Origin: Blastococcus sp. TF02A-26
GTDB lineage: Bacteria > Actinomycetota > Actinomycetes > Mycobacteriales > Geodermatophilaceae
Length of the DNA: 64,000 nucleotides
Direction: 5' to 3'
Assembly: GCF_003319125.1 (NCBI RefSeq)
Contig: NZ_QOHG01000005.1
Location: 1 to 64,000, forward strand
Part shown: positions 1 to 64,000 of the stretch, one piece after another
Layout: every line of letters begins with the position of its first letter
Position numbering within the stretch: the first letter of the stretch is position 1
The notes under the pieces: generated by a model
What the model was told of the DNA's origin: nothing
Database searches by the model: none
Seen by the model: only the letters and a program-made list of their open reading frames with translations
Program-made: the position numbers and the translations under genes

Positions 1-1
1 C

Positions 2-224
2 ATCAAGCACTCCCGCACCCGCGTCCGACGTCCCCAGACCAACGGCAAGGTCGAACGGCTCAACCGCACCCTGCTCGAGGAGTGGGCCTACAAACGGCTC
101 TACACCTCCGAGAAAGCGCGGCGGGCGCTGGCTGCACCAGTACAACCACCACCGGCCCCACACCGCCCTGCGCAACCTCCCGCCCATCACCCGCTGCACC
201 AACGTCTCCGGGCAGTACACCTAG
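2..224 (+). pseudogene. IS481/IS3-type transposase, 3' remnant, frameshifted
   Basis: This is the C-terminal end of a DDE integrase-core transposase. The first frame reads RPQTNGKVERLNRTLLEEWA, the typical end of the catalytic core with its glutamate region. After about base 125 the reading continues one frame further on, with WLHQYNHHRPHTALRNLPP and a stop at 222-224. A few residues expected between the two blocks are missing, so a small deletion (2, 5, 8 or 11 bases) is more likely than programmed slippage. No terminal inverted repeat is visible downstream, because the next gene's stop codon overlaps this one. The start lies outside the window. The family call is good; the exact IS group is uncertain. 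Confidence 0.7.
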
Positions 225-2230
225 AAGCTGCCGCCGCCGCTGCGCCGTCCGCCGCCACCGCCGCTGAACCCGCCGCCGCCCCGGCGACCCGAGCCGCCGA
301 ACGAACCGCCGTACCGGCGCCCACCGCCCGCGCCGCCCCCGAAGAGGATGCCGCCGAGGACCAGGCTGCCCAGGTCGGGACCGCGCCCGTAGCCGGGTCC
401 GGCGAAGCCACCGCCCCCGTAGCCGCCGCCGTAGCCGCCCCCGCCGTAGCCGGAGTTCCACGACGAGACGTCGGACTGCGCCCGCTGCAGCGCCTGGGAG
501 GCGAGCGCGTCGGCCTGCTGGGCCTCCTGCAGGGCGGCGACCGGGTCGGTCGCCGCCAGACCGGTCGCCGCCTGCAGGTGCCGCTCGGCCTCGGCCAGCC
601 GGGTCCGGGCCTCGGGTCCGACCGCGCCGCGGCGGGTGGCGATGAAGTCCCCCGCGGCGGCGATGGTCGACCGGGCGCTCAGCAGCGTCTGGTCCAGGCT
701 CGCGGCCGCCCGGCGGGCACGGGCCTGCGCGTCGCGGGCCACCCCGAGCGCCTGCTCCAGCGCGATGTCGGCCTCCTCGAGCCGGCGCAGCGCGGTGAAC
801 GGGTCCGGCAGCGCCCCGCCGGTGGTGGCCATGGCCTCCTCGGCGGCGGCGAGCCCCGCCTCGGCCCGCGCGATCTGCGGCTGCAGGCCGCTGCGGTCAC
901 CGGACGCGACCAGCGCCCGCGCCTCGGCGAGGTCCTCCTCGGTGTCGGCGCGGGCGGCCGGGATGCGCTGCACCGCCGACTCGAGGTCGGCGGCCAGCCG
1001 GCCGATGGCGTCGAGCAGCTGGCCGGTCTGCACGACGGCGTCCTCGGCGGCCCGGAGGTCGCCGACCGCGGCCCCCGCCGCGCCTGCATCCAGTGCCGTC
1101 CGCGCCTCCGCGACCTCCTTCTCGGCTGCGGCCAGGCGCGCCCGGGCCTGCTCCAGGTTGTCCGCGACGGGCGCGATCGCGGCCGGCGCGTAGCGGCGCT
1201 GCAGCTCGGCCATCCGCTGGGCGTCGGCGGGCAGCCGGCCGTGCAGGGCGGTGATCCGCGGGCCGAGCGCCTCCAGCGCCTGCGGGGCGTTCTTCTCGAG
1301 GTCGCGCAGCTGGTCGAAGGCCTCGGCCTGCTCGTCGAGGCGGGCGTCGGCGGCCGAGGTCAGCTGCAGCATCTCGGTGAGCATCGCCCGGGTCGTCGGC
1401 TCGTCCTCCGGGATCTCGTCGTCGAGCTGCTGCCGGAGGGTGAACGCGCGGGTCAGCTCCTGGCGGGACTGCGCGAGCGCCTCGGCGAACCCGGTGACGG
1501 CGTCCTCCCCGTACTGCAGCCGGGCGAAGTCCAGGTCCAGCTGCGAGGTCTTGATCGCCTCGTCCAGCTCCAGCAGCGCCGTGCTGGCCTGCGCCTGGAG
1601 CTGCTCGGTGGGCACTCCCGCGTGCGGGTCGGGCCGCTCCAGCCGCTTCACCTCGGGCGCGGCCGCCTCGCGCCGGCGCGAGCGCATGACGAGGTAGGCG
1701 CCACCGCCCAGGACCGCCAGGCTCCCGACGACGGCGAGCGTCCCCAGGCCACCTCCGCCGTCGCCCCCCTTCGCGTCGGCCAGCCCGGCGGCGAACGCCT
1801 CGACACCGCCTCCCCAGTCACCGTCCCGGAACGGCCCCTCGGCCTCGCGGGCCGCGACCTGCTCGGCCTCCTCGAGCGAGAAGCCGCTGGTCGGCCCGAC
1901 GCTCAGGGCGTACTCGCGCTCCACGGTGGCGACGGCGAAGAGGACGTCGCTGTCGTCCAGCCCGGACCGCGCCGCGGTCTGCTCGGTCCAGGCCCGCCGG
2001 CCCAGACCGTCCCAGGAGTCGACGAAGACCACCAGGAGCTCGATGCCCTCGTCGGTCTCCAGCTGGGCGACGGCGTCCTCCACCTGGGACTGCTCGTCGT
2101 CGGAGAGGACGTCGACGCGGTCGTCCACCTGCCCGACGACGTCGACGGGGGGCTCGGCCAGCGCGGCGGGCCCGGTCAGGACCACCGCCCCGGTCACGGC
2201 GAGGACGACGGACAACCGGCGGAGAGCCAC
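221..2230 (-). CDS. secreted TPM-domain protein with coiled coil and Gly-rich tail
   Basis: A 669-residue exported protein. A GTG start at 2230 gives a clean signal peptide (about residues 1-25, ending in ALA). A TPM domain follows (about 30-150; 'DVVGQVDDRVDVLSDDE' opens it), then a membrane helix near 165-185, a long Ala/Glu/Arg-rich coiled coil, and a Gly/Tyr-rich C-terminus. TPM_phosphatase/YgcG-type proteins of actinobacteria have this architecture. They are linked to membrane or envelope processes, but the biochemical role is not established. An upstream start in the same frame would destroy the signal peptide. Its stop overlaps the convergent transposase remnant's stop at a CTAG. Confidence 0.85.
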   Translation of the reverse strand: MALRRLSVVLAVTGAVVLTGPAALAEPPVDVVGQVDDRVDVLSDDEQSQVEDAVAQLETDEGIELLVVFVDSWDGLGRRAWTEQTAARSGLDDSDVLFAVATVEREYALSVGPTSGFSLEEAEQVAAREAEGPFRDGDWGGGVEAFAAGLADAKGGDGGGGLGTLAVVGSLAVLGGGAYLVMRSRRREAAAPEVKRLERPDPHAGVPTEQLQAQASTALLELDEAIKTSQLDLDFARLQYGEDAVTGFAEALAQSRQELTRAFTLRQQLDDEIPEDEPTTRAMLTEMLQLTSAADARLDEQAEAFDQLRDLEKNAPQALEALGPRITALHGRLPADAQRMAELQRRYAPAAIAPVADNLEQARARLAAAEKEVAEARTALDAGAAGAAVGDLRAAEDAVVQTGQLLDAIGRLAADLESAVQRIPAARADTEEDLAEARALVASGDRSGLQPQIARAEAGLAAAEEAMATTGGALPDPFTALRRLEEADIALEQALGVARDAQARARRAAASLDQTLLSARSTIAAAGDFIATRRGAVGPEARTRLAEAERHLQAATGLAATDPVAALQEAQQADALASQALQRAQSDVSSWNSGYGGGGYGGGYGGGGFAGPGYGRGPDLGSLVLGGILFGGGAGGGRRYGGSFGGSGRRGGGGFSGGGGGRRSGGGSF

Positions 2231-2324
2231 GACGACGACCCTACCGACGCCGCACGGTCTGGGACGGCCGCGAGCGGGTAGGGCCCGGGAGAGACCGCAT
2301 GTACACGACCGAGTTGGAGACGAC

Positions 2325-2684
2325 ATGGCCGACCAGCCCGACCGCATCCCCGCCGCCGACCTCCCGCCCGGCGCAGTCCGCCGGGTGGGCGACTGGGCGG
2401 TGGGCAACCGCGGCGGCGCCTACTTCGCCGTCTCCCGCCGGTGCCGCCACCAGCTGGCCGACATGTCCCAGGGGACGATCGACGCCGAGGGCTGCCTGGT
2501 CTGCCCGTGGCACCAGAGCCGCTACGACGTCCGCACCGGCGAGATGGTCAGCGGGCCCAAGGGCTTCCTCGGCTACCGGGGGCCGACGCCGGGCTACACG
2601 CAGCTGGTCCGCGGCTACGCGAAGTACCTCCGGCTGCGGGTCCGCCGCGCCCTGCGCCGCGGCGACGACGTCGTCCTCGAGTAG
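2325..2684 (+). CDS. small Rieske [2Fe-2S] protein
   Basis: A 119-residue stand-alone Rieske domain. The cluster ligands are the pair CRH (near residue 39) and CPWH (near residue 58), in the spacing typical of Rieske ferredoxins and of the N-terminal domains of oxygenases. No second catalytic domain is present, so it is an electron carrier or redox sensor rather than an oxygenase. The ATG at 2325 follows a weak TTGGAG ribosome site. It stands alone between the divergent TPM gene and the convergent dpp operon, and no partner oxygenase is adjacent. Confidence 0.85.
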   Translation: MADQPDRIPAADLPPGAVRRVGDWAVGNRGGAYFAVSRRCRHQLADMSQGTIDAEGCLVCPWHQSRYDVRTGEMVSGPKGFLGYRGPTPGYTQLVRGYAKYLRLRVRRALRRGDDVVLE

Positions 2685-2690
2685 ACCAGG

Positions 2691-2745
2691 CATGGGAAGC
2701 GATCCCCACGTATCGGGCGCGAGTACGTGGGGATCGCTTCCCATG
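2691..2745. terminator. perfect 22-bp inverted repeat between convergent genes
   Basis: Arms at 2691-2712 and 2724-2745 are perfectly complementary with an 11-base loop. It lies between the stop of the Rieske gene and the 3' end of the dpp operon, so it can terminate transcription from both sides. There is no U tract, as is common for actinobacterial terminators. Confidence 0.75.
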
Positions 2746-2763
2746 CGTCGGGAGGCGGGGCAC

Positions 2764-4470
2764 TCAGGCCAGGGACTGCCAGGCGGCGCGGCGGGTGGCC
2801 TGCTCGTCGGGGTCCGGCACGGGCAGCGAGGCGAGCAACCGCTGCGTGTAGGGGTGCTGCGGCGCGCCCAGCACCTGCTCGCCGGTGCCCTCCTCGACCA
2901 GCTGCCCTCGGTAGAGGACGGCGATCCGGTCGGCCAGCAGGTCGACGACGGCGAGGTCGTGGCTGATGAACAGGCAGGCGAAGCCGAGCTCCCGCTGCAG
3001 CTCGTCGAACAGCTCCAGCACCCGCGCCTGCACGGAGACGTCGAGCGCCGAGGTGGGCTCGTCGGCGATCAGCAGCTCCGGGCCCAGTGCCAGGGCCCGG
3101 GCCAGGCTGGCCCGCTGCCGCTGCCCGCCGGAGAGCTCGTGCGGGAACCGGTCGCCGAACGACCGCGGCAGCTGCACCGCCTCGAGCAGCTCGTCGATCC
3201 GGCCGCGCGCGTCGTGCGCGTCCGACGCCCGGCCGTGCACGACCAGGGGCTCGGCCACGGCCTCGGCGATGGTCAGCAGCGGGTTGAAGCTGGACGCCGG
3301 GTCCTGGAAGACGAACCCGATCCGCTCCCGCACCGGGCGGAAGCGCTTCTCCTTGACGCCGTTCATCTCCGTGCCGAGCACCGTGAGCGACCCGCCGGTG
3401 ACCTTGGTCAGCCCGGCGATGGCCCGCCCGATCGTCGTCTTCCCGCTGCCGCTCTCGCCGACCAGGCCGAGCACCTCGCCGGGCCGGATGGCGAAGCTGA
3501 CGCCGTCGACGGCGGTGAAGTCGGGCTGGCGCAGCCGGCCGGGGTAGACGATCCGCAGGTCCCGGGCCTCGACCACCGGTGCCGACTCCGCCCAGCCGGG
3601 CGGCCGGGTGGCCGCCCGCTCCTGGGTCCGGGCCAGGCCCTGGCCCAGCCGCGGCACGGAGCCGAGCAGCTGCTTGGTGTAGTCCTCGCGGGGGTTCGCG
3701 AACAGCGTCCGGACGTCGGCCTGCTCGACGAGTGCGCCCTGGTACATGACCGCCACCCGGTCTGCGAGGTCGGCGACGACCCCCATGTTGTGGGTGATCA
3801 GCACGATCGCGGTGCCGAACTCGTCGCGGCAGCGGCGCAGCAGGTCGAGGATCTCGGCCTGCACCGTGACGTCGAGGGCGGTGGTCGGCTCGTCGACGAT
3901 GATCACGCCGGGGTCGAGCACGAGCGCCTGCGCGATGACGATGCGCTGCTTCTGCCCGCCGGAGAACTGGTGCGGGTAGTGGTCGATCCGCTTCTCCGGC
4001 TCGGGGATGCCGACCCGGCGCAGCACGTCGATCGCCTTCTCGCGCGCCTCGGCGCGGGAGTAGCCGCCGTGCGCGCGCAGCCCCTCGATGATCTGCCAGC
4101 CGACCTTGTAGACCGGGTTCAGCGAGGTCGACGGCTCCTGGAAGACCATGGCCGCGTCGCGGCCGCGCACGTCCCCGAGCTCGGCCCGCTTGAGCGTGAC
4201 GACGTCGGAGCTGCGGCTGCCGTCCTTGCGCGTGAGCAGCACCGCGCCGCGCGTGGTGGCGGTCTCCGGGAGCAGGCCGAGGATGCTGCGCGCGGTCACG
4301 GTCTTGCCGCTGCCGCTCTCCCCCACCACGGCCAGGACCTCGCCGGGACCCACCTGCAGCGAGACGTCCTGGACGGCGACGACCCGGCCCGCGTCGGTGG
4401 CGAAGGTGACCGAGAGGTCCCGGATGTCGACGACGGGACCGGCCGGGGCGGGCTGCGTGCTCGAGCTCAT
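2764..4470 (-). CDS. dipeptide/oligopeptide ABC transporter, fused two-domain ATPase
   Basis: 568 residues holding two complete ABC ATPase domains, equivalent to DppD and DppF fused. Domain 1 has Walker A GESGSGKTV, signature FSGGQKQRI and Walker B VIIVDEPT. Domain 2 has Walker A GESGSGKTT, signature LSGGQRQRA and Walker B LLIADEPT. Each domain has the C-terminal extension typical of the Opp/Dpp class. It energises import of peptides or related solutes at the cytoplasmic membrane. It is the last gene of the importer operon and overlaps the upstream permease gene by ATGA, which implies coupled translation. Confidence 0.93.
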   Translation of the reverse strand: MSSSTQPAPAGPVVDIRDLSVTFATDAGRVVAVQDVSLQVGPGEVLAVVGESGSGKTVTARSILGLLPETATTRGAVLLTRKDGSRSSDVVTLKRAELGDVRGRDAAMVFQEPSTSLNPVYKVGWQIIEGLRAHGGYSRAEAREKAIDVLRRVGIPEPEKRIDHYPHQFSGGQKQRIVIAQALVLDPGVIIVDEPTTALDVTVQAEILDLLRRCRDEFGTAIVLITHNMGVVADLADRVAVMYQGALVEQADVRTLFANPREDYTKQLLGSVPRLGQGLARTQERAATRPPGWAESAPVVEARDLRIVYPGRLRQPDFTAVDGVSFAIRPGEVLGLVGESGSGKTTIGRAIAGLTKVTGGSLTVLGTEMNGVKEKRFRPVRERIGFVFQDPASSFNPLLTIAEAVAEPLVVHGRASDAHDARGRIDELLEAVQLPRSFGDRFPHELSGGQRQRASLARALALGPELLIADEPTSALDVSVQARVLELFDELQRELGFACLFISHDLAVVDLLADRIAVLYRGQLVEEGTGEQVLGAPQHPYTQRLLASLPVPDPDEQATRRAAWQSLA

Positions 4471-5495
4471 CGCGTCTCCTCGATACCGGCCAGACCACCG
4501 GGGCCCGCGCCGAGCGGACCACCGGGCACCACCGTGACCTCACCGGTCTCGCCGGCGTCGGCCGCCCGCCGGCTGCGCAGCCGCGGGTCGGCCAGGTCGT
4601 TGAGGCTCTCGCCGACCAGCGTCAGGCCGAGCACGACCCACACGATCGCGACGCCCGGGAAGATCGACGTCCACCAGATGCCGCTGGTCACGTCGGACAG
4701 CGCGCGGTTGAGGTCGAAGCCCCACTCGGCGCCGGAGGTCGGCTCGATGCCGAAGCCGAGGAAGCCCAGGCCGGCGAGGGTGAGGATCGCCTCGGAGGCG
4801 TTGAGCGTGAGGATCAGCGGCAGCGTGCGGGTGGCGTTGCGCAGCACGTGCCGGGTCATGATCCGCCAGTGGCTCGCGCCGATGACCTTGGCCGACTCGA
4901 CGTAGGCCTCGGCCTTGATCCGCACCGTTTCGGCGCGGATCACCCGGAAGTACTGCGGGATGTAGATGACCGTGATCGAGATGGCCGCGGCGAAGATCCC
5001 GCTCCACAGGCCCGACTGGCCGCCGCTGATGACGATCGCCATCACGATGGCCAGCAGCAGGGTCGGGAAGGCGTAGACGGCGTCGGCGATCACCACGAGG
5101 ACGCGGTCCAGCCAGCCTCCGAAGTAGCCGGACAGGAGGCCGAGCAGCACGCCGATGAAGATCGACAGCACGATCGCCACGACGATGACGGCGAGGGCGG
5201 TCCGGGTGCCGTAGATGACCCGGGAGAGCACGTCGTAGCCGCCGACGGTCGTGCCGAGCCAGTGCTCGCCCGACGGCGACTGCTGGGCGCCGAACGGCCC
5301 GTCGGCGTCGCGCAGCTGGTTGTAGCCGTAGGGCGCCAGGAGGTCGGCCAGCGCCGCCGTCAGCAGGAAGACCCCGGTGAGGACGAGGCCGGCGACGAGC
5401 ATGCCGCGCTGCAGGCCGACGGCCTGCTTGAGCTGGCGGACGACGGGCAGGCCGCGCCGCGGACGAGCGGTCGGCGGGGTGGTGGCGGTGGACAT
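4467..5495 (-). CDS. dipeptide/oligopeptide ABC transporter permease, DppC type
   Basis: 342-residue membrane protein of the binding-protein-dependent permease family. An N-terminal cytoplasmic stretch is followed by a first helix near residues 30-55 and the periplasmic segment characteristic of OppC/DppC. Four to five more helices follow, with the cytoplasmic EAA-type loop (residues 'AKVIGASHWRIM'). It pairs with the DppB-type permease, which it overlaps by ATGA at 5495-5498. The C-terminus is Gly/Pro-rich and probably disordered. Confidence 0.92.
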   Translation of the reverse strand: MSTATTPPTARPRRGLPVVRQLKQAVGLQRGMLVAGLVLTGVFLLTAALADLLAPYGYNQLRDADGPFGAQQSPSGEHWLGTTVGGYDVLSRVIYGTRTALAVIVVAIVLSIFIGVLLGLLSGYFGGWLDRVLVVIADAVYAFPTLLLAIVMAIVISGGQSGLWSGIFAAAISITVIYIPQYFRVIRAETVRIKAEAYVESAKVIGASHWRIMTRHVLRNATRTLPLILTLNASEAILTLAGLGFLGFGIEPTSGAEWGFDLNRALSDVTSGIWWTSIFPGVAIVWVVLGLTLVGESLNDLADPRLRSRRAADAGETGEVTVVPGGPLGAGPGGLAGIEETR

Positions 5496-6601
5496 CAGTA
5501 CCTCACCCGGGGGTCGATGAGCGCCGCGATCACGTCGACGACGAAGTTGGTGACGGCGACGACGACCGCCAGCAGGACCACCAGCCCCTGGACGGCGACG
5601 AAGTCACGGGCCTGGAGGTACTCCGACAGCTGGAAGCCCAGCCCTCGCCACTCGAAGGTGGTCTCGGTGAGCACCGCACCGCCGAGCAGCAGCGCCACCT
5701 GCAGGCCGATGACCGTGATGATCGGGATGAGCGCCGGCCGGTAGGCGTGCTTGCGCAGCAGCCGGCGCTCGCTCACCCCGCGGGAGCGGGCCGCCTCGAC
5801 GTAGCCCATGCCCAGCGTGCCGATGACGTTCGTGCGGACCAGCCGGAGGAACACGCCCGCGGTGAGCAGGCCGAGGGCGACGGCGGGCAGGACCGCGTGC
5901 TCGAGGACGTCGCGGACGACCTCGCCGTTGCCGGTCTTGATCGCGTCGATCAGGTAGATGCCGGTCGGGTTGTCGACCGAGGTCTGGATCAGGATCTCGC
6001 TGCGGGTGGAGGCCCGGCCGTTGGCCGGCAGCCAGCCCAGGCCGCTGGTGAAGATCAGCTTCAGGATCATGCCCGCGAAGAAGACGGGCGTCGCGTAGCA
6101 GAGGATCGCGAAGACCCGGAGGACGGCGTCGGGCCAGCGGTCGCGCGCGTAGGCGGCGAAGCGCCCCAGCGGGATGCCGATCAGCAGGGCCACGACCAGC
6201 GCGTAGACGGCGAGCTCGAGGGTGGCGGTGCCGAAGTCGGCGAGCACCTCGGTGACCGGCTGGTTCGTCGACAGCGTGGTGCCGAAGTCGAGCCGGATCA
6301 GCTGACCCAGGTACTCGACGTACTGCGTGAGCAGGGGCCGGTCGTAGCCGGCGGCGGCGACCCGCTCCGCCAGCTCCTCGGGACCCAGGCGGCCGCCCAG
6401 CGCCGCCGTGATCGGGTCACCGGTCGTGCGCATCAGGAAGAAGACCGACGTCACCAGGATGAAGATGGTCGGGAAGATCAGCAGGAACCGGACCGCGATG
6501 TAGCTGCCCAGCCCGCCGCCGCCGCGGCGCCGACGTGTCGGTGGAGCGGCCTCGGGGACGGCGGCCGGCTCCCCGGTCAGCTCGGTGCTCGTGGTGGTCA
6601 T
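5495..6601 (-). CDS. dipeptide/oligopeptide ABC transporter permease, DppB type
   Basis: 368-residue permease with six predicted helices. The opening 'SYIAVRFLLIFPTIFILVTS' is the OppB/DppB N-terminal helix, and the EAA loop reads 'EAARSRGVSERR'. I chose the ATG at 6601 because AGGAG lies just upstream. An in-frame start at 6643 would add 14 residues and lacks a ribosome site. It forms the pore with the DppC-type protein. A hairpin separates it from the upstream binding-protein gene, which probably keeps binding protein in excess. Confidence 0.9.
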   Translation of the reverse strand: MTTTSTELTGEPAAVPEAAPPTRRRRGGGGLGSYIAVRFLLIFPTIFILVTSVFFLMRTTGDPITAALGGRLGPEELAERVAAAGYDRPLLTQYVEYLGQLIRLDFGTTLSTNQPVTEVLADFGTATLELAVYALVVALLIGIPLGRFAAYARDRWPDAVLRVFAILCYATPVFFAGMILKLIFTSGLGWLPANGRASTRSEILIQTSVDNPTGIYLIDAIKTGNGEVVRDVLEHAVLPAVALGLLTAGVFLRLVRTNVIGTLGMGYVEAARSRGVSERRLLRKHAYRPALIPIITVIGLQVALLLGGAVLTETTFEWRGLGFQLSEYLQARDFVAVQGLVVLLAVVVAVTNFVVDVIAALIDPRVRY

Positions 6602-6650
6602 GTCTCCTGCTCGTGCTCCTGCGGCGGCTGCGAGGCGCCGCACATGGGGA

Positions 6651-6688
6651 GGCCCCGGGTGATCACCGTGAGGGGATCACCCGGGGCC
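6651..6688 (-). terminator. intra-operon hairpin between dppA and dppB
   Basis: Arms at 6651-6664 and 6675-6688 are perfectly complementary (14 bp) around a 10-base loop. The hairpin lies after the substrate-binding gene stop and before the first permease. Such hairpins in ABC operons often reduce readthrough or stabilise the upstream mRNA. There is no U tract. Confidence 0.6.
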
Positions 6689-6707
6689 GGGTACCGCTGT
6701 GCTGCCG

Positions 6708-8354
6708 TCAGGCCCGCTCGAGGGCCCCGTAGCGGAACTTGAACGACGCGTCGAGGGTGTCCCCGGCGCCGCTCACGCCCGTGCGGACGACGGCGATCTG
6801 CGCACCCTGCAGGTAGGGCAGCGTGGACAGGTCCGCGGCCACCAGGTCCTGGATCTGCTCGATCAGGGCGGTGCGGGCGGCCTCGTCCGGAGTCGCGAGC
6901 TGCTGCAGGATCAGGTCGTTGACCTGCTGGTTCTCGTAGTGGTTGCCGAGGAAGTTCTCCGTGAGGAAGAACGGCGTCAGGTAGTTGTCGGCGTCGGAGT
7001 AGTCCGGGAACCAGCCCAGCTGGTAGGCCGGGTAGACGTCCTCGGTCCGCTGCTCGGAGTACTGCGTCCACTCCGTGGTCTGCAGGTCCACCGTGAACAG
7101 CCCGGTCGACTCCAGCTGGTCCTTGATCAGCGCGTACTCGTCACCCGAGGACGGGCCGTAGTGGTCGTTGGAGTACTGCAGCGACAGCTGCACCGGGGTC
7201 TGCACGCCGGCGGCCTGCAGGCGCTCGGCCGCGCGGTCGGCGTCCGGGCCACCCTGGCCGTCGCCGTAGAGCCCCTCCAGCGACTGGGTCGCGCCGGTCA
7301 GGCCGTCGGCCACGTAGGAGTACAGCGGCGAGTAGGTGCCCTTGTAGACCTGGTCGGCGATCTCCTGGCGGTCGATCAGGTCGGCCATCGCCTGGCGGAC
7401 GGCGAGCGCCTTGGCCGGGTCGGCCTCCGCGGTCGTCGCGCCGTAGGGCTGGGTGTTGAAGTTGAAGACGATGTAGCGGATCTCGCCGCCGGGACCGTCC
7501 ACGACCTCGACGTCGTCGTTGCCGCGCAGGTCCTCGACGTCGGTCGCGGAGAGGCTGCGGTAGGCGACGTCGACCGCGCCCTCCTCGACGTCCAGCTTCA
7601 GGTTCGAGGACTCGGCGTAGTAGCGGACGTTGATCGTGTCCGTCTTCGGAGCGCCGAGCAGACCCTGGTAGTCGGGGTTGGCCTCGTAGGCGATCAGGTC
7701 GTTGATCTCGTAGCTGGTGATGACGTACGGACCGGCGAAGGCGTTGCCCTCCACGATCTCGTCGTCGGGGGTCAGCTCGTCGGCGGAGAAGACCTCCTCG
7801 TCGACGATCGGCCCGACCGGGCTCGACAGGACCTGCGGGAAGGTCTGGTCGTCGGGGTTCACCAGGTTGAAGACGACGGTGGTGTCGTCCGGCGCCTCGA
7901 CGCTGTCCAGGTTGGCCAGCAGCGACGACGGGCCGTTCTCGTCGGCGATGGCGACCTGGCGGTCGAAGGAGAACTTGACGTCCGACGAGGTGAGCTCGTG
8001 GCCGTTGGCGAAGGTCAGACCGGACTTCAGGGTCACGGTGTACTGCGTGGGCGAGGTGAACTCGGCCGACTCGGCGATGTCGGGCTCCACCTCGGGGCTG
8101 CCCAGCGGGGTGTTCAGCAGGAAGGGGAACACCTGGTTCATCACGGCGAACGAGCCGTTGTCGTACGAACCGGCCGGGTCGATCGTCGTGATCTTGTCGG
8201 TCGTGCCGATGATCAGCGCGTCGCCGCTCCCGGAGCCGCCACCGGAACCGCCGTCGTCATCGCCGCCGCCGCAGGCGGTGAGCGCCAGCGCCGTCGCGGC
8301 GATACCTGCCGTGGCCACGCGCACGCGCCGGCCACCGGAACCCAGGGGGGTCAT
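6708..8354 (-). CDS. peptide/nickel-type ABC substrate-binding lipoprotein (DppA family)
   Basis: 548-residue extracytoplasmic solute-binding protein of family 5. The N-terminus is a lipoprotein signal with lipobox LTAC near residue 28, followed by a Gly/Asp/Ser linker that tethers the domain to the membrane. The family-5 signature region is recognisable ('LKSGLTFANGHELTSSDVKFSFDR'-like, about residues 100-125). It heads the dpp operon and delivers ligand to the DppB/DppC pore. Peptide is the likeliest ligand class, but family 5 also binds nickel, heme and sugars. Confidence 0.9.
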   Translation of the reverse strand: MTPLGSGGRRVRVATAGIAATALALTACGGGDDDGGSGGGSGSGDALIIGTTDKITTIDPAGSYDNGSFAVMNQVFPFLLNTPLGSPEVEPDIAESAEFTSPTQYTVTLKSGLTFANGHELTSSDVKFSFDRQVAIADENGPSSLLANLDSVEAPDDTTVVFNLVNPDDQTFPQVLSSPVGPIVDEEVFSADELTPDDEIVEGNAFAGPYVITSYEINDLIAYEANPDYQGLLGAPKTDTINVRYYAESSNLKLDVEEGAVDVAYRSLSATDVEDLRGNDDVEVVDGPGGEIRYIVFNFNTQPYGATTAEADPAKALAVRQAMADLIDRQEIADQVYKGTYSPLYSYVADGLTGATQSLEGLYGDGQGGPDADRAAERLQAAGVQTPVQLSLQYSNDHYGPSSGDEYALIKDQLESTGLFTVDLQTTEWTQYSEQRTEDVYPAYQLGWFPDYSDADNYLTPFFLTENFLGNHYENQQVNDLILQQLATPDEAARTALIEQIQDLVAADLSTLPYLQGAQIAVVRTGVSGAGDTLDASFKFRYGALERA

Positions 8355-8419
8355 CCACTACCTCGTTCTCGGTTGTGACGGCCCGTCGAACGACGGCTGC
8401 ACGCCACGCAAATGGTTAG

Positions 8420-8433
8420 CTACCCATGAGTAG
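8420..8433. promoter_or_regulatory. near-perfect 14-bp dyad upstream of dppA
   Basis: CTACCCATGAGTAG is a palindrome with one mismatch, about 65 bp upstream of the dppA start in an otherwise AT-enriched patch (8411-8440). It lies where an operator would be expected. A second dyad, TCCCAGtgcCTGGGA, is at 8442-8456. No regulator gene is adjacent. Confidence 0.35.
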
Positions 8434-8487
8434 AACACCCGTCCCAGTGCCTGGGAAACGATCCCCCGATCGGTACCCGACCGTGAT

Positions 8488-8547
8488 GGCCCCCTCGTCG
8501 GGGGCCTGCCGCGAGCCCGCGAGTGGTGGGGGGCGAGGGGGTCCTTC
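8488..8547 (-). terminator. post-stop hairpin, copy C (after recR)
   Basis: Read on the minus strand it starts GAAGGACC one base after the recR stop codon. CCCCCTCG pairs with CGAGGGGG as the outer stem around a GC-rich inner part. It belongs to the same layout family as the elements at 31432-31495, 52724-52788 and 56448-56466. Confidence 0.65.
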
Positions 8548-8548
8548 G

Positions 8549-9148
8549 TCAGGCGTCGATGCGGCGGCGGCCCTCGAACGCCCGGCCGAGCGTGACCTCG
8601 TCGGCGTACTCGAGGTCCCCGCCCACCGGCAGGCCGCTGGCCAGCCGGGACACGGCCAGGCCCATCGGGGCGACCAGCCGGGCCAGGTAGGCCGCCGTCG
8701 CCTCGCCCTCGAGGTTGGGGTCGGTGGCGATGATCAGCTCGGTGACCTGGCCGTTCATCAGCCGGGTCATCAGCTCCTTGACCCGCAGGTCGTCGGGCCC
8801 GACGCCCTCGATCGGGCTGATCGCGCCCCCGAGCACGTGGTACTTGCCGCGGAACTCCCGGGTGCGTTCGATCGCGACGACGTCCTTGGGCTCCTCGACG
8901 ACGCAGATGACGTCCTCGCTGCGCCGCGGGTCCCGGCAGATGCGGCACTGCTCGGCCTCGGCGACGTTGAAGCAGGTCACGCAGAACCGCACCTCGGCCT
9001 GCACCCGCTGCAGCGCGGCGACCAGCCGGCCGACGTCGGCGGACTCCGCCGCCAGCAGGTGGAAGGCGATGCGCTGCGCGCTCTTCGGCCCGACGCCGGG
9101 CAGCCGGCCGAGCTCGTCGATGAGGTCCTGGACGGCGCCCTCGTACAC
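8549..9148 (-). CDS. recR: recombination mediator RecR
   Basis: 199 residues, the usual RecR length. An N-terminal helix-hairpin-helix ('[17 protein letters not shown]', about 15-31) is followed by a C4 zinc finger (CVTC...CRIC, about 56-72) and a Toprim domain ('[14 protein letters not shown]'). RecR works with RecO (and RecF) to load RecA on single-stranded gaps. The GTG at 9148 follows GGGAG. It sits downstream of ybaB and dnaX, the classical dnaX-ybaB-recR order. Confidence 0.97.
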
Positions 9149-9179
9149 GGTGTGCCTCTCCCCCTGGTGCGTCCGGCGC

Positions 9180-9515
9180 TCAGGCGCCGGGCAGCCCGAG
9201 CCCGCCGCCGAGGCCGCCCATGAGCGGACCCATCCGGTCGGCGGCCAGCTCGTTGGCGAGGCGACCGGCGTCGCGGACGGCGGCGACCACGAGGTCCTGC
9301 AGGGTCTCGATGTCGTCGGGGTCGACGGCGGCCGGGGAGATCGTGACCGCGGTCAGCTCGCCGCCGCCGGTCATCGTGGCGGTGACCAGGCCGCCACCGG
9401 CGGAACCGGTGACCTCCTCGCTGGTCAGCTCCGCCCGGGCGGCCATCACCTGCTGCTGCATCTGCTGGGCCTGCTGCATGAGCTGCTGCAGGTCGGGGGC
9501 GCCTCCGGGGAACAT
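9180..9515 (-). CDS. ybaB: YbaB/EbfC nucleoid-associated protein
   Basis: 111-residue YbaB/EbfC family DNA-binding protein. It has an N-terminal Gln-rich helix ('[14 protein letters not shown]') and the conserved core '[29 protein letters not shown]'-like region at 45-75. Homologues form dimers that bind DNA with little sequence preference. The C-terminus is Gly-rich. A TACGCT box at 9522-9527 sits six bases before the ATG, suggesting a leaderless transcript of its own inside the dnaX-ybaB-recR cluster. Confidence 0.95.
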
Positions 9516-9521
9516 GCCCCG

Positions 9522-9527
9522 AGCGTA
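9522..9527 (-). promoter_or_regulatory. -10 box of a leaderless ybaB promoter
   Basis: TACGCT on the minus strand fits the actinobacterial TANNNT -10 consensus and ends exactly six bases before the ybaB ATG. This is the spacing at which transcription starts on the start codon. The same geometry occurs at dnaX, tyrA and 12134. Confidence 0.5.
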
Positions 9528-9585
9528 GGCCCGACGTCAGGGACCCGCGGCGCGCGGAGCAGCCGACGCCTGGCGCGGCGACCCG

Positions 9586-11859
9586 CTATTCGTCGATGGG
9601 GCGGGCGCCGAGCTGGGCGCGCAGCAGCGACAGCGCCGCCTGCTCGGGGTCGACGACGGGCTCGGGCGGCCGGTCGCTGGTCGCCTCGGCGGCCCGCTCC
9701 GCCATGAGCTCCCGGGCCTCGGCGGCGTCGGCGGCCCGCTGCGCCTCGCGGGCGGCCTCGCGGTCCGGCCCCGGCGCGCCGCCCGGTGACCGGCCGGCAC
9801 CCTCGACGACCGCCTGCACCTTCCAGCGCACACCGAGCAGCTCCTGCAGCGCGGTGCGGACGATCTCCTGGTTCAGCTCGTCGCCGAGCATCTTGGCCAG
9901 GGCCGGCGAGGTCATCGCCAGGTGCAGCGTGCCGCCGGTCAGGTCGTGCACCTGCGCGGACTTCAGCAGGGCCTCGGTGGTGCGCTTGTGCTTGCGGACC
10001 ACGGCCAGCAGCTCCGGCCACACCCGCCGGACGTCGGCGGTGGTCAGGTCGCCGCCCGGCGCCTCGGCGGCCGGCTCGGGGTTGGCCGAGACCACGGGGG
10101 TCGGCTCCCCGCCGCGAGGCGCCGGCGCGGACTCCGCCGCGGCCCGGGGTGCGGCGCTCTCCCGGGGAGCGCCGACCCGTGCGGCCGCGGCGCGGGCGGC
10201 GGCGGGCTCGGCCGGGTGCGGCCAGTCCTCGTCGTCGGTGGGCTCCGGCGGCAGCGGGATGTCGGGCTCGTCGGTGGACACCCGCGGCTTCGGGGTCTCC
10301 CGCGCGGGTGCCGGCGGGGCGGGCTTCGCGGCCGCGGGCTTCGCGGCCGGGGCGCCGGACCCCGGCTTGGTCGTCTCCGGCCAGTCGTCGTCCGCCGCCG
10401 CGGGGGCTGACGGAGCCATGGCGGCCGGAGCTGCGCGCTCCTCGGCCGCCGGCTCCGCGGCCGCCGGCGACGGGGTGGGTGCCGGAGGCGCGGCGGGCGG
10501 AGTGGGTGCCTGGGGCGCGGCTGCGGCCGGGCCGGCGGTCGCCCGGGACGGCCGGACGTACTCCCGCCGTGGCGCGGAGGGCTGTTCCCGGGCCGGCTCC
10601 TCGGCGGCCGGGCGCGTCGGCGCCTCGCGGACCGGCGCCTCGCGGACCGGCGCCGGTGCCGCGGCGCCGTCCATCGGCCGGCCGGCGTGCTCCCCCGCGA
10701 TCGACATCCGGCGCTCGAGCCGCTCCAGGCGCTGGAGGGTGGCGGTCGCGGCGTCGTCCGTGCCGGGCAGCAGCATGCGCGCGCACACGAGCTCGAGGAG
10801 CAGTCGCGGCGCCGTCGTCCCGCGCATCTCGGTGAGGCCTGCGTGGACCGTGTCGGCCATCCGGGAGAGGGTCGCCGACCCCAGCGCCCGCGCCTGGGAG
10901 CTCATGAGGTCCAGCCGGTCGGGCGGGCAGTCGAGCAGCCCGTTGCCGCCGGCGTCGGGAACGGCGTCCAGCACGATCAGGTCGCGCAGCCGGTCGAGCA
11001 GGTCGGTGGCGAACCGGCGCGGGTCGTGCCCGGCCTCGACCACGCGGTCGACCGCCCGGAAGACCCCCGGCGCGTCGGAGGCGGCCAGCGCGTCGATGGT
11101 CTCGTCGAGCAGCGCGTCGTCGGTGACGCCGAGCAGCCCCACGGCCGACGCGTAGGTGACGCCCTCCGGCCCGGCACCGGCCAGCAGCTGGTCGAGGATC
11201 GACAGCGAGTCGCGCACCGAGCCGCCGCCGGCCCGGACGACGAGCGGGAAGACGGTCGGCTCGACCGTGACGCCCTCGGCCGCGCACGTCTTCTCCAGCA
11301 GGCCGCGCAGGGTGGACGGCGGCACCAGCCGGAACGGGTAGTGGTGGGTGCGCGAGCGGATGGTGGGGAGCACCTTGTCCGGCTCGGTGGTGGCGAAGAC
11401 GAAGACGAGGAACTCCGGCGGCTCCTCGACCACCTTGAGCAGGGCGTTGAAGCCCTGCGTGGTGACCATGTGCGCCTCGTCGACGATGTAGACCTTGTAG
11501 CGGCTGCTGACGGGGGCGAAGAAGGCCCGTTCGCGCAGGTCACGGGCGTCGTCCACACCGCCGTGGCTGGCCGCGTCGATCTCGATGACGTCCAGCGAGC
11601 CCGGGCCGTCGGGCGCCAGCGCGACGCAGGAGCCGCAAACCCCGCACGGGGTGGACGTGGGGCCCTGCTCGCAGTTGAGCGAGCGGGCGAGGATGCGCGC
11701 CGACGACGTCTTGCCGCAGCCGCGCGGGCCGCTGAACAGGTAGGCGTGGTTGATCCGGCCGCCGTCGATCGCGTTCACCAGCGGCGCGGTGACGTGCTCC
11801 TGCCCGACCACCTCGGCGAAGGTCGCCGGGCGGTACTTCCGGTAGAGCGCCAGAGCCAC
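9586..11859 (-). CDS. dnaX: DNA polymerase III subunit gamma/tau
   Basis: 757-residue clamp-loader ATPase. 'RKYRPATFAEVVGQEHV' opens the protein. Walker A is GPRGCGKTS (about 44-52). Four zinc cysteines are C63, C72, C75 and C78, and Walker B is VDEAH. The first 370 residues are the AAA+ and clamp-loader domains. A long Ala/Pro-rich linker (about 400-600) precedes a tau-like C-terminal domain. I saw no convincing slippery heptamer for a separate gamma form. Start is GTG at 11859, six bases after a -10 box. Confidence 0.97.
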   Translation of the reverse strand: MALALYRKYRPATFAEVVGQEHVTAPLVNAIDGGRINHAYLFSGPRGCGKTSSARILARSLNCEQGPTSTPCGVCGSCVALAPDGPGSLDVIEIDAASHGGVDDARDLRERAFFAPVSSRYKVYIVDEAHMVTTQGFNALLKVVEEPPEFLVFVFATTEPDKVLPTIRSRTHHYPFRLVPPSTLRGLLEKTCAAEGVTVEPTVFPLVVRAGGGSVRDSLSILDQLLAGAGPEGVTYASAVGLLGVTDDALLDETIDALAASDAPGVFRAVDRVVEAGHDPRRFATDLLDRLRDLIVLDAVPDAGGNGLLDCPPDRLDLMSSQARALGSATLSRMADTVHAGLTEMRGTTAPRLLLELVCARMLLPGTDDAATATLQRLERLERRMSIAGEHAGRPMDGAAAPAPVREAPVREAPTRPAAEEPAREQPSAPRREYVRPSRATAGPAAAAPQAPTPPAAPPAPTPSPAAAEPAAEERAAPAAMAPSAPAAADDDWPETTKPGSGAPAAKPAAAKPAPPAPARETPKPRVSTDEPDIPLPPEPTDDEDWPHPAEPAAARAAAARVGAPRESAAPRAAAESAPAPRGGEPTPVVSANPEPAAEAPGGDLTTADVRRVWPELLAVVRKHKRTTEALLKSAQVHDLTGGTLHLAMTSPALAKMLGDELNQEIVRTALQELLGVRWKVQAVVEGAGRSPGGAPGPDREAAREAQRAADAAEARELMAERAAEATSDRPPEPVVDPEQAALSLLRAQLGARPIDE

Positions 11860-11865
11860 GGAGGC

Positions 11866-11871
11866 AGGTTA
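11866..11871 (-). promoter_or_regulatory. -10 box of a leaderless dnaX promoter
   Basis: TAACCT on the minus strand, then six bases, then the GTG start of dnaX. There is no ribosome-binding site in between, which supports leaderless initiation. Confidence 0.55.
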
Positions 11872-11997
11872 CGTGCCGGGGGTGACGGCTCAGGACGGCT
11901 GCGCCCGCGCCGTCCAGATCGGCGATCTCGTCACCATCAGCGGCTGATCCCGCCGACATCGCCGATCTCGGCGAGGAGGGCCGCCGGAGGACGAAAG

Positions 11998-12084
11998 GGA
12001 CCCCCCGCGCACCCGCCAGAGCCCGCTTATCCTTGCTGCCTTCCGGCCCTGGGGAGGTTCACAGGGTGACGCCACGCGAGGGGT
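11998..12084 (-). ncRNA. ffs: 4.5S signal recognition particle RNA (bacterial small type)
   Basis: The minus strand carries the conserved SRP tip GGCCGGAAGGCAGCA (12026-12040 region), with the flanking internal loop and GTGAACC/GGCGGGTGCG arms. The closing stem GACCCCTCGCG (from 12084 inward) pairs with CGCGGGGGGTC (ending near 11999). The RNA binds Ffh and guides membrane proteins to the translocon. The 5' end is set by the stem and by a -10 box seven bases upstream. The 3' end is approximate (CCCTTTC follows). Between dnaX and SRP RNA (11872-11997) I see only a small ATCGGCGAT/ATCGCCGAT inverted repeat. Confidence 0.9.
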
Positions 12085-12091
12085 CGTGGAC

Positions 12092-12097
12092 CACTGT
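12092..12097 (-). promoter_or_regulatory. -10 box of the SRP RNA gene
   Basis: TACAGT on the minus strand, seven bases upstream of the deduced RNA 5' end at 12084. No clear -35 box is visible in the GC-rich upstream stretch. Confidence 0.5.
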
Positions 12098-12133
12098 AGT
12101 GGAGAGCGGCCGGGCTCCGGCGACGCCGTCCCC

Positions 12134-12190
12134 TAGGCTCGCGGCATGACGCCCCGGCGCGCCCTCGCGCTGCCCCCGCCGCGCTCCTGA
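12134..12190 (+). other. putative leaderless 14-codon leader ORF upstream of the EamA gene
   Basis: A -10 box TAGGCT (12134-12139) is followed after six bases by an ATG at 12146 that opens a 14-codon frame (MTPRRALALPPPRS, stop 12188-12190). The EamA start lies about 105 bases further on, so this would be an upstream ORF in its 5' leader. The PPP run could slow ribosomes. Only promoter geometry supports it, so it may be a coincidence. Confidence 0.3.
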
Positions 12191-12295
12191 CCCGGAGCGC
12201 CGCGCGCCCCTGACACCCGCCGGGCCACGCCCGCGGGTGCACCGCCCCGCGCTCCGGACCGCCGTCCCGTCGATCCGGATCCGCTCAGGAGCGTC

Positions 12296-13222
12296 ATGTC
12301 CACCCCCACCCTCGCCGCGACGTCGCGTCGCGGTTTCCTCTTCGTCGTCCTCGCCGCGCTGTGCTGGGGCACCTCGGGCCTCAGCGGCCAGGTCGTCGCC
12401 GACCGCAGCGACCTCTCCGCCCTCGACATCGCCTGGTACCGGCTGGCCATCGGGGCCGTCGTGCTGCTGGCCGCCTGGGGGGTCACCTCCCGGCGGCGGA
12501 CCGGCCGGGTGGTCGTCGGCCGCCCGGTGGCCGCCCGTCTGCTGCTCGTCGGCGCCGGGCTGGCCGGCTACCAGCTGGCCTACTTCAGCGCGGTCGACCG
12601 TGCCGGGGTCAGCATCGCGACGCTGGTCGCGCTCGGCCTGGCCCCGCTGCTCATCGCCCTCGGTGCGGCGCTGCTCGGGCACGGCCGGCCCAGCGCCGCC
12701 ACGCTGACCGCGCTCGTCGTCGCCCTCGCCGGTCTCACGCTGTTGGTCGGGGTGTCCGCCGGTGACGGCGGGACGGCGGTGCTGCTCGGCACGCTGCTCG
12801 CCTCGGGCTCGGCCCTCGGGTACGCCGTCGTCACGCTGGCCGGTGGCGGCGTCCCGGCCGGGGTGCCGGTCACGCTGGTCGGGTTCGGCGGCGGTGCGCT
12901 GCTGCTCACCCCGGCCGTGCTCGCCGCCGGCCTCTCGGTGCCCACCGACCCGACGGCGCTGGCGGTGCTGCTCTACCTGGGGCTCGTGCCGAGCGCGCTC
13001 GCCTACGGGCTGTTCTTCACCGGCGTGCGCACGGTGCCCGGCCCGGTGGCGTCGATCGTGACGCTGCTCGAGCCGCTCACGGCCACCGTGCTGGCGACGG
13101 CGTTCCTCGACGAGCGGCTCGCGCCCGCCGCGGTCGCCGGCGGGCTGCTGCTGCTCGCCGCCGTCGCGGGCCTCTACCTGCGCGAGCTCGGCCGCGCGCC
13201 GGAGGTCGAGGGCGGGCTCTGA
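12296..13222 (+). CDS. EamA/DMT-family transporter (RhaT-like exporter)
   Basis: 308 residues with ten hydrophobic segments arranged as two five-helix EamA repeats. Motifs include 'CWGTSGLSGQVV' in helix 1 and 'GLVPSALAYGLFFTGVRTVPGPVASIVTLLEP' in repeat 2. The family moves amino acids, nucleosides or other small metabolites, usually outward. Substrate cannot be inferred. AGGAG lies 5-7 bases before the ATG. It is a single-gene unit closed by a strong hairpin, with a possible short leader ORF upstream. Confidence 0.88.
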   Translation: MSTPTLAATSRRGFLFVVLAALCWGTSGLSGQVVADRSDLSALDIAWYRLAIGAVVLLAAWGVTSRRRTGRVVVGRPVAARLLLVGAGLAGYQLAYFSAVDRAGVSIATLVALGLAPLLIALGAALLGHGRPSAATLTALVVALAGLTLLVGVSAGDGGTAVLLGTLLASGSALGYAVVTLAGGGVPAGVPVTLVGFGGGALLLTPAVLAAGLSVPTDPTALAVLLYLGLVPSALAYGLFFTGVRTVPGPVASIVTLLEPLTATVLATAFLDERLAPAAVAGGLLLLAAVAGLYLRELGRAPEVEGGL

Positions 13223-13227
13223 ACGCA

Positions 13228-13261
13228 GCAGGGCCCCCGGCGCTCGCCGGGGGCCCTGCTC
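13228..13261 (+). terminator. terminator hairpin after the EamA gene
   Basis: AGCAGGGCCCCCGGCG and its complement CGCCGGGGGCCCTGCT surround a tiny loop, six bases after the stop codon. It also shields the convergent tRNA-Ser gene from readthrough. Confidence 0.8.
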
Positions 13262-13268
13262 TCACGTG

Positions 13269-13353
13269 CGGAGGATGGGAGATTCGAACTCCCGAGGGGT
13301 TGCCCCCAACCCGCTTTCCAAGCGAGCGCCATAGGCCACTAGGCGAATCCTCC
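13269..13353 (-). tRNA. tRNA-Ser (anticodon GGA)
   Basis: A class II tRNA on the minus strand. Acceptor stem GGAGGAT/ATCCTCC, anticodon arm CGCTTGGAAAGCG with anticodon GGA, a long variable arm of the serine type, and a TTCGAAT T-loop. The CCA end is not encoded. Confidence 0.95.
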
Positions 13354-13389
13354 CGTGCGGGCCCAGACTACCGGGCGCCACCGCGACGG

Positions 13390-15378
13390 TCAGCCGCGGC
13401 TCTCCACCACCAGCACCTGGTCGGCCGGACCGAGCGCGAGCACCGCGCTCTTCGCCGGGTTGAGGTGCACCGTGCCGCTGGCGGCGTCCCGGTAGCCGAG
13501 CACCGACTCGTCGCGGGCCGCCCCGGCGGCGACCAGGGCGCCGTAGGGCACCGGCTCGTGCCCGGCGTAGCGCAGCGCCGGGCGGAAGGACAGCCGCGCC
13601 CCCTCGGGGGAGAACAGCTCGAGGAAGACCTGCGCGAGCTCGGTGCGCTCCGACAGCTGGGCGAGCATGAGGCTGGTCACCTCGTCGCTGACGATCCAGT
13701 CGTCGACCCCGCCGGCCTGGGCCAGCTCGACGTCGTCGCGGTCGAGCACCTCGGCGACGATCCGGACGCCGCCCTCGCGACCGGCCGGCCAGGCGCGGCG
13801 CAGCGCCAGCAGGGTGAGCAGCGTGCGGGCGTCGCTGTCGGCGGCGTCCCCGGCGTCCCGGTAGCTGAGCACGATGCCCTGGTCGTAGCGCTCCGCGGCC
13901 ACGAGATCGGCCAGCTCGTCGGGCCCCGCGCTGGTCGTGTGCACGACCAGTTCGGTGTTCTCCAGGCCGGGCACGCGGACGTCGAGCGGGTCGACCAGCG
14001 CCGGGTCGACCACGACCTCCATCACCGTGCCGGCCCGGGCGAACTGGTCGATCTCGCGCACGACCTTGGGCCCGAGCACGCTCCAGCCGACGACGAGCAG
14101 CCGCTGCGGCGCGGGCGGTTCGTCGGCGGCGATCGCCGGCACGGGCAGCGCGTGCGGGACGACGCCGGTGCTGAGGAACGTCGAGTCGTCCTCGGCGACC
14201 GCGAGCACCTCGTCGCCCTGGGCCAGCACCGTGGTGCCCGGCGGGTTGACCAGCAGGGTGCCGTCGGCGCGGGCGATGCCGAGCACCGCGCAGCGCTCGA
14301 ACGCCGTCAGCACCTCGGCGTAGGTGCGACCGGTCAGCTCCGGGAAGGAGCCGAAGTAGATCTCGTCCCCGTCGAAGTCGAGCAGGTCGCGCAGCACCTG
14401 GGACAGGCCGCTCTGCCGGCAGGACTGGGCGGTGATCTCGGCGATCACGTGGTCGGAGTTGACGGTGACGACGCGGCCGTCGGTGAGCGTCTGCAGGCTC
14501 GCGGCGTACAGCGGGTCGGAGATCTCGGCCACCACGCGCGGCCCGCTGAAGTCCGGGTCGAGCGTCTTGATGGCGAGGACGGCCTTGATCGCGTCGGCGT
14601 CCCCCGCGCCGGCGCCCATGACGACCACCGAGCGGGCGCCGAGCAGGTTCACCATCCGCAGGTCGGCGGCCTTCGCCGGGGACCCGGAGCGGCAGACCAC
14701 CCGGGTGCTGCCGGTCTCGGGGACGGCGGCGGCCAGCGCGTCCTCCATGACGGTCTTGTCCTCCGCGCCGAGGACGACGACGGCGGCGTCCCTCTCGCTG
14801 GCGTTGGCGACCACCAGCTCGGAGATGATCGCGGCGATGCGCGGCGACCAGCCCAGCACCACGGTGTGCCCGCTCTCCAGCACGTCGCTGCGGCCCTTGC
14901 GCAGCCCCTCGATCCGCTGGTCGACGGCGTTGGCGATCAGGCCGATGAGGCTGCCGGCGATGAAGATGCCGGCCAGCGTGACGACGAAGGACAGCAGCCG
15001 CATCGGCCAGCTGGAGTCGCCGGCGAAGGTGCCGGCGTCGACCACCCGCAGCATCGCCTGCCAGATGCCCTCGGCCGGGTTGGACACCGGACCCTCGCCG
15101 TTGACGCCGTCCAGCCGGAAGGCCCAGAACGCCAGTCCGGCCAGCACGAAGATCGCCAGCGTCACCAGCGCCAGCCAGCCAATGACGACCGCCGGGCCCC
15201 GGGCCAGCGCGTTGTCGAACCGGTAGCGCAGCCGCTGGCCCAGCGTGGGCCGCATCGTCGGCCGGGGACGGCGGGCACCCGGCGGCAGCGGCGCGGGGGC
15301 ACTGCTCATGCGGCTGCGGCGGCTGACCGCCTTGCCCGGGCGGGCGGGCCGCGACGTGGCGGTCGTGATCTCGGGCAT
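13390..15378 (-). CDS. CASTOR/POLLUX-type ion channel with RCK/NAD-binding domains
   Basis: 662 residues. After a basic N-terminus, two to three membrane helices (about 75-100 and 140-165) flank a pore segment reading 'MLRVVDAGTFAGD'. The soluble part contains a Rossmann fold ('HTVVLGWSPRIAAIISELV', about 185-203), then a second RCK-like half ('RLLVVGWSVLGPKVV'). This is the layout of CASTOR/POLLUX (DMI1) channels, which conduct K+ or Ca2+ in plants. Bacterial members are poorly characterised. Start ATG 15378 has GGAG upstream; longer starts lack one. Confidence 0.85.
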   Translation of the reverse strand: MPEITTATSRPARPGKAVSRRSRMSSAPAPLPPGARRPRPTMRPTLGQRLRYRFDNALARGPAVVIGWLALVTLAIFVLAGLAFWAFRLDGVNGEGPVSNPAEGIWQAMLRVVDAGTFAGDSSWPMRLLSFVVTLAGIFIAGSLIGLIANAVDQRIEGLRKGRSDVLESGHTVVLGWSPRIAAIISELVVANASERDAAVVVLGAEDKTVMEDALAAAVPETGSTRVVCRSGSPAKAADLRMVNLLGARSVVVMGAGAGDADAIKAVLAIKTLDPDFSGPRVVAEISDPLYAASLQTLTDGRVVTVNSDHVIAEITAQSCRQSGLSQVLRDLLDFDGDEIYFGSFPELTGRTYAEVLTAFERCAVLGIARADGTLLVNPPGTTVLAQGDEVLAVAEDDSTFLSTGVVPHALPVPAIAADEPPAPQRLLVVGWSVLGPKVVREIDQFARAGTVMEVVVDPALVDPLDVRVPGLENTELVVHTTSAGPDELADLVAAERYDQGIVLSYRDAGDAADSDARTLLTLLALRRAWPAGREGGVRIVAEVLDRDDVELAQAGGVDDWIVSDEVTSLMLAQLSERTELAQVFLELFSPEGARLSFRPALRYAGHEPVPYGALVAAGAARDESVLGYRDAASGTVHLNPAKSAVLALGPADQVLVVESRG

Positions 15379-15575
15379 GGGAGGCTCCTCGCTGCGAACC
15401 CGGCCGTCCGCAGCTCGGCGGTCGGGCGTCGGCGCACCGTAGCCCTCCGGACGCCTGAGCTGGGGCGTCGTCGTCACGGCTGGGACGGCGGTTGGACGAC
15501 GGACGCGTGGGAATGGAGAACCGGTCGGGCCGCAGCGGACCGGCCGGAGGAGCCGGAGAACGGGAGGCGGTCGGG

Positions 15576-15920
15576 ATGAGCGCAGCAGAGCCACGGCCGG
15601 AGGTCGTCGACGCCATCGTCGCGGTGCTCAAGGGCGCCGACCCGGAGGGCCTGCCGCCCGGTGCCACGCCGGAGGAGAAGCAGGCCGCCAAGGACCGCTA
15701 CCTCACCGAGTTCGCCGCGGAGCGCATGCACCGCGACCGGCAGACCCAGGCGTGGGAGCTGCTGCTGACCCGCAGCTACGACGAGCCGCCCACCTGGCGG
15801 ACGCTCTTCGACGACCTCTCCCCCGACGCCGCGGAGGAACTGGGCGAGCTGTACGACGCCCTGCCGGCCGGCGCCCAGGAGGAGTACGCCCGCCGCTTCG
15901 GCGCGCCCAGCACCGTCTGA
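15576..15920 (+). CDS. hypothetical acidic helical protein
   Basis: 114 residues from ATG 15576, preceded by GGGAGG. The sequence is charged and helical ('EEKQAAKDRYLTEFAAERMHRDRQTQAWELLLTRSY', then 'DLSPDAAEELGELYDALPAGAQEEY'). No signal peptide, membrane helix or known motif is visible, and I do not recognise the family. It diverges from the channel gene and lies 40 bases before the kinase gene, so it may be cotranscribed with it. An upstream in-frame ATG at 15513 is possible. Confidence 0.6.
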   Translation: MSAAEPRPEVVDAIVAVLKGADPEGLPPGATPEEKQAAKDRYLTEFAAERMHRDRQTQAWELLLTRSYDEPPTWRTLFDDLSPDAAEELGELYDALPAGAQEEYARRFGAPSTV

Positions 15921-15960
15921 GCGGCGTGCGGCTCGGGGTTCGGCGCGGCGGGGAGCACCC

Positions 15961-17670
<1,710 letters not shown>

Positions 17671-17685
17671 GCGCTCCTCCGGTAC

Positions 17686-17738
17686 GACGACGGCGGCGCC
17701 GGCCCGGGACACGGTCCCGGACGGACGCCGCCGTCGGT
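17686..17738 (+). terminator. terminator hairpin after the kinase gene
   Basis: Outer stem CGACGGCGGCG/CGCCGCCGTCG and inner stem CCGGGAC/GTCCCGG form a long two-part hairpin 15 bases after the kinase stop. It sits at the 3' side of the convergent tRNA-Ser gene. Confidence 0.7.
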
Positions 17739-17742
17739 GTGC

Positions 17743-17830
17743 TGGCGGTGGCGGTGGGATTTGAACCCACGGAGGCTTGCACCTCACCCGCTTTCGAGGC
17801 GGGACCCTTCGGCCGCTCGGACACGCCACC
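17743..17830 (-). tRNA. tRNA-Ser (anticodon CGA), CCA encoded
   Basis: Class II tRNA on the minus strand. Acceptor GGTGGCG/CGCCACC, anticodon loop CTCGAAA giving CGA, extended variable arm, and T-loop TTCAAAT. Discriminator G is followed by an encoded CCA (17743-17745), unlike the tRNA-Ser(GGA) at 13269. Confidence 0.95.
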
Positions 17831-17840
17831 GCCGGAGAGA

Positions 17841-18296
17841 CTACAGGCTCCGCCGGGCGCGGAAGAACGCGCGTAGCAGCGTGGCGGACTCCTCGGCCCG
17901 GATCCCGCCGGTGACCAGCGGGCGGTGGTTCAGCCGCCGGTCCCGGAGCACGTCCCAGAGCGAGCCGGCCGCGCCCGCCTTGGGGTCGTCGGCGCCGTAG
18001 ACGACGTGCGCCACGCGGGACAGGACGCTCGCGCCGGCGCACATCGTGCAGGGCTCCAGCGTGACCACGAGGGTCGCGCCGGTCAGCCGCCAGCCGTCCC
18101 CGACGACCGGCGCCGCCGCGCGCAGCGCCAGCACCTCGGCGTGCGCGGTCGGGTCACCGCGCTTCTCCCGCTCGTTGGCCGCCTCGGCGAGGACGGTCCC
18201 GTCCGCTCCGAGGACGACGGCGCCGATCGGGGTGTCGCCCCACTCCTCCGCCGCGGCGGCCAGCTCCAGGGCCCGGCCCATCGCCGCCTCGAGCAC
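17841..18296 (-). CDS. tadA: tRNA-specific adenosine deaminase TadA
   Basis: About 151 residues of the CDA/tRNA-A34 deaminase fold. The zinc/catalytic motif HAEV lies near residue 52, and PCTMCAG near 82 supplies the two cysteine ligands. The family converts A34 to inosine in tRNA-Arg(ACG). GTG 18296 was chosen because an earlier GTG at 18326 would lie in the upstream hairpin. ATG 18281 is also possible. It lies 10 bases from tRNA-Ser and is linked to the TadA-associated gene two genes upstream. Confidence 0.9.
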   Translation of the reverse strand: MLEAAMGRALELAAAAEEWGDTPIGAVVLGADGTVLAEAANEREKRGDPTAHAEVLALRAAAPVVGDGWRLTGATLVVTLEPCTMCAGASVLSRVAHVVYGADDPKAGAAGSLWDVLRDRRLNHRPLVTGGIRAEESATLLRAFFRARRSL

Positions 18297-18328
18297 GGGA
18301 CCGGCGAGCGGTCCGGCGCCGGTCACCG

Positions 18329-18398
18329 GGTGTCCCCGCGCCCGCTCGGGCTCTGCTCCACATCGGGAGCACAGCCCGAGCGTGCGGGGAGGGACACC
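18329..18398 (-). terminator. long imperfect hairpin after the HAD gene
   Basis: GGTGTCCC (18329-) pairs with GGGACACC (18391-18398). An inner stem pairs CTCGGGCTcTGCTCC with GGAGCACAGCCCGAG, with one mismatch. It begins right after the stop codon of the HAD gene on the minus strand and shares the CGAGCGTGCG word with the post-stop hairpins at 31432 and 52724. Confidence 0.6.
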
Positions 18399-18399
18399 G

Positions 18400-19056
18400 T
18401 CACCGGCCCGCGCCGGCGAGGTCCAGGCCGACGAGGTCCGAGAGCTCGGCGAGCGCCACGGCCGGGTCGACCACCTTGATGGTGTGCATGCCCAGCGCAC
18501 GGGCCGGCTTGAGGTTGATGCCCAGGTCGTCGAGGTAGGCGCAGTCCGACGCGGTCACCGGGCGTCGCACGGCCTCCGACAGCCGCTGCAGCGCCCGCTC
18601 GTAGATCTCCGGCTCCGGCTTGCGCACGCCCTCCACCGAGGACTCGACCACGGCGTCGAACACTCCCAGCAGGTCCCCGAGCCGCCCGGTCCGCTCCATC
18701 GGCGCCACGTTGTTCGACAGCAGCGCCAGGGGCACGCCGGCCTCCCGCAGCGCGGCGACGGCGGCCAGCATCGCCGGCCGCAGCTCCCCGGCCAGGGCGG
18801 CGAGCACGCGCCGGGCGTCCACGCGGTGACCGGCGGCCAGCGCCTCGGCCTCGAACGCGGCGCAGAAACCGGCCGTGTCGAGCTCTCCCCGCTCGTACCG
18901 GGCCCAGGCGTTCGCGTCCGGATCGGTGCTGTTGAGCCGGCGGATCAACCCGTCGGGCAGGCCGGCCTCCGCCTCGTAGGCGGCGAACGCGGTCATCGGG
19001 CTCTCCGTGATCACCCCGCCGAGGTCGAACACCACCGCCGAGACCGTCGCGCTCAC
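18400..19056 (-). CDS. HAD-family hydrolase
   Basis: 218 residues. Motif I is VVFDLGGVI (about 8-16), which carries the nucleophilic Asp but has Gly at the usual second-Asp position (DLGGV). Motif II is LLSNN, then KPEPEIYE (motif III Lys), and the motif IV region is 'YLDDLGINLKPARALGMHTI'. This matches the epoxide-hydrolase-like/YihX branch of HAD sugar-phosphate or nucleotide phosphatases. The substrate is unknown. GTG start overlaps the upstream gene's stop by GTGA, so it is coupled to the TadA-associated gene. Confidence 0.85.
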   Translation of the reverse strand: MSATVSAVVFDLGGVITESPMTAFAAYEAEAGLPDGLIRRLNSTDPDANAWARYERGELDTAGFCAAFEAEALAAGHRVDARRVLAALAGELRPAMLAAVAALREAGVPLALLSNNVAPMERTGRLGDLLGVFDAVVESSVEGVRKPEPEIYERALQRLSEAVRRPVTASDCAYLDDLGINLKPARALGMHTIKVVDPAVALAELSDLVGLDLAGAGR

Positions 19057-19565
19057 GGGGCCACCGCCGCGGCGAGCTCGTCGGCGAAGCCCAGCCGGCC
19101 GGCGATGCGGGCGACCATCTCGTCGGCCCACAGGTCGTCGGCGGTCACGATCGGCCGGAGCTCGTCGGCCGGCAGCCCGTAGTCGGCCAGGAGGTCGAGG
19201 TCACCGCCGGGCCAGCCGGTCTCGTCGTCGTCGAACGCGCCCTCGGTGTCCACCGCGATGCCGTAGCGCTCGACCACCTCGCTGGCGAGCAGCCACTCCA
19301 GCATCGTGGCGTCGGAGATGAAGGCCCGCACCATGCCGCCGGGGCCGTGCCGCAGGACGACGAAGTAGAGCCGCGAGTCGACCACGACGACGAACGGGCC
19401 GGGCCACTCCTCGGCCCCGGGCTCGCCGAGGGCCCGCTCGAGCACGGGCAGCTCGTCCCCGGCGTCCTCGGCCAGCAGCTGCACGTGCCACGTCCCCCCG
19501 TTCCGGGCGACGCGCAGCGCGTAGCTGGCCGGGCCGGGCGGGGAGGAGGGGTCGGCGGAGGTCAT
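19053..19565 (-). CDS. tRNA adenosine deaminase-associated protein
   Basis: 170 residues of an actinobacterial family found next to tadA. Features are 'YALRVARNGGTWHVQLLAED' near the start and a Trp/Asp-rich C-terminal half ('WPGGDLDLLADYGLPADELRPIV'). The molecular role is unknown; association with TadA is by gene neighbourhood. The ATG at 19565 lies in a degenerate copy of the 33-bp tandem repeat. The frame stays open through the whole repeat array, so a longer protein starting further upstream cannot be excluded. Confidence 0.8.
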   Translation of the reverse strand: MTSADPSSPPGPASYALRVARNGGTWHVQLLAEDAGDELPVLERALGEPGAEEWPGPFVVVVDSRLYFVVLRHGPGGMVRAFISDATMLEWLLASEVVERYGIAVDTEGAFDDDETGWPGGDLDLLADYGLPADELRPIVTADDLWADEMVARIAGRLGFADELAAAVAP

Positions 19566-19590
19566 GGCACGCGGCGGAGGGGGAGCGTGT

Positions 19591-19722
19591 GGGACATGGC
19601 GCGCGGAGATGGGGGGAGCGCGTGGGACATGGCGCGCGGAGATGGGGGGAGCGCGTGGGACATGGCGCGCGGAGATGGGGGGAGCGCGTGGGACATGGCG
19701 CGCGGAGATGGGGGGAGCGCGT
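19591..19722. repeat. four perfect 33-bp tandem repeats (plus a degenerate copy)
   Basis: Units at 19591-19623, 19624-19656, 19657-19689 and 19690-19722 are identical. A degenerate fifth unit (about 19559-19590) covers the start codon of the TadA-associated gene, and a short partial (AGGTCAT) follows at 19723. Each unit contains GACATG after a GGGGGGAG run. On the minus strand it encodes an 11-residue repeat (RAPPISARHVP), and on the plus strand MARGDGGSAWD. It lies between divergently transcribed genes. Confidence 0.95.
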
Positions 19723-19728
19723 AGGTCA

Positions 19729-19734
19729 TAGCCT
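19729..19734 (+). promoter_or_regulatory. -10 box of a leaderless tyrA promoter
   Basis: TAGCCT ends six bases before the ATG of the prephenate dehydrogenase gene. The position expected for a -35 box falls in the last tandem repeat unit, so repeat number could affect this promoter. Confidence 0.5.
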
Positions 19735-19740
19735 CTGATC

Positions 19741-20667
19741 ATGGCCGACGCCGCGTTCCCGGTGCCCACGATGCCCGTCCCGCCGGTCGGGGTGGTGGGC
19801 CTGGGCCAGCTCGGCGGGTCGTTCGCCGCCGCACTCGTCGAGGCCGGCCGCGAGGTCACCGGGTGGGACGTCGACCCCGCCGCCCGGGACGCGGCCGCCG
19901 GGCGCGGGGTCCGCATCGGGACGGAGATGTCCGGGGTCGTCGTCCTCGCCGTGCCGGTCCCGGCGATGGCCACGGCGCTGGCCGGGGTCGCGGTCGACCC
20001 GACCGCCACGGTGACCGACCTCGGCTCGGTGAAGCTGCCGGTGCTGCGGACGGTCGGCGCCACCCTCGGGAACCGGTTCGTGGGCGGCCACCCCATGTGC
20101 GGCACGGAGCGCTCCGGCCACGCCGCGACCGATCCCGCTCTCTTCCGCGGCGCCCGGTGGGCGGTCTGCCTGGAGCCGGACACCGACCTGGCCCGGTGGC
20201 TGCGCGTCGCCGAGGTCGCGCTGGCCGTCGGCGCCGAGGTCGTGCCGGTCGCGGCCGCGGAGCACGACGACGCCGTCGCGGCGATCAGCCACGTGCCCCA
20301 CCTGCTGGCCGCGGCCCTGGCCGCCGCCGCGGGGCAGGCCGGGCCGCTGGCGCTCTCGCTGGCCGCCGGCAGCTTCCGCGACGGGACCCGCGTGGCGGCC
20401 AGCGACCCCGCACTGGTCACCGCCATGGTCGAGGACAACGCCGGGCCGACGGCCGCCGCGCTCGCCCGCGTCCAGGAGCAGCTCACCCGGCCCTGGCCCG
20501 AGCTGGTGGCCGCCGGCCACGCGGTCCGGGCGGCGGCGCCGGCCGGATCGCGCACGATCCGGGTGCCGCTCGAGCGGGCGGCGCTGCTGGCGCTGGGCCG
20601 GGCCGGGGGTGCCGTCACCCGGCGCCTGGCCGCCTTCGTGGAGGGCCGGCTGCCCGACACCCCCTGA
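19741..20667 (+). CDS. tyrA: prephenate dehydrogenase
   Basis: 308 residues. An N-terminal Rossmann domain with VVGLGQLGGS (about 15-24) and 'GWDVDP' binds NAD(P). 'GGHPMCGTERSGHAA' (about 116-130) is the conserved substrate loop with the catalytic His, and a helical dimerisation domain follows. The enzyme oxidises and decarboxylates prephenate to 4-hydroxyphenylpyruvate for tyrosine synthesis. No ACT domain is present, so feedback control would act elsewhere. Some actinobacterial members use arogenate. Confidence 0.92.
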   Translation: MADAAFPVPTMPVPPVGVVGLGQLGGSFAAALVEAGREVTGWDVDPAARDAAAGRGVRIGTEMSGVVVLAVPVPAMATALAGVAVDPTATVTDLGSVKLPVLRTVGATLGNRFVGGHPMCGTERSGHAATDPALFRGARWAVCLEPDTDLARWLRVAEVALAVGAEVVPVAAAEHDDAVAAISHVPHLLAAALAAAAGQAGPLALSLAAGSFRDGTRVAASDPALVTAMVEDNAGPTAAALARVQEQLTRPWPELVAAGHAVRAAAPAGSRTIRVPLERAALLALGRAGGAVTRRLAAFVEGRLPDTP

Positions 20668-20705
20668 CCGTTTCCCCGCCCGGCACCGCGGGCAGGGAGG
20701 CGATC

Positions 20706-20939
20706 ATGGACGAGAAGGACCTGCTGAGCCGCATCCACTCCCTGGTCGAGGAGGAGCACGCGCTCCGCGACAGCGGGGAGCACACCGACGAGCAGCGCTC
20801 GCGCATGAGCGAGCTCGAGGTCCAGCTGGACCAGTGCTGGGACCTGCTCCGCCAGCGGCGCGCGAAGCGGCAGTACGACGAGGACCCCGAGGAGGCCGAG
20901 GTGCGCCCCGCCTCGGAGGTCGAGGGCTACCTGCAGTAG
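20706..20939 (+). CDS. DUF2630 family protein
   Basis: 77 residues of the actinobacterial DUF2630 family. It has a heptad-like helical N-terminus ('LLSRIHSLVEEEHALRD'), an internal 'LDQCWDLLRQRRAKR' segment and an acidic tail. Function is unknown. The ATG follows GGGAGG. It lies 38 bases behind tyrA and may be cotranscribed with it, and it converges on the PucR gene. Confidence 0.85.
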   Translation: MDEKDLLSRIHSLVEEEHALRDSGEHTDEQRSRMSELEVQLDQCWDLLRQRRAKRQYDEDPEEAEVRPASEVEGYLQ

Positions 20940-20952
20940 CGGAGGGCCGCCG

Positions 20953-22167
20953 TCACGCGGCGGGGCGGGCCGCCGTCTGCAGTTGGGGCGCGATGAGCAG
21001 GGCGAGCTGCCACAGCAGCCGGGCCCTCGGGTCGGTGACCTTGCGCCCGGTCACCGACTCGATCCGCCGCAGCCGGTGCATGACCGTGTTGCGGTGGCAG
21101 TAGAGCTCGTCGGCCGCGCGGGTCGGTGAGCCGTCGGCGGCCAGGAACGCCGCGAGGGTCTCCAGCAGCACCGCCTGCTCGTCCTCCGGCAGCTCCAGCA
21201 GCCCGCCGAGGGACTGCCCCACCAGCCGCGAGCTGATCTCCGGGGAGTTGCTCAGCAGCGCCTCGGGCAGCCGGTCGTCGATCGTGACGACCTGGCGGGT
21301 GCCCACCGGCAGCGTGCGGGCAGCGGTGTCGGCCAGCCGGTAGGCGGTGGCCACCCCGGCGGCGCCCTCCACCTCCGCGGAGACGCCGACCGGCCCGGCG
21401 GCCATCGCCCGCAGCCAGCCCAGCACGTCGGTCGACCGGCGGGTGCCCAGCGCCACCACGCCCACCTGCGCGCCGGACCGCTCGCCCCACACCGAGCGGA
21501 CGCCGCGGCGCAGCAGACCGCCCGCGGGGTCCACCAGGCTGGCGGCGCCCTCCTGGTCCGGGATCGCGACGACGGCCAGCAGCCGGCCGGCGAGCGGCAT
21601 GCCGAGCAGCTCGGAGGCGGCACGGACGAACGCCGGGTCGCCGCCCCGGCCCTCCAGCAGCCCGTCGAGCACGTGGCTCCGGGCGGCCTCGTCGACCGAG
21701 TCCATCCGCCGCTGCTCCTCGCGGTAGCCCTCGGCGAGCGCCGCGCACTCCACGTCGTTGGTCCGCCAGACCGAGCCCGCCACCTCGACCAGGAGGGTGT
21801 CGTTCGCGGCGCCGGAGTCACGGGCGACGGCCAGCAGCGTCTCCCAGGTGATCTGCCCACCCAGCCGGTAGGCGCGCAGCACCGCCTCCAGCGGGATGCC
21901 CTGGGCGGCCCGCCGGCGGCCCACCTCGCGCGCCTCGGAGCAGTGCACCTCGCTCGTCCCGCCCGCCAGGCCCACCAGACTGCGGACGCCGCCGGCCAGA
22001 CCGGCCCGGCTGGACCGGCGCAGCTCGACCAGGTCCAGCTCGCGGTAGGCCGGCTCGGTCCGCAGCAGGACGTCGACCATGCGGTCCACCATCGCGTCCA
22101 CCTGGTCGAACATCTGTGGCGCGATCTGGCTCAGCCGGTCCGCCACCTCCGACGGGAACACGTGCAC
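20953..22167 (-). CDS. PucR/CdaR-type transcriptional regulator
   Basis: 404 residues. The N-terminal half resembles the RsbRD-type domain used by many actinobacterial PucR proteins. The C-terminal HTH_30 domain reads 'ADELYCHRNTVMHRLRRIESVTG' (about 350-372), the PucR/CdaR DNA-binding signature. These proteins usually activate a neighbouring catabolic or transport operon in response to a metabolite. GTG 22167 is chosen because GGGGAGG lies six bases upstream. It diverges from the liv operon over 180 bases and probably controls it. Confidence 0.88.
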   Translation of the reverse strand: MHVFPSEVADRLSQIAPQMFDQVDAMVDRMVDVLLRTEPAYRELDLVELRRSSRAGLAGGVRSLVGLAGGTSEVHCSEAREVGRRRAAQGIPLEAVLRAYRLGGQITWETLLAVARDSGAANDTLLVEVAGSVWRTNDVECAALAEGYREEQRRMDSVDEAARSHVLDGLLEGRGGDPAFVRAASELLGMPLAGRLLAVVAIPDQEGAASLVDPAGGLLRRGVRSVWGERSGAQVGVVALGTRRSTDVLGWLRAMAAGPVGVSAEVEGAAGVATAYRLADTAARTLPVGTRQVVTIDDRLPEALLSNSPEISSRLVGQSLGGLLELPEDEQAVLLETLAAFLAADGSPTRAADELYCHRNTVMHRLRRIESVTGRKVTDPRARLLWQLALLIAPQLQTAARPAA

Positions 22168-22302
22168 CGCCCACCTCCCCTGCCACGCTGCGCTGCGCAC
22201 AACCCCGGTCGTCCATCACTGTGCGTCGCGCCCATTGTGACCGTCACCACCGGCAGGCAATCTCCTGGGGACGTAGCCGTGACCCAATCGTCGCCGACCG
22301 CA

Positions 22303-22316
22303 CACCCGGTCGGGTG
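22303..22316. promoter_or_regulatory. 14-bp dyad in the pucR-liv divergent region
   Basis: CACCCG-GT-CGGGTG lies 32 bases before the livG start. It is the only clear dyad in the region (22168-22347) and is a candidate binding site for the divergent PucR-type protein. It might also be a simple hairpin. Confidence 0.35.
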
Positions 22317-22347
22317 ACCTCCTAGACCCCCGAGGAGATGTGGGCCC

Positions 22348-23238
22348 GTGGCGGAACCGCCGCACGACCGCACCGCCGATGGACCGGACCGGTCCCCCAC
22401 TGCCCGACTCGAGATGACGGGCATCAACGTCGCCTTCGGCGGTGTGACCGCCCTCGAGGACGTGTCCCTCACCGTCGAGCCGGGCCAGGTACACGGCCTG
22501 ATCGGCCCCAACGGGGCCGGCAAGACGACGATGTTCAACGTCGCCTGCGGGCTGGTGCGCCCCGACTCCGGGCGCATCACCTGGCGCGGAGAGGAGCTCC
22601 GCCGACTGCGCCCGGCCCAGCTGTCCAAGCTGGGCATCGCCCGCACGCTGCAGGGCGTCGGCCTGTTCCCCGGCATGACGGTCCTCGAGAACGTCATGGT
22701 CGGCGCGCACCGGCACGCCAAGGCCGGCTTCTTCTCCGCCCTGTTCGCCATCCCCACGGCGGACAAGGACGAGGAGCGGCTGCGCCGGCGCGCGCTGGAC
22801 GCGCTCGCCGAGCTGGACGCCGTCGAGTACGCCGGGCGCTACCCCGGCAGCCTCCCGTACCCGGTGCAGAAGCGGGTCGCACTCGCCCGTGCCCTGGTCG
22901 CCGACCCGGAGCTGCTGCTGCTCGACGAGCCGGCCAGCGGTCTGTCCGAGGACGAGATGCACGAGCTCGGCGAACTCATCCGCGTGCTCTGCAGCCGGAT
23001 GAGCGTGCTGCTGGTCGAGCACCACATGGACCTGGTCATGCGGGTCTGCGACCGGATCACCGTGCTCGACTCCGGCCGGCAGATCGCCGTCGGCACACCC
23101 GAGGAGATCCGCGCCGATCCCGCCGTCACCGAGGCCTACCTCGGCGACGACGTCGACGTCGACGCCGATGCCGCGGAGCTCGGCGGCCGGTCGGCCGCCC
23201 AGGTCCCCGCCAGCACCCAGGAGGGCCCCCGTGGCTGA
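22348..23238 (+). CDS. livG: branched-chain amino acid-type ABC transporter ATPase, LivG type
   Basis: 296 residues. Walker A is GPNGAGKTT (about 53-61), the Q-loop follows 'ARTLQGVGLFPGM', Walker B is LLLLDEPASGL and the switch His is in VEHHMD. The signature region reads 'SLPYPVQKRVALARAL', so the usual LSGGQ is replaced by LPYPVQ. This variation occurs in some HAAT-family ATPases. The family also imports urea, short amides and aromatic acids. GTG start behind GAGGAG. First gene of a five-gene operon. Confidence 0.9.
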   Translation: MAEPPHDRTADGPDRSPTARLEMTGINVAFGGVTALEDVSLTVEPGQVHGLIGPNGAGKTTMFNVACGLVRPDSGRITWRGEELRRLRPAQLSKLGIARTLQGVGLFPGMTVLENVMVGAHRHAKAGFFSALFAIPTADKDEERLRRRALDALAELDAVEYAGRYPGSLPYPVQKRVALARALVADPELLLLDEPASGLSEDEMHELGELIRVLCSRMSVLLVEHHMDLVMRVCDRITVLDSGRQIAVGTPEEIRADPAVTEAYLGDDVDVDADAAELGGRSAAQVPASTQEGPRG

Positions 23239-24016
23239 GCCGCACGGCGCCACCCGCTACGGCGGCGGCCGCCCGGACACCGCCGTAGCCGGCGGGACGA
23301 CGACGACCACCGCGCTGCTCGAGGTGCAGGGCCTGTCCACCTCCTACGGTCCCGTGCGCGCCCTCGACGGCGTCTCGCTGACCGCGGAGGCCGGCCGGAT
23401 CACCGCCGTCCTCGGTGCCAACGGCGCGGGCAAGACGACGCTGCTGCGCACGATCAGCGGACTGGTCCGCCCCACGTCCGGGAAGGTCCTGCTCGACGGC
23501 GAGGAGATCACCCGCGCGCCGGTCGAGGCCATGGTCCACAAGGGCATGGCGCACGTCCCGGAGGGTCGCGGCGTCATCGCCGAGCTGACGGTGGACGAGA
23601 ACCTGCGCGTCGGCTCGCTGTTCCGCGGCAAGGTCGGGCGCGAGGAGTTCGACCGGGTCTACGACCTGTTCCCGCGCATCGCGGAGCGACGGGACAACCC
23701 CGCGCACACGCTCTCCGGCGGTGAGCGGCAGATGCTCGTCGTCGGCCGCGCCCTGCTGGCCCGCCCGCGCATCCTGCTGCTCGACGAGCCCTCCCTGGGG
23801 CTCGCGCCGCGGATCGTGGCGCAGATCTTCGGGCTGGTGCGGCAGCTGGTCGACAGCGAGGGCCTGTCGGTCCTCCTCGTCGAGCAGAACGCCCGCAGCG
23901 CCCTGTCGGTGGCCGACACCGGCGTCGTCCTGAACCTCGGCCGGGTGGTCGTCACCGACGACGCCCGCGCCCTGGCCGCCGACGAGGACCTGCGCCATGC
24001 GTACCTCGGCTTCTGA
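23231..24016 (+). CDS. livF: branched-chain amino acid-type ABC transporter ATPase, LivF type
   Basis: 261 residues from a GTG that overlaps the livG stop by eight bases, with GGAGG upstream. Walker A is GANGAGKTT, the signature is LSGGERQML and Walker B is ILLLDEPSLGLAP. 'HVPEGRGVIAELTVDENL' is the LivF-specific region after the Q-loop. It forms the ATPase heterodimer with LivG on the LivH/LivM pore. A Thr/Gly-rich N-terminal stretch of about 30 residues precedes the domain. Confidence 0.92.
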   Translation: MAEPHGATRYGGGRPDTAVAGGTTTTTALLEVQGLSTSYGPVRALDGVSLTAEAGRITAVLGANGAGKTTLLRTISGLVRPTSGKVLLDGEEITRAPVEAMVHKGMAHVPEGRGVIAELTVDENLRVGSLFRGKVGREEFDRVYDLFPRIAERRDNPAHTLSGGERQMLVVGRALLARPRILLLDEPSLGLAPRIVAQIFGLVRQLVDSEGLSVLLVEQNARSALSVADTGVVLNLGRVVVTDDARALAADEDLRHAYLGF

Positions 24017-24049
24017 CCACTCGTCCGCATCGTCGAAGGCAGTCCACTA

Positions 24050-24934
24050 GTGGAGCAATTCCTCTTCCTCAGCCTCAGCGGGGTGATCGACGGGCTGGTC
24101 TACGCCGCCTTCGCCCTGGCGCTCGTGCTGATCTGGCGGTCCACCCGGATCGTGAACTTCGCGCAGGGTTCGATGGCCGCGGCGACCACGTTCATCGCCG
24201 TCGCCCTGATCGACAACGGGCTGTCCTACTGGCTCGCCCTGGTCGTGGCGCTGCTGTCGGGTCTCGTCCTCGGCGCGGTCATCGAGCGGGTGGTGGTCCG
24301 TCCGGTCGAGGGCGGCCCCGAGCTCAACGCCGTCATCGTGACCCTGGGTCTGTTCATCGCCATCCAGGGCGCGGTCGCGCTGATCTTCGGCGTCGACCAG
24401 CGCGCGTTCGTCCCGCCGGTGTCCAACCGCTTCTTCCAGGTCGGTGACGGCTTCACCCTGGGGCTGTCCAACAACGGGCTCTACACGCTCGCCGCGGTCC
24501 TGATCACGATGGTGCTGCTGATCGTCCTGTTCCGGTACACCCGGGTCGGCCTGGCGATGCGCGCCTCGGCGTTCGGCCAGGAGGTCGCCCGGCTGCTCGG
24601 TGTCCGGGTGGGCCGCATGCTCACCCTGGGCTGGGCGCTGGCCGCGGTGGTCGGCTCGCTGGCGGGCATCCTGATCGCCGGCGACGTCGCGTTCATCTCG
24701 CCGAACTTCATGGACACGCTGATCGTCTTCGGCTTCGTCGCCGCCGTCCTCGGCGGCCTCGACTCGCCGATCGGCGCCGTCGTCGGCGGCCTGCTCCTGG
24801 GCCTGGCGCTCAACTACGTGCGCGGCTACCTCGACGACTCGCTGCTCGGCATGGCCGCGCTGGTGATCCTCGTGGTGGTCCTCCTGGTGCGCCCCGGCGG
24901 CCTCTTCTCGACGACCCCCGCCCGGAGGGCATGA
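24050..24934 (+). CDS. livH: branched-chain amino acid-type ABC transporter permease, LivH type
   Basis: 294-residue membrane protein with about eight helices. 'GVIDGLVYAAFALALVLIWRSTRIVNFAQGSM' is the conserved LivH N-terminus, and 'RASAFGQEVARLLGV' is the cytoplasmic coupling loop. It forms half of the import pore with LivM. The start codon is GTG. Its end overlaps livM by ATGA. Confidence 0.93.
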   Translation: MEQFLFLSLSGVIDGLVYAAFALALVLIWRSTRIVNFAQGSMAAATTFIAVALIDNGLSYWLALVVALLSGLVLGAVIERVVVRPVEGGPELNAVIVTLGLFIAIQGAVALIFGVDQRAFVPPVSNRFFQVGDGFTLGLSNNGLYTLAAVLITMVLLIVLFRYTRVGLAMRASAFGQEVARLLGVRVGRMLTLGWALAAVVGSLAGILIAGDVAFISPNFMDTLIVFGFVAAVLGGLDSPIGAVVGGLLLGLALNYVRGYLDDSLLGMAALVILVVVLLVRPGGLFSTTPARRA

Positions 24935-26106
24935 CCGTGAGCGACACGCAGACCCCCGCGGGCACGCCCGGCGCCGCCTCGAGCGACGCCCCCTCGACCG
25001 CCACCGCCGCCGGCAACGCCTCGTCGGCGGCCGCCTCCAGTGGCCGCTCGTTCCTGCCCAAGAGCACCCTGCTGCGGCACCTGCTCGTCCTGGTGCTCTG
25101 CGCCGTCGGCGCCGTGGCCCTGCTCGAGCTCACCGAGCCCGGCACGAACGCGCAGATCAGCTCGGTCGCCTACTACGCCATCGCGGCCGGTGGCCTGACC
25201 CTGCTCACCGGTCTCAACGGGCAGATCTCCCTGGGCCACGGCGCGCTCATGGCCGTCGGCGCCTACACGACGGCGCTGCTGCTCGACGTGGACGAGGGCG
25301 AACCGCTCCCCCTGCCGCTGATCTTCCTGATCGCCGTCGCGGCGACCGCGCTCGTCGGTGCACTCGTCGGCGTCGCGGCCGCCCGCCTGCACGGCCCGTA
25401 CCTGGCCGGCGCGACGCTGGCCCTGGCGGTGGGCGTGCCCGGGCTGACGCTGTACTTCAAGGAGACCCTGGGCGGCGAGCAGGGCATCAACGTCCGCATC
25501 GAGCGGGCGCCCGACTGGTTCGACGAGGCCATCAACGCCATCTCGGGCGAGAACGGCAGCCAGACGAAGTGGCTGGCCTACATCTCCGTCGCCTGCCTGC
25601 TGCTCACCTACTTCCTGCTTGCGAACCTCATGCGCAGCCGGATGGGCCGGACCTGGCGGGCGGTGCGCGACCAGGAGGTGGCCGCCGAGCTGGCCGGGAT
25701 CTCGCTGGGCGCCTGGCGGATCCTCGCCTTCGTGGTCAGCGCCGCGGCAGCGGGGCTCGCCGGAGCGGTGCTGGCGATCGTGGTCCGGCTGGCCGCACCG
25801 GGGTCGTTCCTGCCGGTGCTCTCGCTGTCGCTGCTCACCGCGGTCGTCATCGGCGGTCTGGGCAGCCTCTTCGGCGCGCTGCTCGGCTCGGCGCTGCTGG
25901 TGTTCCTCCCGCGCTGGGCCAGCGACATCGGCCGGGACTCCTTCGACATCGCGTCCGCGCAGGCCTCGCAGGCCGCCTACGTCGTCTACGGCCTGCTGCT
26001 GGTGGCGGTCATGCTCTTCGCTCCCGCAGGGCTGGTCGGCACGGTCCGGCTGGCACTCCTCCGACGGCGGGCCGCGCGTGCGACCGCCCGAGCCGGCGGG
26101 AGGTGA
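24931..26106 (+). CDS. livM: branched-chain amino acid-type ABC transporter permease, LivM type
   Basis: 391 residues. An unusual Ala/Ser/Thr-rich cytoplasmic N-terminus of about 40 residues precedes about ten helices. 'LTGLNGQISLGHGALMAVGAY' is the LivM hallmark, and 'VRDQEVAAELAGISLGAWR' the coupling loop. It pairs with LivH. ATGA overlap with livH indicates coupled translation. Confidence 0.93.
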   Translation: MTVSDTQTPAGTPGAASSDAPSTATAAGNASSAAASSGRSFLPKSTLLRHLLVLVLCAVGAVALLELTEPGTNAQISSVAYYAIAAGGLTLLTGLNGQISLGHGALMAVGAYTTALLLDVDEGEPLPLPLIFLIAVAATALVGALVGVAAARLHGPYLAGATLALAVGVPGLTLYFKETLGGEQGINVRIERAPDWFDEAINAISGENGSQTKWLAYISVACLLLTYFLLANLMRSRMGRTWRAVRDQEVAAELAGISLGAWRILAFVVSAAAAGLAGAVLAIVVRLAAPGSFLPVLSLSLLTAVVIGGLGSLFGALLGSALLVFLPRWASDIGRDSFDIASAQASQAAYVVYGLLLVAVMLFAPAGLVGTVRLALLRRRAARATARAGGR

Positions 26107-26180
26107 GCCGCCACCACGAGACCGTCATCTCCCCCGTGGCCGGCATCCACCGCCGCCGCGCGCGCCGCATCCCCCAGTCT

Positions 26181-26200
26181 CCCGGGCAGAGCTGCCCGGG
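26181..26200 (+). other. hairpin in the livM-livK leader
   Basis: CCCGGGCAGAGCTGCCCGGG forms a compact stem-loop 20 bases before the livK start. As with the dpp operon, a structure next to the binding-protein gene may favour its own expression level through mRNA stability or partial termination. The rest of 26107-26219 shows nothing else. Confidence 0.45.
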
Positions 26201-26219
26201 CAACACACAAGGAGAACCC

Positions 26220-27581
26220 TTGACCCGAAACTCCCGACGCCTCGTGAGCTTCCTGGCCGCGGCGACGATCGCCTCCACCCTGGCCGCCTGTGGCGGCGAC
26301 GACGACGGTGGTGGCGGCGGCGGTGGCGGTGGCGGCGGCACCGCCGAGGACAACGAGGCCACCGATCCCGGCATGACCGAGGACACCGTCCTCATCGGTG
26401 CGCACTACCCGCTGACCGGCCCGGCCGCGCCCGGCTACAGCGAGATCCCGACCGGCGTCCAGGCGTACTTCGACTACGTCAACGCCAACGGCGGCGTCTA
26501 CGACCGCCAGATCGAGTGGCGGTACCTGGACGACGGCTACAACCCGACCAACACCGGTCAGGTCGTCAACCAGCTCGTCCTCGAGGACGAGATCTTCGCG
26601 ATGATGGGCGGGCTCGGGACGGCGACGCACAACGCCGCGCTCGACCTGCTCAACGGCGAGGGCGTCCCGGACTTCTTCGTCGCCTCGGGCTCGTCCCTCT
26701 GGGACAACCCCGAGGAGAACCCGTACACGTTCGGCTGGCAGACCGACTACGAGAGCGAGGGGAAGATCATCGGCCAGTACATCGCCGAGAACCTCCCCGA
26801 CGCCAAGGTCGGCCTCTTCCTCCAGGACGACGACTTCGGCGAGGACGGCGAGCGGGGCGTCCGCCAGTACCTGGACGACGACCAGATCGTCGAGGTGCAG
26901 ACCTACACCTCCGGCAACACCGACCTCGGCGCGCAGATCTCGGCGCTCCAGGCGTCGGGTGCCGACTTCGTGGTGGGCTTCAACACCCCGATCTACACCG
27001 CGCTGGCCCGGATCACCGCCCAGCAGCTGGGCTACGACCCGGAGTGGTTCGTCTCCAACGTCGGATCGGACCCGCAGCTGGTCGGCTCCCTGCTCGAGCG
27101 CTTCTCCCAGGGCGCGATCAGCGGTTCCGCTCCGCTGGAGGGCACGTACACCACGGACTACCTGCCGACGGTGGACGAGGTCGACAACCCCTGGGTCCAG
27201 CTCTTCCAGCAGGTGTGGGAGGAGTCCGGCCAGGAGGGCGAGCTCACCAACTTCCGCATCTACGGCATGTCGCAGGCCTACACGATGGTGCAGGCCCTGC
27301 AGGCGGCCGGCCGCAACCCGACCCGCGACGACCTCGTCGAGGCGCTCGAGGAGGCCGGTGGGGACTTCCAGGGTCCGGCGCTCGCTCCGTTCCGCTACTC
27401 CGCCGACCGGCACGCCGGCATCAGCGGCATGGCGGTCAGCCGGATCAACGCCGACGGCAGCGGCGAGGCGCTGACCCCGGTCCTGGTCACCGACGTCGGC
27501 GACGCGGAGATCGAGGAGTTCGACGGCGAGGCGTCCACCCCGCCGGAGAACGGCATCCCGGACGAGGAAGCCATCGGCTGA
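26220..27581 (+). CDS. livK: branched-chain amino acid-type ABC substrate-binding lipoprotein
   Basis: 453 residues. A TTG start at 26220 is set by AAGGAG six bases upstream and by the signal peptide that follows immediately (lipobox LAAC). A Gly/Asp linker leads to a periplasmic-binding type 1 domain ('DTVLIGAHYPLTGPAAPGYSEI', then 'KVGLFLQDDDFGEDGERGV'). Homologues bind amino acids, amides or aromatic acids. The ligand here is unknown, but the PucR neighbour hints at a catabolic substrate. Confidence 0.9.
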   Translation: MTRNSRRLVSFLAAATIASTLAACGGDDDGGGGGGGGGGGTAEDNEATDPGMTEDTVLIGAHYPLTGPAAPGYSEIPTGVQAYFDYVNANGGVYDRQIEWRYLDDGYNPTNTGQVVNQLVLEDEIFAMMGGLGTATHNAALDLLNGEGVPDFFVASGSSLWDNPEENPYTFGWQTDYESEGKIIGQYIAENLPDAKVGLFLQDDDFGEDGERGVRQYLDDDQIVEVQTYTSGNTDLGAQISALQASGADFVVGFNTPIYTALARITAQQLGYDPEWFVSNVGSDPQLVGSLLERFSQGAISGSAPLEGTYTTDYLPTVDEVDNPWVQLFQQVWEESGQEGELTNFRIYGMSQAYTMVQALQAAGRNPTRDDLVEALEEAGGDFQGPALAPFRYSADRHAGISGMAVSRINADGSGEALTPVLVTDVGDAEIEEFDGEASTPPENGIPDEEAIG

Positions 27582-27597
27582 TCACCTCCTCGTAGCA

Positions 27598-27638
27598 CCG
27601 GCGGCCGCCGGTCCCCTCGTGGGACCGGCGGCCGTCGG
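27598..27638 (+). terminator. terminator hairpin of the liv operon
   Basis: CCGGCGGCCGCCGGTCCC (27598-27615) pairs almost fully with GGGACCGGCGGCCGTCGG (27621-27638), 16 bases after the livK stop. Confidence 0.8.
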
Positions 27639-27750
27639 CGTTCCGGCGCAGGAACACTTCAAGGGCTGAGTGTGTGGCCGTCCCGCCGCCGGGTAGGAGA
27701 CCGGGGACGCGCCAGCGGAGCGCGTCGGCTGCGGCCCGAGGAGATCCGAG

Positions 27751-28728
27751 ATGGTGCACGCGACCCGGACGATCCGGCGGGCGGTGGTGACCGGCGGCGC
27801 CGGTTTCCTCGGCTCCCACCTGTGCGAGCACCTGCTCGACCGCGGCGTCGAGGTGGTCTGCCTCGACAACTTCCTCACCGGGTCGCCGCAGAACGTCGTG
27901 CACCTGATGGAGCACCCCGGCTTCCGGCTGGTCCGCTGCGACGTGACCGACTTCGTGCACGTGCCCGGGCCGGTGGACCTGGTGCTGCACTTCGCCTCGC
28001 CGGCCAGCCCGATCGACTACCTCAGGATGCCGATCGAGACGCTCAAGGTCGGCAGTCTCGGCACGCTGCACACCCTCGGCCTGGCCCACGAGAAGGGCGC
28101 CCGGTACGTGCTGGCGTCGACCTCCGAGGTCTACGGCGACCCGCTGCAGCACCCGCAGACCGAGGAGTACTGGGGCAACGTCAACCCGGTGGGCCCGCGC
28201 GGCGTCTACGACGAGGCGAAGCGGTTCAGCGAGGCCATGACCACCGCCTACCGGACGTCGAAGGGCACCGACACCGGCATCGTGCGGATCTTCAACACGT
28301 ACGGCCCGCGGATGCGCCCGGACGACGGCCGCGCCATCCCTGCGTTCGTCGGCCAGGCCCTGGCCGGGCGGCCGGTCACCGTGGCCGGCGACGGGTCCCA
28401 GACCCGGTCCATCTGCTACGTGGACGACACCGTCCGCGGCATCCTCGCCCTCGCCTTCTCCGGGCACCCCGGGCCGGTGAACATCGGCAACCCCGACGAG
28501 CTGTCGATGCTCCAGCTGGCGCAGCGGATCGTGCAGATGACCGGCTCGGACTCCCCCGTGGAGTTCATCGACCTGCCGGTCGACGACCCGAAGGTCCGCC
28601 GTCCCGACACCACCCGCGCCGAGCAGCTGCTCGGCTGGAAGCCGCAGGTGCCCTCCGAGGAGGGCCTGCGGCGCACCGTCGCCTGGTTCGCCGCGCAACG
28701 GGAGGCCGCGCAGCGGGCCGCCGGCTGA
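27751..28728 (+). CDS. NAD-dependent epimerase/dehydratase, UDP-glucuronate decarboxylase-like
   Basis: 325-residue extended SDR. The NAD motif is GGAGFLGSH (about 15-23). 'STSEVYGDPLQHPQ' contains the catalytic Ser/Thr region, YDEAK (about 153-157) is the catalytic Tyr/Lys pair, and 'IFNTYGPRMRPDDGRAIPAF' is the sugar-nucleotide region. These blocks, including YWGNVNPVGPRGVYDEAKR, are those of UXS enzymes, which make UDP-xylose from UDP-glucuronate. The specificity is a family inference. It is separated from the heptose operon by the VWA gene and is on the other strand. Confidence 0.8.
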   Translation: MVHATRTIRRAVVTGGAGFLGSHLCEHLLDRGVEVVCLDNFLTGSPQNVVHLMEHPGFRLVRCDVTDFVHVPGPVDLVLHFASPASPIDYLRMPIETLKVGSLGTLHTLGLAHEKGARYVLASTSEVYGDPLQHPQTEEYWGNVNPVGPRGVYDEAKRFSEAMTTAYRTSKGTDTGIVRIFNTYGPRMRPDDGRAIPAFVGQALAGRPVTVAGDGSQTRSICYVDDTVRGILALAFSGHPGPVNIGNPDELSMLQLAQRIVQMTGSDSPVEFIDLPVDDPKVRRPDTTRAEQLLGWKPQVPSEEGLRRTVAWFAAQREAAQRAAG

Positions 28729-28766
28729 ACGCTCGGTCGTCGCACCGGCACACCCCGTTGTCCCTC

Positions 28767-28772
28767 TAGTCT
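28767..28772 (+). promoter_or_regulatory. putative -10 box of the VWA gene
   Basis: TAGTCT fits TANNNT and would start transcription near 28779, ahead of both candidate start codons (GTG 28799, ATG 28826). No -35 is clear. Confidence 0.35.
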
Positions 28773-28825
28773 GGAGGCGGCGAACGGGGTCGCCTTGAGT
28801 GTCCGGACGACGACGGAGCGCATCG

Positions 28826-30481
28826 ATGGGCCGCCATGCCTCTCCCAGCACCACCGACAGCCGGCGCGGCTGGCGGCCGCCCCTCGTCCCCCTGATCGCC
28901 GCGCTGGCCGTGGTCGTACTGATCGCGGGCGGGCTGGTGTGGTGGCTGGCCGGTTCCGACGACGGATCCGGCGGGGGCTGTGACGAGACCCAGGCCGTGC
29001 GGGTGACGGTGGCGCCGGAGATCGCGCCGGTCGCCCAGGAGCTGCTCGCCGGGAACTCCCTCGACGGCTGCGTCACCGCCGACGTGACCCCGGAGGACCC
29101 GCTGCAGACCGCGGCCGCGCTGCGCGCCGGGGCAGAGACGGGCCTGCCGGACGTCTGGGTGCCCGACTCCTCGATCTGGCCGGCCCAGGTCGAGGGCGCT
29201 GCACTCGAGTCGACCGGCTCGATGGCCACCTCCCCCGTCGTCCTCGCGACGAGCCGCGCCGCCGCCGAGGACATGGACCTGCTCGACCCCACCCCGGTCT
29301 GGCTCGACGTCGTCGTCGCGGCACTGACCTCGGGGCGGTCGCTGCCGACGGCGGACCTCACCGGCTCGGCCCGGCAGCTGGGCATCACGTTGTCGGTGGA
29401 GCAGACCGGCAACGGGGTCGAGGTGTCCGACGAGGAGCTCGCCGCGTCGCTGGGCCTCGCGCGATCCGGCGCCACCGTCGAGGAGGTCCGCAGCGCCTCC
29501 ATCGCGGGTGAGGTCGACGCCGGCGTCTGGGCGGCGAGCGAGCAGGACGTGCTCGCCAGCCACCAGGCCGGCGACTCGCAGATGATCGCGCTCTACCCGG
29601 AGGGCGGCTCGGCCTACCTGGACTACCCGGTGCTGCGGTCCGGCGACGCCGAGGACGACCGGCGCCTCGCCGTCGACGCCGTGGTCGCCGCGCTGACCTC
29701 CGACGAGGCCGCCGAGGCCGTGCGCGCGGCCGGGTTCCGCGACGCGGACGGGAACGCCCCGGAGGGCGCCGGGCCGGACACCGGCACGCAGGAGTCGGCG
29801 CCGGAGCGGCTGCCGATGGAGCCCGAGGCCGCGATCGCCGCCATCGAGCAGGCCAACCGGGTGCTCGCCCCCTCCCGCCTGCTGGCGGTCATCGACACCT
29901 CCAGGTCGATGGAGGCCCCCGCGGCCGGCGGTACCCGGATCTCGCTGGCGGTCGACGCCGCGCGCACCGCACTGGCCGGGCTCCCCGACGAGTACTCGGT
30001 GGGGCTGTGGACCTTCGCCTACCAGGTCAACGGCACCGACGACCACGTGGAGCGGGTGCCGCTGCGGGCCCTGGACGCCGACGTCGACGGCCGCTCCCAG
30101 CGGGAGACCCTGGCCGGTGCGCTGGACGGCCTGGCCGGGTCGCTGACCGCCGGGGGGACCGGCCTCTACGACACCGCGCTGGCCGCGGTCCGGGCCGCCC
30201 GCGAGGAGTACCAGGAGGGCGCGGTCTCCAGCGTGGTCCTGCTGACCGACGGGACCAACGACGACGACGCGCAGGGCATCTCGCTGCAGGGCCTCATCGA
30301 CACCCTGCGGTCGGAGGCCGACCCCGAGCGGCCGGTGCAGATCGTGGGCGTGGCCCTGGGACCGGAGACCGACCTGGTGGCGCTGCAGCAGCTGTGCGAG
30401 GCCACCGGCGGGCGGGCCTACGACGCCCAGGACCCCGGCGACCTGCAGGGCGTGCTGTTCGACGCGATCCGTCAGCGCTAG
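28826..30481 (+). CDS. membrane-anchored substrate-binding plus von Willebrand A domain protein
   Basis: 551 residues from ATG 28826 (an alternative GTG at 28799 adds nine). One signal-anchor helix lies at about 20-45. A periplasmic-binding-like domain (about 55-300, 'AVRVTVAPEIAPVAQELLAG') is followed by a VWA domain (about 345-551). The MIDAS motif is DTSRSM, with the downstream Asp in LLTDGTND. It therefore probably binds a metal-dependent ligand outside the membrane. The stop overlaps the convergent glycosyltransferase stop in a CTAG. The biological role is unknown. Confidence 0.85.
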   Translation: MGRHASPSTTDSRRGWRPPLVPLIAALAVVVLIAGGLVWWLAGSDDGSGGGCDETQAVRVTVAPEIAPVAQELLAGNSLDGCVTADVTPEDPLQTAAALRAGAETGLPDVWVPDSSIWPAQVEGAALESTGSMATSPVVLATSRAAAEDMDLLDPTPVWLDVVVAALTSGRSLPTADLTGSARQLGITLSVEQTGNGVEVSDEELAASLGLARSGATVEEVRSASIAGEVDAGVWAASEQDVLASHQAGDSQMIALYPEGGSAYLDYPVLRSGDAEDDRRLAVDAVVAALTSDEAAEAVRAAGFRDADGNAPEGAGPDTGTQESAPERLPMEPEAAIAAIEQANRVLAPSRLLAVIDTSRSMEAPAAGGTRISLAVDAARTALAGLPDEYSVGLWTFAYQVNGTDDHVERVPLRALDADVDGRSQRETLAGALDGLAGSLTAGGTGLYDTALAAVRAAREEYQEGAVSSVVLLTDGTNDDDAQGISLQGLIDTLRSEADPERPVQIVGVALGPETDLVALQQLCEATGGRAYDAQDPGDLQGVLFDAIRQR

Positions 30482-31404
30482 GCGGCCAGCACCCGGTCCA
30501 GCGCGGCGAGCACCTCGTCGACGGTGGTGCGGGCCAGCGCCGGGTCGAGCTCGGTGCCCCAGGGGTCGCCGGCGCCGTCGCCGTGCCAGAGGACGACGTG
30601 CAGTGCATCTCCGCCCAGCCCGGCCCGCGGCGGCGGGCCCCACAGCGCCGGTGACACCGGCCCGAACAGCACCACCGAGGGCCGCCGGTAGGCCGTGGCC
30701 AGGTGCGCCACCCCCGTGTCACCGCAGACGACCACCCGTGCCGCGGCGACGACGGCGGCCAGCTCGAGCGACGTCGTCCGCCCGGCCAGGACCGCGTCCG
30801 GCCCCAGGCCCGCGTGCCCGGCCACCGCGTGGGCCAGGTCGACCTCGGCCGGGCCGCCGGTGACCCGGACGTCGTGCCCGGTCCCCGCCAGGTGCCGGGC
30901 GACGGCCGCGAACCGCTCCACGGGCCACCGGCGGCCCGGGAAGGCCGCGCCGGGGTGCACGAGCGCGGCGCCGGTCACCGGCGGCGGCACGGCCGGGACG
31001 GCGAGGTCGAGCGCGTCCGGGTCGGCGTCGACGCCCAGCCCCTCGGCGACCAGCCGGCACCACCGCCGCACCTCGTGCTCGTCGGCGTACCAGGTCGGGC
31101 CCGGGTAGCCGGGGCTGTCGAAGGTGAGCAGCCGTCCGGGGTGCAGGTCGGCGACGACGGCGTGCGACAGCGGCCCCTTGCCGTGCAGGTCGACCGCGAG
31201 CTCCGGCGGCGGCCCGGCCCAGTCCAGGGGTTCGAGCTCCCGCGCGGGCAGCACCTCGTCGACGGCGTCGATCAGGCCGGCCAGCGGCTCGAGCGCCCGG
31301 GTGGTGGCCAGCACCAGCCGGTGGCCGGGCACGGCGGCCCGTACCGCCCGGATGGCGGGCACGCCGGTGAGCAGGTCCCCCAACCCCAGCGGCCGCAGGA
31401 CCAA
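30478..31404 (-). CDS. glycosyltransferase family 9 (heptosyltransferase-like)
   Basis: About 308 residues. GT9 signatures are 'RPLGLGDLLTGVPAIRAVR' at the N-terminus, 'HPGAAFPGRRWP' in the middle and 'VVCGDTGVAHLATAYRRPSVVLFGP' near the C-terminus. GT9 enzymes transfer heptose from ADP-heptose, matching the neighbouring hldE, gmhA and gmhB. The start is uncertain. TTG 31404 directly precedes the first GT9 strand, while GTG 31497 (overlapping the hldE stop) would translate the post-stop hairpin into a 31-residue extension. Last gene of the heptose operon. Confidence 0.8.
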   Translation of the reverse strand: MVLRPLGLGDLLTGVPAIRAVRAAVPGHRLVLATTRALEPLAGLIDAVDEVLPARELEPLDWAGPPPELAVDLHGKGPLSHAVVADLHPGRLLTFDSPGYPGPTWYADEHEVRRWCRLVAEGLGVDADPDALDLAVPAVPPPVTGAALVHPGAAFPGRRWPVERFAAVARHLAGTGHDVRVTGGPAEVDLAHAVAGHAGLGPDAVLAGRTTSLELAAVVAAARVVVCGDTGVAHLATAYRRPSVVLFGPVSPALWGPPPRAGLGGDALHVVLWHGDGAGDPWGTELDPALARTTVDEVLAALDRVLAA

Positions 31405-31431
31405 CGCGACGGGTCGACCCGACCGGTCGCT

Positions 31432-31495
31432 GGAACGGCCCTGCTGCAGGGGCCCGCGCCGAGCGTGCGAGGCGTGGGGGGCAGCAGGGTCCTTC
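31432..31495 (-). terminator. post-stop hairpin, copy A (after hldE)
   Basis: CCCTGCTGC pairs with GCAGCAGGG around a 25-base core also found in copy B (52724). On the minus strand it starts at the last base of the hldE stop codon (TGAAGGACC). It separates hldE from the distal glycosyltransferase and may reduce that gene's expression. Confidence 0.7.
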
Positions 31496-32873
31496 ACGTG
31501 CGGGAGCGCTCGACCAGCGCGGTCGTGGAGTGCCCGTCGAGGTAGGGCAGGACGACGGCCTGGCCGCCCCACGTCCGCAGCACCGCGGCCTCGGGGAGGT
31601 CCGCGCCCGCGTAGTCCCCGCCCTTGGCCCAGACGTCGGGCCGCAGCCGGTCGAGCACCTCGGCGGGGGTGTCCTCCTCGAAGACGACGACGGCGTCGAC
31701 GAACTCCAGGGCCTCGAGCACCCGCGCCCGGTCGGCGGCGGTCACCAGGGGGCGCGAGGGGCCCTTGAGCCGGCGCACGGAGTCGTCGGAGTTGATGCAG
31801 ACCACCAGGCAGTCCCCCAGCCCGCGGGCGGCGCGCAGCGTCGCGACGTGGCCGGGGTGGATGAGGTCGAAGCACCCACCGGTGGCGACCACCGTGCCGC
31901 CGGCGGCGCGGACCCGCGCGATGACCGAGTCCACGCCCGGCTCGGCGATCACGTTGGGCGCGGGCGCGTCCCGCCGGGTGGCGTCCCAGGCGGCGGCCCC
32001 GCCGCGGCCGACGAACGCCGAGGCCGCGGCGACCGCGCCGGCCACCGCCTCGCCGGTCACGGCGCCGTCGGCGAGGAGCAGCGCCGCCGCCGCGGCGAAC
32101 GAGTCCCCGGCGCCGCACGGGTCGCCGCCGGTCACCGGCACGGCGGGCACCACCATCGGTGCGCCCTCGCCGTAGGAGAGCAGGGCACCGCGGGAGCCCA
32201 GGGTCACCGACACCGCGCCGACGCCCCAGTGCCGGATCAGCGCCTCGGCCCGCGCGCCGACGGCGGCCAGGCCGTCACCCGCGGCATCCACCGGCGCCAC
32301 GCGTGCCGCCTCGGCGCCGTTGGGGGTGACCAGCCGCGTCGAGGGCACCGGGTCCGCACCACGCGGGTGCGGGTCCCAGACGATCGGTCCTCCGGCGTCG
32401 GCGAGCGCCTCGCGGACCTGCGGCGAGGCCGTCGTCCCCCGGCCGTAGTCGGCCACCAGGACGGCGGCGGCGTCCCGGAGGACCGAGCGGGCCTCGTCCG
32501 GGAGCGCGCCGAGGGTCGCGGTGGGAGCGCCGGAGTCGATCCGCACGACCGAGTGGTCGCCCACCCGCACGCGCTGCTTGACCGCCGTCCCGCCGGTCGC
32601 CGGGATCTCGACCAGCCGCACCCGGCCGGCGAGCAGCGCCCGCAGCCGGTCGGCGCCGTCGTCGTCGTCCATCGGGGCGATCAGCACGACCGGGCGGGAG
32701 GTCTGCGCCGCGGCGATGACCGCGGCCAGCGCCGCGCCGCCGGGGCGCTCGCGGGTCTCGACGTCCTCGACGACCGGCACCGGCGCGTCGGGGGTGAGCC
32801 GCGAGGCGGTGCCGACCAGGTCGACGTCGAGGAGCGCGTCGCCGACCACGACGAGCGGCCGGGAGCCGGTCAC
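31494..32873 (-). CDS. hldE: bifunctional heptose-7-phosphate kinase / heptose-1-phosphate adenylyltransferase
   Basis: 459 residues with both HldE domains. The PfkB kinase (1-~305) has 'GDALLDVDLVG' and the catalytic GAGDSF at 254-259 (Asp257). The nucleotidyltransferase (~325-459) has TGGCFDLIHPGH at 331-342, with the HxGH-type motif, and 'KGPSRPLV'. It would phosphorylate heptose-7-phosphate to the 1,7-bisphosphate and, after GmhB, attach AMP to give ADP-heptose. It overlaps gmhA by GTGA. Start GTG 32873. Confidence 0.93.
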   Translation of the reverse strand: MTGSRPLVVVGDALLDVDLVGTASRLTPDAPVPVVEDVETRERPGGAALAAVIAAAQTSRPVVLIAPMDDDDGADRLRALLAGRVRLVEIPATGGTAVKQRVRVGDHSVVRIDSGAPTATLGALPDEARSVLRDAAAVLVADYGRGTTASPQVREALADAGGPIVWDPHPRGADPVPSTRLVTPNGAEAARVAPVDAAGDGLAAVGARAEALIRHWGVGAVSVTLGSRGALLSYGEGAPMVVPAVPVTGGDPCGAGDSFAAAAALLLADGAVTGEAVAGAVAAASAFVGRGGAAAWDATRRDAPAPNVIAEPGVDSVIARVRAAGGTVVATGGCFDLIHPGHVATLRAARGLGDCLVVCINSDDSVRRLKGPSRPLVTAADRARVLEALEFVDAVVVFEEDTPAEVLDRLRPDVWAKGGDYAGADLPEAAVLRTWGGQAVVLPYLDGHSTTALVERSRT

Positions 32874-33550
32874 CGGGCGACCCCGAGCCGGGAGTCCGGG
32901 ATCCGGGCCGGCTCGGCCAGGACCGCGGCGTCGAAGGCGGCGCACAGCAGGTGCAGCGCCACCAGGTGGCACTCCTGCACGGTCGCCGTCCACGGGGAGT
33001 CGATGCACACCGCCTCGTCGGCCTCGGCGGCCAGCGGGTTGGGCGCCGGGCCGGTCATCGCCAGCACGGTCATCCCGCACTCGCGGGCCCGGCGGGCGGC
33101 GGCCACGGCGTTGGGCGAGCGGCCCGAGGTCGACAGCAGCACCACGACGTCCCCGGCCCGGCCGTGCGCCTCGACCTGCCGGGCGAACAGCTCGTCGGCC
33201 GGGTAGTCGTTGGCGATCGCGGTCAGCGAGGAGGTCTCGGCGGTCAGGCAGATGGCGGAGAAGGGCGCGCGGTCGGCGCGGTAGCGGCCGACGAGCTCGG
33301 CGGTCAGGTGCTGGGCCTGCGCGGCGCTGCCGCCGTTGCCGGCGGCGAGGAGGCGGCCGCGCTGCTCACCGCAGAGGACGTCGGCGAGCAGCCGGCCCCA
33401 GCGGTCGAGGGTGTCGACGTGGCCGGTCACGTCCCGCAGCGCCGCGGTGAGCGAGGCGACGTGGTCGTGCCCGGTCAGGTGGGTGCACGCGTCGGGCGAG
33501 ACGACCTCGCCGGCGGAGTGCGGGGCCGCGCTCATCGGGGCGGGGTTCAT
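32870..33550 (-). CDS. gmhA: SIS-domain phosphoheptose isomerase
   Basis: 226 residues. SIS motif 'LAAGNGGSAAQAQHLTAELVGRY' (about 68-90) and STSGRSPN (about 135-142) are the GmhA phosphate-binding elements; the QHL/AELVGR block is diagnostic. GmhA converts sedoheptulose-7-phosphate to D-glycero-D-manno-heptose-7-phosphate, the first step towards ADP-heptose. ATGA/GTGA overlaps couple it to the glycosyltransferase upstream and hldE downstream. Confidence 0.92.
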   Translation of the reverse strand: MNPAPMSAAPHSAGEVVSPDACTHLTGHDHVASLTAALRDVTGHVDTLDRWGRLLADVLCGEQRGRLLAAGNGGSAAQAQHLTAELVGRYRADRAPFSAICLTAETSSLTAIANDYPADELFARQVEAHGRAGDVVVLLSTSGRSPNAVAAARRARECGMTVLAMTGPAPNPLAAEADEAVCIDSPWTATVQECHLVALHLLCAAFDAAVLAEPARIPDSRLGVAR

Positions 33551-34773
33551 CGGGCGACCTCCATGGCGCGCGTCGAGCGGTTCTCGGTCTCGGTGGGGGC
33601 GCCCAGGACCTGGGCGTAGACGGCCTCGGTGTCGGCGACGACCCGGGCCCAGCGGTAGCGGGACCGCGCCCGGCGCACGCCGGCCGCACCGTAGGCGGCC
33701 CGCCGTGCGTCGTCGGCGAGCAGCGCGGCCACGGCCTCGCCGAGCCGCGCGGGGTCCCGGGGCGGCACGAGGTCGCCGGTGGCGCCGTCGACGACGCTGT
33801 CGACCAGCCCGCCGACGGCGGTGGCGACGACCGGCCGGCCGCAGGCCATGGCCTCGAGCGGGGTGATGCCGAACGGCTCGTACCAGGGGACGGCGAGGAC
33901 GACGTCGGCCGAGCGGATCCAGGCCGGGACGTCGGCGCGGGCGACCGCACCGGTGAAGCAGAGCCGGTCGGCGACGCCCGCATCGGCGGCCACGGCCCGC
34001 AGGCGCTGGACCTCGGGGTCGCGGCCGAGCTCGTCGGCCGGGGGCCCGCCGACCACGACCAGCTCCGCGTCCGGGACGGCGGTCAGGGCGCGGACGGCGT
34101 CGTCCTGGCCCTTGCGCTCGACCAGCCGGCCGAGCACGAGCAGCCGCGGCCGGTCGGTGCGCGGCGCGACCGGACCCCGGGGCGTGAACACGGAGGTGTC
34201 GACGCCGCACGGGACGATCGACACCTTCTCCCGGGGCAGGCCGAGCCGGCGCAGCTCGAAGACCTCGTCGGAGCAGGTGGCGACGACGTGGCGGACGTTG
34301 CGGCACAGCGCCCGCTCGAGCTCCACCCGCTGCGGCGGCGAGGGGTCGGCGGCGCCCTGGTGGCGGCGCTTGACCGAGCCGAGCGCGTGGAAGGTCTGCA
34401 GCACCGGGACCGTGCCCGCGGCCGCGACGCTCGCCAGGCCGCTCATCCAGAAGTGCGCGTGGACGACGTCGGGCCGGTCGGCGGTCCACTCGCGGCGCAG
34501 CACCCGCGCGAAGTCGGGCATGTGCCGCAGCAGGTCGTCCTTGGGCAGGTTCTCGGCCGGACCGGCCGTCACGTGCCGGACCCGGTACCCGTCCTGCACG
34601 ACCACCTCGTCGGGCAGGGCGGCGTCGTCGCGGCGGGTGTGCACCGTGACGTCGTGACCGCGGGCGGCGAGCCCGGCGGCCAGCGCAGCGACGTGCACGT
34701 TCTGCCCGCCGGCGTCGACGCCACCGATGGCGGCCAGTGGCGAGGCGTGCTCGCTCACGAGGGCGATCTTCAT
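33547..34773 (-). CDS. glycosyltransferase family 4/1
   Basis: 408-residue GT-B enzyme. The N-terminal 'EHASPLAAIGGVDAGGQNVHV' is the acceptor-domain opening typical of GT4 enzymes such as MshA/SqhC-like proteins. The donor site 'WYEPFGITPLEAMACGRPVVA' (about 310-330) carries the retaining EX7E pair. 'VLGRLVERKGQDDAV' is the linker region. It is predicted to transfer a sugar from an activated donor. Donor and acceptor are unknown, but the operon suggests heptose. ATGA overlaps on both sides. Confidence 0.88.
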   Translation of the reverse strand: MKIALVSEHASPLAAIGGVDAGGQNVHVAALAAGLAARGHDVTVHTRRDDAALPDEVVVQDGYRVRHVTAGPAENLPKDDLLRHMPDFARVLRREWTADRPDVVHAHFWMSGLASVAAAGTVPVLQTFHALGSVKRRHQGAADPSPPQRVELERALCRNVRHVVATCSDEVFELRRLGLPREKVSIVPCGVDTSVFTPRGPVAPRTDRPRLLVLGRLVERKGQDDAVRALTAVPDAELVVVGGPPADELGRDPEVQRLRAVAADAGVADRLCFTGAVARADVPAWIRSADVVLAVPWYEPFGITPLEAMACGRPVVATAVGGLVDSVVDGATGDLVPPRDPARLGEAVAALLADDARRAAYGAAGVRRARSRYRWARVVADTEAVYAQVLGAPTETENRSTRAMEVAR

Positions 34774-35762
34774 CGCGTCACCTCTCCGAGAAGGCGGTCC
34801 CAGTCCGCCAGGAAACGGGCCAGGCCGTACCGCTCCAGCGCGGCCGCGCGGGCGGCCTTGCCGGCGAGCCGGGCGGCGCCGGGGTCGTCGAGGAACCCGC
34901 GCACCGCCTCCCACAGCCGCTCGGGCCGGGTCGAGATCACGCCCGCCTCGGCCGGCACCGCCTCGACCACCTCGGTGGTGGCCAGGGCGACGACGGGCAT
35001 GCCGAGGTGCATGGCCTCCAGCAGCGACAGGCCCAGCGAGGTCCAGCGGACCGGGTGCACGTAGACCCGGCGGCGGGCCAGCTCGGTGTGCATGGCCGCC
35101 TGCGGCGGGTCGTCGTACAGCGCGACCCGCTCGGGGTCCAGGCCGTGGCGCTCGTGCAGCCCGGCCAGGCCCATGCCGAAGACGTCGACCGGGGCGACGG
35201 CGGCCAGCCCGGGCAGCAGGTCGGCCCCGACGGTGCGGCCGCGGCGCACCGGCTCGTTGGTGACCACCGCGGCGCGGGCCAGCTCGCCGGTCCAGCGCTC
35301 GCCGGGGTCGACGATGCCGTGCTCGATCACCGTCGTGGGGGCCCGGCCGTTGTCGTAGAAGAGCCGGTTGAAGTGCGTGACGTGCGCGATCGGGACGTCG
35401 TCCCGGTCGGCCAGCGGGTGCCGGGTGTGCGGTACCGGTGCGGCTCCGTCGTCCAGGCCGGGCGCGTTGTGCTCGAGGAAGACCGCGGGCAGGTCGCGGC
35501 CGGGCTCGCGGCCCAGCCACTCGCGGCACAGCTCGAGGTCGCGGGTGCGCTGGAGGACGACGACGTCGATCCCGCCGCCGTCGCTGAGGTCGCGCAGCTC
35601 CTCCGGGGTCACCTCGCGGGCCGACGCGGGCCAGTCCCAGGTACGGGCGCGGCCCAGCCCGTCGGCGTCGCGGCCGGGCGTGACCGGGATCAGGTACTCG
35701 TGGTCGCCCTCCACGAACGCCGTCGTCCAGGAGCCGTGCACGTGCCAGACGAGGACCTTCAT
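34770..35762 (-). CDS. glycosyltransferase, GT4-like (GT-B fold)
   Basis: 330 residues. 'MKVLVWHVHGSWTTAFVEG' opens the protein. 'FLEHNAPGLDD', 'FNRLFYDNGRAPTTVIEHGI' and the C-terminal 'SLGLSLLEAMHLGMPVVALATTEV' give an EX-type donor loop of GT4 enzymes. The acceptor half is shorter than in typical GT4 proteins. ATGA overlaps link it to both neighbours. It probably adds one residue of the same glycan; specificity is unknown. Confidence 0.8.
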   Translation of the reverse strand: MKVLVWHVHGSWTTAFVEGDHEYLIPVTPGRDADGLGRARTWDWPASAREVTPEELRDLSDGGGIDVVVLQRTRDLELCREWLGREPGRDLPAVFLEHNAPGLDDGAAPVPHTRHPLADRDDVPIAHVTHFNRLFYDNGRAPTTVIEHGIVDPGERWTGELARAAVVTNEPVRRGRTVGADLLPGLAAVAPVDVFGMGLAGLHERHGLDPERVALYDDPPQAAMHTELARRRVYVHPVRWTSLGLSLLEAMHLGMPVVALATTEVVEAVPAEAGVISTRPERLWEAVRGFLDDPGAARLAGKAARAAALERYGLARFLADWDRLLGEVTR

Positions 35763-36760
35763 GCACTCACCAGCTTCTCGACGGCGGCGACGACGTCCCC
35801 GGTGGTCACCGAGGTCAGGCAGGGGTGGCCGGGCACCGGGCACACCCGGGCCCGGGTGTCGCGGCAGGGTGCGTCCTGGTCGCCGAGCAGCACGCTGGGC
35901 ACCCCGTAGGGGGCCCACCGGACGGCGGGGACGACCGGGGAGAACAGCGAGACGACGGGAGTGCCGACGGCGGCCGCCAGGTGCGCCGGGCCGGTGTTGC
36001 CGACGACGACCGCCGCGGCCCCGTCGAGCAGCGCGGCCATCTCCGCGAGGCTGGTGGCGCCGCCGAGGTCCTCCCCGCGGGTGCCGGCGACGGCGGCGGT
36101 CAGCTCCCGCTCCCCCGGGCCGCCGGTGACCAGCACGCGGTGGCCGGCGTCGGCGAGCGCCTCGACGGCCTCCGCGCAGCGGTCGGCCGGCCAGGCGCGG
36201 GCCGGCACCGAGGCCCCGGGGTGGAGCACGACATAGCCGGGGGCGTGCGCGGCCGGGGGCAGGGGCCGGCGCACCTCCAGCCGTCCGTCGTCGCCCGGCG
36301 GCAGCTCGAAGCCGGCCGCCCGGGCGAGAGACAGCGCCCGCTCGGGCTCGGGCAGGTCGTCGTCCACGGTGTGCCGGACGTCGAGCAGCGAGCCCGGGTA
36401 GTCGACGCTGATCGCGGAGATCCGCGGCACGCCGGCCGTCCGGAGGACCAGCGCCAGGGGCAGGGGCGACTGGTGGAACGAGGTGGAGACGACCGCCTCG
36501 GCGGGCGCCAGGGCCCGGAGCCGCTCGGTGAGGGCGGCGAGGTCGGCGGCCTCCACGGGGGGCGGGTCGCCGAGGATCCACGGGCAGGCCCAGGTCCAGA
36601 CCTCGTCGACGCCGGGCAGGAGGGCGGCGGCCTCGGCTCCGGCCGGTCCGGCCAGGAACACGACGCGGTCCGCCCCGTGCGCGACGGCGCGGACCAGCGG
36701 TCCCTGCAGGAGGACGTCGCCGGCGTTGTCCAGCCGGACGACGAGGACGGTGCGGCTCAC
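35759..36760 (-). CDS. glycosyltransferase family 9 (heptosyltransferase-like), second copy
   Basis: 333 residues. 'VLVVRLDNAGDVLLQGPLVRAVA' is the GT9 N-terminus, 'VVLHPGASVPARAWP' the middle signature and 'VVVGNTGPAHLAAAVGTPVVSLFSPVVP' the ADP-sugar site. It is only distantly similar to the other GT9 at 30478, so the two probably act on different acceptors. Four conserved C-terminal residues CRDTRAR-x-CPVPGHPC suggest a disulfide or metal site. GTG start overlaps the preceding gene. Confidence 0.88.
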   Translation of the reverse strand: MSRTVLVVRLDNAGDVLLQGPLVRAVAHGADRVVFLAGPAGAEAAALLPGVDEVWTWACPWILGDPPPVEAADLAALTERLRALAPAEAVVSTSFHQSPLPLALVLRTAGVPRISAISVDYPGSLLDVRHTVDDDLPEPERALSLARAAGFELPPGDDGRLEVRRPLPPAAHAPGYVVLHPGASVPARAWPADRCAEAVEALADAGHRVLVTGGPGERELTAAVAGTRGEDLGGATSLAEMAALLDGAAAVVVGNTGPAHLAAAVGTPVVSLFSPVVPAVRWAPYGVPSVLLGDQDAPCRDTRARVCPVPGHPCLTSVTTGDVVAAVEKLVSA

Positions 36761-38262
36761 CACGACCCAGCCAGGACGTCGTCGACCGCGCCGGTCAGCG
36801 TCTGCGCCACGTGCGCCGCGGACGCCACCTCCGACCGCCGAGTCACCGGCGTCGGGACCATGATCCCGACGGCGCCGGCGGCCTCGGCGGCCTCGACGTC
36901 GGCGGCGATGTCGCCGATCACGACGCAGCGCGCGGGATCGACGCCCACTTCGGCGCAGGCGGTCTCGACCATGCCGGGGGCGGGCTTGCGGCAGGCGCAG
37001 CCGTCCTCGGGCCCGTGCGGGCAGTACTGGAGCGTGTCGAAGGGGCCGAGGAGCTCCTCGAGCCGGGCCATGCACGCGTCGACCTGCTCCCGCGTGATCA
37101 GCCCCCGGGCGACGCCGGACTGGTTGCTCACAACGCCGATCCGCACGCCGCGGGCGCGGAGCGCGTCGAGGGCCGCGCGGGCACCGGGCACCGGCGTCAC
37201 CAACGCCGGGTCGCCGTTGTACGGGTAGTCGCGGACCAGCGTGCCGTCGCGGTCGAACAGGACGAGGTCGGGCAGGCCCCGCCAGCGGGTCACCCGGCGG
37301 TGCCGGACGACGCCGCGGAGGAAGTGCCAGGCGGCCAACGGCGGGATGACGGCGCTGGTGGCGAGCATCGTCGTCACCTCGGCACGGTCACGCGGACCGG
37401 GCCCGATGCGCGCCCAGGCGAACTCCGCGGTGCCGGCGGCCCAGGCCAGCGCCGCGGCCGCGGCGGCCCGGGGCCGGCGGGCGGCGGCGAGGCCGACGGC
37501 CACCACCGCGGCCGCGCTCACGGCCAGGTGCTGCGGACGGCGGCCGAGCGGGGCGTCGGCCCGGTGCGGCTCGCGCCAGTCCGGGCCGTGCAGGCGGCGC
37601 ATGAGGACGTCGTCGGCGTTGCCGGCCTGCACCCGGACGCTGACCCAGCGGTCGGTCGGCCGCACCGGGTGGGTGATCCACCGCTGGCCGCGGACGAGCC
37701 GGGCGCCGGTGTCCATGACGCGCAGGGCGAGGTCGGAGTCCTCCCGGAACGCCCGGGGGAAGCGCTCGTCGAACCCGCCGACCGCGGCCAGCGCGCTCCG
37801 GCGGTAGGCGAGGTCGGCGGTGATCCAGGCGCTGGTCGCCAGCCCGGCCGTGCCTCGCTCCCAGTCGGTGGGGCGCCGGTCCTCGGGCAGCGGGACCCGC
37901 ACCCGCCCCTGGCTGCCGGCGACGTCGGCCGGCAGGTCGGCCAGGTCGGCGGCCAGGCACCGGTACCAGTCGGCGTCGGGGACGACGTCGTCGTCGAGGA
38001 AGGCGATCCACTCGGTGCGGGCCACCCGCCAGCCGAGGTTGCGCGCCCGGGCGGGCCCGCCACCACCGGTGCGGACGACGCGGACCGGCGGCAGCCCCGG
38101 CCGCTCGGGTCGCAGCGGCTCCCCCGTGGGGCGGTCGTCGACCAGCACGATCTCGGCCGGGCGGTCGCCGGGGGCGGCGGCCAGGGCGTCGAGCAGCGCG
38201 TCCAGCGACGGTCGGCCGATCGTCGGCACGACCACCGAGACGCGCGCGAGTACACCCTCCAC
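36757..38262 (-). CDS. fusion of family 2 glycosyltransferase and GmhB-type heptose-1,7-bisphosphate phosphatase
   Basis: 501 residues. Residues 1-~240 form a GT2 domain (VSVVVPTIGRPS, donor motif LDDDV at 89-93, 'GGFDERFPRAFREDSDLALR'). A hydrophobic linker (~245-315) may associate with the membrane. Residues 332-~495 are a HAD phosphatase: DRDGT at 337-341, SNQSG at 379-383, GD at 450-451. A GmhB-type zinc loop has C414, H416, C422 and C424. The HAD half would make heptose-1-phosphate for HldE. GTG start; first gene of the operon. Confidence 0.9.
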   Translation of the reverse strand: MEGVLARVSVVVPTIGRPSLDALLDALAAAPGDRPAEIVLVDDRPTGEPLRPERPGLPPVRVVRTGGGGPARARNLGWRVARTEWIAFLDDDVVPDADWYRCLAADLADLPADVAGSQGRVRVPLPEDRRPTDWERGTAGLATSAWITADLAYRRSALAAVGGFDERFPRAFREDSDLALRVMDTGARLVRGQRWITHPVRPTDRWVSVRVQAGNADDVLMRRLHGPDWREPHRADAPLGRRPQHLAVSAAAVVAVGLAAARRPRAAAAAALAWAAGTAEFAWARIGPGPRDRAEVTTMLATSAVIPPLAAWHFLRGVVRHRRVTRWRGLPDLVLFDRDGTLVRDYPYNGDPALVTPVPGARAALDALRARGVRIGVVSNQSGVARGLITREQVDACMARLEELLGPFDTLQYCPHGPEDGCACRKPAPGMVETACAEVGVDPARCVVIGDIAADVEAAEAAGAVGIMVPTPVTRRSEVASAAHVAQTLTGAVDDVLAGSW

Positions 38263-38343
38263 GGGATGCGTCGTGCCCTACCGACCGGTGTCGAAACACT
38301 ACGGGCTTGAAGCTTTGCCTCCCGTCCACCCGACCGGGGGGAC

Positions 38344-38389
38344 TCTCGCGCGCGAAGTGCTCTCCGTCGGCGAACGTCTCGCGCGCGAA
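38344..38389. promoter_or_regulatory. two identical 13-bp sites, 33 bp apart, upstream of the heptose operon
   Basis: TCTCGCGCGCGAA occurs at 38344-38356 and again at 38377-38389. Each contains the palindrome TCGCGCGCGA. The 33-bp spacing is about three helical turns, so both face the same side. They lie between the marR stop and the GT2-GmhB start, in the likely promoter region of the heptose operon. Confidence 0.5.
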
Positions 38390-38396
38390 AGGCTCC

Positions 38397-38891
38397 TCAG
38401 CGGCGGGCGCGGGCGGCCGCGGAGACCCGGGCGAGCGCGTCGGTGACCACCGGAGCGTCGTCCCCCAGCCGGACCAGCAGGTGCGCCACGAGGTCGTCGT
38501 GGGTGACCGCCGCCTCGCGCACCTTCGCCCGTCCGGTGTCGGTGAGCCGGGCGTGCAGCAGCCGGCGGTCGTCGGCGGCCCGCTCCCGGACGACGAGGCC
38601 GACCGCGACGAGCCGGCTCACGGTGCTGGTCACGCCGGCCCGGGAGAGGCCGAGCGCCTCGGCGACCTCACCCATGCTGGCGCGCTCCCCGGGGGCCTCG
38701 GCGATCCGCCGCAGCGCCTCGAAGCCGGTCAGCGAGATGTCGTGCTGGCGGTGCAGGGCGGAGTCGACCCGACGGGTGATCCGGTCGTGCACCTGCACGA
38801 TCCGCAACCAGGTCTCCTCCGGCCGCGGCAGCGCTCCGGCGAGGTCGGGGACGTCGGGGACGGCAGGCGCCAGGGCCTTGTCCGGGGGCAC
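38397..38891 (-). CDS. MarR-family transcriptional regulator
   Basis: 164 residues. The winged helix is 'ISLTGFEALRRIAEAPGERASMGEVAEALGLSRAGVTSTVSRLVAVGLVVRERAADDRRLLHARLT', with the MarR wing DDRR. Flanking helices form the dimer. MarR proteins usually repress a neighbouring gene and release DNA on binding a phenolic or other ligand. GTG 38891 is the only plausible start. It lies upstream of, and in the same direction as, the heptose operon. The twin 13-bp sites follow its stop. Confidence 0.87.
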   Translation of the reverse strand: MPPDKALAPAVPDVPDLAGALPRPEETWLRIVQVHDRITRRVDSALHRQHDISLTGFEALRRIAEAPGERASMGEVAEALGLSRAGVTSTVSRLVAVGLVVRERAADDRRLLHARLTDTGRAKVREAAVTHDDLVAHLLVRLGDDAPVVTDALARVSAAARARR

Positions 38892-38916
38892 CGGTCCATC
38901 GTGACCGACGACGGCC

Positions 38917-39867
38917 TCACGCGCTCCCGGACGGCGGGCGGGCGGCACGGCGGCGCAGCGCCGACAGCGCGAGCCCCCCGGCGGCGGCGACCACCGCCAC
39001 CCCGGCGACGGCGAGCGGCCAGACGGCGTCCCCACCGCGGTCGGCCGGGGAGCCGGCCCCCGCGATCCGGAGCTCGACGGCGACGGTGGTCTCGGTGACG
39101 GCGCCGACGACCACCAGGCTCGTGGACCCGGCCCGCGCACCGGCCGGGATGGTCACCTCCGTGACGACCAGCCCGTCGATGTCGGCGACCGAGCTCCCCA
39201 GCGCCGTCCCGTCGGCCAGCCGCAGGACGACGTCCTCACCGGCGGCGAACCCGGAGGCGGTCACGGTGACCACCTCCCCCGCGGCGACGCCGGGCGAGCT
39301 CCCGGACGACGCCGCGACCGAGATGGCCGGTCGGGTCGGCGCGTCGGGGCCGGGGAGCACCCCGCCGGGCGGGACGTCGTCGGTCCCGGCACCGGAGGAG
39401 CCCACCGCCGGCGGCACCGTGGCAGCGGCGGTCGGCGGCGCGATGGCGGCGCAGTCCTCCTCCGCCGGCCGGGTGAACTCGTAGCCCTCGAGCTCGTCGA
39501 CGGCGGTGGCACCGGAGCCGTCCAGGGCGGTGAACAGCACGCGGGAGTCGATCCGCTCGCCCCAGGCGACGTCCCCGGTGGTCAGCCGGACCGTCTGCCC
39601 CGGCTCGACCCGGGCGCGGTCCTCACCCCCGGGGGCGCGGGTCGTGGCGAGGACGACCTCGTAGGGGACCGTCGCGCCGGTGACCTCCACGGCCACGCCC
39701 CCGGGGCGGCAGCTGGGCCCCTGCGTGACCTGGACGACGGGACGCGTCGGGTCGTCGACGGCGAGCGCGGGGCCCGCGGTCGCGGACCCCAGAGTGATGA
39801 GCCCGCCCACGAGGACGCCGAGCACGGCGGACCTGCGGACGACCCTCGGCGACGCACCGGACGGCAC
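38917..39867 (-). CDS. secreted, C-terminally membrane-anchored hypothetical protein
   Basis: 316 residues from GTG 39867 (GAGGGGG upstream). A signal peptide ('VLGVLVGGLITLGSATAGPALA', about 13-34) precedes two beta-rich segments separated by a Thr/Pro/Gly linker. The second resembles an IPT/Ig-like domain ('VVTVTASGFAAGEDVVLRLADG'). A C-terminal helix ('WPLAVAGVAVVAAAGGLALSAL') and basic tail anchor it. No LPXTG motif is visible, so it is not an obvious sortase substrate. Function is unknown; it may be an envelope protein. Confidence 0.75.
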   Translation of the reverse strand: MPSGASPRVVRRSAVLGVLVGGLITLGSATAGPALAVDDPTRPVVQVTQGPSCRPGGVAVEVTGATVPYEVVLATTRAPGGEDRARVEPGQTVRLTTGDVAWGERIDSRVLFTALDGSGATAVDELEGYEFTRPAEEDCAAIAPPTAAATVPPAVGSSGAGTDDVPPGGVLPGPDAPTRPAISVAASSGSSPGVAAGEVVTVTASGFAAGEDVVLRLADGTALGSSVADIDGLVVTEVTIPAGARAGSTSLVVVGAVTETTVAVELRIAGAGSPADRGGDAVWPLAVAGVAVVAAAGGLALSALRRRAARPPSGSA

Positions 39868-39991
39868 GCAGTTCCCCCTCGAGCAGTCGTACTGCCGGTG
39901 ACGAACGGACGTCGGCACGTCGGCCCGCTCATGATGGCTGCTGTGAGGGCCTCCGGACGGTCTGTCACTGACGCTTCTGGCGTGTCGACCC

Positions 39992-40065
39992 GGCGTGTCG
40001 GCAGAAAGTGAGCGGAGTCGCTCGATGACGGGTTCCGCACTCGAGCGACTCCGACGGGACACGCC
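39992..40065. other. bipartite long hairpin in the divergent region 39868-40250
   Basis: Outer arms GGCGTGTC (39992-39999) and GACACGCC (40058-40065) and inner arms GGAGTCGCTCGA (40014-40025) and TCGAGCGACTCC (40041-40052) are all perfect. A third small hairpin GGGGG-TTGA-CCCCC follows at about 40070. The remainder of the 380-base region shows no gene. It could be a leader RNA structure or a double operator. Confidence 0.5.
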
Positions 40066-40250
40066 GGTCGGGGGTTGACCCCCCGCTGTCGGCTGGGTCA
40101 CAGTTGGTGCGGGCGGGGGAAGCCGGGAAACCACTGGCCATCCACCGCTGGATGGACCGACCAACGCGGCCAGACCGCCAGAGCCGGCCCCCCGCCCCAC
40201 ATCCTCCTCGGCGCCCTGCACGGGTCCCCGCGCAGGCGCAGGATGGAGCC

Positions 40251-41720
40251 GTGACCAGCACCGCGACGATCTCCGGACTCAGCCGCCCCGTCCCCACCGA
40301 CCTGTTCGTCGGCGGCGCCTGGCGGGCGGGCAGCGGCGGGGCGACGTTCGAGGTCCGCGACCCGGCGGATGCCTCCGTCCTCGCCCGCGTCGCCGACGCC
40401 ACGGCCGACGACGCCCGGGCCGCCATGGACGCCGCCGAGGCCGCCGCACCCGCCTGGGCCGCCACCCCGCCGCGGGAGCGGGGCGAGATCCTGCGCCGCA
40501 CCTTCGAGGCCATGACCGGGCCGCGCGCCGACGACCTGGCCCTGCTCATGGTCCGGGAGAACGGCAAGACCCTCACCGACGCCCGGGGCGAGCTGACCTA
40601 CGCCGCCGAGTTCTTCCGCTGGTTCAGCGAGGAGGCCGTGCGCATCGACGGCGACTACCGCGTCGCCCCCGCCGGCGGCACCCGCACCGTCGTCGTCCGC
40701 CAGCCGGTGGGCATCTCGCTGGCGATCACCCCGTGGAACTTCCCGGCGGCCATGCTGACCCGCAAGCTCGGCCCGGCATTCGCCGCCGGCTGCCCCGTGG
40801 TGGTCAAGCCGGCGTCGGAGACGCCGCTGACCGCGCTGCTGCTCGCCGAGCTGCTGGCCGACGCCGGCCTGCCCGAGGGTGTGCTCAGCGTGCTGCCCAC
40901 GACCAGCGCCAAGGACGTCGCCGGCACCGCGATGGCCGACCCGCGGCTGCGCAAGGTCAGCTTCACCGGCTCCACCGAGGTCGGTCGGGGACTGCTGAAG
41001 CAGGCCGCCGACCAGGTGCTGGTCAGCTCGATGGAGCTCGGCGGGAACGCGCCGTTCATCGTCTGCGCCGACGCCGACCTGGACGCGGCGGTCGAGGGCG
41101 CGATGGTCGCCAAGCTGCGCAACGGTGGCGAGGCGTGCACCGCGGCCAACCGCTTCTACGTCGAGGACGCCGTCGCCGACGAGTTCGCCCGCAGGCTCGC
41201 CGAGCGGATGGGCACCCTCACCCTCGGCCGGGGCGACGACGAGGGCGTCGGGCTCGGCCCCCTGGTCAACGAGGACACCGTCGGCAAGGTGGAGCGGATC
41301 GTGCGGGAGACCGTCGACGCCGGAGCGCGGGTGGTCATCGGCGGCGAGCGGCCCGAGGGGCCCGGGTACTTCTATCCGCCGACCGTCCTGGTCGACGTCC
41401 CGGCCGGCTCACCCGCGACCGACGAGGAGATCTTCGGTCCGGTCGCGCCGATCGTGCGGTTCAGCTCGGACGAGGAGGTGCTCGCCCTGGCCAACGGCAC
41501 GGAGTTCGGGCTGGTCTCCTACGTCTTCACCGGCGACCTGGCCCGCGGGCTGCGGCTGGCCGAGTCGCTGGAGTCGGGCATGGTCGGGCTGAACCGCGGC
41601 GTCGTCAGCGACCCGGCTGCGCCCTTCGGCGGGGTCAAGCAGAGCGGCTTCGGCCGCGAGGGCGGGCACGAGGGGCTGGCCGAGTACCTCCAGACGAAGT
41701 ACATCTCCTTCCCGCTCTGA
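40251..41720 (+). CDS. aldehyde dehydrogenase, succinate-semialdehyde dehydrogenase type
   Basis: 489 residues. 'VGGAWRAGSGG' starts the fold. Coenzyme motifs are 'TPWNFPAAMLTRKLGPAFAAGCPVVVKPAS' and FTGSTEVG. The catalytic Glu is in ELGGNAPFIV and the catalytic Cys in GEACTAANR (about 293). The C-terminal 'PFGGVKQSGFGREGGHEGLAEYLQTKYI' is typical of GabD/SSADH-like members. It oxidises an aldehyde with NAD(P)+; succinate semialdehyde is the family's usual substrate. GTG start with GGAG upstream. It stands alone, diverging from the secreted protein gene. Confidence 0.88.
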   Translation: MTSTATISGLSRPVPTDLFVGGAWRAGSGGATFEVRDPADASVLARVADATADDARAAMDAAEAAAPAWAATPPRERGEILRRTFEAMTGPRADDLALLMVRENGKTLTDARGELTYAAEFFRWFSEEAVRIDGDYRVAPAGGTRTVVVRQPVGISLAITPWNFPAAMLTRKLGPAFAAGCPVVVKPASETPLTALLLAELLADAGLPEGVLSVLPTTSAKDVAGTAMADPRLRKVSFTGSTEVGRGLLKQAADQVLVSSMELGGNAPFIVCADADLDAAVEGAMVAKLRNGGEACTAANRFYVEDAVADEFARRLAERMGTLTLGRGDDEGVGLGPLVNEDTVGKVERIVRETVDAGARVVIGGERPEGPGYFYPPTVLVDVPAGSPATDEEIFGPVAPIVRFSSDEEVLALANGTEFGLVSYVFTGDLARGLRLAESLESGMVGLNRGVVSDPAAPFGGVKQSGFGREGGHEGLAEYLQTKYISFPL

Positions 41721-41730
41721 CCCGCGGGGG

Positions 41731-42939
41731 CTACCCCGCGGCGGTCGGGGGGCGCTCGTCGGCGGCCGGACCGCCGTCGCCACCGGGCGACGCGGCGCCC
41801 TGGAGCGGGGCGATGGCCATGACGTCGATCGGCGGTCCGGCCTCCGCGAGCGTCTCCTCGGGGGAGCGCCGGGGCCGGTAGACGACGGTGGAGACGAAGA
41901 CGAACCGGGCGAGGAAGGCCACTCCGAGCGTCAGCCCCTGCGCGAGGACCGACGGCACGTTCATGGCCTCGACCAGGAAGGCGAGGACCGGCAGCCGGAC
42001 CAGCGTGTCCAGGTTGTTGTAGAGCAGCGAGTGCACGAACCGCAGCCACCGCGGGTGCCGGTTGTCCTTGAGGTCGCCGAAGACGAAGCGCTCCTGCAGC
42101 ACGAAGTTGTGCGCGATCGCGATCTCGGTCGCGATGACCGCCGCCGGCAGGTAGTGCAGGCCCGTCTCGCGCAGCAGCAGCCACATGATGAGCAGGTTCA
42201 CGATGGTGCCCAGCGCACCGACGGCGGCGAAGCGGGACATCTTGCCCATCCGCAGCGCGGCCATCTGGTACAGGAACTGGGCGCCGTTGCGCCACGAGGC
42301 CTTGCTCTCGCCGTCGTGCCGCTCGCCGAAGGCGAAGGGGATCTCGGCGACGGCGAGGTCGTGGCGGGCGAGGATCTCGAGCAGGATCTTGAACCCGCGC
42401 GGGCGCAGCCGGTCGAGGTGCACCGCGCTGCGCCGGACGCAGAAGAAGCCGGTCATCGGGTCGGTGCAGACCCGCCCGACCCGGCGCGGGAAGCAGGAAC
42501 GCGCCAGCAGCGTCGACCCGCTGGAGACCGCGCGGCGCCACGAGGAGGACAACCCCGACGAGTCGCCGGCCCCGCAGTAGCGGCTGGCCACGACCATGTC
42601 GACGGGGTCGGCGTCGTCGCGCAGCAGCGGCACCAGCTCCGGCGGGTGCTGCAGGTCGCCGTCCATGACGACGACGTACTCGCCGCGCGCGGTCGCGATC
42701 CCGGCCGCGACGGCGCCGGCCAGCCCGCCCTCCTGCTGGTCGCGCTCGCGGTGCATGAGCCGCACCGGCAGCGTGCTGGTGCGCGCGACCTCGCGGACGA
42801 CGTCGGCGGTGTCGTCGGAGGAGTCGTCGACGAACAGGATCTCGGCGTCGCGCCCGGCCAGCGCCTCGTCCAGCCGCCGCACGAGCTCCGGGACGTTGCC
42901 CCGCTCGTTGAACGTCGGCACCACGACGGTCAGGTCCAC
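41731..42939 (-). CDS. GT2 (polyprenyl-phosphate mannosyltransferase-like) fused to GtrA
   Basis: 402 residues. The GT2 half (1-~230) has 'LTVVVPTFNERGNVPELVRRLDEAL', donor motif DGDLQHPP and 'TDPMTGFFCVRRSAV', as in DPM1-like enzymes that charge a polyprenyl-phosphate with a sugar. The C-terminal half (~245-370) has four helices of a GtrA domain, which is thought to flip the lipid-linked sugar. GTG 42939 has GGAGG upstream. It probably supplies lipid-linked sugar for extracytoplasmic glycosylation. Tail is Pro/Gly-rich. Confidence 0.88.
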   Translation of the reverse strand: MDLTVVVPTFNERGNVPELVRRLDEALAGRDAEILFVDDSSDDTADVVREVARTSTLPVRLMHRERDQQEGGLAGAVAAGIATARGEYVVVMDGDLQHPPELVPLLRDDADPVDMVVASRYCGAGDSSGLSSSWRRAVSSGSTLLARSCFPRRVGRVCTDPMTGFFCVRRSAVHLDRLRPRGFKILLEILARHDLAVAEIPFAFGERHDGESKASWRNGAQFLYQMAALRMGKMSRFAAVGALGTIVNLLIMWLLLRETGLHYLPAAVIATEIAIAHNFVLQERFVFGDLKDNRHPRWLRFVHSLLYNNLDTLVRLPVLAFLVEAMNVPSVLAQGLTLGVAFLARFVFVSTVVYRPRRSPEETLAEAGPPIDVMAIAPLQGAASPGGDGGPAADERPPTAAG

Positions 42940-43090
42940 GTGCGATGCCTCCAGCGGTCGGGCCGGTCGGGTGGGCCGGACCGGGGGATGACCCCACGAG
43001 GGTGCCACGCCGCGGGCGTCGTCCGCCGGACGGCCCGGTCCGGGCTCCGGCCCGCACCCCTCCTGTCCCACCCGCACCACCCCGCAGGCC

Positions 43091-44326
43091 TCAGCCGCGG
43101 GCGGCCGGGCGCTCCAGCAGCCAGGAGGCCGCCAGACCCGCGACCAGGCCCCAGAAGGCGGAGCCGATGTTGAGCACCGTGACGTCGGAGACGGTCACCA
43201 CGAAGGTGATGAGCGCACCGAACGTCCGGTCGCCCCCGAAGGCGGTGACGAACGAGGTCTGCAGCACCCGGAGCATCGCCAGCCCGCCGAGGACGGCGAC
43301 GAACGCGGCGGGCGTGCCGAGCATCAGCCCGGTGAACAACGGCGCGAACACCCCGAAGACGATCGCCAGCAGGCCGCACAGCACACCCGCGGTGTACTGC
43401 CGGGACCGCTCGCCGGAGGCGGAGAGCAGCGCGTTCGTCGGGCCGGTCAGGCAGGTGGAGACCGTGCCGACCGCGGCGGTCAGCACCGACCAGGCCCCGC
43501 AGGCGACGGTGACCGCGGTGACCGGTGGGTCGTGCCGGGCCGCTCGGAGGACGGCCACACCCTGCCCGTTCTGGACGACGAGCACGGTGATCGCCAGCGG
43601 CACGACGAGCTCGAGCATCGCCTGCAGCGACCAGGCGGGAGCGGTGAACACCGGCGCGGCGAGGACGCCGTCGGCCGTGCCGGGGTCGAACCGGCCCGAC
43701 ACCGCGACGGCCACCGCCCCGACGACCAGGGCGCCGAGCACCGGCGGCACCCGGGCGCCCAGGGCCGGCACCGCGCTCAGCGCCAGGAAGACGACGACCA
43801 TGGGGGCGGCCACCGCGACGTCGTCCTCCAGGGCGCGGACGAGGTCGACCCCGAAGCGCAGGAAGACCCCGGCGACCATCGCCATGACGATCGGCATGGG
43901 GACGACGGCCATGACGCGGCGCACCAGCCCGGTGAGGCCCAGCACCGCGATGAGCAGACCGGTCACCACGAAGGTGCCGACCACCTCGGGCCAGCTGAGG
44001 TGACCCAGCGCCGGCCCGACCAGCACCGTGCCGGGGATGGTCCAGAAGAAGGCGAGCGGCTGGCGGTACAGCCAGGAGGAGAGCACCGTCAGGACGCCGT
44101 TGAGGAAGAAGGCGCCGAACACCCAGCTGGCGATCTGCGCCTGGGTCAGCCCGCCCTGCTCCCCCACCGCGAGGATCACCGCGACCGGACCGGTGGCCGC
44201 GAAGACGAAGCCGACGAGCGCGTTGCCCGCGTAGAGCGGACCGGCGTCGCGCAGCACCCGGCCGGGGCCGGGCAGTGGGCGCGCCGGGCGCTCGATCAGC
44301 CGCTCGGCGGCACCGCTGTCGCGCAT
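43091..44326 (-). CDS. BenE-type benzoate/H+ symporter family protein
   Basis: 411 residues with about twelve helices. 'FVFAATGPVAVILAVGEQGGLTQAQIASWVFGAFF' and 'PLAFFWTIPGTVLVGPALGHLSWPEVVG' are the BenE family blocks, and 'CLTGPTNALL' lies in a conserved loop. The family imports benzoate or similar aromatic acids. It diverges from a MarR gene over 110 bases that contain a CTCAGTGCCAAG site. It forms the left edge of the catabolic island. Confidence 0.87.
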   Translation of the reverse strand: MRDSGAAERLIERPARPLPGPGRVLRDAGPLYAGNALVGFVFAATGPVAVILAVGEQGGLTQAQIASWVFGAFFLNGVLTVLSSWLYRQPLAFFWTIPGTVLVGPALGHLSWPEVVGTFVVTGLLIAVLGLTGLVRRVMAVVPMPIVMAMVAGVFLRFGVDLVRALEDDVAVAAPMVVVFLALSAVPALGARVPPVLGALVVGAVAVAVSGRFDPGTADGVLAAPVFTAPAWSLQAMLELVVPLAITVLVVQNGQGVAVLRAARHDPPVTAVTVACGAWSVLTAAVGTVSTCLTGPTNALLSASGERSRQYTAGVLCGLLAIVFGVFAPLFTGLMLGTPAAFVAVLGGLAMLRVLQTSFVTAFGGDRTFGALITFVVTVSDVTVLNIGSAFWGLVAGLAASWLLERPAARG

Positions 44327-44382
44327 GGCCTCCCCCGTCGATCCGGCACCATGAGGTCCGGATCACAGAACACGGAAAGATT

Positions 44383-44394
44383 CTCAGTGCCAAG
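44383..44394. promoter_or_regulatory. CTKAGCGCTMAG-like operator (BenE/MarR divergent region)
   Basis: CTCAGTGCCAAG differs by two bases from the site CTGAGCGCCAAG at 58355. It lies 57 bases before the benE start and 43 bases before the marR start, between the two divergent promoters. Confidence 0.5.
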
Positions 44395-44436
44395 ATGTTA
44401 CGGCGCACACACTGCCCGACCGGCACGAGGAGGACC

Positions 44437-45003
44437 ATGACCACGACCGACCCCGTCGGCGCCCGTCCCCGGGACGCCGTCGACGAGATCATCGGGCAGT
44501 GGGGCCGGGTCCGCCCGGACCTCGACGTCTCCGCGATGCAGGTGTTCGGCCGCCTGCACCGCAGCTTCCTGCTGTACCGGTCGGCCATAGGAGAGCGCTT
44601 CACCGACGTCGGGACGACCGAGCCCGGCTTCGACGTCCTCGCGGCGCTGCGCCGGTCGGGCGCCGAGCAGCGGCTCAGCGCCGGTGAGCTGGCCCGGCAG
44701 ACGCTGGTCACCACCGGCGGGCTGACGCTGCGGGTCAAGCGGCTGGAGAAGGACGGCCTGGTCCGGCGCGAGCGCGACCCGGAGGACCACCGGATGGTCT
44801 ACGTGTCGCTGACCGACGCCGGCCGCGAGCTGGTCGACCGGACCGCCGACCTGCACTTCCCCAACATGGCCCGGATGCTCGAGGGGCTCACCGCCGGCGA
44901 GCGCGACGACCTCGCGCGGCTGCTGGGGCGGCTGTTCGACTGCCTGCAGGAGGCCACCCCGGGCCTCGACCTCACCGAGGCCGCGGCCGCCGCCGAGCGC
45001 TGA
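44437..45003 (+). CDS. MarR-family regulator of the catabolic island
   Basis: 188 residues. 'QWGRVRPDLDVSAMQVFGRLHRSFLLYR' is the N-terminal dimer helix, and the winged helix 'LSAGELARQTLVTTGGLTLRVKRLEKDGLVRRERDPEDHRMVYVSLT' ends in the MarR wing. It resembles the incomplete MarR protein at 63687 in the N-terminal RPD-D-x8-FGR pattern. It likely represses benE and perhaps other island promoters. ATG 44437 follows GAGGAGG. Confidence 0.9.
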   Translation: MTTTDPVGARPRDAVDEIIGQWGRVRPDLDVSAMQVFGRLHRSFLLYRSAIGERFTDVGTTEPGFDVLAALRRSGAEQRLSAGELARQTLVTTGGLTLRVKRLEKDGLVRRERDPEDHRMVYVSLTDAGRELVDRTADLHFPNMARMLEGLTAGERDDLARLLGRLFDCLQEATPGLDLTEAAAAAER

Positions 45004-45011
45004 CCGCGGGC

Positions 45012-45042
45012 CCGCCACGATCAGGTCCCCTGATCGTGGCGG
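45012..45042. terminator. bidirectional terminator between marR and the island operon
   Basis: CCGCCACGATCAGG and CCTGATCGTGGCGG are perfectly complementary around a 3-base loop. The hairpin lies between two convergent stop codons. Confidence 0.85.
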
Positions 45043-45048
45043 CGGCGG

Positions 45049-45444
45049 TCAGGAGGACGACGACGCGCCCCTGATGCCCTGCGCCTCCACCTCGACCTTG
45101 AGGCCCGGGTCCACCAGCGCGGCCACGCCGACCAGCGTGGAGCAGGGGAAGTCCCCGCTGAAGACCTCGCCGCGGGCCCGGCCGACGGCGACCTTGTCCT
45201 CGACGTCGGTCAGGTAGACCCGCAGCACGAGGATGTCGTCGACCGACGCCCCGCAGGCCTCGGTCAGCTCGCGCACCCGCCGGAAGGTCTCCTTCGCCTG
45301 CAGGTAGACGTCGTCCCCACCGACGGGGCCGTCCGGGCCGCCGGCGTGCATGCCCGACAGGAAGAAGTGGTCGCCGTGCACCCGGGCGTTGCTGAACATG
45401 CCCGGCCGCGGCGGCTCCGGTACCGACTCCGCTGCGACCCTCAT
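45049..45444 (-). CDS. RidA-family protein lacking the catalytic arginine
   Basis: 131 residues of the YjgF/YER057c/UK114 fold ('HFFLSGMHAGGPDGPVGGDDVYLQAKETFRRV', 'VLRVYLTDVEDKVAV'). In canonical RidA an Arg in FPARS binds the carboxylate of the imine. The equivalent stretch here is FPCST, so the Arg is missing. It may bind a different ligand or act as a non-hydrolytic partner. It is the last gene of the island run and overlaps its neighbour by ATGA. Confidence 0.85.
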   Translation of the reverse strand: MRVAAESVPEPPRPGMFSNARVHGDHFFLSGMHAGGPDGPVGGDDVYLQAKETFRRVRELTEACGASVDDILVLRVYLTDVEDKVAVGRARGEVFSGDFPCSTLVGVAALVDPGLKVEVEAQGIRGASSSS

Positions 45445-45809
45445 GCCCGTCCCGTCCTCTCGTTGGCCTCGCGCACCAGCCGCTCCCGGGTCTCCCGGAA
45501 GTCGTAGGTGGGGTAGAAGTCGGTCTGGAAGACGCCCCACGCGCGGCGCTCCAGCTCGACGTTCACCGACTGCAGCAGCCGCGGCGGCAGCCGCAGCGTG
45601 ACGATCTGTCCCACGCCCATCGCCACCACCCACGAGACGACCTCGCAGCCGGCCGGCGGGAAGCCGTTCCACCAGTCGACGGCGTCCAGCTTGTCCCGCT
45701 GCTCGACGAGGTCCTGGGACTGGTCGTGCCGCAGGAAGACCGTCAGCAGCATGGTCTCCTCGGCGGCCGGGTGACCCGACCCGGCCGCCGAGGGCTGCGC
45801 GTCAGCCAT
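45441..45809 (-). CDS. hypothetical protein of the catabolic island
   Basis: 122 residues that I do not recognise. After a flexible N-terminus the core is 'MLLTVFLRHDQSQDLVEQRDKLDAVDWWNGFPPAG' followed by 'VVAMGVGQIVTLRLPPRLLQSVNVELERRAWGVFQTDFYPTYDF'. The beta-alpha-beta pattern and small size resemble dimeric ferredoxin-like (muconolactone-isomerase-like) proteins. This is only a fold guess. It overlaps the Rieske oxygenase gene by eight bases and RidA by four, so it is translated with both and may serve the same pathway. Confidence 0.65.
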   Translation of the reverse strand: MADAQPSAAGSGHPAAEETMLLTVFLRHDQSQDLVEQRDKLDAVDWWNGFPPAGCEVVSWVVAMGVGQIVTLRLPPRLLQSVNVELERRAWGVFQTDFYPTYDFRETRERLVREANERTGRA

Positions 45810-46899
45810 TCGCCGCGGCCACCAGCTTCGCGGCCTGGGCCTGTGCGTCGGCCCGGTACATGCGGCGGATGCGGGAGACGCCGAGGTCGTGCTGGTAGAG
45901 GTGCTCGTCGACGTCGGCGTCGGCGGCCAGGGCCTCGAGCACGATGCGGTCCTGCTCGAGCACCGCCCAGTGCTTGGCCTCCAGCTGGGTCCGGTACAGG
46001 AAGCGCCAGACCTCGCGCTCCCAGCCCTCCACCCGCCGGGTCCGCCAGTGGAAGATCGCCGAGTTGTGCTCGTCGATCGGCGTCGCCATGCCGACGATGC
46101 CGAAGGTGCCACCGGGCCCGGCGTTCTGGGCGTAGGGGATCTCCAGGTCGACGTAGTCCATCGCGCCCCGGGCGAACTCCACCCAGTCGAAGTTGACGCC
46201 GCGCTGGTCGGTCTTCTCGAAGAAGAAGCCGCGCTCGGTCTCGCGGATGCGGAACCGGGCCGAGGTGTCGCCGCCGAACATCGAGTGCGAGTCCCGGTGC
46301 AGGAAGGCCCCGTGCATCGGGTCGAGCACGTTGTCCATGTAGAACCGCCACGGCCCGGCCCACTCGGCGTAGTTCGGGAACCAGGAGACGGCGGGGTCGG
46401 CGAGCCGGTCGGGCAGCGCGAACTCGGTCGGCTGCGAGTCCTCGGTCAGCGGCACGAACGCGAAGATGGTGTCCGCGGCCTCGACGACCGACAGCGAGAC
46501 GGTGGCCTTCTTGCCCTCCAGGGCGCAGCCGGGCATGCCGGGCACCGAGACGACCGTGCCGGTGCCGTCGACCTGGACGCCGTGGTAGCGGCAGGCCACC
46601 CGGTCACCGAGGTGCTGGCCGACCGACAGCGGCGCGCTGCGGTGCGGGCAGCGGTCCTCGAGCATCGAGATGGCCCCGGACGCGTTGCGGAAGAGCAGCC
46701 AGTCGACGCCGAGGCGGGTGACCTTCTTCATCTCGCCGGCGCCGACCATGTGCGAGGGCAGGATCGGGTACCAGCGGTCGCGCAGACCGGTGGCCGCGAT
46801 CTCCTCCGCCGACAGGGTGCGGCGGGTGCCGACGACCTTGGGCGTCTTGACCGGGCGCGGACGGGCCAGGGCGGCGGGCGTGGTGGTCGGGGTGCTCAT
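45802..46899 (-). CDS. Rieske-type ring-hydroxylating oxygenase
   Basis: 365 residues. Rieske ligands are C84-x-H86 and C103-x2-H106. The mononuclear iron site is N190-x2-D193-x2-H196-x4-H201, and the bridging Asp193 motif is intact. A single polypeptide with a separate PDR/VanB-type reductase (52788) fits the one-component class IA oxygenases (VanA, phthalate oxygenase), which hydroxylate or O/N-demethylate aromatic acids. No beta subunit or separate ferredoxin is present. Confidence 0.92.
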   Translation of the reverse strand: MSTPTTTPAALARPRPVKTPKVVGTRRTLSAEEIAATGLRDRWYPILPSHMVGAGEMKKVTRLGVDWLLFRNASGAISMLEDRCPHRSAPLSVGQHLGDRVACRYHGVQVDGTGTVVSVPGMPGCALEGKKATVSLSVVEAADTIFAFVPLTEDSQPTEFALPDRLADPAVSWFPNYAEWAGPWRFYMDNVLDPMHGAFLHRDSHSMFGGDTSARFRIRETERGFFFEKTDQRGVNFDWVEFARGAMDYVDLEIPYAQNAGPGGTFGIVGMATPIDEHNSAIFHWRTRRVEGWEREVWRFLYRTQLEAKHWAVLEQDRIVLEALAADADVDEHLYQHDLGVSRIRRMYRADAQAQAAKLVAAANG

Positions 46900-46900
46900 C

Positions 46901-47119
46901 TCAGTCTCCCAGTCGGCGGAGCTCGGCGCGGAGCGAGTCCGCGGTCCAGGGACCCCCGTCGGGGGCGTTGAGGCCGAGGCCGTTCAGGCCCTCGACCAGG
47001 CCGGGCAGGTCGTGCACGCCGCGCCCGAAGACCTCCATGATCGCGCCGGAGAGCTTGAGCTCGTAGGGGCTGATCGGGTGCGGGTGCGTCTGGTGCTCTT
47101 CCAGGTACTGCTCAGGCAT
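46901..47119 (-). CDS. small recombinase-like helix-turn-helix protein
   Basis: 72 residues. The C-terminal 'GLNAPDGGPWTADSLRAELRRLG' looks like the helix-turn-helix of serine recombinases, a domain that also occurs in small proteins beside Rieske oxygenase genes. No recombinase catalytic domain is present. It sits between the oxygenase (1-base gap) and the upstream hydrolase-like gene (eight-base overlap). It could assist the oxygenase or regulate; neither is shown. Confidence 0.7.
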   Translation of the reverse strand: MPEQYLEEHQTHPHPISPYELKLSGAIMEVFGRGVHDLPGLVEGLNGLGLNAPDGGPWTADSLRAELRRLGD

Positions 47120-47678
47120 GCGCTTCCTCCCTGGCCTGGGGCACGAGGGACGACAGCCCCTCGGCGATGGACATGAACGCGGTGACCCACTCGGCGAAGG
47201 AGCGGGGGTTGCTGCGGTGCACCGGGGCGGCGGTGCCGTCGACGATCACCATCACGCCGTTGGTCACGCCACCGGCGACGGTCTGGGCCTGCGAGGTGTC
47301 GGTGTCGGGCTCCGGCGCGGCGACGACCACGAGCGTCGGGGTCTGCACCTCCCGCAGGAGCTCCCAGTAGGCGGGGTCGGCCTCGTCGACCTCGGGGTCG
47401 GCGGCCAGGATGCTGACCACCAGCTCCGGGGCGCGGGCCGCCAGGAGCAGCGCCCGCGGCACCGCCGTCCCGGAGGCGAGGACGTGGACCGGGCCGCCGG
47501 CCGCGTGCACGGCGACGGCCTCGCGGACCTGGGCGAGCCACTCGGCGTCGGCCGGCTCGCCCTCGGGACCCCACTCGACCGCTCCGAGGGCGTGCACCTG
47601 GTCGAGGAACCAGTCGGCCGGCTCGCTGCCCGAGCGCAGGCAGAGGACGCCGGCGGACAGCTCGTCGTCGGGAACCAT
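47112..47678 (-). CDS. alpha/beta-hydrolase-like protein without a nucleophile elbow
   Basis: 188 residues. The order of strands and helices follows the alpha/beta-hydrolase fold ('PVHVLASGTAVPRALLLAARAPELV', 'TPTLVVVAAPEPDTD'). Where GxSxG should be, the sequence reads ASGTA, so the serine is displaced or lost. It also lacks the N-terminal HG oxyanion strand. It is thus either a degenerate binding protein or a different fold. TGATG overlap with the ThDP gene. Confidence 0.65.
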   Translation of the reverse strand: MVPDDELSAGVLCLRSGSEPADWFLDQVHALGAVEWGPEGEPADAEWLAQVREAVAVHAAGGPVHVLASGTAVPRALLLAARAPELVVSILAADPEVDEADPAYWELLREVQTPTLVVVAAPEPDTDTSQAQTVAGGVTNGVMVIVDGTAAPVHRSNPRSFAEWVTAFMSIAEGLSSLVPQAREEAHA

Positions 47679-49348
47679 CAGTGGCCTCCGTCCGGGGTGG
47701 GGATGTGCACGGGCGGCGTGAACGCGCCCGGCACCGGGTCGAGTGCGGTCACGTCGACCTCGACGAGCACCGGGCGGTGGGCGTCGACGGCCTCCCGCAG
47801 CACGGCCTCGAACCGCCCGGGGCCCTGCACCAGCCAGTACGGCATGGCGAGGGAGCCGGCGAGCTTGCCGAAGTCGGGGGTGAACAGGTCGACGCCGGTG
47901 ACGTCGAAGCCGTTGGCCTGCTGCATGTTGCGCAGGACGCCGTAGCCGCCGTCGTTGAACACGAGGACGACGACCCAGGCGCCGGTCCCGCAGAGGGAGG
48001 CCAGCTCGCCCAGGTGGACGGCGAGCCCGCCGTCGCCGGCCATGACGAGGGTCGGCACCTCCGGCCGGCCGACGGCGGCGCCGATGCCCATCGCCAGGCC
48101 CTGGCCGATGCCGCCGCCGAGCGGGAAGACGTTCGAGCTGCGCGCGTAGAACTCGAGCAGCCGGTTGCCCCACTGGCTGGACGGGATCGTGACGTCGCGG
48201 GCGACGACGGCCTTGCGCGGCAGCACCGAGCGCAGGCCGGCGCAGATCTCGGCGTAGCCCCCGATGTACTCGTAGAGGTCGTCGCGGACCTGCTGGCGCA
48301 CCGACCGCACGCGGTCGGCCCAGCCGGGCTCGGTCGAGACCGACGGCAGCCGCCCCAGCAGCGCCGTCAGCACCGCGCGGGAGTCCCCGACCAGTCCCAC
48401 CTCGGCGGGGTACACCCGGCCCACGGCGGCGGGGTCGACGTCGATCTGCACGTGCCGCTTGGGCAGCTCGAGGGCGTAGCTCTTCGTCTCGTTGGACCGG
48501 AAGTGCGTGCCGACGCTGAGGATCAGGTCGGCCTCGGCCAGCAGCGGGCCGACCGCGGGGGTGGCCGCGAAGTTGCCGACGACCAGGTCGTCGTCCTCGG
48601 GCACGATCGCCCGGCCCGAGTTGCTGGTGAGCACGCCGGCACCGAGGCGGTGCACCAGCTCGGTGAGCTCGGCGGGCGCGCCGGCCGCACCCCCACCCAC
48701 CCAGAGCAGCGGGCGCTGGGCGGCGGCGAGCAGGGTGGCCGCGGCGTCGAGGGCGTCGTCGTCGGGGTGCGGCACGGCCAGGGGCACCGGCTCGTACGGC
48801 TGCTGCTGGTCCGGCCGGGCGAGGTACTGCAGGTCCGAGGGCCACTCGACGCTGGCCGGGCCGTTCGGCGTGGCGGTGATCGCGGCGATGGCCTCCTCGA
48901 GGGTGGCCTCGGCGCGGTCGGCCGAGGGCACGGTCGCGGCGAACGCGGAGATCGCCTCGAGCATCTTCCGCTGGCCGGGGAACTCGTGGATGACGCCGCG
49001 GGCCGAGCCGGGGGCGGCCGGGTCGTAGTGCTCGCTGTCGATCTGCCCGGTGACGTGCAGGACGCGGCTGCCGGCGGTGAGCGCCTCGATCATCGAGCCG
49101 GCCGCGTTGCCCGCGCCGGTGCCGGTGCTGGTCAGCGCCACGCCGACCTTGCCGGTGGCCCGGGCGTACCCGTCGGCGGCGTTGACGACCGCGGCCTCGT
49201 GCCGCATCTCCACGAAGCGCAACTCGCGGGCCACGGCCTCGACCAGCGGCAGGTTGTGCACGCTGATCACGCCGAAGGCGGTGTCGATGCCGTGCCGCTT
49301 CATCACGGCGACGAGGACGTCACCGCCGGTGGGCTGTCGTTCGGTCAT
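47678..49348 (-). CDS. thiamine-diphosphate enzyme (acetolactate synthase/benzoylformate decarboxylase-like)
   Basis: 556 residues with the three ThDP-enzyme domains. The activating Glu is E51 in 'RFVEMRHEAAVVNAADGYARATG'. The middle domain has 'ADLILSVGTHFRSNET', and the ThDP/Mg motif is 'MAGDGGLAVHLGELASL...VVVLVFNDGG'. No FAD-binding insertion typical of true acetolactate synthases is obvious. It probably decarboxylates a 2-keto acid or cleaves a C-C bond in the catabolic pathway. The substrate is unknown. Confidence 0.87.
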   Translation of the reverse strand: MTERQPTGGDVLVAVMKRHGIDTAFGVISVHNLPLVEAVARELRFVEMRHEAAVVNAADGYARATGKVGVALTSTGTGAGNAAGSMIEALTAGSRVLHVTGQIDSEHYDPAAPGSARGVIHEFPGQRKMLEAISAFAATVPSADRAEATLEEAIAAITATPNGPASVEWPSDLQYLARPDQQQPYEPVPLAVPHPDDDALDAAATLLAAAQRPLLWVGGGAAGAPAELTELVHRLGAGVLTSNSGRAIVPEDDDLVVGNFAATPAVGPLLAEADLILSVGTHFRSNETKSYALELPKRHVQIDVDPAAVGRVYPAEVGLVGDSRAVLTALLGRLPSVSTEPGWADRVRSVRQQVRDDLYEYIGGYAEICAGLRSVLPRKAVVARDVTIPSSQWGNRLLEFYARSSNVFPLGGGIGQGLAMGIGAAVGRPEVPTLVMAGDGGLAVHLGELASLCGTGAWVVVLVFNDGGYGVLRNMQQANGFDVTGVDLFTPDFGKLAGSLAMPYWLVQGPGRFEAVLREAVDAHRPVLVEVDVTALDPVPGAFTPPVHIPTPDGGH

Positions 49349-49360
49349 GTGGTCCTCGCT

Positions 49361-50143
49361 TCAGAGGTAACGGGAGACGCCGCCACCGACGTCGATGGTC
49401 GCGCCGGTGCAGTACGAGGACAGGGGGGACAGCAGGCTGACGATCGGGAAGGCGACCTCCTCGGCGCGGCCGAACCGGCCGAGGGCGATGCCGCGGTCGG
49501 CGGCGATCTCCGCGCTCCACTCCTCGTAGCTCTGCGAGGTACCGGAGGCGTCGTAGCGGCGCCGCCACTGGCCGGTGTCGACGAGGCCGAGGGCGACGGA
49601 GTTGACCCGGATGCCCTCGGGTCCGAGCTCCGCCGACAGCGTGCGGGTGAGGTTGAGCAGCGCCGCGCGGGCCGCGGAGGTGATCGCCAGCCGGGCCTCG
49701 GGCTGCTTGGCCAGGATCGCGTTGACGTTGACCACCGAGGCGGCGTCGGACCCGGCGAGGTGCGGCCGGGCGGCGCGGATGACGTTCCACGCGCCGAACA
49801 CCTTGAGGTCGAGCTCCTCGCGGATCTGCTCGTCGGTGGTGTCGGTGATGGGCGCCATGAGCGAGCGGCCGGCGTTGCACACCACGCCGTCCACCCCACC
49901 GAACACCTCGACGCCCTCGGCGACCATCGCCTCGACCGAGACGCGGTCGACGACGTCGCAGGCGACCGCGTGCACCTTCCCCGGGCCGGGCAGCGCGCCG
50001 ACGGCGGACTGCAGGCGCTCGAGGTCCCGGGCGGAGGCGACGACCGAGGCGCCCTCGCCGACGAGCATGCGGGTGGTGGCCAGCCCGACGCCGGAGCTCG
50101 CCCCGGTGACGAGCACGACGCGGCCGTTCAGCTGCAGGTCCAT
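49361..50143 (-). CDS. SDR-family protein with altered catalytic residues
   Basis: 260 residues. The cofactor motif TGASSGVG (14-21) is intact and the C-terminal 'IRVNSVALGLVDTGQWRRRY' is SDR-like. The catalytic Tyr-x3-Lys is not found: the aligned stretch is TSAARAALLNLTR, giving Thr and Arg. The usual catalytic Ser region is 'VVNVNAILA'. It may still bind NAD(P) but use other chemistry. It lies between the ThDP enzyme and a canonical SDR. Confidence 0.82.
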   Translation of the reverse strand: MDLQLNGRVVLVTGASSGVGLATTRMLVGEGASVVASARDLERLQSAVGALPGPGKVHAVACDVVDRVSVEAMVAEGVEVFGGVDGVVCNAGRSLMAPITDTTDEQIREELDLKVFGAWNVIRAARPHLAGSDAASVVNVNAILAKQPEARLAITSAARAALLNLTRTLSAELGPEGIRVNSVALGLVDTGQWRRRYDASGTSQSYEEWSAEIAADRGIALGRFGRAEEVAFPIVSLLSPLSSYCTGATIDVGGGVSRYL

Positions 50144-50154
50144 GTCCGCGCTCC

Positions 50155-50898
50155 CTACTGCACCATCGTGAAGCCGCCGTCGACCGCGACGACCTGGCCG
50201 GTGACGAACCCGGCCTTGTCCGACAGCAGGTAGGCGACGAGGTCGGCGACGTCCTGCGGGGTCTGCTCGCGCTCCAGCACCCGGTTGTCGGCGTAGAGCC
50301 GGTAGCGGTGGTCGGGCACCGTCTCGGTGGCCTCGACCCGGATCAGCCCGGGGGCGACGGCGTTCACGCGGACGCCGTGCGGGCCGGCGTCACGGGCCAT
50401 CGTGCGGGTCATCGCCATGACCGCGCCCTTGGAACCGACGTAGTGCACCAGCCGGGGCGAGCCGTAGATGGCGGTGTCGGAGGCGACGTTGACGATCGCG
50501 CCGGCGCCCTTCTCCAGCATCTGCGGGACGAGCCGGGCCGCGACCTGCCAGGTACCGAGGGCGTTGACGGTCATGATCCGGCGGAACGCCTCGACGTCGA
50601 GCTCCCAGAAGGCGTCGCCGCCGACGCCGTCCGCGAGAGCCGCGTTGTTGACCAGCGCGTCGACCCCGCCGAGAGACTCGGTGGTCTCGGCGAGCGCGGC
50701 CACGGAGTGCGGGTCGGCGATGTCCAGCGCGACCGCGTGCACCTCGGCGCCGCCGGCGCGGAGCTCGTCGGCGGTGCGCTCCAGCAGCTCGGTGCGGATG
50801 TCGCCGAGGACCAGCCGGTCGCCCTCCGCGGCGAGGGTCTCGGCGATGACCCGGCCCAGCCCGCGGGCGGCACCGGTGACGACGGAGAGGCGACTCAC
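50155..50898 (-). CDS. SDR-family NAD(P)-dependent oxidoreductase
   Basis: 247 residues. Cofactor motif TGAARGLG (8-15), NNAAL, catalytic Ser in 'VNVASDTAIYGSP', and Tyr-x3-Lys in HYVGSKGAV. The ending 'FVTGQVVAVDGGFTMVQ' is the usual SDR C-terminus. It likely oxidises a dihydrodiol or hydroxyacyl intermediate of the island's pathway. GTG start overlaps the next gene's stop. Confidence 0.9.
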   Translation of the reverse strand: MSRLSVVTGAARGLGRVIAETLAAEGDRLVLGDIRTELLERTADELRAGGAEVHAVALDIADPHSVAALAETTESLGGVDALVNNAALADGVGGDAFWELDVEAFRRIMTVNALGTWQVAARLVPQMLEKGAGAIVNVASDTAIYGSPRLVHYVGSKGAVMAMTRTMARDAGPHGVRVNAVAPGLIRVEATETVPDHRYRLYADNRVLEREQTPQDVADLVAYLLSDKAGFVTGQVVAVDGGFTMVQ

Positions 50899-51686
50899 GC
50901 TGCCGCCTCCCACAGCTCGAGCACCGCGGCGGCGACCTCGGCCGGCTTCTCGGTGAGCGCGGCGTGGCCGGCGCCGGGCACCACGACCAGGCGGGCGCCG
51001 GGGATGCGGTCGGCCAGCAGGCGCGACTCCTCCACCCCCGTGACGACGTCGTGCTCGCCGACCACCACCAGCGTCGGCGCGGTGATCGTGGGCAGGAGCT
51101 CGGCGGTGTCGGTGCCGGCCATGTACTCGGCGGCGCCGCGGTAGCCGGCCAGCCGGACCTGCGCCATCTCGGCGCGGACGGCGTCGGCCACCTCGGGGTC
51201 GCAGCCAGGCGCGACGAGCCGCGGGGCGCGGGCGGTGGCGAAGGCCTCCGGGCCGGACGCGGCGAGGTCGGCGGCCCGCGACCGCATGGCCGCGGCCTTC
51301 TCCGGCGCGGTGCCCGATCCCCGGGTCGAGTCGGCCAGCACGAGGGTGCGCACCCGCCCGGGGGCACGGGCCGCGACCTCGGTGGCGATCACGCCGCCCC
51401 ACGAGGTGCCGAAGAGGTCGACCCGGTCGAGGCCGAGGTCGTCGAGCAGCGCCAGCACCCGGGCCGGGTAGTCGACGTCCGCGTCGCCGCTGGGGTCGGC
51501 GGACTCGCCGTAGCCCGGGGCGTCCCAGGCGATCGCCCGGGCGCCGGAGGCGGCGAGGACGGCGGCGACCCCGGCGCAGGAGGCGGCGCTGCCGCCGATC
51601 CCGTGCAGGAGGAGGACCGGGCGGCCGGTCCCCTCGTCGGTGACGGCCAGCCCTCCGGCCAGGCGGGTGCGGACGGGTGCGGACAC
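50895..51686 (-). CDS. alpha/beta hydrolase with intact triad
   Basis: 263 residues. The oxyanion strand is LLLHGIGGSAAS, the nucleophile elbow GTSWGG, the acid residue sits in GEHDVV and the His in PGAGHAAL. It resembles the C-C hydrolases and lactonases that act on meta-cleavage or beta-ketoadipate-type products, consistent with the extradiol dioxygenase gene one base upstream. GTG 51686 gives the best start. Confidence 0.88.
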   Translation of the reverse strand: MSAPVRTRLAGGLAVTDEGTGRPVLLLHGIGGSAASCAGVAAVLAASGARAIAWDAPGYGESADPSGDADVDYPARVLALLDDLGLDRVDLFGTSWGGVIATEVAARAPGRVRTLVLADSTRGSGTAPEKAAAMRSRAADLAASGPEAFATARAPRLVAPGCDPEVADAVRAEMAQVRLAGYRGAAEYMAGTDTAELLPTITAPTLVVVGEHDVVTGVEESRLLADRIPGARLVVVPGAGHAALTEKPAEVAAAVLELWEAAA

Positions 51687-51687
51687 G

Positions 51688-52701
51688 TCAGGCCTCGACC
51701 CCGACACCGATGCCGGCGCCGTTGTCCTCCGACACGGGGAGGAAGTAGCCGGGCTTGGCGTCGACCCGGGCGCGGGCACCGGCGTCCGGGATCCCCGCCA
51801 TGGCCGAGCGCACCGAGGTGGTGGGCGGGCCGGCGGTGCGCCACTGGTCCGACAGCTCCGGCGTCCGCCGCCAGGTGCGGCACAGCCACGAGTCCTCGTC
51901 GACCTGGATGACCTCGGAGGTGTACTCGCAGACCAGCTGCGCCGGGTCGGTGTAGTAGCTGAACGTGTTGTCGCCGGGGCCGTGGCGGCCGGGACCCCAC
52001 TGCGGCGTCACGCCGGCGACCTTGAGGCTGCCGATGCCGCGCATGAAGTGGTCGACCGAGGCCATCTCGTAGGCGACGTGGTTGATCGACGTCCACGGGG
52101 CCTGGTTGAAGGCGATGACGTGGTGCTCGGGGTTGCAGCGCAGGAACGACATCTGGTGCTCGGACCAGTCCGAGATCCGCATGCCCAGGACCTGGCAGTA
52201 GAAGGCGGTGGCGCGGTCGATGTCGACGGTGTTCAGGACGACGTGGGCCAGCTTCTTGGGCAGTGCCGCGTAGCCGCCCTGGTCCTGCCGGACGACGGCG
52301 TTGACGTCGGCGGCGAGCTCGACGACCCGGCCCTCGGGGTCGACCAGCGCCAGGCCGTAGCCGCCGGCGGCGTCGTCGTAGGCGCCGGGCTCGCGCAGCA
52401 GCGGGATGCCGAGGTCGGTCAGCCGGCGGGCGGCGTCGTCGATCTCGCGCCGGGTGCCGACGGCGAAGCTGACCCCGCCGAGGGAGTTCTGCTCGGCCTT
52501 CTGCAGCTCGAGGACGTGGTGCTCCTCGCCGGTGCCGCGCAGCCAGAAGCGGTCGGTGTCGGCGTCGCTGAGCCCCAGCCCCCAGGCCTCGTTGTAGAAG
52601 TCCTTCGAGGTGACCGGGTCGGGCACCCCGAGGGTGACCGAGCGCAGGGCGCGCAGCCGGACGACGGGCTGGTCGGCGTAGTGCACGCGGTGGTCGCTCA
52701 T
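51688..52701 (-). CDS. extradiol ring-cleavage dioxygenase (two-domain VOC family)
   Basis: 337 residues in two VOC modules. The C-terminal module holds the iron ligands H153 (AHVVLN), H208 (INHVAYE) and E259 (VCEYTSE). Likely second-sphere residues are H194, H240 and Y250. The order and spacing closely follow BphC-type 2,3-dihydroxybiphenyl dioxygenases, so it is predicted to open a catechol-like ring next to the diol. A C-terminal tail of about 60 residues exceeds the minimal fold. Confidence 0.92.
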   Translation of the reverse strand: MSDHRVHYADQPVVRLRALRSVTLGVPDPVTSKDFYNEAWGLGLSDADTDRFWLRGTGEEHHVLELQKAEQNSLGGVSFAVGTRREIDDAARRLTDLGIPLLREPGAYDDAAGGYGLALVDPEGRVVELAADVNAVVRQDQGGYAALPKKLAHVVLNTVDIDRATAFYCQVLGMRISDWSEHQMSFLRCNPEHHVIAFNQAPWTSINHVAYEMASVDHFMRGIGSLKVAGVTPQWGPGRHGPGDNTFSYYTDPAQLVCEYTSEVIQVDEDSWLCRTWRRTPELSDQWRTAGPPTTSVRSAMAGIPDAGARARVDAKPGYFLPVSEDNGAGIGVGVEA

Positions 52702-52723
52702 GGGGTCTCCTTGGTGAGGTGCT

Positions 52724-52788
52724 GGAACGGCCCCCCTTCAGGGGCCCGCGCCGAGCGTGCGAGGTGCGGGGGGAGGGGGGGGTCCTTC
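52724..52788 (-). terminator. post-stop hairpin, copy B (after the reductase gene)
   Basis: A C run (52731-52736) pairs with a G run (52769-52782 region) around the 25-base core shared with copy A at 31432. On the minus strand the element starts with the reductase stop codon (TAGAAGGACC). It separates the reductase from the dioxygenase gene. Confidence 0.7.
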
Positions 52789-53759
52789 TAGAGGTCGAGG
52801 ACGAGCTCGCGGGAGCGGCAGCGGGAGACGCAGACCATCATCGTCCCGGCGGCCTCGTGCTCCTCCGGGCTCATCAGGAAGTCGCGGTGGTCGACGTCGC
52901 CGCTGACCACCCCGGTCTCGCAGGTGCCGCAGATGCCCTCGGTGCACGAGGAGTCGACCGGCACGCCGGCGTCCTCGAGCGCCTGCAGCACCGACACCTC
53001 GGGGCCGACGGGGATCCGCTCGCCGGTCGACTGCAGCACGACCTCGAAGGCCTCGTCGGTCTCGCCCTCGGGGACGACCCGTTCGGGCGCCTTGAACCGC
53101 TCCAGGCGCAGCAGGGAGGGGTCCTCCATCGCCTCGGCGACGGCGTCCATCAGGGCGGTCGGGCCGCAGCAGTAGACGAGCGTGCGCGGGTCCTGGCTGT
53201 GCAGGATCGCCTTGAGGTCGGGGTAGCGCCCGTTCTCCTCGTCGACGTGGACGTGGACCTTCTCCCGCGGCAGCGCCTCGACGGCGTCGAGGAAGGCCAT
53301 CGTCTGCCGGCTGCGGCCGGTGTAGAGCATCGCCCAGTCCGCGCCCCGGGCCTCCAGCTCGCGGGCCATGGTGATGATCGGGGTGATCCCGATGCCACCG
53401 GCGATGAGGAAGTGCTTGGGCGCCTCCTCCAGGTGGAAGGCGTTGCGCGGACCGTCCACCTGGATGTGCGCGCCGACCGACAGCGCGTCGTGCACGCAGC
53501 TGCTGCCGCCGCGCGAGTCCGGCGTCCGCAGCACCGCGACCGTCCACCGCGTCGAGTCCGAGGGGTCCGAGCACAGCGAGTACTCGCGCAGCATCCCGTT
53601 GGGCAGGTGCAGCGCCAGGTGCGCACCCGGCTTCCACGTGGGCAGCGCGCCACCCGCGGGGTCGACCAGCGTCACGCTCGTGATGCCGTCGGCCTCGTAG
53701 GTCTTCTGCTGGACGCGCAGCGTGTGCCGCCCGTCCTCGCCCGCGAGGTTCCTCTCCAT
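52788..53759 (-). CDS. PDR/VanB-type ferredoxin reductase
   Basis: 323 residues in the phthalate-dioxygenase-reductase order: flavin domain ('REYSLCSDPSD', 59-69), NAD domain ('LIAGGIGITPIITMA', 118-132) and a C-terminal plant-type [2Fe-2S] domain with C272, C277, C280 and C310. It would pass electrons from NAD(P)H to the Rieske oxygenase at 45802. It is the only such reductase in the island. Confidence 0.93.
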   Translation of the reverse strand: MERNLAGEDGRHTLRVQQKTYEADGITSVTLVDPAGGALPTWKPGAHLALHLPNGMLREYSLCSDPSDSTRWTVAVLRTPDSRGGSSCVHDALSVGAHIQVDGPRNAFHLEEAPKHFLIAGGIGITPIITMARELEARGADWAMLYTGRSRQTMAFLDAVEALPREKVHVHVDEENGRYPDLKAILHSQDPRTLVYCCGPTALMDAVAEAMEDPSLLRLERFKAPERVVPEGETDEAFEVVLQSTGERIPVGPEVSVLQALEDAGVPVDSSCTEGICGTCETGVVSGDVDHRDFLMSPEEHEAAGTMMVCVSRCRSRELVLDL

Positions 53760-53799
53760 GCCCGGACTCCCCAGATCGAAGCGGTGGTTCAGGTGCGCG

Positions 53800-54345
53800 T
53801 CAGCGCTTGACGCCGTACATCTCCGACGACGGCGGGTAGGTCGGCAGCTGCGGCTTCGGGGCGCCGATGACGACGCAGAACAGCGCGTCGGTGTCGCCCA
53901 CGTTCTTCAGCGAGCGCGGCACGCCGGCCGGCACGCGGATGAGGTCGCGGTAGCCCAGGACCCGAGTAGCCTTCTTGGTGCCGTCCTCGACGTCGTGGAC
54001 GGCGACCTCCAGCTTCCCCTCGAGGACGTAGAAGACCTCCTCGACGTCGTGGTGGGTGTGCTCGGGGCCGACCGCGCCGACGGGCAGCTTCATGTTGGAG
54101 AACGTGAAGCCGCCGGGCTTCAGCGTGCGGCTGTCCGCCGAGTGGTCGCCGGTGGCGCCGGAGCCGATGTAGCGGATCTGGGCGCGCCGGAAGCGGTCGC
54201 CGCCCTGGGAGGCCTGGAAGCCAAGGGCGTCCCAGTCCTCGTAGCGGCTCTCGGCACTGGCGATGCAGGAGTCGATGAGCGACTCGAGGTCGGCACCGGG
54301 GGCCGGGGCCGTCTGCTCGGGGGTGGTGGTCTGCTCGGTGGTCAC
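53800..54345 (-). CDS. cupin-domain protein
   Basis: 181 residues with a helical N-terminus and one cupin. Motif 1 is 'HTHHDVEEVFYVLEGKLEV' (His, His, Glu) and motif 2 is 'VPAGVPRSLKNVGD', which lacks the usual His. Metal ligands from motif 1 are present. It does not resemble 3-hydroxyanthranilate dioxygenase. It could be a small metal-dependent isomerase or dioxygenase of the pathway. Confidence 0.85.
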   Translation of the reverse strand: MTTEQTTTPEQTAPAPGADLESLIDSCIASAESRYEDWDALGFQASQGGDRFRRAQIRYIGSGATGDHSADSRTLKPGGFTFSNMKLPVGAVGPEHTHHDVEEVFYVLEGKLEVAVHDVEDGTKKATRVLGYRDLIRVPAGVPRSLKNVGDTDALFCVVIGAPKPQLPTYPPSSEMYGVKR

Positions 54346-54381
54346 TGCTGTTCTCCTTCGGTTACCGGGGCGGGGGGCTGG

Positions 54382-54753
54382 TCAGTGGGTGCGACCGCGG
54401 TGCGCGATCGCCTCGATCTCGACGGTGGCGCCGTAGGGCAGGCCGGCGACCTCGACGAAGCTGCGCGCCGGCCGGGGCTGGGCGAAGGTCCGCTCGTAGT
54501 GCGCGTTGGCCTCGGTGCGGAGGCTGAGGTCGGTCACGAAGTACGTCGTCTTCACGACGTCCTCCAGGGCCATCCCCACGGTCGCCAGCCGCTCGGTGAG
54601 CCGGGCGGTGGCGGCCTCGATGGCCTCGGTGCGCCCGTGGACGGCGGCGCCGTCGGCGTCCACCGACAGCGCGCCGGAGACGAACGCCAGGTCGCCGACG
54701 GCGAAGGCGGGGCTGTAGGGGTGGGCGCCGCTGATCTGCGTGCTCGTGCTCAT
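54382..54753 (-). CDS. RidA-family enamine/imine deaminase
   Basis: 123 residues. 'GDLAFVSGALSVDADG', 'VVKTTYFVTDLSLRTEANAHYE' and 'RPARSFVEVAGLPYGATVEIEAIAHRG' make it a canonical RidA with the carboxylate-binding Arg in PARS. It hydrolyses reactive enamines/imines to ketones. Related proteins act as 2-aminomuconate deaminases, which would fit the aldehyde dehydrogenase it overlaps (ATGA). Confidence 0.9.
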   Translation of the reverse strand: MSTSTQISGAHPYSPAFAVGDLAFVSGALSVDADGAAVHGRTEAIEAATARLTERLATVGMALEDVVKTTYFVTDLSLRTEANAHYERTFAQPRPARSFVEVAGLPYGATVEIEAIAHRGRTH

Positions 54754-56315
54754 CGCTCGAAACCTCCCGGGGCGCCCCACGCGATCGGGCGTCCGCTGAC
54801 GTCGACGTAGATGGACTTCTGGTGCATGTACGAGCGGATCCCGTCGCGGCCCTTCTCCAGGCCGATGCCGCTCTCCTTGAGACCGGTGAACGGGGTCGAG
54901 ATGCTGAACTGCTTGTAGGTGTTCACCCAGACCGTGCCCGCCTTGACCGCGCGGGCGATCCGCCAGGCGCGGGGGAAGTCGCGGGTCCAGATGCCGGCGG
55001 CGAGGCCGAAGACGGTGTCGTTGGCCTGCGCGACCAGGTCGTCCTCGTCGTCGAAGGTCAGCAGCACGGCGACCGGGCCGAAGACCTCCTCCTGGCAGAT
55101 GGTGTCGTCGTTGGAGACGCCGCTGAGGACCGTCGGCAGGTAATAGGCGCCGGTCGCCAGCTCGTCGTCGTCGGGGACCCGGCCGCCGGTCAGCACCGTG
55201 GCGCCCGCGGCGACGGCGTCGTCGACCATCCGCGCCACGCCGTCCCGGTGCGAGTGCGTGATCATCGGCGCGACGTGGGTGCGCGGGTCGTCCCCGGGGC
55301 CGACGACGAGCCGCTCGGTGGCGGCGACCAGCCGGGCGGTGAACTCCTCGGCGACGTCGCGGTGGACGAAGACCCGCGAGCCGGCGATGCAGCTCTGCCC
55401 GGTCGAGCTGAAGATCCCGTAGACGACCCCGGCCACGGCCTGGTCCAGGTCGGCGTCGGGGAAGACGATCGTCGGCGACTTGCCGCCGAGCTCCAGGGTG
55501 ACCGGCATGACCTTGCGGGCGGCCACCTCGCCGAGGTGCTTGCCGGTGGTCGTGCCGCCGGTGAAGCTGATCTTGGACACCTCGGGGTGGGCGACGAGCG
55601 CCTCGCCGACGGTGCGGCCGGGGCCGGGGATCACCGAGAGCAGGCCGGCGGGCAGGCCGGCCTCCTCGGCCAGGCGGGCCAGGCGCAGGGTCACCCACGG
55701 CGCCCAGACCGGCGGCTTGGAGACGACGGCGTTGCCGGCGGCCAGCGCGGGGGCGATCTTCTGCGCGTCGCTGGCGATCGGGGAGTTCCACGGGGTGATG
55801 GCGCCGACGACGCCCATCGGCTCCCAGGTGGCGAAGGTGAGGTACTCGCCGCGGGAGGGGGTGATGTCCCCGACCATGGTCTCCAGCGTCGCGGCCATGT
55901 AGCGGAAGGTGTTGGCCGCACTCAGGCACAGCGCCCGGGTCTCGCCGCGGGTCTTGCCGGTGTCGAGGGTCTGCAGGGCCGAGATGGTGTCGGCGTCGCG
56001 CTCCAGGGCCTCGCCGATGCGGTAGAGCACCCGCGCCCGCTCGTGCGGCAGCATCGCCGCCCAGCCGGACTCCGCAGCGGCCTGCAGCCCGCCGCGGACG
56101 GCGCGGTCGACGTCCTCCACGGTGGCGCCGTGCAGCGTCGCGAAGACCTTGCCGGTCGCCGGGTCCACCGACTCGATGGGCTCGCCGCTGCCCCGCTGCC
56201 ACCGGCCGGCGACGAGGATCTCGTCGCGCAGCGAGGCCTGCAGGGCGTCGGCGGAGGAGGACCGCTCGGCGGGCGCGTTCGGCACGCCCTGCACGGGTCC
56301 CGGCCGATCGGTCAT
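54750..56315 (-). CDS. aldehyde dehydrogenase of the catabolic island
   Basis: 521 residues. 'VAGRWQRGSGEPIESVDPATGKV' starts the fold after a 30-residue extension. FTGGTTTG is the nucleotide motif, ELGGKSPTIV has the general base Glu and GQSCIAGSR the catalytic Cys. The C-terminus is 'PFTGLKESGIGLEKGRDGIRSYMHQKSIYVDV'. It probably oxidises a semialdehyde from ring cleavage (hydroxy- or aminomuconate semialdehyde are family precedents). ATG 56315; an operator-like dyad is 40 bases upstream. Confidence 0.9.
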   Translation of the reverse strand: MTDRPGPVQGVPNAPAERSSSADALQASLRDEILVAGRWQRGSGEPIESVDPATGKVFATLHGATVEDVDRAVRGGLQAAAESGWAAMLPHERARVLYRIGEALERDADTISALQTLDTGKTRGETRALCLSAANTFRYMAATLETMVGDITPSRGEYLTFATWEPMGVVGAITPWNSPIASDAQKIAPALAAGNAVVSKPPVWAPWVTLRLARLAEEAGLPAGLLSVIPGPGRTVGEALVAHPEVSKISFTGGTTTGKHLGEVAARKVMPVTLELGGKSPTIVFPDADLDQAVAGVVYGIFSSTGQSCIAGSRVFVHRDVAEEFTARLVAATERLVVGPGDDPRTHVAPMITHSHRDGVARMVDDAVAAGATVLTGGRVPDDDELATGAYYLPTVLSGVSNDDTICQEEVFGPVAVLLTFDDEDDLVAQANDTVFGLAAGIWTRDFPRAWRIARAVKAGTVWVNTYKQFSISTPFTGLKESGIGLEKGRDGIRSYMHQKSIYVDVSGRPIAWGAPGGFER

Positions 56316-56354
56316 GGTGTCTCCCTCGGTGGTGCTCCTCTGAGTGCTCATCTT

Positions 56355-56366
56355 CTTAGCGCTCAG
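56355..56366. promoter_or_regulatory. operator-like dyad upstream of the aldehyde dehydrogenase
   Basis: CTTAGCGCTCAG is the best dyad of the island's motif family. It lies 40 bases upstream of the start codon in the AT-richest patch of this gap. Confidence 0.55.
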
Positions 56367-56447
56367 AGATATGCAGCGAATGTAGGAGTGGGCCCGCCCA
56401 CGGTCAAGGGGCGGGGTGGGACTCGCACGGTGTTCCGTTCGGTTCGG

Positions 56448-56466
56448 CCTCCCTGCAGGGAGGTCC
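56448..56466 (-). terminator. post-stop hairpin, copy D (after the aspartate-dehydrogenase-like gene)
   Basis: A perfect 16-bp palindrome, CCTCCCTGCAGGGAGG, follows the stop as TGAAGGACC. It is a short version of copies A-C. Confidence 0.65.
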
Positions 56467-56467
56467 T

Positions 56468-57325
56468 TCACGCGATGAGCGGAGGGCGCGCGGTCAGCCC
56501 GCTCAGCGTGCGGAGGATCGAGTACGGCACCACCGCGCTGGTGCGCGGGTTGTCCGGGCTCGGCTTGTTCTGCACCTGGAACACGTAGGAGCCCTGCGGC
56601 CCCTCGGCCTCGATGCGGTGGGTGGTCAGGTCGGCCGCGGGATCGGCGTGCAGCTCCACCCGGACGACGTCGGGGTCCCCGACGGCCAGCGCCAGGGCGG
56701 CCGCGACGTTCAGCGACTGCGGGAAGAGCCGGGAGGCCTCCGCGGGGGTGCCGGCGAAGACGAGCACGTCCTCGGCGGCATCGCGGACCCGCCGAGCCTC
56801 CGCCTCGTCCATCCACGGCTGGACCAGGGCGGCCGGCTTCTTGGTGGTGCGCAGGACCGCGCGGTCCAGCCCGCCGACGGCGGCCGCCGAGGCGAGCAGG
56901 TCCAGCCCACCGAGCGCGCCGTGCGTGCAGCGCAGCCGGCCGGGGCCGAGCTCGTCCAGCCGCCCGGCCAGGCGGGGGTCGAGCAGGGCCGCGATCGAGC
57001 TCACCACCAGGTCGCGGCCGGCTGCCAGGACCGGCTCCACGACCTCGAGCAGCGCGTCGGGCCCGGCGCACTCGACGACGACGTCGCAGGCCGCGAGGGC
57101 CTCGTCGAGGCCGAGCCGCGGGACCGGGAGCCCCGGGTCGTCGGGCGAGCGGGTGACGACGCCGACCAGCGTCGCGCCGTCCACCCCTCCCCTCAGCAGC
57201 TCCCGGGCGACCACCCGGCCGATGGCGCCGTGACCCAGCAGGGCCACGCGGAGCCCCGTCCCCGCGGCACGGACCGCGGCGGTCCGTCCCGTGGGGCCGG
57301 GGACGCCATCGACTCGGGTGGTCAT
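56468..57325 (-). CDS. L-aspartate dehydrogenase-like protein
   Basis: 285 residues. 'VALLGHGAIGRVVARELLRGG' (28-48) is the Rossmann motif. 'CTHGALGGLDLLASAA' and 'TTHRIEAEGPQGSYVFQVQN' (catalytic His region) are hallmarks of the aspartate dehydrogenase family. In NAD synthesis this enzyme makes iminoaspartate, but here it lies in a catabolic run without nad genes. It may instead deaminate or reductively aminate a pathway intermediate. Seven bases separate it from the SBP gene. Confidence 0.85.
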   Translation of the reverse strand: MTTRVDGVPGPTGRTAAVRAAGTGLRVALLGHGAIGRVVARELLRGGVDGATLVGVVTRSPDDPGLPVPRLGLDEALAACDVVVECAGPDALLEVVEPVLAAGRDLVVSSIAALLDPRLAGRLDELGPGRLRCTHGALGGLDLLASAAAVGGLDRAVLRTTKKPAALVQPWMDEAEARRVRDAAEDVLVFAGTPAEASRLFPQSLNVAAALALAVGDPDVVRVELHADPAADLTTHRIEAEGPQGSYVFQVQNKPSPDNPRTSAVVPYSILRTLSGLTARPPLIA

Positions 57326-57332
57326 CGGAGGA

Positions 57333-58331
57333 TCAGCCCTCGGCGACGTAGGTGTCGTCGGCGGCCTCGTAACCGTCCTCGAGCAGCCCCTGCTCGACCA
57401 GGATGTCGGCGACCTCCTGGATGCGGTCGACGTCGGTCTCGGCCAGGAACTCGGGCAGCGCGATCTCCTGCGCGACCTCCGGCGACACCTGAGCGATGGT
57501 CGGCAGCCACTCGCGCCACTCGGCCTCGTTGGCGACGATGTCCTGCCCGGCCGCGTACATCGCCCGGGCGAACGCCGCGACGGTGTTCGGGTTGGACTCG
57601 ATGAACTGGTCGCTGGCGATGAAGTTGGAGACCGCCAGGCCGTCGTTCGGGCCCTCCTCCGAGGTCAGGTCGACGATCTCGCGCATGCCCGCGGCCAGCG
57701 CCGCCGAGGAGAACGGCTCCGGGGAGTAGCCGACGTCGATGGATCCGGCCTCGACACCCGACAGCATCTCGGGGAAGGGCACCTCGACGAAGGTCGGCTC
57801 GACGTCGTCCAGGCCCTCCTCGTTCAGCAGGTTGCGCAGGGTGACGTCACCGATGTTGTTGGTGGCGTTGATCCCGATCGTGGCGCCGTCGAGGTCCTCG
57901 AGGGTCTGGATGTCGGAGTCGGGGTCGACGTAGACCGACAGGCCGCCGGCGCCCAGGGCGCTGGTGAGGACGACGGTCTGGATCGGCAGCCCGCTCTGCG
58001 CGGCGATCGACGTCGAGATGGTGTTGGAGAAGCTCATGTCGAGCTCGCCGGTGGCCACGTTCTGCGCGGCCTGCGGGCCGCCCTGGACCGGCTCGAGGGT
58101 GACCGTGAGGCCCTCCTCCTCGAAGAAGCCCTTCTCCTGCGCCCAGTACAGCGCGGAGTAGTCGGCCAGCGGCAGCGCGCCGACGGTGACCTCGGTGGTC
58201 TCGAGCTCGCCGTCGCTGGAACCGCCGCCGCCGCCCCCGGAGCTGTTGCCGCTGTCGTCGTCCGAGCCGCACGCGGCCAGACCCAGCAGCGCGAACGCGG
58301 TCGCTCCCGCGACCACACCACGGAACCTCAT
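57333..58331 (-). CDS. NitT/TauT-type ABC substrate-binding lipoprotein (NMT1/SsuA-like)
   Basis: 332 residues. Lipobox LAAC near residue 21 is followed by a Gly/Ser linker. 'VTVGALPLADYSALYWAQEKGFFEEEGLTVTLEPVQGG' is the typical NMT1/THI5-like opening. The family binds sulfonates, nitrate, pyrimidine precursors and aromatic acids. It supplies the adjacent ATPase and two permeases. An operator-like site is 24 bases upstream, so it may be expressed separately from the permeases. Confidence 0.9.
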   Translation of the reverse strand: MRFRGVVAGATAFALLGLAACGSDDDSGNSSGGGGGGSSDGELETTEVTVGALPLADYSALYWAQEKGFFEEEGLTVTLEPVQGGPQAAQNVATGELDMSFSNTISTSIAAQSGLPIQTVVLTSALGAGGLSVYVDPDSDIQTLEDLDGATIGINATNNIGDVTLRNLLNEEGLDDVEPTFVEVPFPEMLSGVEAGSIDVGYSPEPFSSAALAAGMREIVDLTSEEGPNDGLAVSNFIASDQFIESNPNTVAAFARAMYAAGQDIVANEAEWREWLPTIAQVSPEVAQEIALPEFLAETDVDRIQEVADILVEQGLLEDGYEAADDTYVAEG

Positions 58332-58354
58332 GTAGATACCTCCGGGCTCAGAAA

Positions 58355-58366
58355 CTGAGCGCCAAG
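58355..58366. promoter_or_regulatory. operator-like dyad upstream of the ABC binding-protein gene
   Basis: CTGAGCGCCAAG, matching the motif family seen at 56355, 61112, 62423 and 44383. Confidence 0.5.
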
Positions 58367-58425
58367 TTGTCGGGACGGACGTGACCGGGCGGTCACGCGG
58401 GGCGGCGGCCCGGGGGCCGCCGGGC

Positions 58426-59238
58426 TCAGACGGGAGCCACCTGCTCCTTGCTGCGGAGGAGGCGGGTCACGTGACCGCGGATCTCGACGAACCGCGGGTC
58501 GGTCTTGGTCGCGATGTGGTCGCGCGGCCGCGGCAGGTCGACCTCGATGACCTCGGCGACGACGCTGGGCGGCGCGGACAGCACGATGATCCGGTCGGCG
58601 AGGTAGACGCTCTCGTCGATGTCGTGGGTGACCACGAGCACCGTGATGCCGAGCTCGGCCTGGATCCGCATGAGCAGGTCCTCGAGGTCGGCGCGGGTCT
58701 GCGCGTCGACCGAGGCGTACGGCTCGTCCATCAGCAGCAGCTTCGGGTGGCTGGCCAGCGCGCGGGCGATCGCCACGCGCTGCTGCATGCCGCCGGACAT
58801 CTGCCAGGGGTAGAGCTTCTCCTTGCCGGAGAGCCCGACCTCCTCGATGGCGAAGCGCACGCGCTCGGCGCGCTCCTTCGCCGGCAGGTGCTTGATCGGG
58901 AAGGCCACGTTCTTGTCCACCCGCATCCAGGGGAACAGCGAGCGCGAGTAGTCCTGGAAGACCATCGCCAGGCCCTCGGGGACGCCGTTCACCGGGGTGC
59001 CCTCGAACTCGACGCGGCCGGCAGTCGGCTCGTCGAGACCGGAGATGATCCGCAGGAGCGTCGACTTGCCACAGCCGGACGGGCCGACGATGACGCTGAT
59101 CTTGGAGGCCGGGACCTCGGCGCTGATGCTGCGGACGGCGAGGTTGTCGCCGTAGCTGCGGGAGACGCCGTCGAGCAGGAGCTCGGCGCTGGTGGCGGCG
59201 CGGGGCGCCGGGTTCTCGGTCACTCGGGCCTCAGTCAT
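58426..59238 (-). CDS. NitT/TauT-type ABC transporter ATPase
   Basis: 270 residues from ATG 59238. Walker A GPSGCGKST, Q-loop 'MVFQDYSRSLFPWM', signature MSGGMQQRV, Walker B LLLMDEPYASVD and switch His THDIDE. The sequence is of the SsuB/TauB class. It overlaps the upstream permease gene by eight bases. It powers import of the ligand bound by the lipoprotein at 57333. Confidence 0.93.
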   Translation of the reverse strand: MTEARVTENPAPRAATSAELLLDGVSRSYGDNLAVRSISAEVPASKISVIVGPSGCGKSTLLRIISGLDEPTAGRVEFEGTPVNGVPEGLAMVFQDYSRSLFPWMRVDKNVAFPIKHLPAKERAERVRFAIEEVGLSGKEKLYPWQMSGGMQQRVAIARALASHPKLLLMDEPYASVDAQTRADLEDLLMRIQAELGITVLVVTHDIDESVYLADRIIVLSAPPSVVAEVIEVDLPRPRDHIATKTDPRFVEIRGHVTRLLRSKEQVAPV

Positions 59239-60145
59239 TCTGCTGGGTCGCTCCTCGGTGCCAGGCGAGCGCACGGCGCTCGATCGCCAGGAAGATGAAG
59301 TTGAAGGCCACGCCGAGGAGCACCAGGACGATCAGCACCGACCAGAAGCCGGCGTAGTCGAAGGTCCGCTGGGACTGGATCAGCAGGTAGCCCAGGCCGT
59401 TCTCGGACTTCTGGAGCTCCGAGATGATCATGAGGATCAGGGAGAAGGACAGCGACGTCCGGATGCCCGCGAAGATCTTCGGTGCCGCACCGGGCAGCAC
59501 GATGTGCAGCAGCTGGTCGCGGGCCGGGATCCGGAACACCTGGGCGGCCTGCGCCCGGGTCTGCCCGATCGAGCTGACCCCGTCGATGGTGTTGAGCAGG
59601 ATCGGCCAGACGACGCTGAACGCGATCAGGAAGACCTTCGGCGAGTCACCGGTGCCGAAGAGGAAGAAGAAGACGCCGAGCAGCGCCGGGCTGGGCAGCG
59701 ACCGGCCCAGGTGGATCAGCGGCTGGAACAGCGCGGTGAGCACCGGCGAGATGCCGAGCAGGACGCCGATCACCACGCCGACGACGATCGCGATGCCGAG
59801 ACCGGCGAGGGCCCGCCCGACGCTCGGGAAGAGGTGGTCGTAGGTCGCGTCACCGAGGAAGAGCCGCGACGCGTCGCCGGAGAGGAAGTCCTCGACGAAC
59901 CGCTCGAGGGAGGTGAGCGGGTCCTTGACGAACAGGCCCGACCGCCGGCCCTCCGAGATCAGGTACCAGACGCCGATGATCGCGGCGGGGACCAGGAGGC
60001 GGAGCAGCACCGTCACCGGCCAGGGGAAGCCGGCGCGGGCCCGGCGGCGCGGCGGCGCGGGGACGGCGGCGCGCTCCTCGACGGCCTCGGACTCCGGGGC
60101 GCTCAGCGGCACGTGGATCGGGTCGGTGCCCTGCTGGACCGTCAC
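59231..60145 (-). CDS. NitT/TauT-type ABC transporter permease
   Basis: 304 residues. A 50-residue cytoplasmic N-terminus is followed by six helices. 'QAAQVFRIPARDQLLHIVLPGAAPKIFAGIRTSLSFSL' is the EAA-like coupling loop of SsuC/TauC proteins. It is a distinct paralogue of the permease at 60219, so the transporter probably uses a heterodimeric pore. Confidence 0.92.
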   Translation of the reverse strand: MTVQQGTDPIHVPLSAPESEAVEERAAVPAPPRRRARAGFPWPVTVLLRLLVPAAIIGVWYLISEGRRSGLFVKDPLTSLERFVEDFLSGDASRLFLGDATYDHLFPSVGRALAGLGIAIVVGVVIGVLLGISPVLTALFQPLIHLGRSLPSPALLGVFFFLFGTGDSPKVFLIAFSVVWPILLNTIDGVSSIGQTRAQAAQVFRIPARDQLLHIVLPGAAPKIFAGIRTSLSFSLILMIISELQKSENGLGYLLIQSQRTFDYAGFWSVLIVLVLLGVAFNFIFLAIERRALAWHRGATQQND

Positions 60146-60218
60146 GACTCCACCTCGCTGGCGCTCGGCTGCGTCGCGAGCGACGCCACTGTGTCCTCTG
60201 GTGATCTCGCGAGCTCGA

Positions 60219-61010
60219 TCACTGTGCGAGCCCCTTCTTCCAGCCGAACACCACGTCGTCGAGCTTCGCCATGACGAGGTTCACGGCGACGCCGAGCACG
60301 CCGGCCACCAGGGTCGCGGCGTAGACGATGTCGAGGTTGGTGGCGTTGGCGGTGTTCTCGAGGATGTAGCCGCCGATGCCCGTGCCGTTGCCGATGAGCA
60401 GCTCGGCGCTGACCGCGACCAGCAGGCCGATCGAGGCGGCGATCCGGACGCCGGTGAAGGCGAACGGCAGGGCGCTGGGGATCTTCACCGTGCGCAGGAC
60501 CGCCAGGTCGCTGTTGCCGAAGGTCTTCGCCGTCATCACCGCGGTGGTGTCCGTGCTGCGGACGCCGTACATGGTGTTGAGCAGGATCGGCCAGACGCAG
60601 GAGAGCGCGACGGTGAGCGCCAGGGGCAGCATCCCCTGGCCGATGAGCAGGACGAGGATCGGTCCGACGGCCACCGACGGCAGCACCCGGAAGGCCTCGA
60701 CCGGCCACTCGAACGCGACGAAGACGCTGCGGAACGCGCCCATGAGGCCGCCGACCAGGACGCCGACGCCGGTGGCGATCGCCAGGCCGAGCATCCACTC
60801 GCCGAGGGTGAACAGGACGGCGTCCCAGAAGGTGCCGTCGGGTAGCAGGTCCGCGACGCCGCCGAGGACGCCGGTCGGGAGCGGGAGTCCCGCGACGTCG
60901 AGGAGGCCGGTGCGGATCACGGCCTCCCAGACCGCTGCGACACCGACGACGCCGACCACGCCGAGGACGGCCTGCGACCGACCGCTGAGCGGTTCGTGCA
61001 GGAGCTTCAC
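60219..61010 (-). CDS. NitT/TauT-type ABC transporter permease, second subunit
   Basis: 263 residues from GTG 61010, which has GAGGAGGGAG upstream. Six helices; the coupling loop is 'MTAKTFGNSDLAVLRTVKIPSALPFAFTGVRIAASIGL'. It is the first gene of the importer operon. Two regulatory dyads lie upstream (61066-61081 and 61112-61123). Confidence 0.92.
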   Translation of the reverse strand: MKLLHEPLSGRSQAVLGVVGVVGVAAVWEAVIRTGLLDVAGLPLPTGVLGGVADLLPDGTFWDAVLFTLGEWMLGLAIATGVGVLVGGLMGAFRSVFVAFEWPVEAFRVLPSVAVGPILVLLIGQGMLPLALTVALSCVWPILLNTMYGVRSTDTTAVMTAKTFGNSDLAVLRTVKIPSALPFAFTGVRIAASIGLLVAVSAELLIGNGTGIGGYILENTANATNLDIVYAATLVAGVLGVAVNLVMAKLDDVVFGWKKGLAQ

Positions 61011-61065
61011 CCGGATCTCCCTCCTCGGACCGTGCCCGGCGGATGCGTCGCAGTGGGCCGGACCA

Positions 61066-61081
61066 CATCTGTCGACAGATG
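61066..61081. promoter_or_regulatory. GntR-type 16-bp palindrome upstream of the ABC importer
   Basis: CATCTGTCGACAGATG is a perfect palindrome, 56 bases upstream of the permease start. Its core TGTCGACA matches the T-x-G-T-x3-A-C-x-A pattern of FadR/VanR-type GntR regulators. No GntR gene is in the window. Confidence 0.55.
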
Positions 61082-61111
61082 GTCGCCGGGCGTTCCGCGA
61101 GCCGTCAATAG

Positions 61112-61123
61112 CTGAGCGCAAAG
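61112..61123. promoter_or_regulatory. operator-like site upstream of the ABC importer
   Basis: CTGAGCGCAAAG belongs to the island's dyad family. It lies at the edge of an AT-rich patch (61104-61145) that probably holds the promoter. Confidence 0.45.
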
Positions 61124-61190
61124 ACTCTTGGTAATTAACCGCTTTGACACGTGGCGCCGGGCTCCGGTGACGCAGCGCACTCCTCGGACG

Positions 61191-62414
61191 TCACCGGGTG
61201 ACATCTTCCCCGTGTCCGACCACCCCGGGCCGAGCGGTCCGGCCGGCGAGTCCCCACACGCCCGCGACGACCACCGCGAGCGCCAGGGCCAGGAGCGGAG
61301 CGGCGGGCACTCCCCCGGCCATCAGCCCGCCACCGACCAGTGCCGGCGGCAGCCAGACCACCACCGGGATCAGCCGCGGCGGCCGTCCCCGGCGCCGGCG
61401 GGCCGACTCGACCCAGAAGGGCACCGCGATCGGCGGGGCGATCCCGGCGAGCAGCGACAGCCAGTCGACCAGGATCCGGTGGAAGGCGAGGAGTCCGAGC
61501 ACCAGACCCAGCCCGGTGATGACCGCGACCGCCACCCGCGCCGGGGCGCCGGTGAACGTCTGCAGCGCCAGCCCGCCGGAGTAGGCCGCGGCGATCGCGG
61601 GGGCGAGGACGGCGACCGCGACCAGCAGGTCGCCGACCGGCACCCCGCCGGGCCGCATGGCGGCGACCGCGGCGAGGCTGGCGTCCCCGCCGTCGGTCCC
61701 GGACAGCCGCAGGGCCACGCCGATCAGCACGAGCCCCAGGGCGGGCAGGACGAGCGCGGCCACGCAGGCGAGCAGTCCGCCCCGGTGCTCGAGGCCGGCC
61801 GTGAAGTCCGGCGAGCGGAGCATGAAGACGGCGACGTAGCCGACGAACGCGGCCAGCAGGACGACGGCCTCCCCGCCGGGACCCGCCGCGACGGTCACCG
61901 GCGACCGCAGCCGGTCGACGCCCAGCAGCAGGAGGGGCGAGGCCACGAGCGTGAGCACCGTGGTGGCGACGGCGACGCGGTTCCAGGAGCGGACGTCGCT
62001 GAGGGCGAGCGCGCCGACGACGGCGCCCACGGCCGCGGCGCACAGTGGTCGGGGCAGGTCGAGGACCCGGGCGAGCGACTCCCCGCCGATCCCGATGCCG
62101 AAGCCGACCCAGCCGACCATCCCGGCCGCGATCAGCACGCCGACCGCCGTCCGCGCGGCGGGCGAGAGGTAGCCGCGGCTCAGCTGCGTGAACGTCTGTC
62201 CGGTGCCGATCGGCGGGCGCAGGCCCAGCCGGCCGTGCAGGACCAGCAGCACCGCCATCAGCGCGACGGCGGGCAGCAGCCAGACCAGCGGGAGGGGTCC
62301 GCCCCCGTCGGCCAGCTGGGTGCCCAGCACCAGCGCGCCCGGCGAGCTGCCGATGGCCAGCCAGCCCCCGACGTGGCGGGTCCACCGGACCGGCGCGGCG
62401 ACGTCACTGACCAC
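61191..62414 (-). CDS. NCS1/cytosine-permease-like transporter
   Basis: 407 residues with about twelve helices. 'TRHVGGWLAIGSSPGALVLGTQLADGG' and 'AAGMVGWVGFGIGIGGESLARVLDLP' resemble nucleobase:cation symporter-1 proteins, but identity to known members cannot be judged. In this context it may carry an N-heteroaromatic acid. It follows the monooxygenase gene and has an operator-like dyad nine bases before its start. Confidence 0.7.
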   Translation of the reverse strand: MVSDVAAPVRWTRHVGGWLAIGSSPGALVLGTQLADGGGPLPLVWLLPAVALMAVLLVLHGRLGLRPPIGTGQTFTQLSRGYLSPAARTAVGVLIAAGMVGWVGFGIGIGGESLARVLDLPRPLCAAAVGAVVGALALSDVRSWNRVAVATTVLTLVASPLLLLGVDRLRSPVTVAAGPGGEAVVLLAAFVGYVAVFMLRSPDFTAGLEHRGGLLACVAALVLPALGLVLIGVALRLSGTDGGDASLAAVAAMRPGGVPVGDLLVAVAVLAPAIAAAYSGGLALQTFTGAPARVAVAVITGLGLVLGLLAFHRILVDWLSLLAGIAPPIAVPFWVESARRRRGRPPRLIPVVVWLPPALVGGGLMAGGVPAAPLLALALAVVVAGVWGLAGRTARPGVVGHGEDVTR

Positions 62415-62422
62415 CGGGACAA

Positions 62423-62434
62423 CTTAGCGATCAG
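62423..62434. promoter_or_regulatory. operator-like dyad upstream of the NCS1-like gene
   Basis: CTTAGCGATCAG matches the dyad at 56355 with one change. It overlaps the leader immediately before the start codon, a position suited to repression. Confidence 0.45.
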
Positions 62435-62470
62435 GGACTTTGCGGCAAGACACCCCGCGGGCCCCGCATC

Positions 62471-63601
62471 TCAGGTGAGCGGCACGGTCCAGGCGTCGTA
62501 TCCGTACACCCAGTCGGCGTTGCCGGCGGTGCGCAGCCAGTCGTTGCCGCGGGAGCCGATCTGCACGTCGGCGGTCCGGCCGCGGCGGGCCTGCTCGTAG
62601 GCCTGCAGTGCCGCGGTGTCGCGCCCGGGCTCGGCGGCGGCCAGCGCGCGGGCGAGGACGACGGCGTCCTCGATAGCCATCCCGGCCCCCTGCGCCATGA
62701 ACGGCATCATCGGGTGACACGCGTCGCCCAGGAGGGTGCGCGTGCCGACCGACCAGCGCGGCAGCGGGTCGCGCACGTAGAGGGCGGACTTCAGCACCGA
62801 GTCGCAGGCGTCGAGCAGTGCGCGCGCCTCGGCGTGGAAGCCGGCGTAGGCGCGGCGCAGCTCGTCGACGTCGCCCGGCGCGGTCCACGACTCCTCGCGC
62901 CACGACTCCTGAGGGCGGGTGGCGAAGACGAAGACGTCCTCGCCGCGGTTCAGGGGGAAGGTGACGATCTGCGTCGCAGCGTCCGGGCCCCACCACTTGG
63001 TGAAGGCGCCGAGGTTGGGGATCCCCTCCAGCCGCGCGGCGGGGACGACGGCGCGGTAGGCGACGACCCCGGTGAACTCGGGCTGCTCGGGGCCGAACAG
63101 CGCCTCGCGGACGACGGAGTGGATGCCGTCGGCGCCGACCAGCACGTCGACGGTCGCCGAACCGCCGTCGGTGAACTCGAGGACGGTCCGGTCGCCGTCC
63201 TCGCGGAGGGCCGACAGCGTGCGCCCCAGGTGCAGCACGCCGTCGGGCAGTGCCGGCACGAGCGCGTCGAGCAGGTCCGCGCGGTGGATCGTCAGCTGCG
63301 GCGAGCCGTAGCGCTCCTCGGCGACGGTCCCCATCTCCAGGCGCGAGGTCTCCTCGCCGGTGTCCCAGGTGCGGCTGATCCGGTGGCTGGGACGGGCCGC
63401 GGTCCGGCGCAGCGCCTCACCCACCCCGAGCCCGTCGAGCGCGACGACCGCGTTGGGCGTCAGGTTGATGTCCGCACCCACCCGGCCGAGGCGGCCGGCC
63501 TGCTCGAAGACGACGACCTCGCGACCCAGCTGACGCAGCGCGAGCGCTGCCACCACTCCTCCGACGCCGCCACCGACGACCCCGACCACCTGCTCGCCCA
63601 T
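62471..63601 (-). CDS. FAD-dependent aromatic monooxygenase (NicC/salicylate hydroxylase-like)
   Basis: 376 residues. The FAD motif is VGVVGGGVGG (6-15), the DG motif is VGADGIHSVVRE, and the second FAD motif is LLGDACHPMMPFMAQGAGMAIEDA. The C-terminal 'WLRTAGNADWVYGYDAW' recalls 6-hydroxynicotinate 3-monooxygenase more than plain salicylate hydroxylases. It would hydroxylate an aromatic acid, often with decarboxylation. ATG 63601 with GGGGAG upstream; a TTG at 63616 is less likely. It diverges from a MarR gene. Confidence 0.88.
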   Translation of the reverse strand: MGEQVVGVVGGGVGGVVAALALRQLGREVVVFEQAGRLGRVGADINLTPNAVVALDGLGVGEALRRTAARPSHRISRTWDTGEETSRLEMGTVAEERYGSPQLTIHRADLLDALVPALPDGVLHLGRTLSALREDGDRTVLEFTDGGSATVDVLVGADGIHSVVREALFGPEQPEFTGVVAYRAVVPAARLEGIPNLGAFTKWWGPDAATQIVTFPLNRGEDVFVFATRPQESWREESWTAPGDVDELRRAYAGFHAEARALLDACDSVLKSALYVRDPLPRWSVGTRTLLGDACHPMMPFMAQGAGMAIEDAVVLARALAAAEPGRDTAALQAYEQARRGRTADVQIGSRGNDWLRTAGNADWVYGYDAWTVPLT

Positions 63602-63621
63602 GACGACTCCCCTCAAGATGT

Positions 63622-63648
63622 GTAAGTACCTATATTCTCAGCACTTAC
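63622..63648. promoter_or_regulatory. MarR-type operator in the monooxygenase/MarR divergent region
   Basis: GTAAGT (63622-63627) and ACTTAC (63643-63648) form an inverted repeat across an AT-rich spacer with TATATT. A weak island motif (CTCAGCACTTAC, 63637-63648) overlaps its right half. It is midway between the two divergent starts. Confidence 0.5.
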
Positions 63649-63686
63649 GTATCATCGGCGCAACACCCCTGGCCCGAGGAGGCGGC

Positions 63687-64000
63687 GTGGCAGTCGAGGG
63701 AGCCCGGCCCGACGAGGTGGACGCCGTCCTCGACCGCTGGGTGCAGGTCCGCCCCGACGTCGACCCGGCCAGCATCGGCGTCTTCGGGCGGATCGCCCGG
63801 CTGGACCTGATGCGGCGGGCCGCCGTCCGCAGACTGCACGAGCGGCACGGCATCACCTCGGCGGCGTTCGACCTGCTCTCCCAGCTGCGCCGGGCCGGTC
63901 CGCCGCACCGGCGGACGACCGGGGAGCTCGCCGAGGCCACCCTGCTCACCTCGGCGGCGACGACGCTGCGCATCGACCGGCTGGAGACCGACGGTCTGGT
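63687..64000 (+). CDS. MarR-family regulator (truncated by the window end)
   Basis: The first 104 residues of a MarR protein. 'VLDRWVQVRPDVDPASIGVFGRIARLDLMRRAAV' forms the N-terminal helices, and the winged helix begins at 'TTGELAEATLLTSAATTLRIDRLETDGLV'. It is a clear paralogue of the MarR protein at 44437. GTG 63687 follows GAGGAGG. It most likely represses the divergent monooxygenase gene and itself. The C-terminus lies beyond the window. Confidence 0.88.
   Translation, partial: MAVEGARPDEVDAVLDRWVQVRPDVDPASIGVFGRIARLDLMRRAAVRRLHERHGITSAAFDLLSQLRRAGPPHRRTTGELAEATLLTSAATTLRIDRLETDGL

Follow-up and report, generated by a model that had tools for sequence, protein, structure and literature searches.

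The window, i.e., the whole 64,000 nt stretch that we analyzed from Blastococcus sp. TF02A-26, contains a run of 21 minus-strand genes between positions 45049 and 63601, which ORF calling showed to be bounded by two plus-strand MarR genes (Table 1). Genes were called using codon-position GC and chosen starts; with these starts they lie tightly together, 7 of 20 adjacent pairs overlapping and the widest gap measuring 180 bp. Together with the BenE transporter gene, these 21 genes are one catabolic cluster. An earlier note on this DNA had described a catabolic island of about 20 genes, nearly all on one strand, and all the genes it named are present where it placed them; a degenerate alpha/beta hydrolase (abh2), an HTH_62 protein and an orphan protein (hyp1) were absent from its list. 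Searches with Pfam and NCBIfam confirmed the Rieske protein (Rieske and VanA_C domains), a PDR-type reductase, a two-domain VOC enzyme, an FAD monooxygenase, an alpha/beta hydrolase (abh1), a three-domain ThDP enzyme, two SDRs, two RidA proteins, an ALDH, an AspDH-type protein, a cupin, ABC transporter parts and BenE.

Table 1. Features of the catabolic cluster and its flanks, with proposed roles and supporting matches
Feature	Position	Strand	Support
BenE-family aromatic acid transporter	43091–44326	-	PF03594 2.6e-71
MarR-family regulator 1	44437–45003	+	orthologues beside or near many loci
RidA-type enamine/imine deaminase 1	45049–45444	-	PF01042 1.1e-16; 36/64 loci
Orphan protein hyp1, conserved, predicted alpha+beta fold	45441–45809	-	38/64 loci
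Rieske oxygenase, proposed kynurenate 7,8-dioxygenase	45802–46899	-	PF00355, PF19112
HTH_62 small protein adjoining Rieske gene	46901–47119	-	PF20552 2.9e-28; 60/64 loci
Degenerate alpha/beta-hydrolase-like protein abh2	47112–47678	-	weak matches only; 44/64 loci
ThDP-dependent enzyme, proposed 2-oxo acid decarboxylase	47678–49348	-	NF005470 665 bits (cut-off 495)
SDR1, atypical active site, proposed side-chain reductase	49361–50143	-	NF005468 327 bits (cut-off 266)
SDR2, canonical, proposed 7,8-dihydrodiol dehydrogenase	50155–50898	-	S140/Y153/K157; 64/64 full loci
Alpha/beta hydrolase abh1, proposed to open the pyridine ring or cleave a C-C bond	50895–51686	-	PF00561 1.2e-29
VOC extradiol dioxygenase, proposed 7,8-dihydroxykynurenate 8,8a-dioxygenase	51688–52701	-	HpaD/C23O-like, below cut-offs
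PDR-type flavin/[2Fe-2S] reductase of Rieske oxygenase	52788–53759	-	PF00111, PF00175; 62/64 loci
Cupin protein	53800–54345	-	PF07883 6e-14; 63/64 loci
RidA-type enamine/imine deaminase 2	54382–54753	-	PF01042 2.8e-24; 41/64 loci
Aldehyde dehydrogenase (ALDH), proposed formylethyl-picolinate oxidation	54750–56315	-	PF00171 7.5e-164; 63/64 loci
Inverted repeat upstream of ALDH, near-perfect and operator-like	56339–56367	.	11-base arms, one mismatch, 9-base spacer
AspDH-type dehydrogenase, proposed iminosuccinate reduction	56468–57325	-	PF01958 1.8e-28; 42/64 loci
NMT1/SsuA-like ABC substrate-binding protein	57333–58331	-	PF09084 3.8e-29
ABC transporter ATPase	58426–59274	-	PF00005 5.5e-33
ABC transporter permease	59231–60145	-	PF00528 3.1e-21
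ABC transporter permease	60219–61010	-	PF00528 5.9e-18
Hydrophobic protein, probable membrane transporter	61191–62414	-	judged transporter by eye only
NicC-like FAD monooxygenase, proposed xanthurenate 7-hydroxylase	62471–63601	-	PF01494 4.1e-25
MarR-family regulator 2	63600–64202 (past window end at 64000)	+	gene call

Using the Rieske protein as query, we found 76 loci, and 64 of these contain the Rieske, VOC and ThDP genes together. All 64 contain SDR1, SDR2 and the hydrolase, and the cupin and ALDH are present in 63, the reductase in 62, HTH_62 in 60 and AspDH in 42. The other 12 loci were left uncounted: L021, L038, L042, L061, L080 and L081 are short contigs or contig-end matches, L078 showed no VOC gene in its stretch, and L082–L086 reach a best identity of 28–40%. 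A chance grouping of genes is excluded by this conservation across loci. The same set was found in plasmid records of Klebsiella, Acinetobacter, Novosphingobium and Nitratireductor, and the cluster is widespread. The proposed diol-forming set (Rieske and SDR2) occurs with the VOC gene, catalytic residues kept, in 64 of the 64 loci that were defined by Rieske, VOC and ThDP, and SDR2 accompanies the Rieske gene in Pseudomonadota as well, with both present in 13 of the 15 genomes that contain the ThDP enzyme of the cluster.

Examination of the core enzymes demonstrated that the Rieske ligands are kept in 88 of 91 alignment rows and D193/H196/H201 in 89 of 91, and no small-subunit partner of this protein was found within the cluster. 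The VOC enzyme, to which the earlier note had assigned ring cleavage, has the usual metal ligands, H153, H208 and E259, in 84, 83 and 83 of 84 rows. Relatives of known function are distant for both proteins; among the Rieske relatives of solved structure, several have fused N-ring substrates (carbazole, 2-oxoquinoline), but they score no more than 40–48 bits. By the classical Ser-Tyr-Lys criterion, SDR2 is a regular family member (S140, Y153 and K157 in 78 of 80 rows) and SDR1 is not, since Thr155 and Arg159 replace Tyr and Lys, each in 85 of 88 rows. This conserved loss of the canonical catalytic residues fits a role for SDR1 other than alcohol oxidation. Conserved residues were also seen in abh1 (S95, D213 and H241 in 87, 87 and 86 of 87 rows) and in the cupin (H96/H98/E102 in 83 of 84 rows, R144 in 80 of 84), and the next named relatives of the ThDP enzyme include 5-guanidino-2-oxopentanoate decarboxylase.

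The best solved structure for the FAD monooxygenase is 6-hydroxynicotinate 3-monooxygenase (NicC; 277.6 bits, with similarity over the full length), which bears out its earlier description as NicC-like; salicylate hydroxylases are also among its relatives. Its orthologues are a group of their own, with 59–88% identity, other matches in the same genomes reaching no more than 45%. Of 398 Pseudomonadota genomes, 9 carry an orthologue (at least 59% identity), and each of these belongs to the 15 where the ThDP enzyme exceeds its cut-off; the chance of this co-occurrence, uncorrected for kinship, is 8e-15. An orthologue is missing from 11 of 34 cluster genomes, which suggests an accessory entry. We rejected a cluster with the monooxygenase only, since the Rieske gene in G227, G257 and G358 lies just beyond the first stretch examined. 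The copy on a Vibrio plasmid reads as two or three fragments. The Rieske, VOC, ThDP and AspDH proteins are not of the type found in the nicotinate (nic) pathway, the monooxygenase itself falls in a separate orthologue group, and nothing in the Pfam matches of the cluster points to the NicX dioxygenase or the deformylase, amidase and isomerase steps.

Of the three transport systems counted in the earlier note, BenE and the ABC parts were recovered by Pfam, and the third candidate has no match in Pfam or NCBIfam profile searches. A BenE gene also adjoins the cluster in loci L011 and L014. An operator-like motif occurs at 44382 (upstream of BenE), at 56339 and 56367 (as the inverted repeat upstream of ALDH, which is kept in loci L011–L014) and at 63636 (MarR 2), and the two MarR proteins probably regulate the gene set through this common motif. 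Of the small proteins, hyp1 has no match in Pfam or NCBIfam, a copy in Caballeronia at 63% identity and a predicted structure model with a pLDDT of 83.8; the best matches of abh2 are weak (PcaDC, 0.00016; Abhydrolase_4, 0.14), and on inspection by eye it appears to have lost its nucleophile.

The AspDH-type protein in the window is above cut-off for the C-terminal domain PF01958 but under every NCBIfam AspDH cut-off (best 152.0 bits against 184), whereas its Klebsiella orthologue passes an AspDH model (401.5 against 177). N206, D228 and H236 are present in 65 of 66 rows, and N206 and H236 align to identical residues in TM1643. At least one of AspDH and a RidA is encoded in 62 of the 64 loci, and neither in 2 (Fisher p 0.009), as if both act on one imine.

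The substrate, which the earlier note left undefined, can be narrowed to a specific proposal, kynurenate/xanthurenate, in line with its guess of an N-heteroaromatic acid. We infer, at about an even chance of being right, that this soil-bacterial cluster degrades kynurenate (4-hydroxyquinoline-2-carboxylate) and, via the accessory NicC-like enzyme, xanthurenate, the 8-hydroxy derivative. Both acids are waste products of tryptophan. The kynurenate (quinoline) pathway reportedly goes back to Hayaishi/Taniuchi and Dagley in the 1960s (EC 1.14.99.2, 1.3.1.18, 1.13.11.10). Its classical order, as in KEGG/EC entries, is dioxygenation, diol dehydrogenation, extradiol cleavage, reduction, 2-oxo acid decarboxylation and aldehyde oxidation. 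Judged from sequence, the core enzyme set matches this order of reaction types, with one candidate gene per step; for example, a 2-oxo acid decarboxylase followed by an aldehyde dehydrogenase would be supplied by ThDP (64 of 64 loci) and ALDH (63 of 64), matched as enzyme classes only. The affinity of the NicC-like enzyme to a hydroxylase of an N-heteroaromatic acid also argues for kynurenate/xanthurenate. Titles from the 1960s in the reference list of PMC5770815 name glutamate, alanine and acetate as products of kynurenic acid breakdown and describe xanthurenic acid as being oxidised together with kynurenic acid. Our literature search found no gene assignment for this pathway, and thus no reference protein for comparison.

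In the proposed route, BenE, the ABC system and the third transporter would import the acids. The Rieske oxygenase and its reductase, whose classes are clear, would form the 7,8-dihydrodiol of kynurenate, and SDR2 would oxidise this to 7,8-dihydroxykynurenate, which the FAD monooxygenase would also produce by hydroxylating xanthurenate. Cleavage of the 8,8a bond by the VOC dioxygenase would give 4,6-dihydroxypicolinate with a 3-carboxy-3-oxopropenyl side chain; speculatively, SDR1 reduces the side-chain double bond, after which the ThDP enzyme would decarboxylate the 2-oxo acid, and the resulting aldehyde would be oxidised by ALDH to the carboxyethyl acid. Again speculatively, abh1 and the cupin, perhaps with abh2 and hyp1, may open the pyridone ring and cut the carbon chain to iminosuccinate and probably glutarate; no enzyme for pyridine-ring opening was identified with confidence among the cluster proteins. 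Two fates are proposed for iminosuccinate: hydrolysis by RidA, which would give oxaloacetate and ammonia, or reduction to aspartate by the AspDH-type enzyme.

A link to tryptophan catabolism proved unspecific. Tryptophan 2,3-dioxygenase is present in 10 of 15 Pseudomonadota cluster genomes compared to 94 of 383 others (p 0.0009), but the control, homogentisate dioxygenase (HgmA), which is unrelated to kynurenine, is enriched at least as much (12 of 15 compared to 96 of 383, p 2e-5). No tryptophan dioxygenase gene was found inside the cluster in 34 genomes searched with PF03301; in G227 one lies ~9 kb away, with unrelated genes between.

The same logic could serve another fused N-heteroaromatic acid, i.e., quinaldate with 8-hydroxyquinaldate, or another quinoline or isoquinoline carboxylate, since Rieske, SDR2, VOC, the NicC-like enzyme and RidA/AspDH fit equally and the solved Rieske relatives, distant as they are, act on such rings. 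We consider this unlikely: we found no additional ring hydroxylase, common to the whole set, that would make the 4-hydroxy group, and such acids are rarer in soil than kynurenate. It is less likely still that the substrate is a monocyclic, benzoate- or salicylate-like acid, with the Rieske route and NicC-like hydroxylation of the hydroxy analogue converging on a meta-cleaved catechol. The topology (Rieske and SDR, or FAD monooxygenase, then VOC and hydrolase) is that of meta pathways, and BenE-type import and the salicylate hydroxylases among the monooxygenase relatives also speak for it, but no hydratase, aldolase or tautomerase family is matched by the cluster proteins, the Rieske protein lacks a small-subunit partner there, and ThDP, SDR1 and AspDH/RidA would be left without a role.

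The aminomuconate-type route suggested in the earlier note, in which an aminophenol-like intermediate is cleaved and then processed by ALDH and a RidA deaminase, is very improbable. The cluster shares ALDH, a RidA-family deaminase and an extradiol dioxygenase with the 2-aminophenol (amn) meta pathway, and its ALDH gene shares 4 bp with the adjoining RidA gene, but RidA 2 and RidA 1 occur in only 41 and 36 of the 64 loci and no RidA is listed in the annotated Klebsiella and Acinetobacter sets. The lower meta genes are absent, with no cluster protein matching a 4-oxalocrotonate decarboxylase, tautomerase, hydratase or aldolase family, and the route is further unsupported because the set includes Rieske, ThDP, atypical SDR and AspDH-type genes that it lacks. 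A side-chain amine such as beta-phenylalanine, which after ring dioxygenation and meta cleavage would be hydrolyzed to free aspartate, is just as improbable, for although it accounts jointly for the hydrolase and AspDH, it gives no role to the NicC-like enzyme, the ThDP enzyme, the cupin or RidA and requires a 2-hydroxypentadienoate lower pathway absent from the cluster. The set matches no standard textbook pathway, as the earlier note had held.

That note also pointed to a similar set around PA3504–PA3507 of Pseudomonas aeruginosa, a parallel that our results bear out in part. Compared by family models, the window ThDP enzyme and SDR1 exceed the cut-offs of PRK07064 and PRK07062, which NCBI names without a substrate and whose genes we take to lie at PA3504–PA3507, and among solved structures SDR1 is nearest to Q9HYA2, presumably a P. 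aeruginosa PAO1 protein; a literature search for PA3504–PA3507 found nothing. P. aeruginosa secretes kynurenic acid, as passages of PMC4938989 have it, which counts against kynurenate if, as the earlier note holds, this species carries some of these genes.

Taken jointly, the kynurenate/xanthurenate reading would give the kynurenate pathway of the 1960s its first set of genes, with a NicC-like entry for xanthurenate, an SDR whose rebuilt active site serves in side-chain reduction, and AspDH keeping the ring nitrogen as aspartate rather than ammonia, a combination to which we give a little short of an even chance. If true, it would provide sequences for activities that have none, i.e., kynurenate 7,8-dioxygenase, its dihydrodiol dehydrogenase and 7,8-dihydroxykynurenate dioxygenase, and the Klebsiella and Acinetobacter sets would enable host-associated bacteria to consume metabolites of tryptophan that act as signals to the host.

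The 21 minus-strand genes form a compact catabolic cluster, or 22 genes when BenE is counted, and its best explanation, which we hold with about even confidence, is the catabolism of kynurenate and xanthurenate. The earlier note had described a catabolic island here, and this is borne out by the dense packing of these genes and by family assignments backed by Pfam and NCBIfam. The order of the genes, 5′ to 3′ in the direction of transcription, is FAD monooxygenase, probable transporter, two ABC permeases, ATPase, substrate-binding protein, an aspartate dehydrogenase (AspDH)-type enzyme, ALDH, RidA2, cupin, reductase, VOC dioxygenase, the alpha/beta hydrolase abh1, the canonical short-chain dehydrogenase SDR2, the atypical SDR1, ThDP enzyme, abh2, HTH_62 protein, Rieske oxygenase, hyp1 and RidA1. 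With the start codons chosen, 7 of the 20 neighbouring gene pairs overlap. A plus-strand MarR gene lies at each end of the cluster, with BenE beyond the first of these; an ARAGORN tRNA-Gln call within the benE ORF is probably a false positive. The source genome consists of 53 contigs and 4,676,529 bases.

Coordinates of the cluster, its accessory features and related monooxygenase copies (window positions unless a locus is named)
Feature	Position	Strand	Remark
BenE	43091-44326
tRNA-Gln call	43670-43767	same as benE
Catabolic cluster	45049-63601	minus	21 genes
hyp1	45441-45809	minus
HTH_62 protein	46901-47119	minus	PF20552
abh2	47112-47678	minus
Motif, BenE/MarR1	44382		exact
Motif, ALDH	56339		one mismatch
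Motif, ALDH	56367		exact
Motif, substrate-binding protein	58354		one mismatch
Motif, monooxygenase/MarR2	63636		exact
Extra FAD monooxygenase, genome G227	L104:4500-6461
Extra FAD monooxygenase, genome G227	L109:7000-8163		
Vibrio plasmid monooxygenase copy	L088, about 17265-19000		

A search of GTDB genome contigs for the Rieske protein, whose best matches are in Blastococcus and Geodermatophilus, gave 76 loci, in which the window proteins were then placed by tblastn. Rieske, VOC and ThDP genes occur together in 64 of these; the remaining 12 were left uncounted: six are short or lie at a contig end, five match only distantly, and L078, from Defluviicoccus, shows no VOC. Across the 64 loci, SDR1, SDR2 and abh1 are each present in all, followed by the cupin and ALDH (63 each), reductase (62), HTH_62 protein (60), abh2 (44), AspDH (42), RidA2 (41), hyp1 (38) and RidA1 (36), and the monooxygenase lies inside the stretch in 16. 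The gene set is also found in plasmid records of Nitratireductor, Acinetobacter baumannii, Klebsiella pneumoniae and Novosphingobium, in a Caballeronia plasmid record where it runs to the record end, and in a Vibrio nigripulchritudo plasmid record that holds no Rieske match. In Klebsiella and Acinetobacter the PDR reductase is replaced by a ferredoxin and a ferredoxin reductase, transporters vary between ABC, MFS and TRAP types, and the Klebsiella cluster has no near match in E. coli genomes. In several alphaproteobacteria (L102, L107, L109, L110, L111 and L087), the 181-aa cupin gives way to one of about 320 aa, which has two cupin stretches and lies close to the Rieske gene.

Judged from the encoded families, the substrate should be a fused N-heteroaromatic acid. 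The N-heteroaromatic acid suggested previously is partly supported. Counting against the reading, no close characterised relative of the Rieske or VOC protein was found among solved structures. In the proposed route, the Rieske oxygenase and SDR2 would turn the benzo ring into a catechol-like diol, the NicC-like FAD hydroxylase would bring a monohydroxylated acid to the same diol, and the VOC dioxygenase would cleave the diol ring. No tautomerase, hydratase or aldolase family was matched among the cluster proteins (Pfam), so the genes after the VOC step are not the tail of a meta pathway, and the aminomuconate-type route put forward in the earlier note is unsupported. In the classical kynurenate pathway, once the ring is cleaved, a double bond is reduced, the 3-oxo-3-carboxy side chain is decarboxylated and the aldehyde is oxidised, needs that are matched by the cluster's non-classical SDR, ThDP decarboxylase and ALDH. 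By our own chemistry, opening of the 4,6-dihydroxypicolinate ring and C4-C5 cleavage would yield iminosuccinate and glutarate; iminosuccinate is the product of aspartate dehydrogenase. Its formation would explain the presence of AspDH or RidA in 62 of the 64 loci (AspDH only in 18, RidA only in 20, both in 24, neither in 2; Fisher p 0.009, uncorrected for kinship). These products agree with the glutamate, alanine and acetate named in the title of Hayaishi et al. 1961, and the title of Dagley and Johnson 1963 treats kynurenic and xanthurenic acids together (both cited in PMC5770815).

Active-site residues were compared in homologue alignments that include the window proteins. The VOC residues H153, H208 and E259 are conserved in 84, 83 and 83 of 84 rows, the Rieske cluster ligands in 88 of 91 and the iron-site D193/H196/H201 in 89 of 91, SDR2 S140/Y153/K157 in 78 of 80, cupin H96/H98/E102 in 83 of 84 and Arg144 in 80 of 84, and abh1 S95, D213 and H241 in 87, 87 and 86 of 87. 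In SDR1, the Tyr and Lys positions hold Thr155 and Arg159 in 85 of 88 rows; its closest solved structure, Q9HYA2, carries the same TSAAR stretch in the alignment and reportedly has an atypical catalytic centre. Against the proposed reading, the window AspDH falls under every NCBIfam AspDH cut-off, though the Klebsiella orthologue passes. For the Pseudomonas aeruginosa PA numbers given in the earlier note, for AspDH gene clusters and for Q9HYA2, nothing relevant was found in the open-licence PMC literature.

Among the small proteins, the HTH_62 protein ("recombinase-like helix-turn-helix"), which accompanies the Rieske gene and is also annotated in Klebsiella, Caballeronia, Novosphingobium and Nitratireductor, may be an oxygenase accessory protein rather than a recombinase. 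The orphan family of hyp1 is very highly conserved, with 19 homologues sharing 61-87% identity with the copy in the window, and has no Pfam match; its confident model predicts a ferredoxin-like fold, for which the nearest PDB structures are weak and none reaches E 0.001. Abh2 is alpha/beta-hydrolase-like, apparently lacks the nucleophile (judged by eye) and is possibly a partner of abh1.

Using ThDP family NF005470 over its cut-off as a marker, we identified 15 of 398 Pseudomonadota genomes, all 15 with further cluster genes around the ThDP gene. Both Rieske and SDR2 were found in 13; the G023 stretch is a 4.4-kb contig, and in G019 Rieske was seen, with VOC, SDR2 and ALDH not seen nearby. A monooxygenase search of the 398 genomes, with the four best candidates scored in most, returned nine matches with E values no higher than 1e-110 and identities of 59-70%, every one within the 15 marker genomes (chance value 8e-15, ignoring kinship between genomes), and in G341 and G215 on a different contig from the cluster. 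An orthologue is present in 23 of 34 cluster genomes, the window's own included, and absent in 11. The monooxygenase thus seems to need the cluster, the cluster seems to work without it, and this distribution points to an accessory entry or accessory step. A "monooxygenase-only" class (Vibrio L088, G257, G227 and G358) was rejected as proof of alternative entries, since for G257, G227 and G358 a whole-genome check and new stretches placed Rieske and SDR2 just beyond the first-cut stretches; among these four, the Rieske match is missing in the Vibrio plasmid record alone. The Vibrio copy, in two or three reading pieces and unannotated, may be a pseudogene. The alphaproteobacterial version in G227 carries two additional FAD monooxygenases, of which one resembles phenol hydroxylase (PF01494 and PF07976), and a sulfatase-like ORF adjoins; these are possibly further substrate entries.

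The motif TCTSAGYRCYWA was derived from sites upstream of BenE/MarR1, ALDH and monooxygenase/MarR2, which are its only exact matches in the window, partly by construction. Allowing one mismatch adds two sites, both in cluster promoters, and none outside cluster promoters in the 64 kb; shuffled sequence gave a mean of 1.35 matches and never reached five in 100 shuffles. The inverted repeat upstream of ALDH has one mismatch in 11. Loci L011-L014 retain the ALDH site, and L011, L012 and L014 also the site on the MarR1 side. From sequence, this shared motif suggests that BenE, the ABC transporter, the monooxygenase and the main operon form one regulon.

Of one set of 20 cluster genomes, 12 carry tryptophan dioxygenase, as do 10 of 15 in a second; within the 398-genome draw the figures are 10 of 15 genomes with the ThDP marker versus 94 of 383 without. 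We rejected this co-occurrence as support, since the control, homogentisate dioxygenase (HgmA), is enriched as much or more, and the enrichment probably reflects lifestyle or genome size. The cluster genes seen include none for kynurenine itself. Adjacency of tryptophan dioxygenase to the cluster in G227 was likewise rejected, with unrelated genes lying between; the ORF next to it resembles kynureninase by eye. A further point against the reading is that a kynU mutant of P. aeruginosa, the species to which the earlier note linked part of the set, accumulates kynurenic acid (PMC4938989). PMC5770815 and PMC11354673 date bacterial kynurenic acid degradation to 1961; in the open-licence PMC literature, no genes were found assigned to the degradation of kynurenate or xanthurenate, and subscription papers may contain such an assignment.

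If the proposed pathway is correct, widespread genes annotated as "thiamine pyrophosphate-binding protein" or "SDR family oxidoreductase" would gain a function in actinobacteria, Burkholderia-type bacteria, Klebsiella and Acinetobacter. Animal tryptophan metabolism yields kynurenic and xanthurenic acids as end products; both have neuroactive and immune effects, and their microbial loss would then become readable from genomes. Even with the exact substrate wrong, the cluster delineates a conserved, unassigned catabolic pathway.
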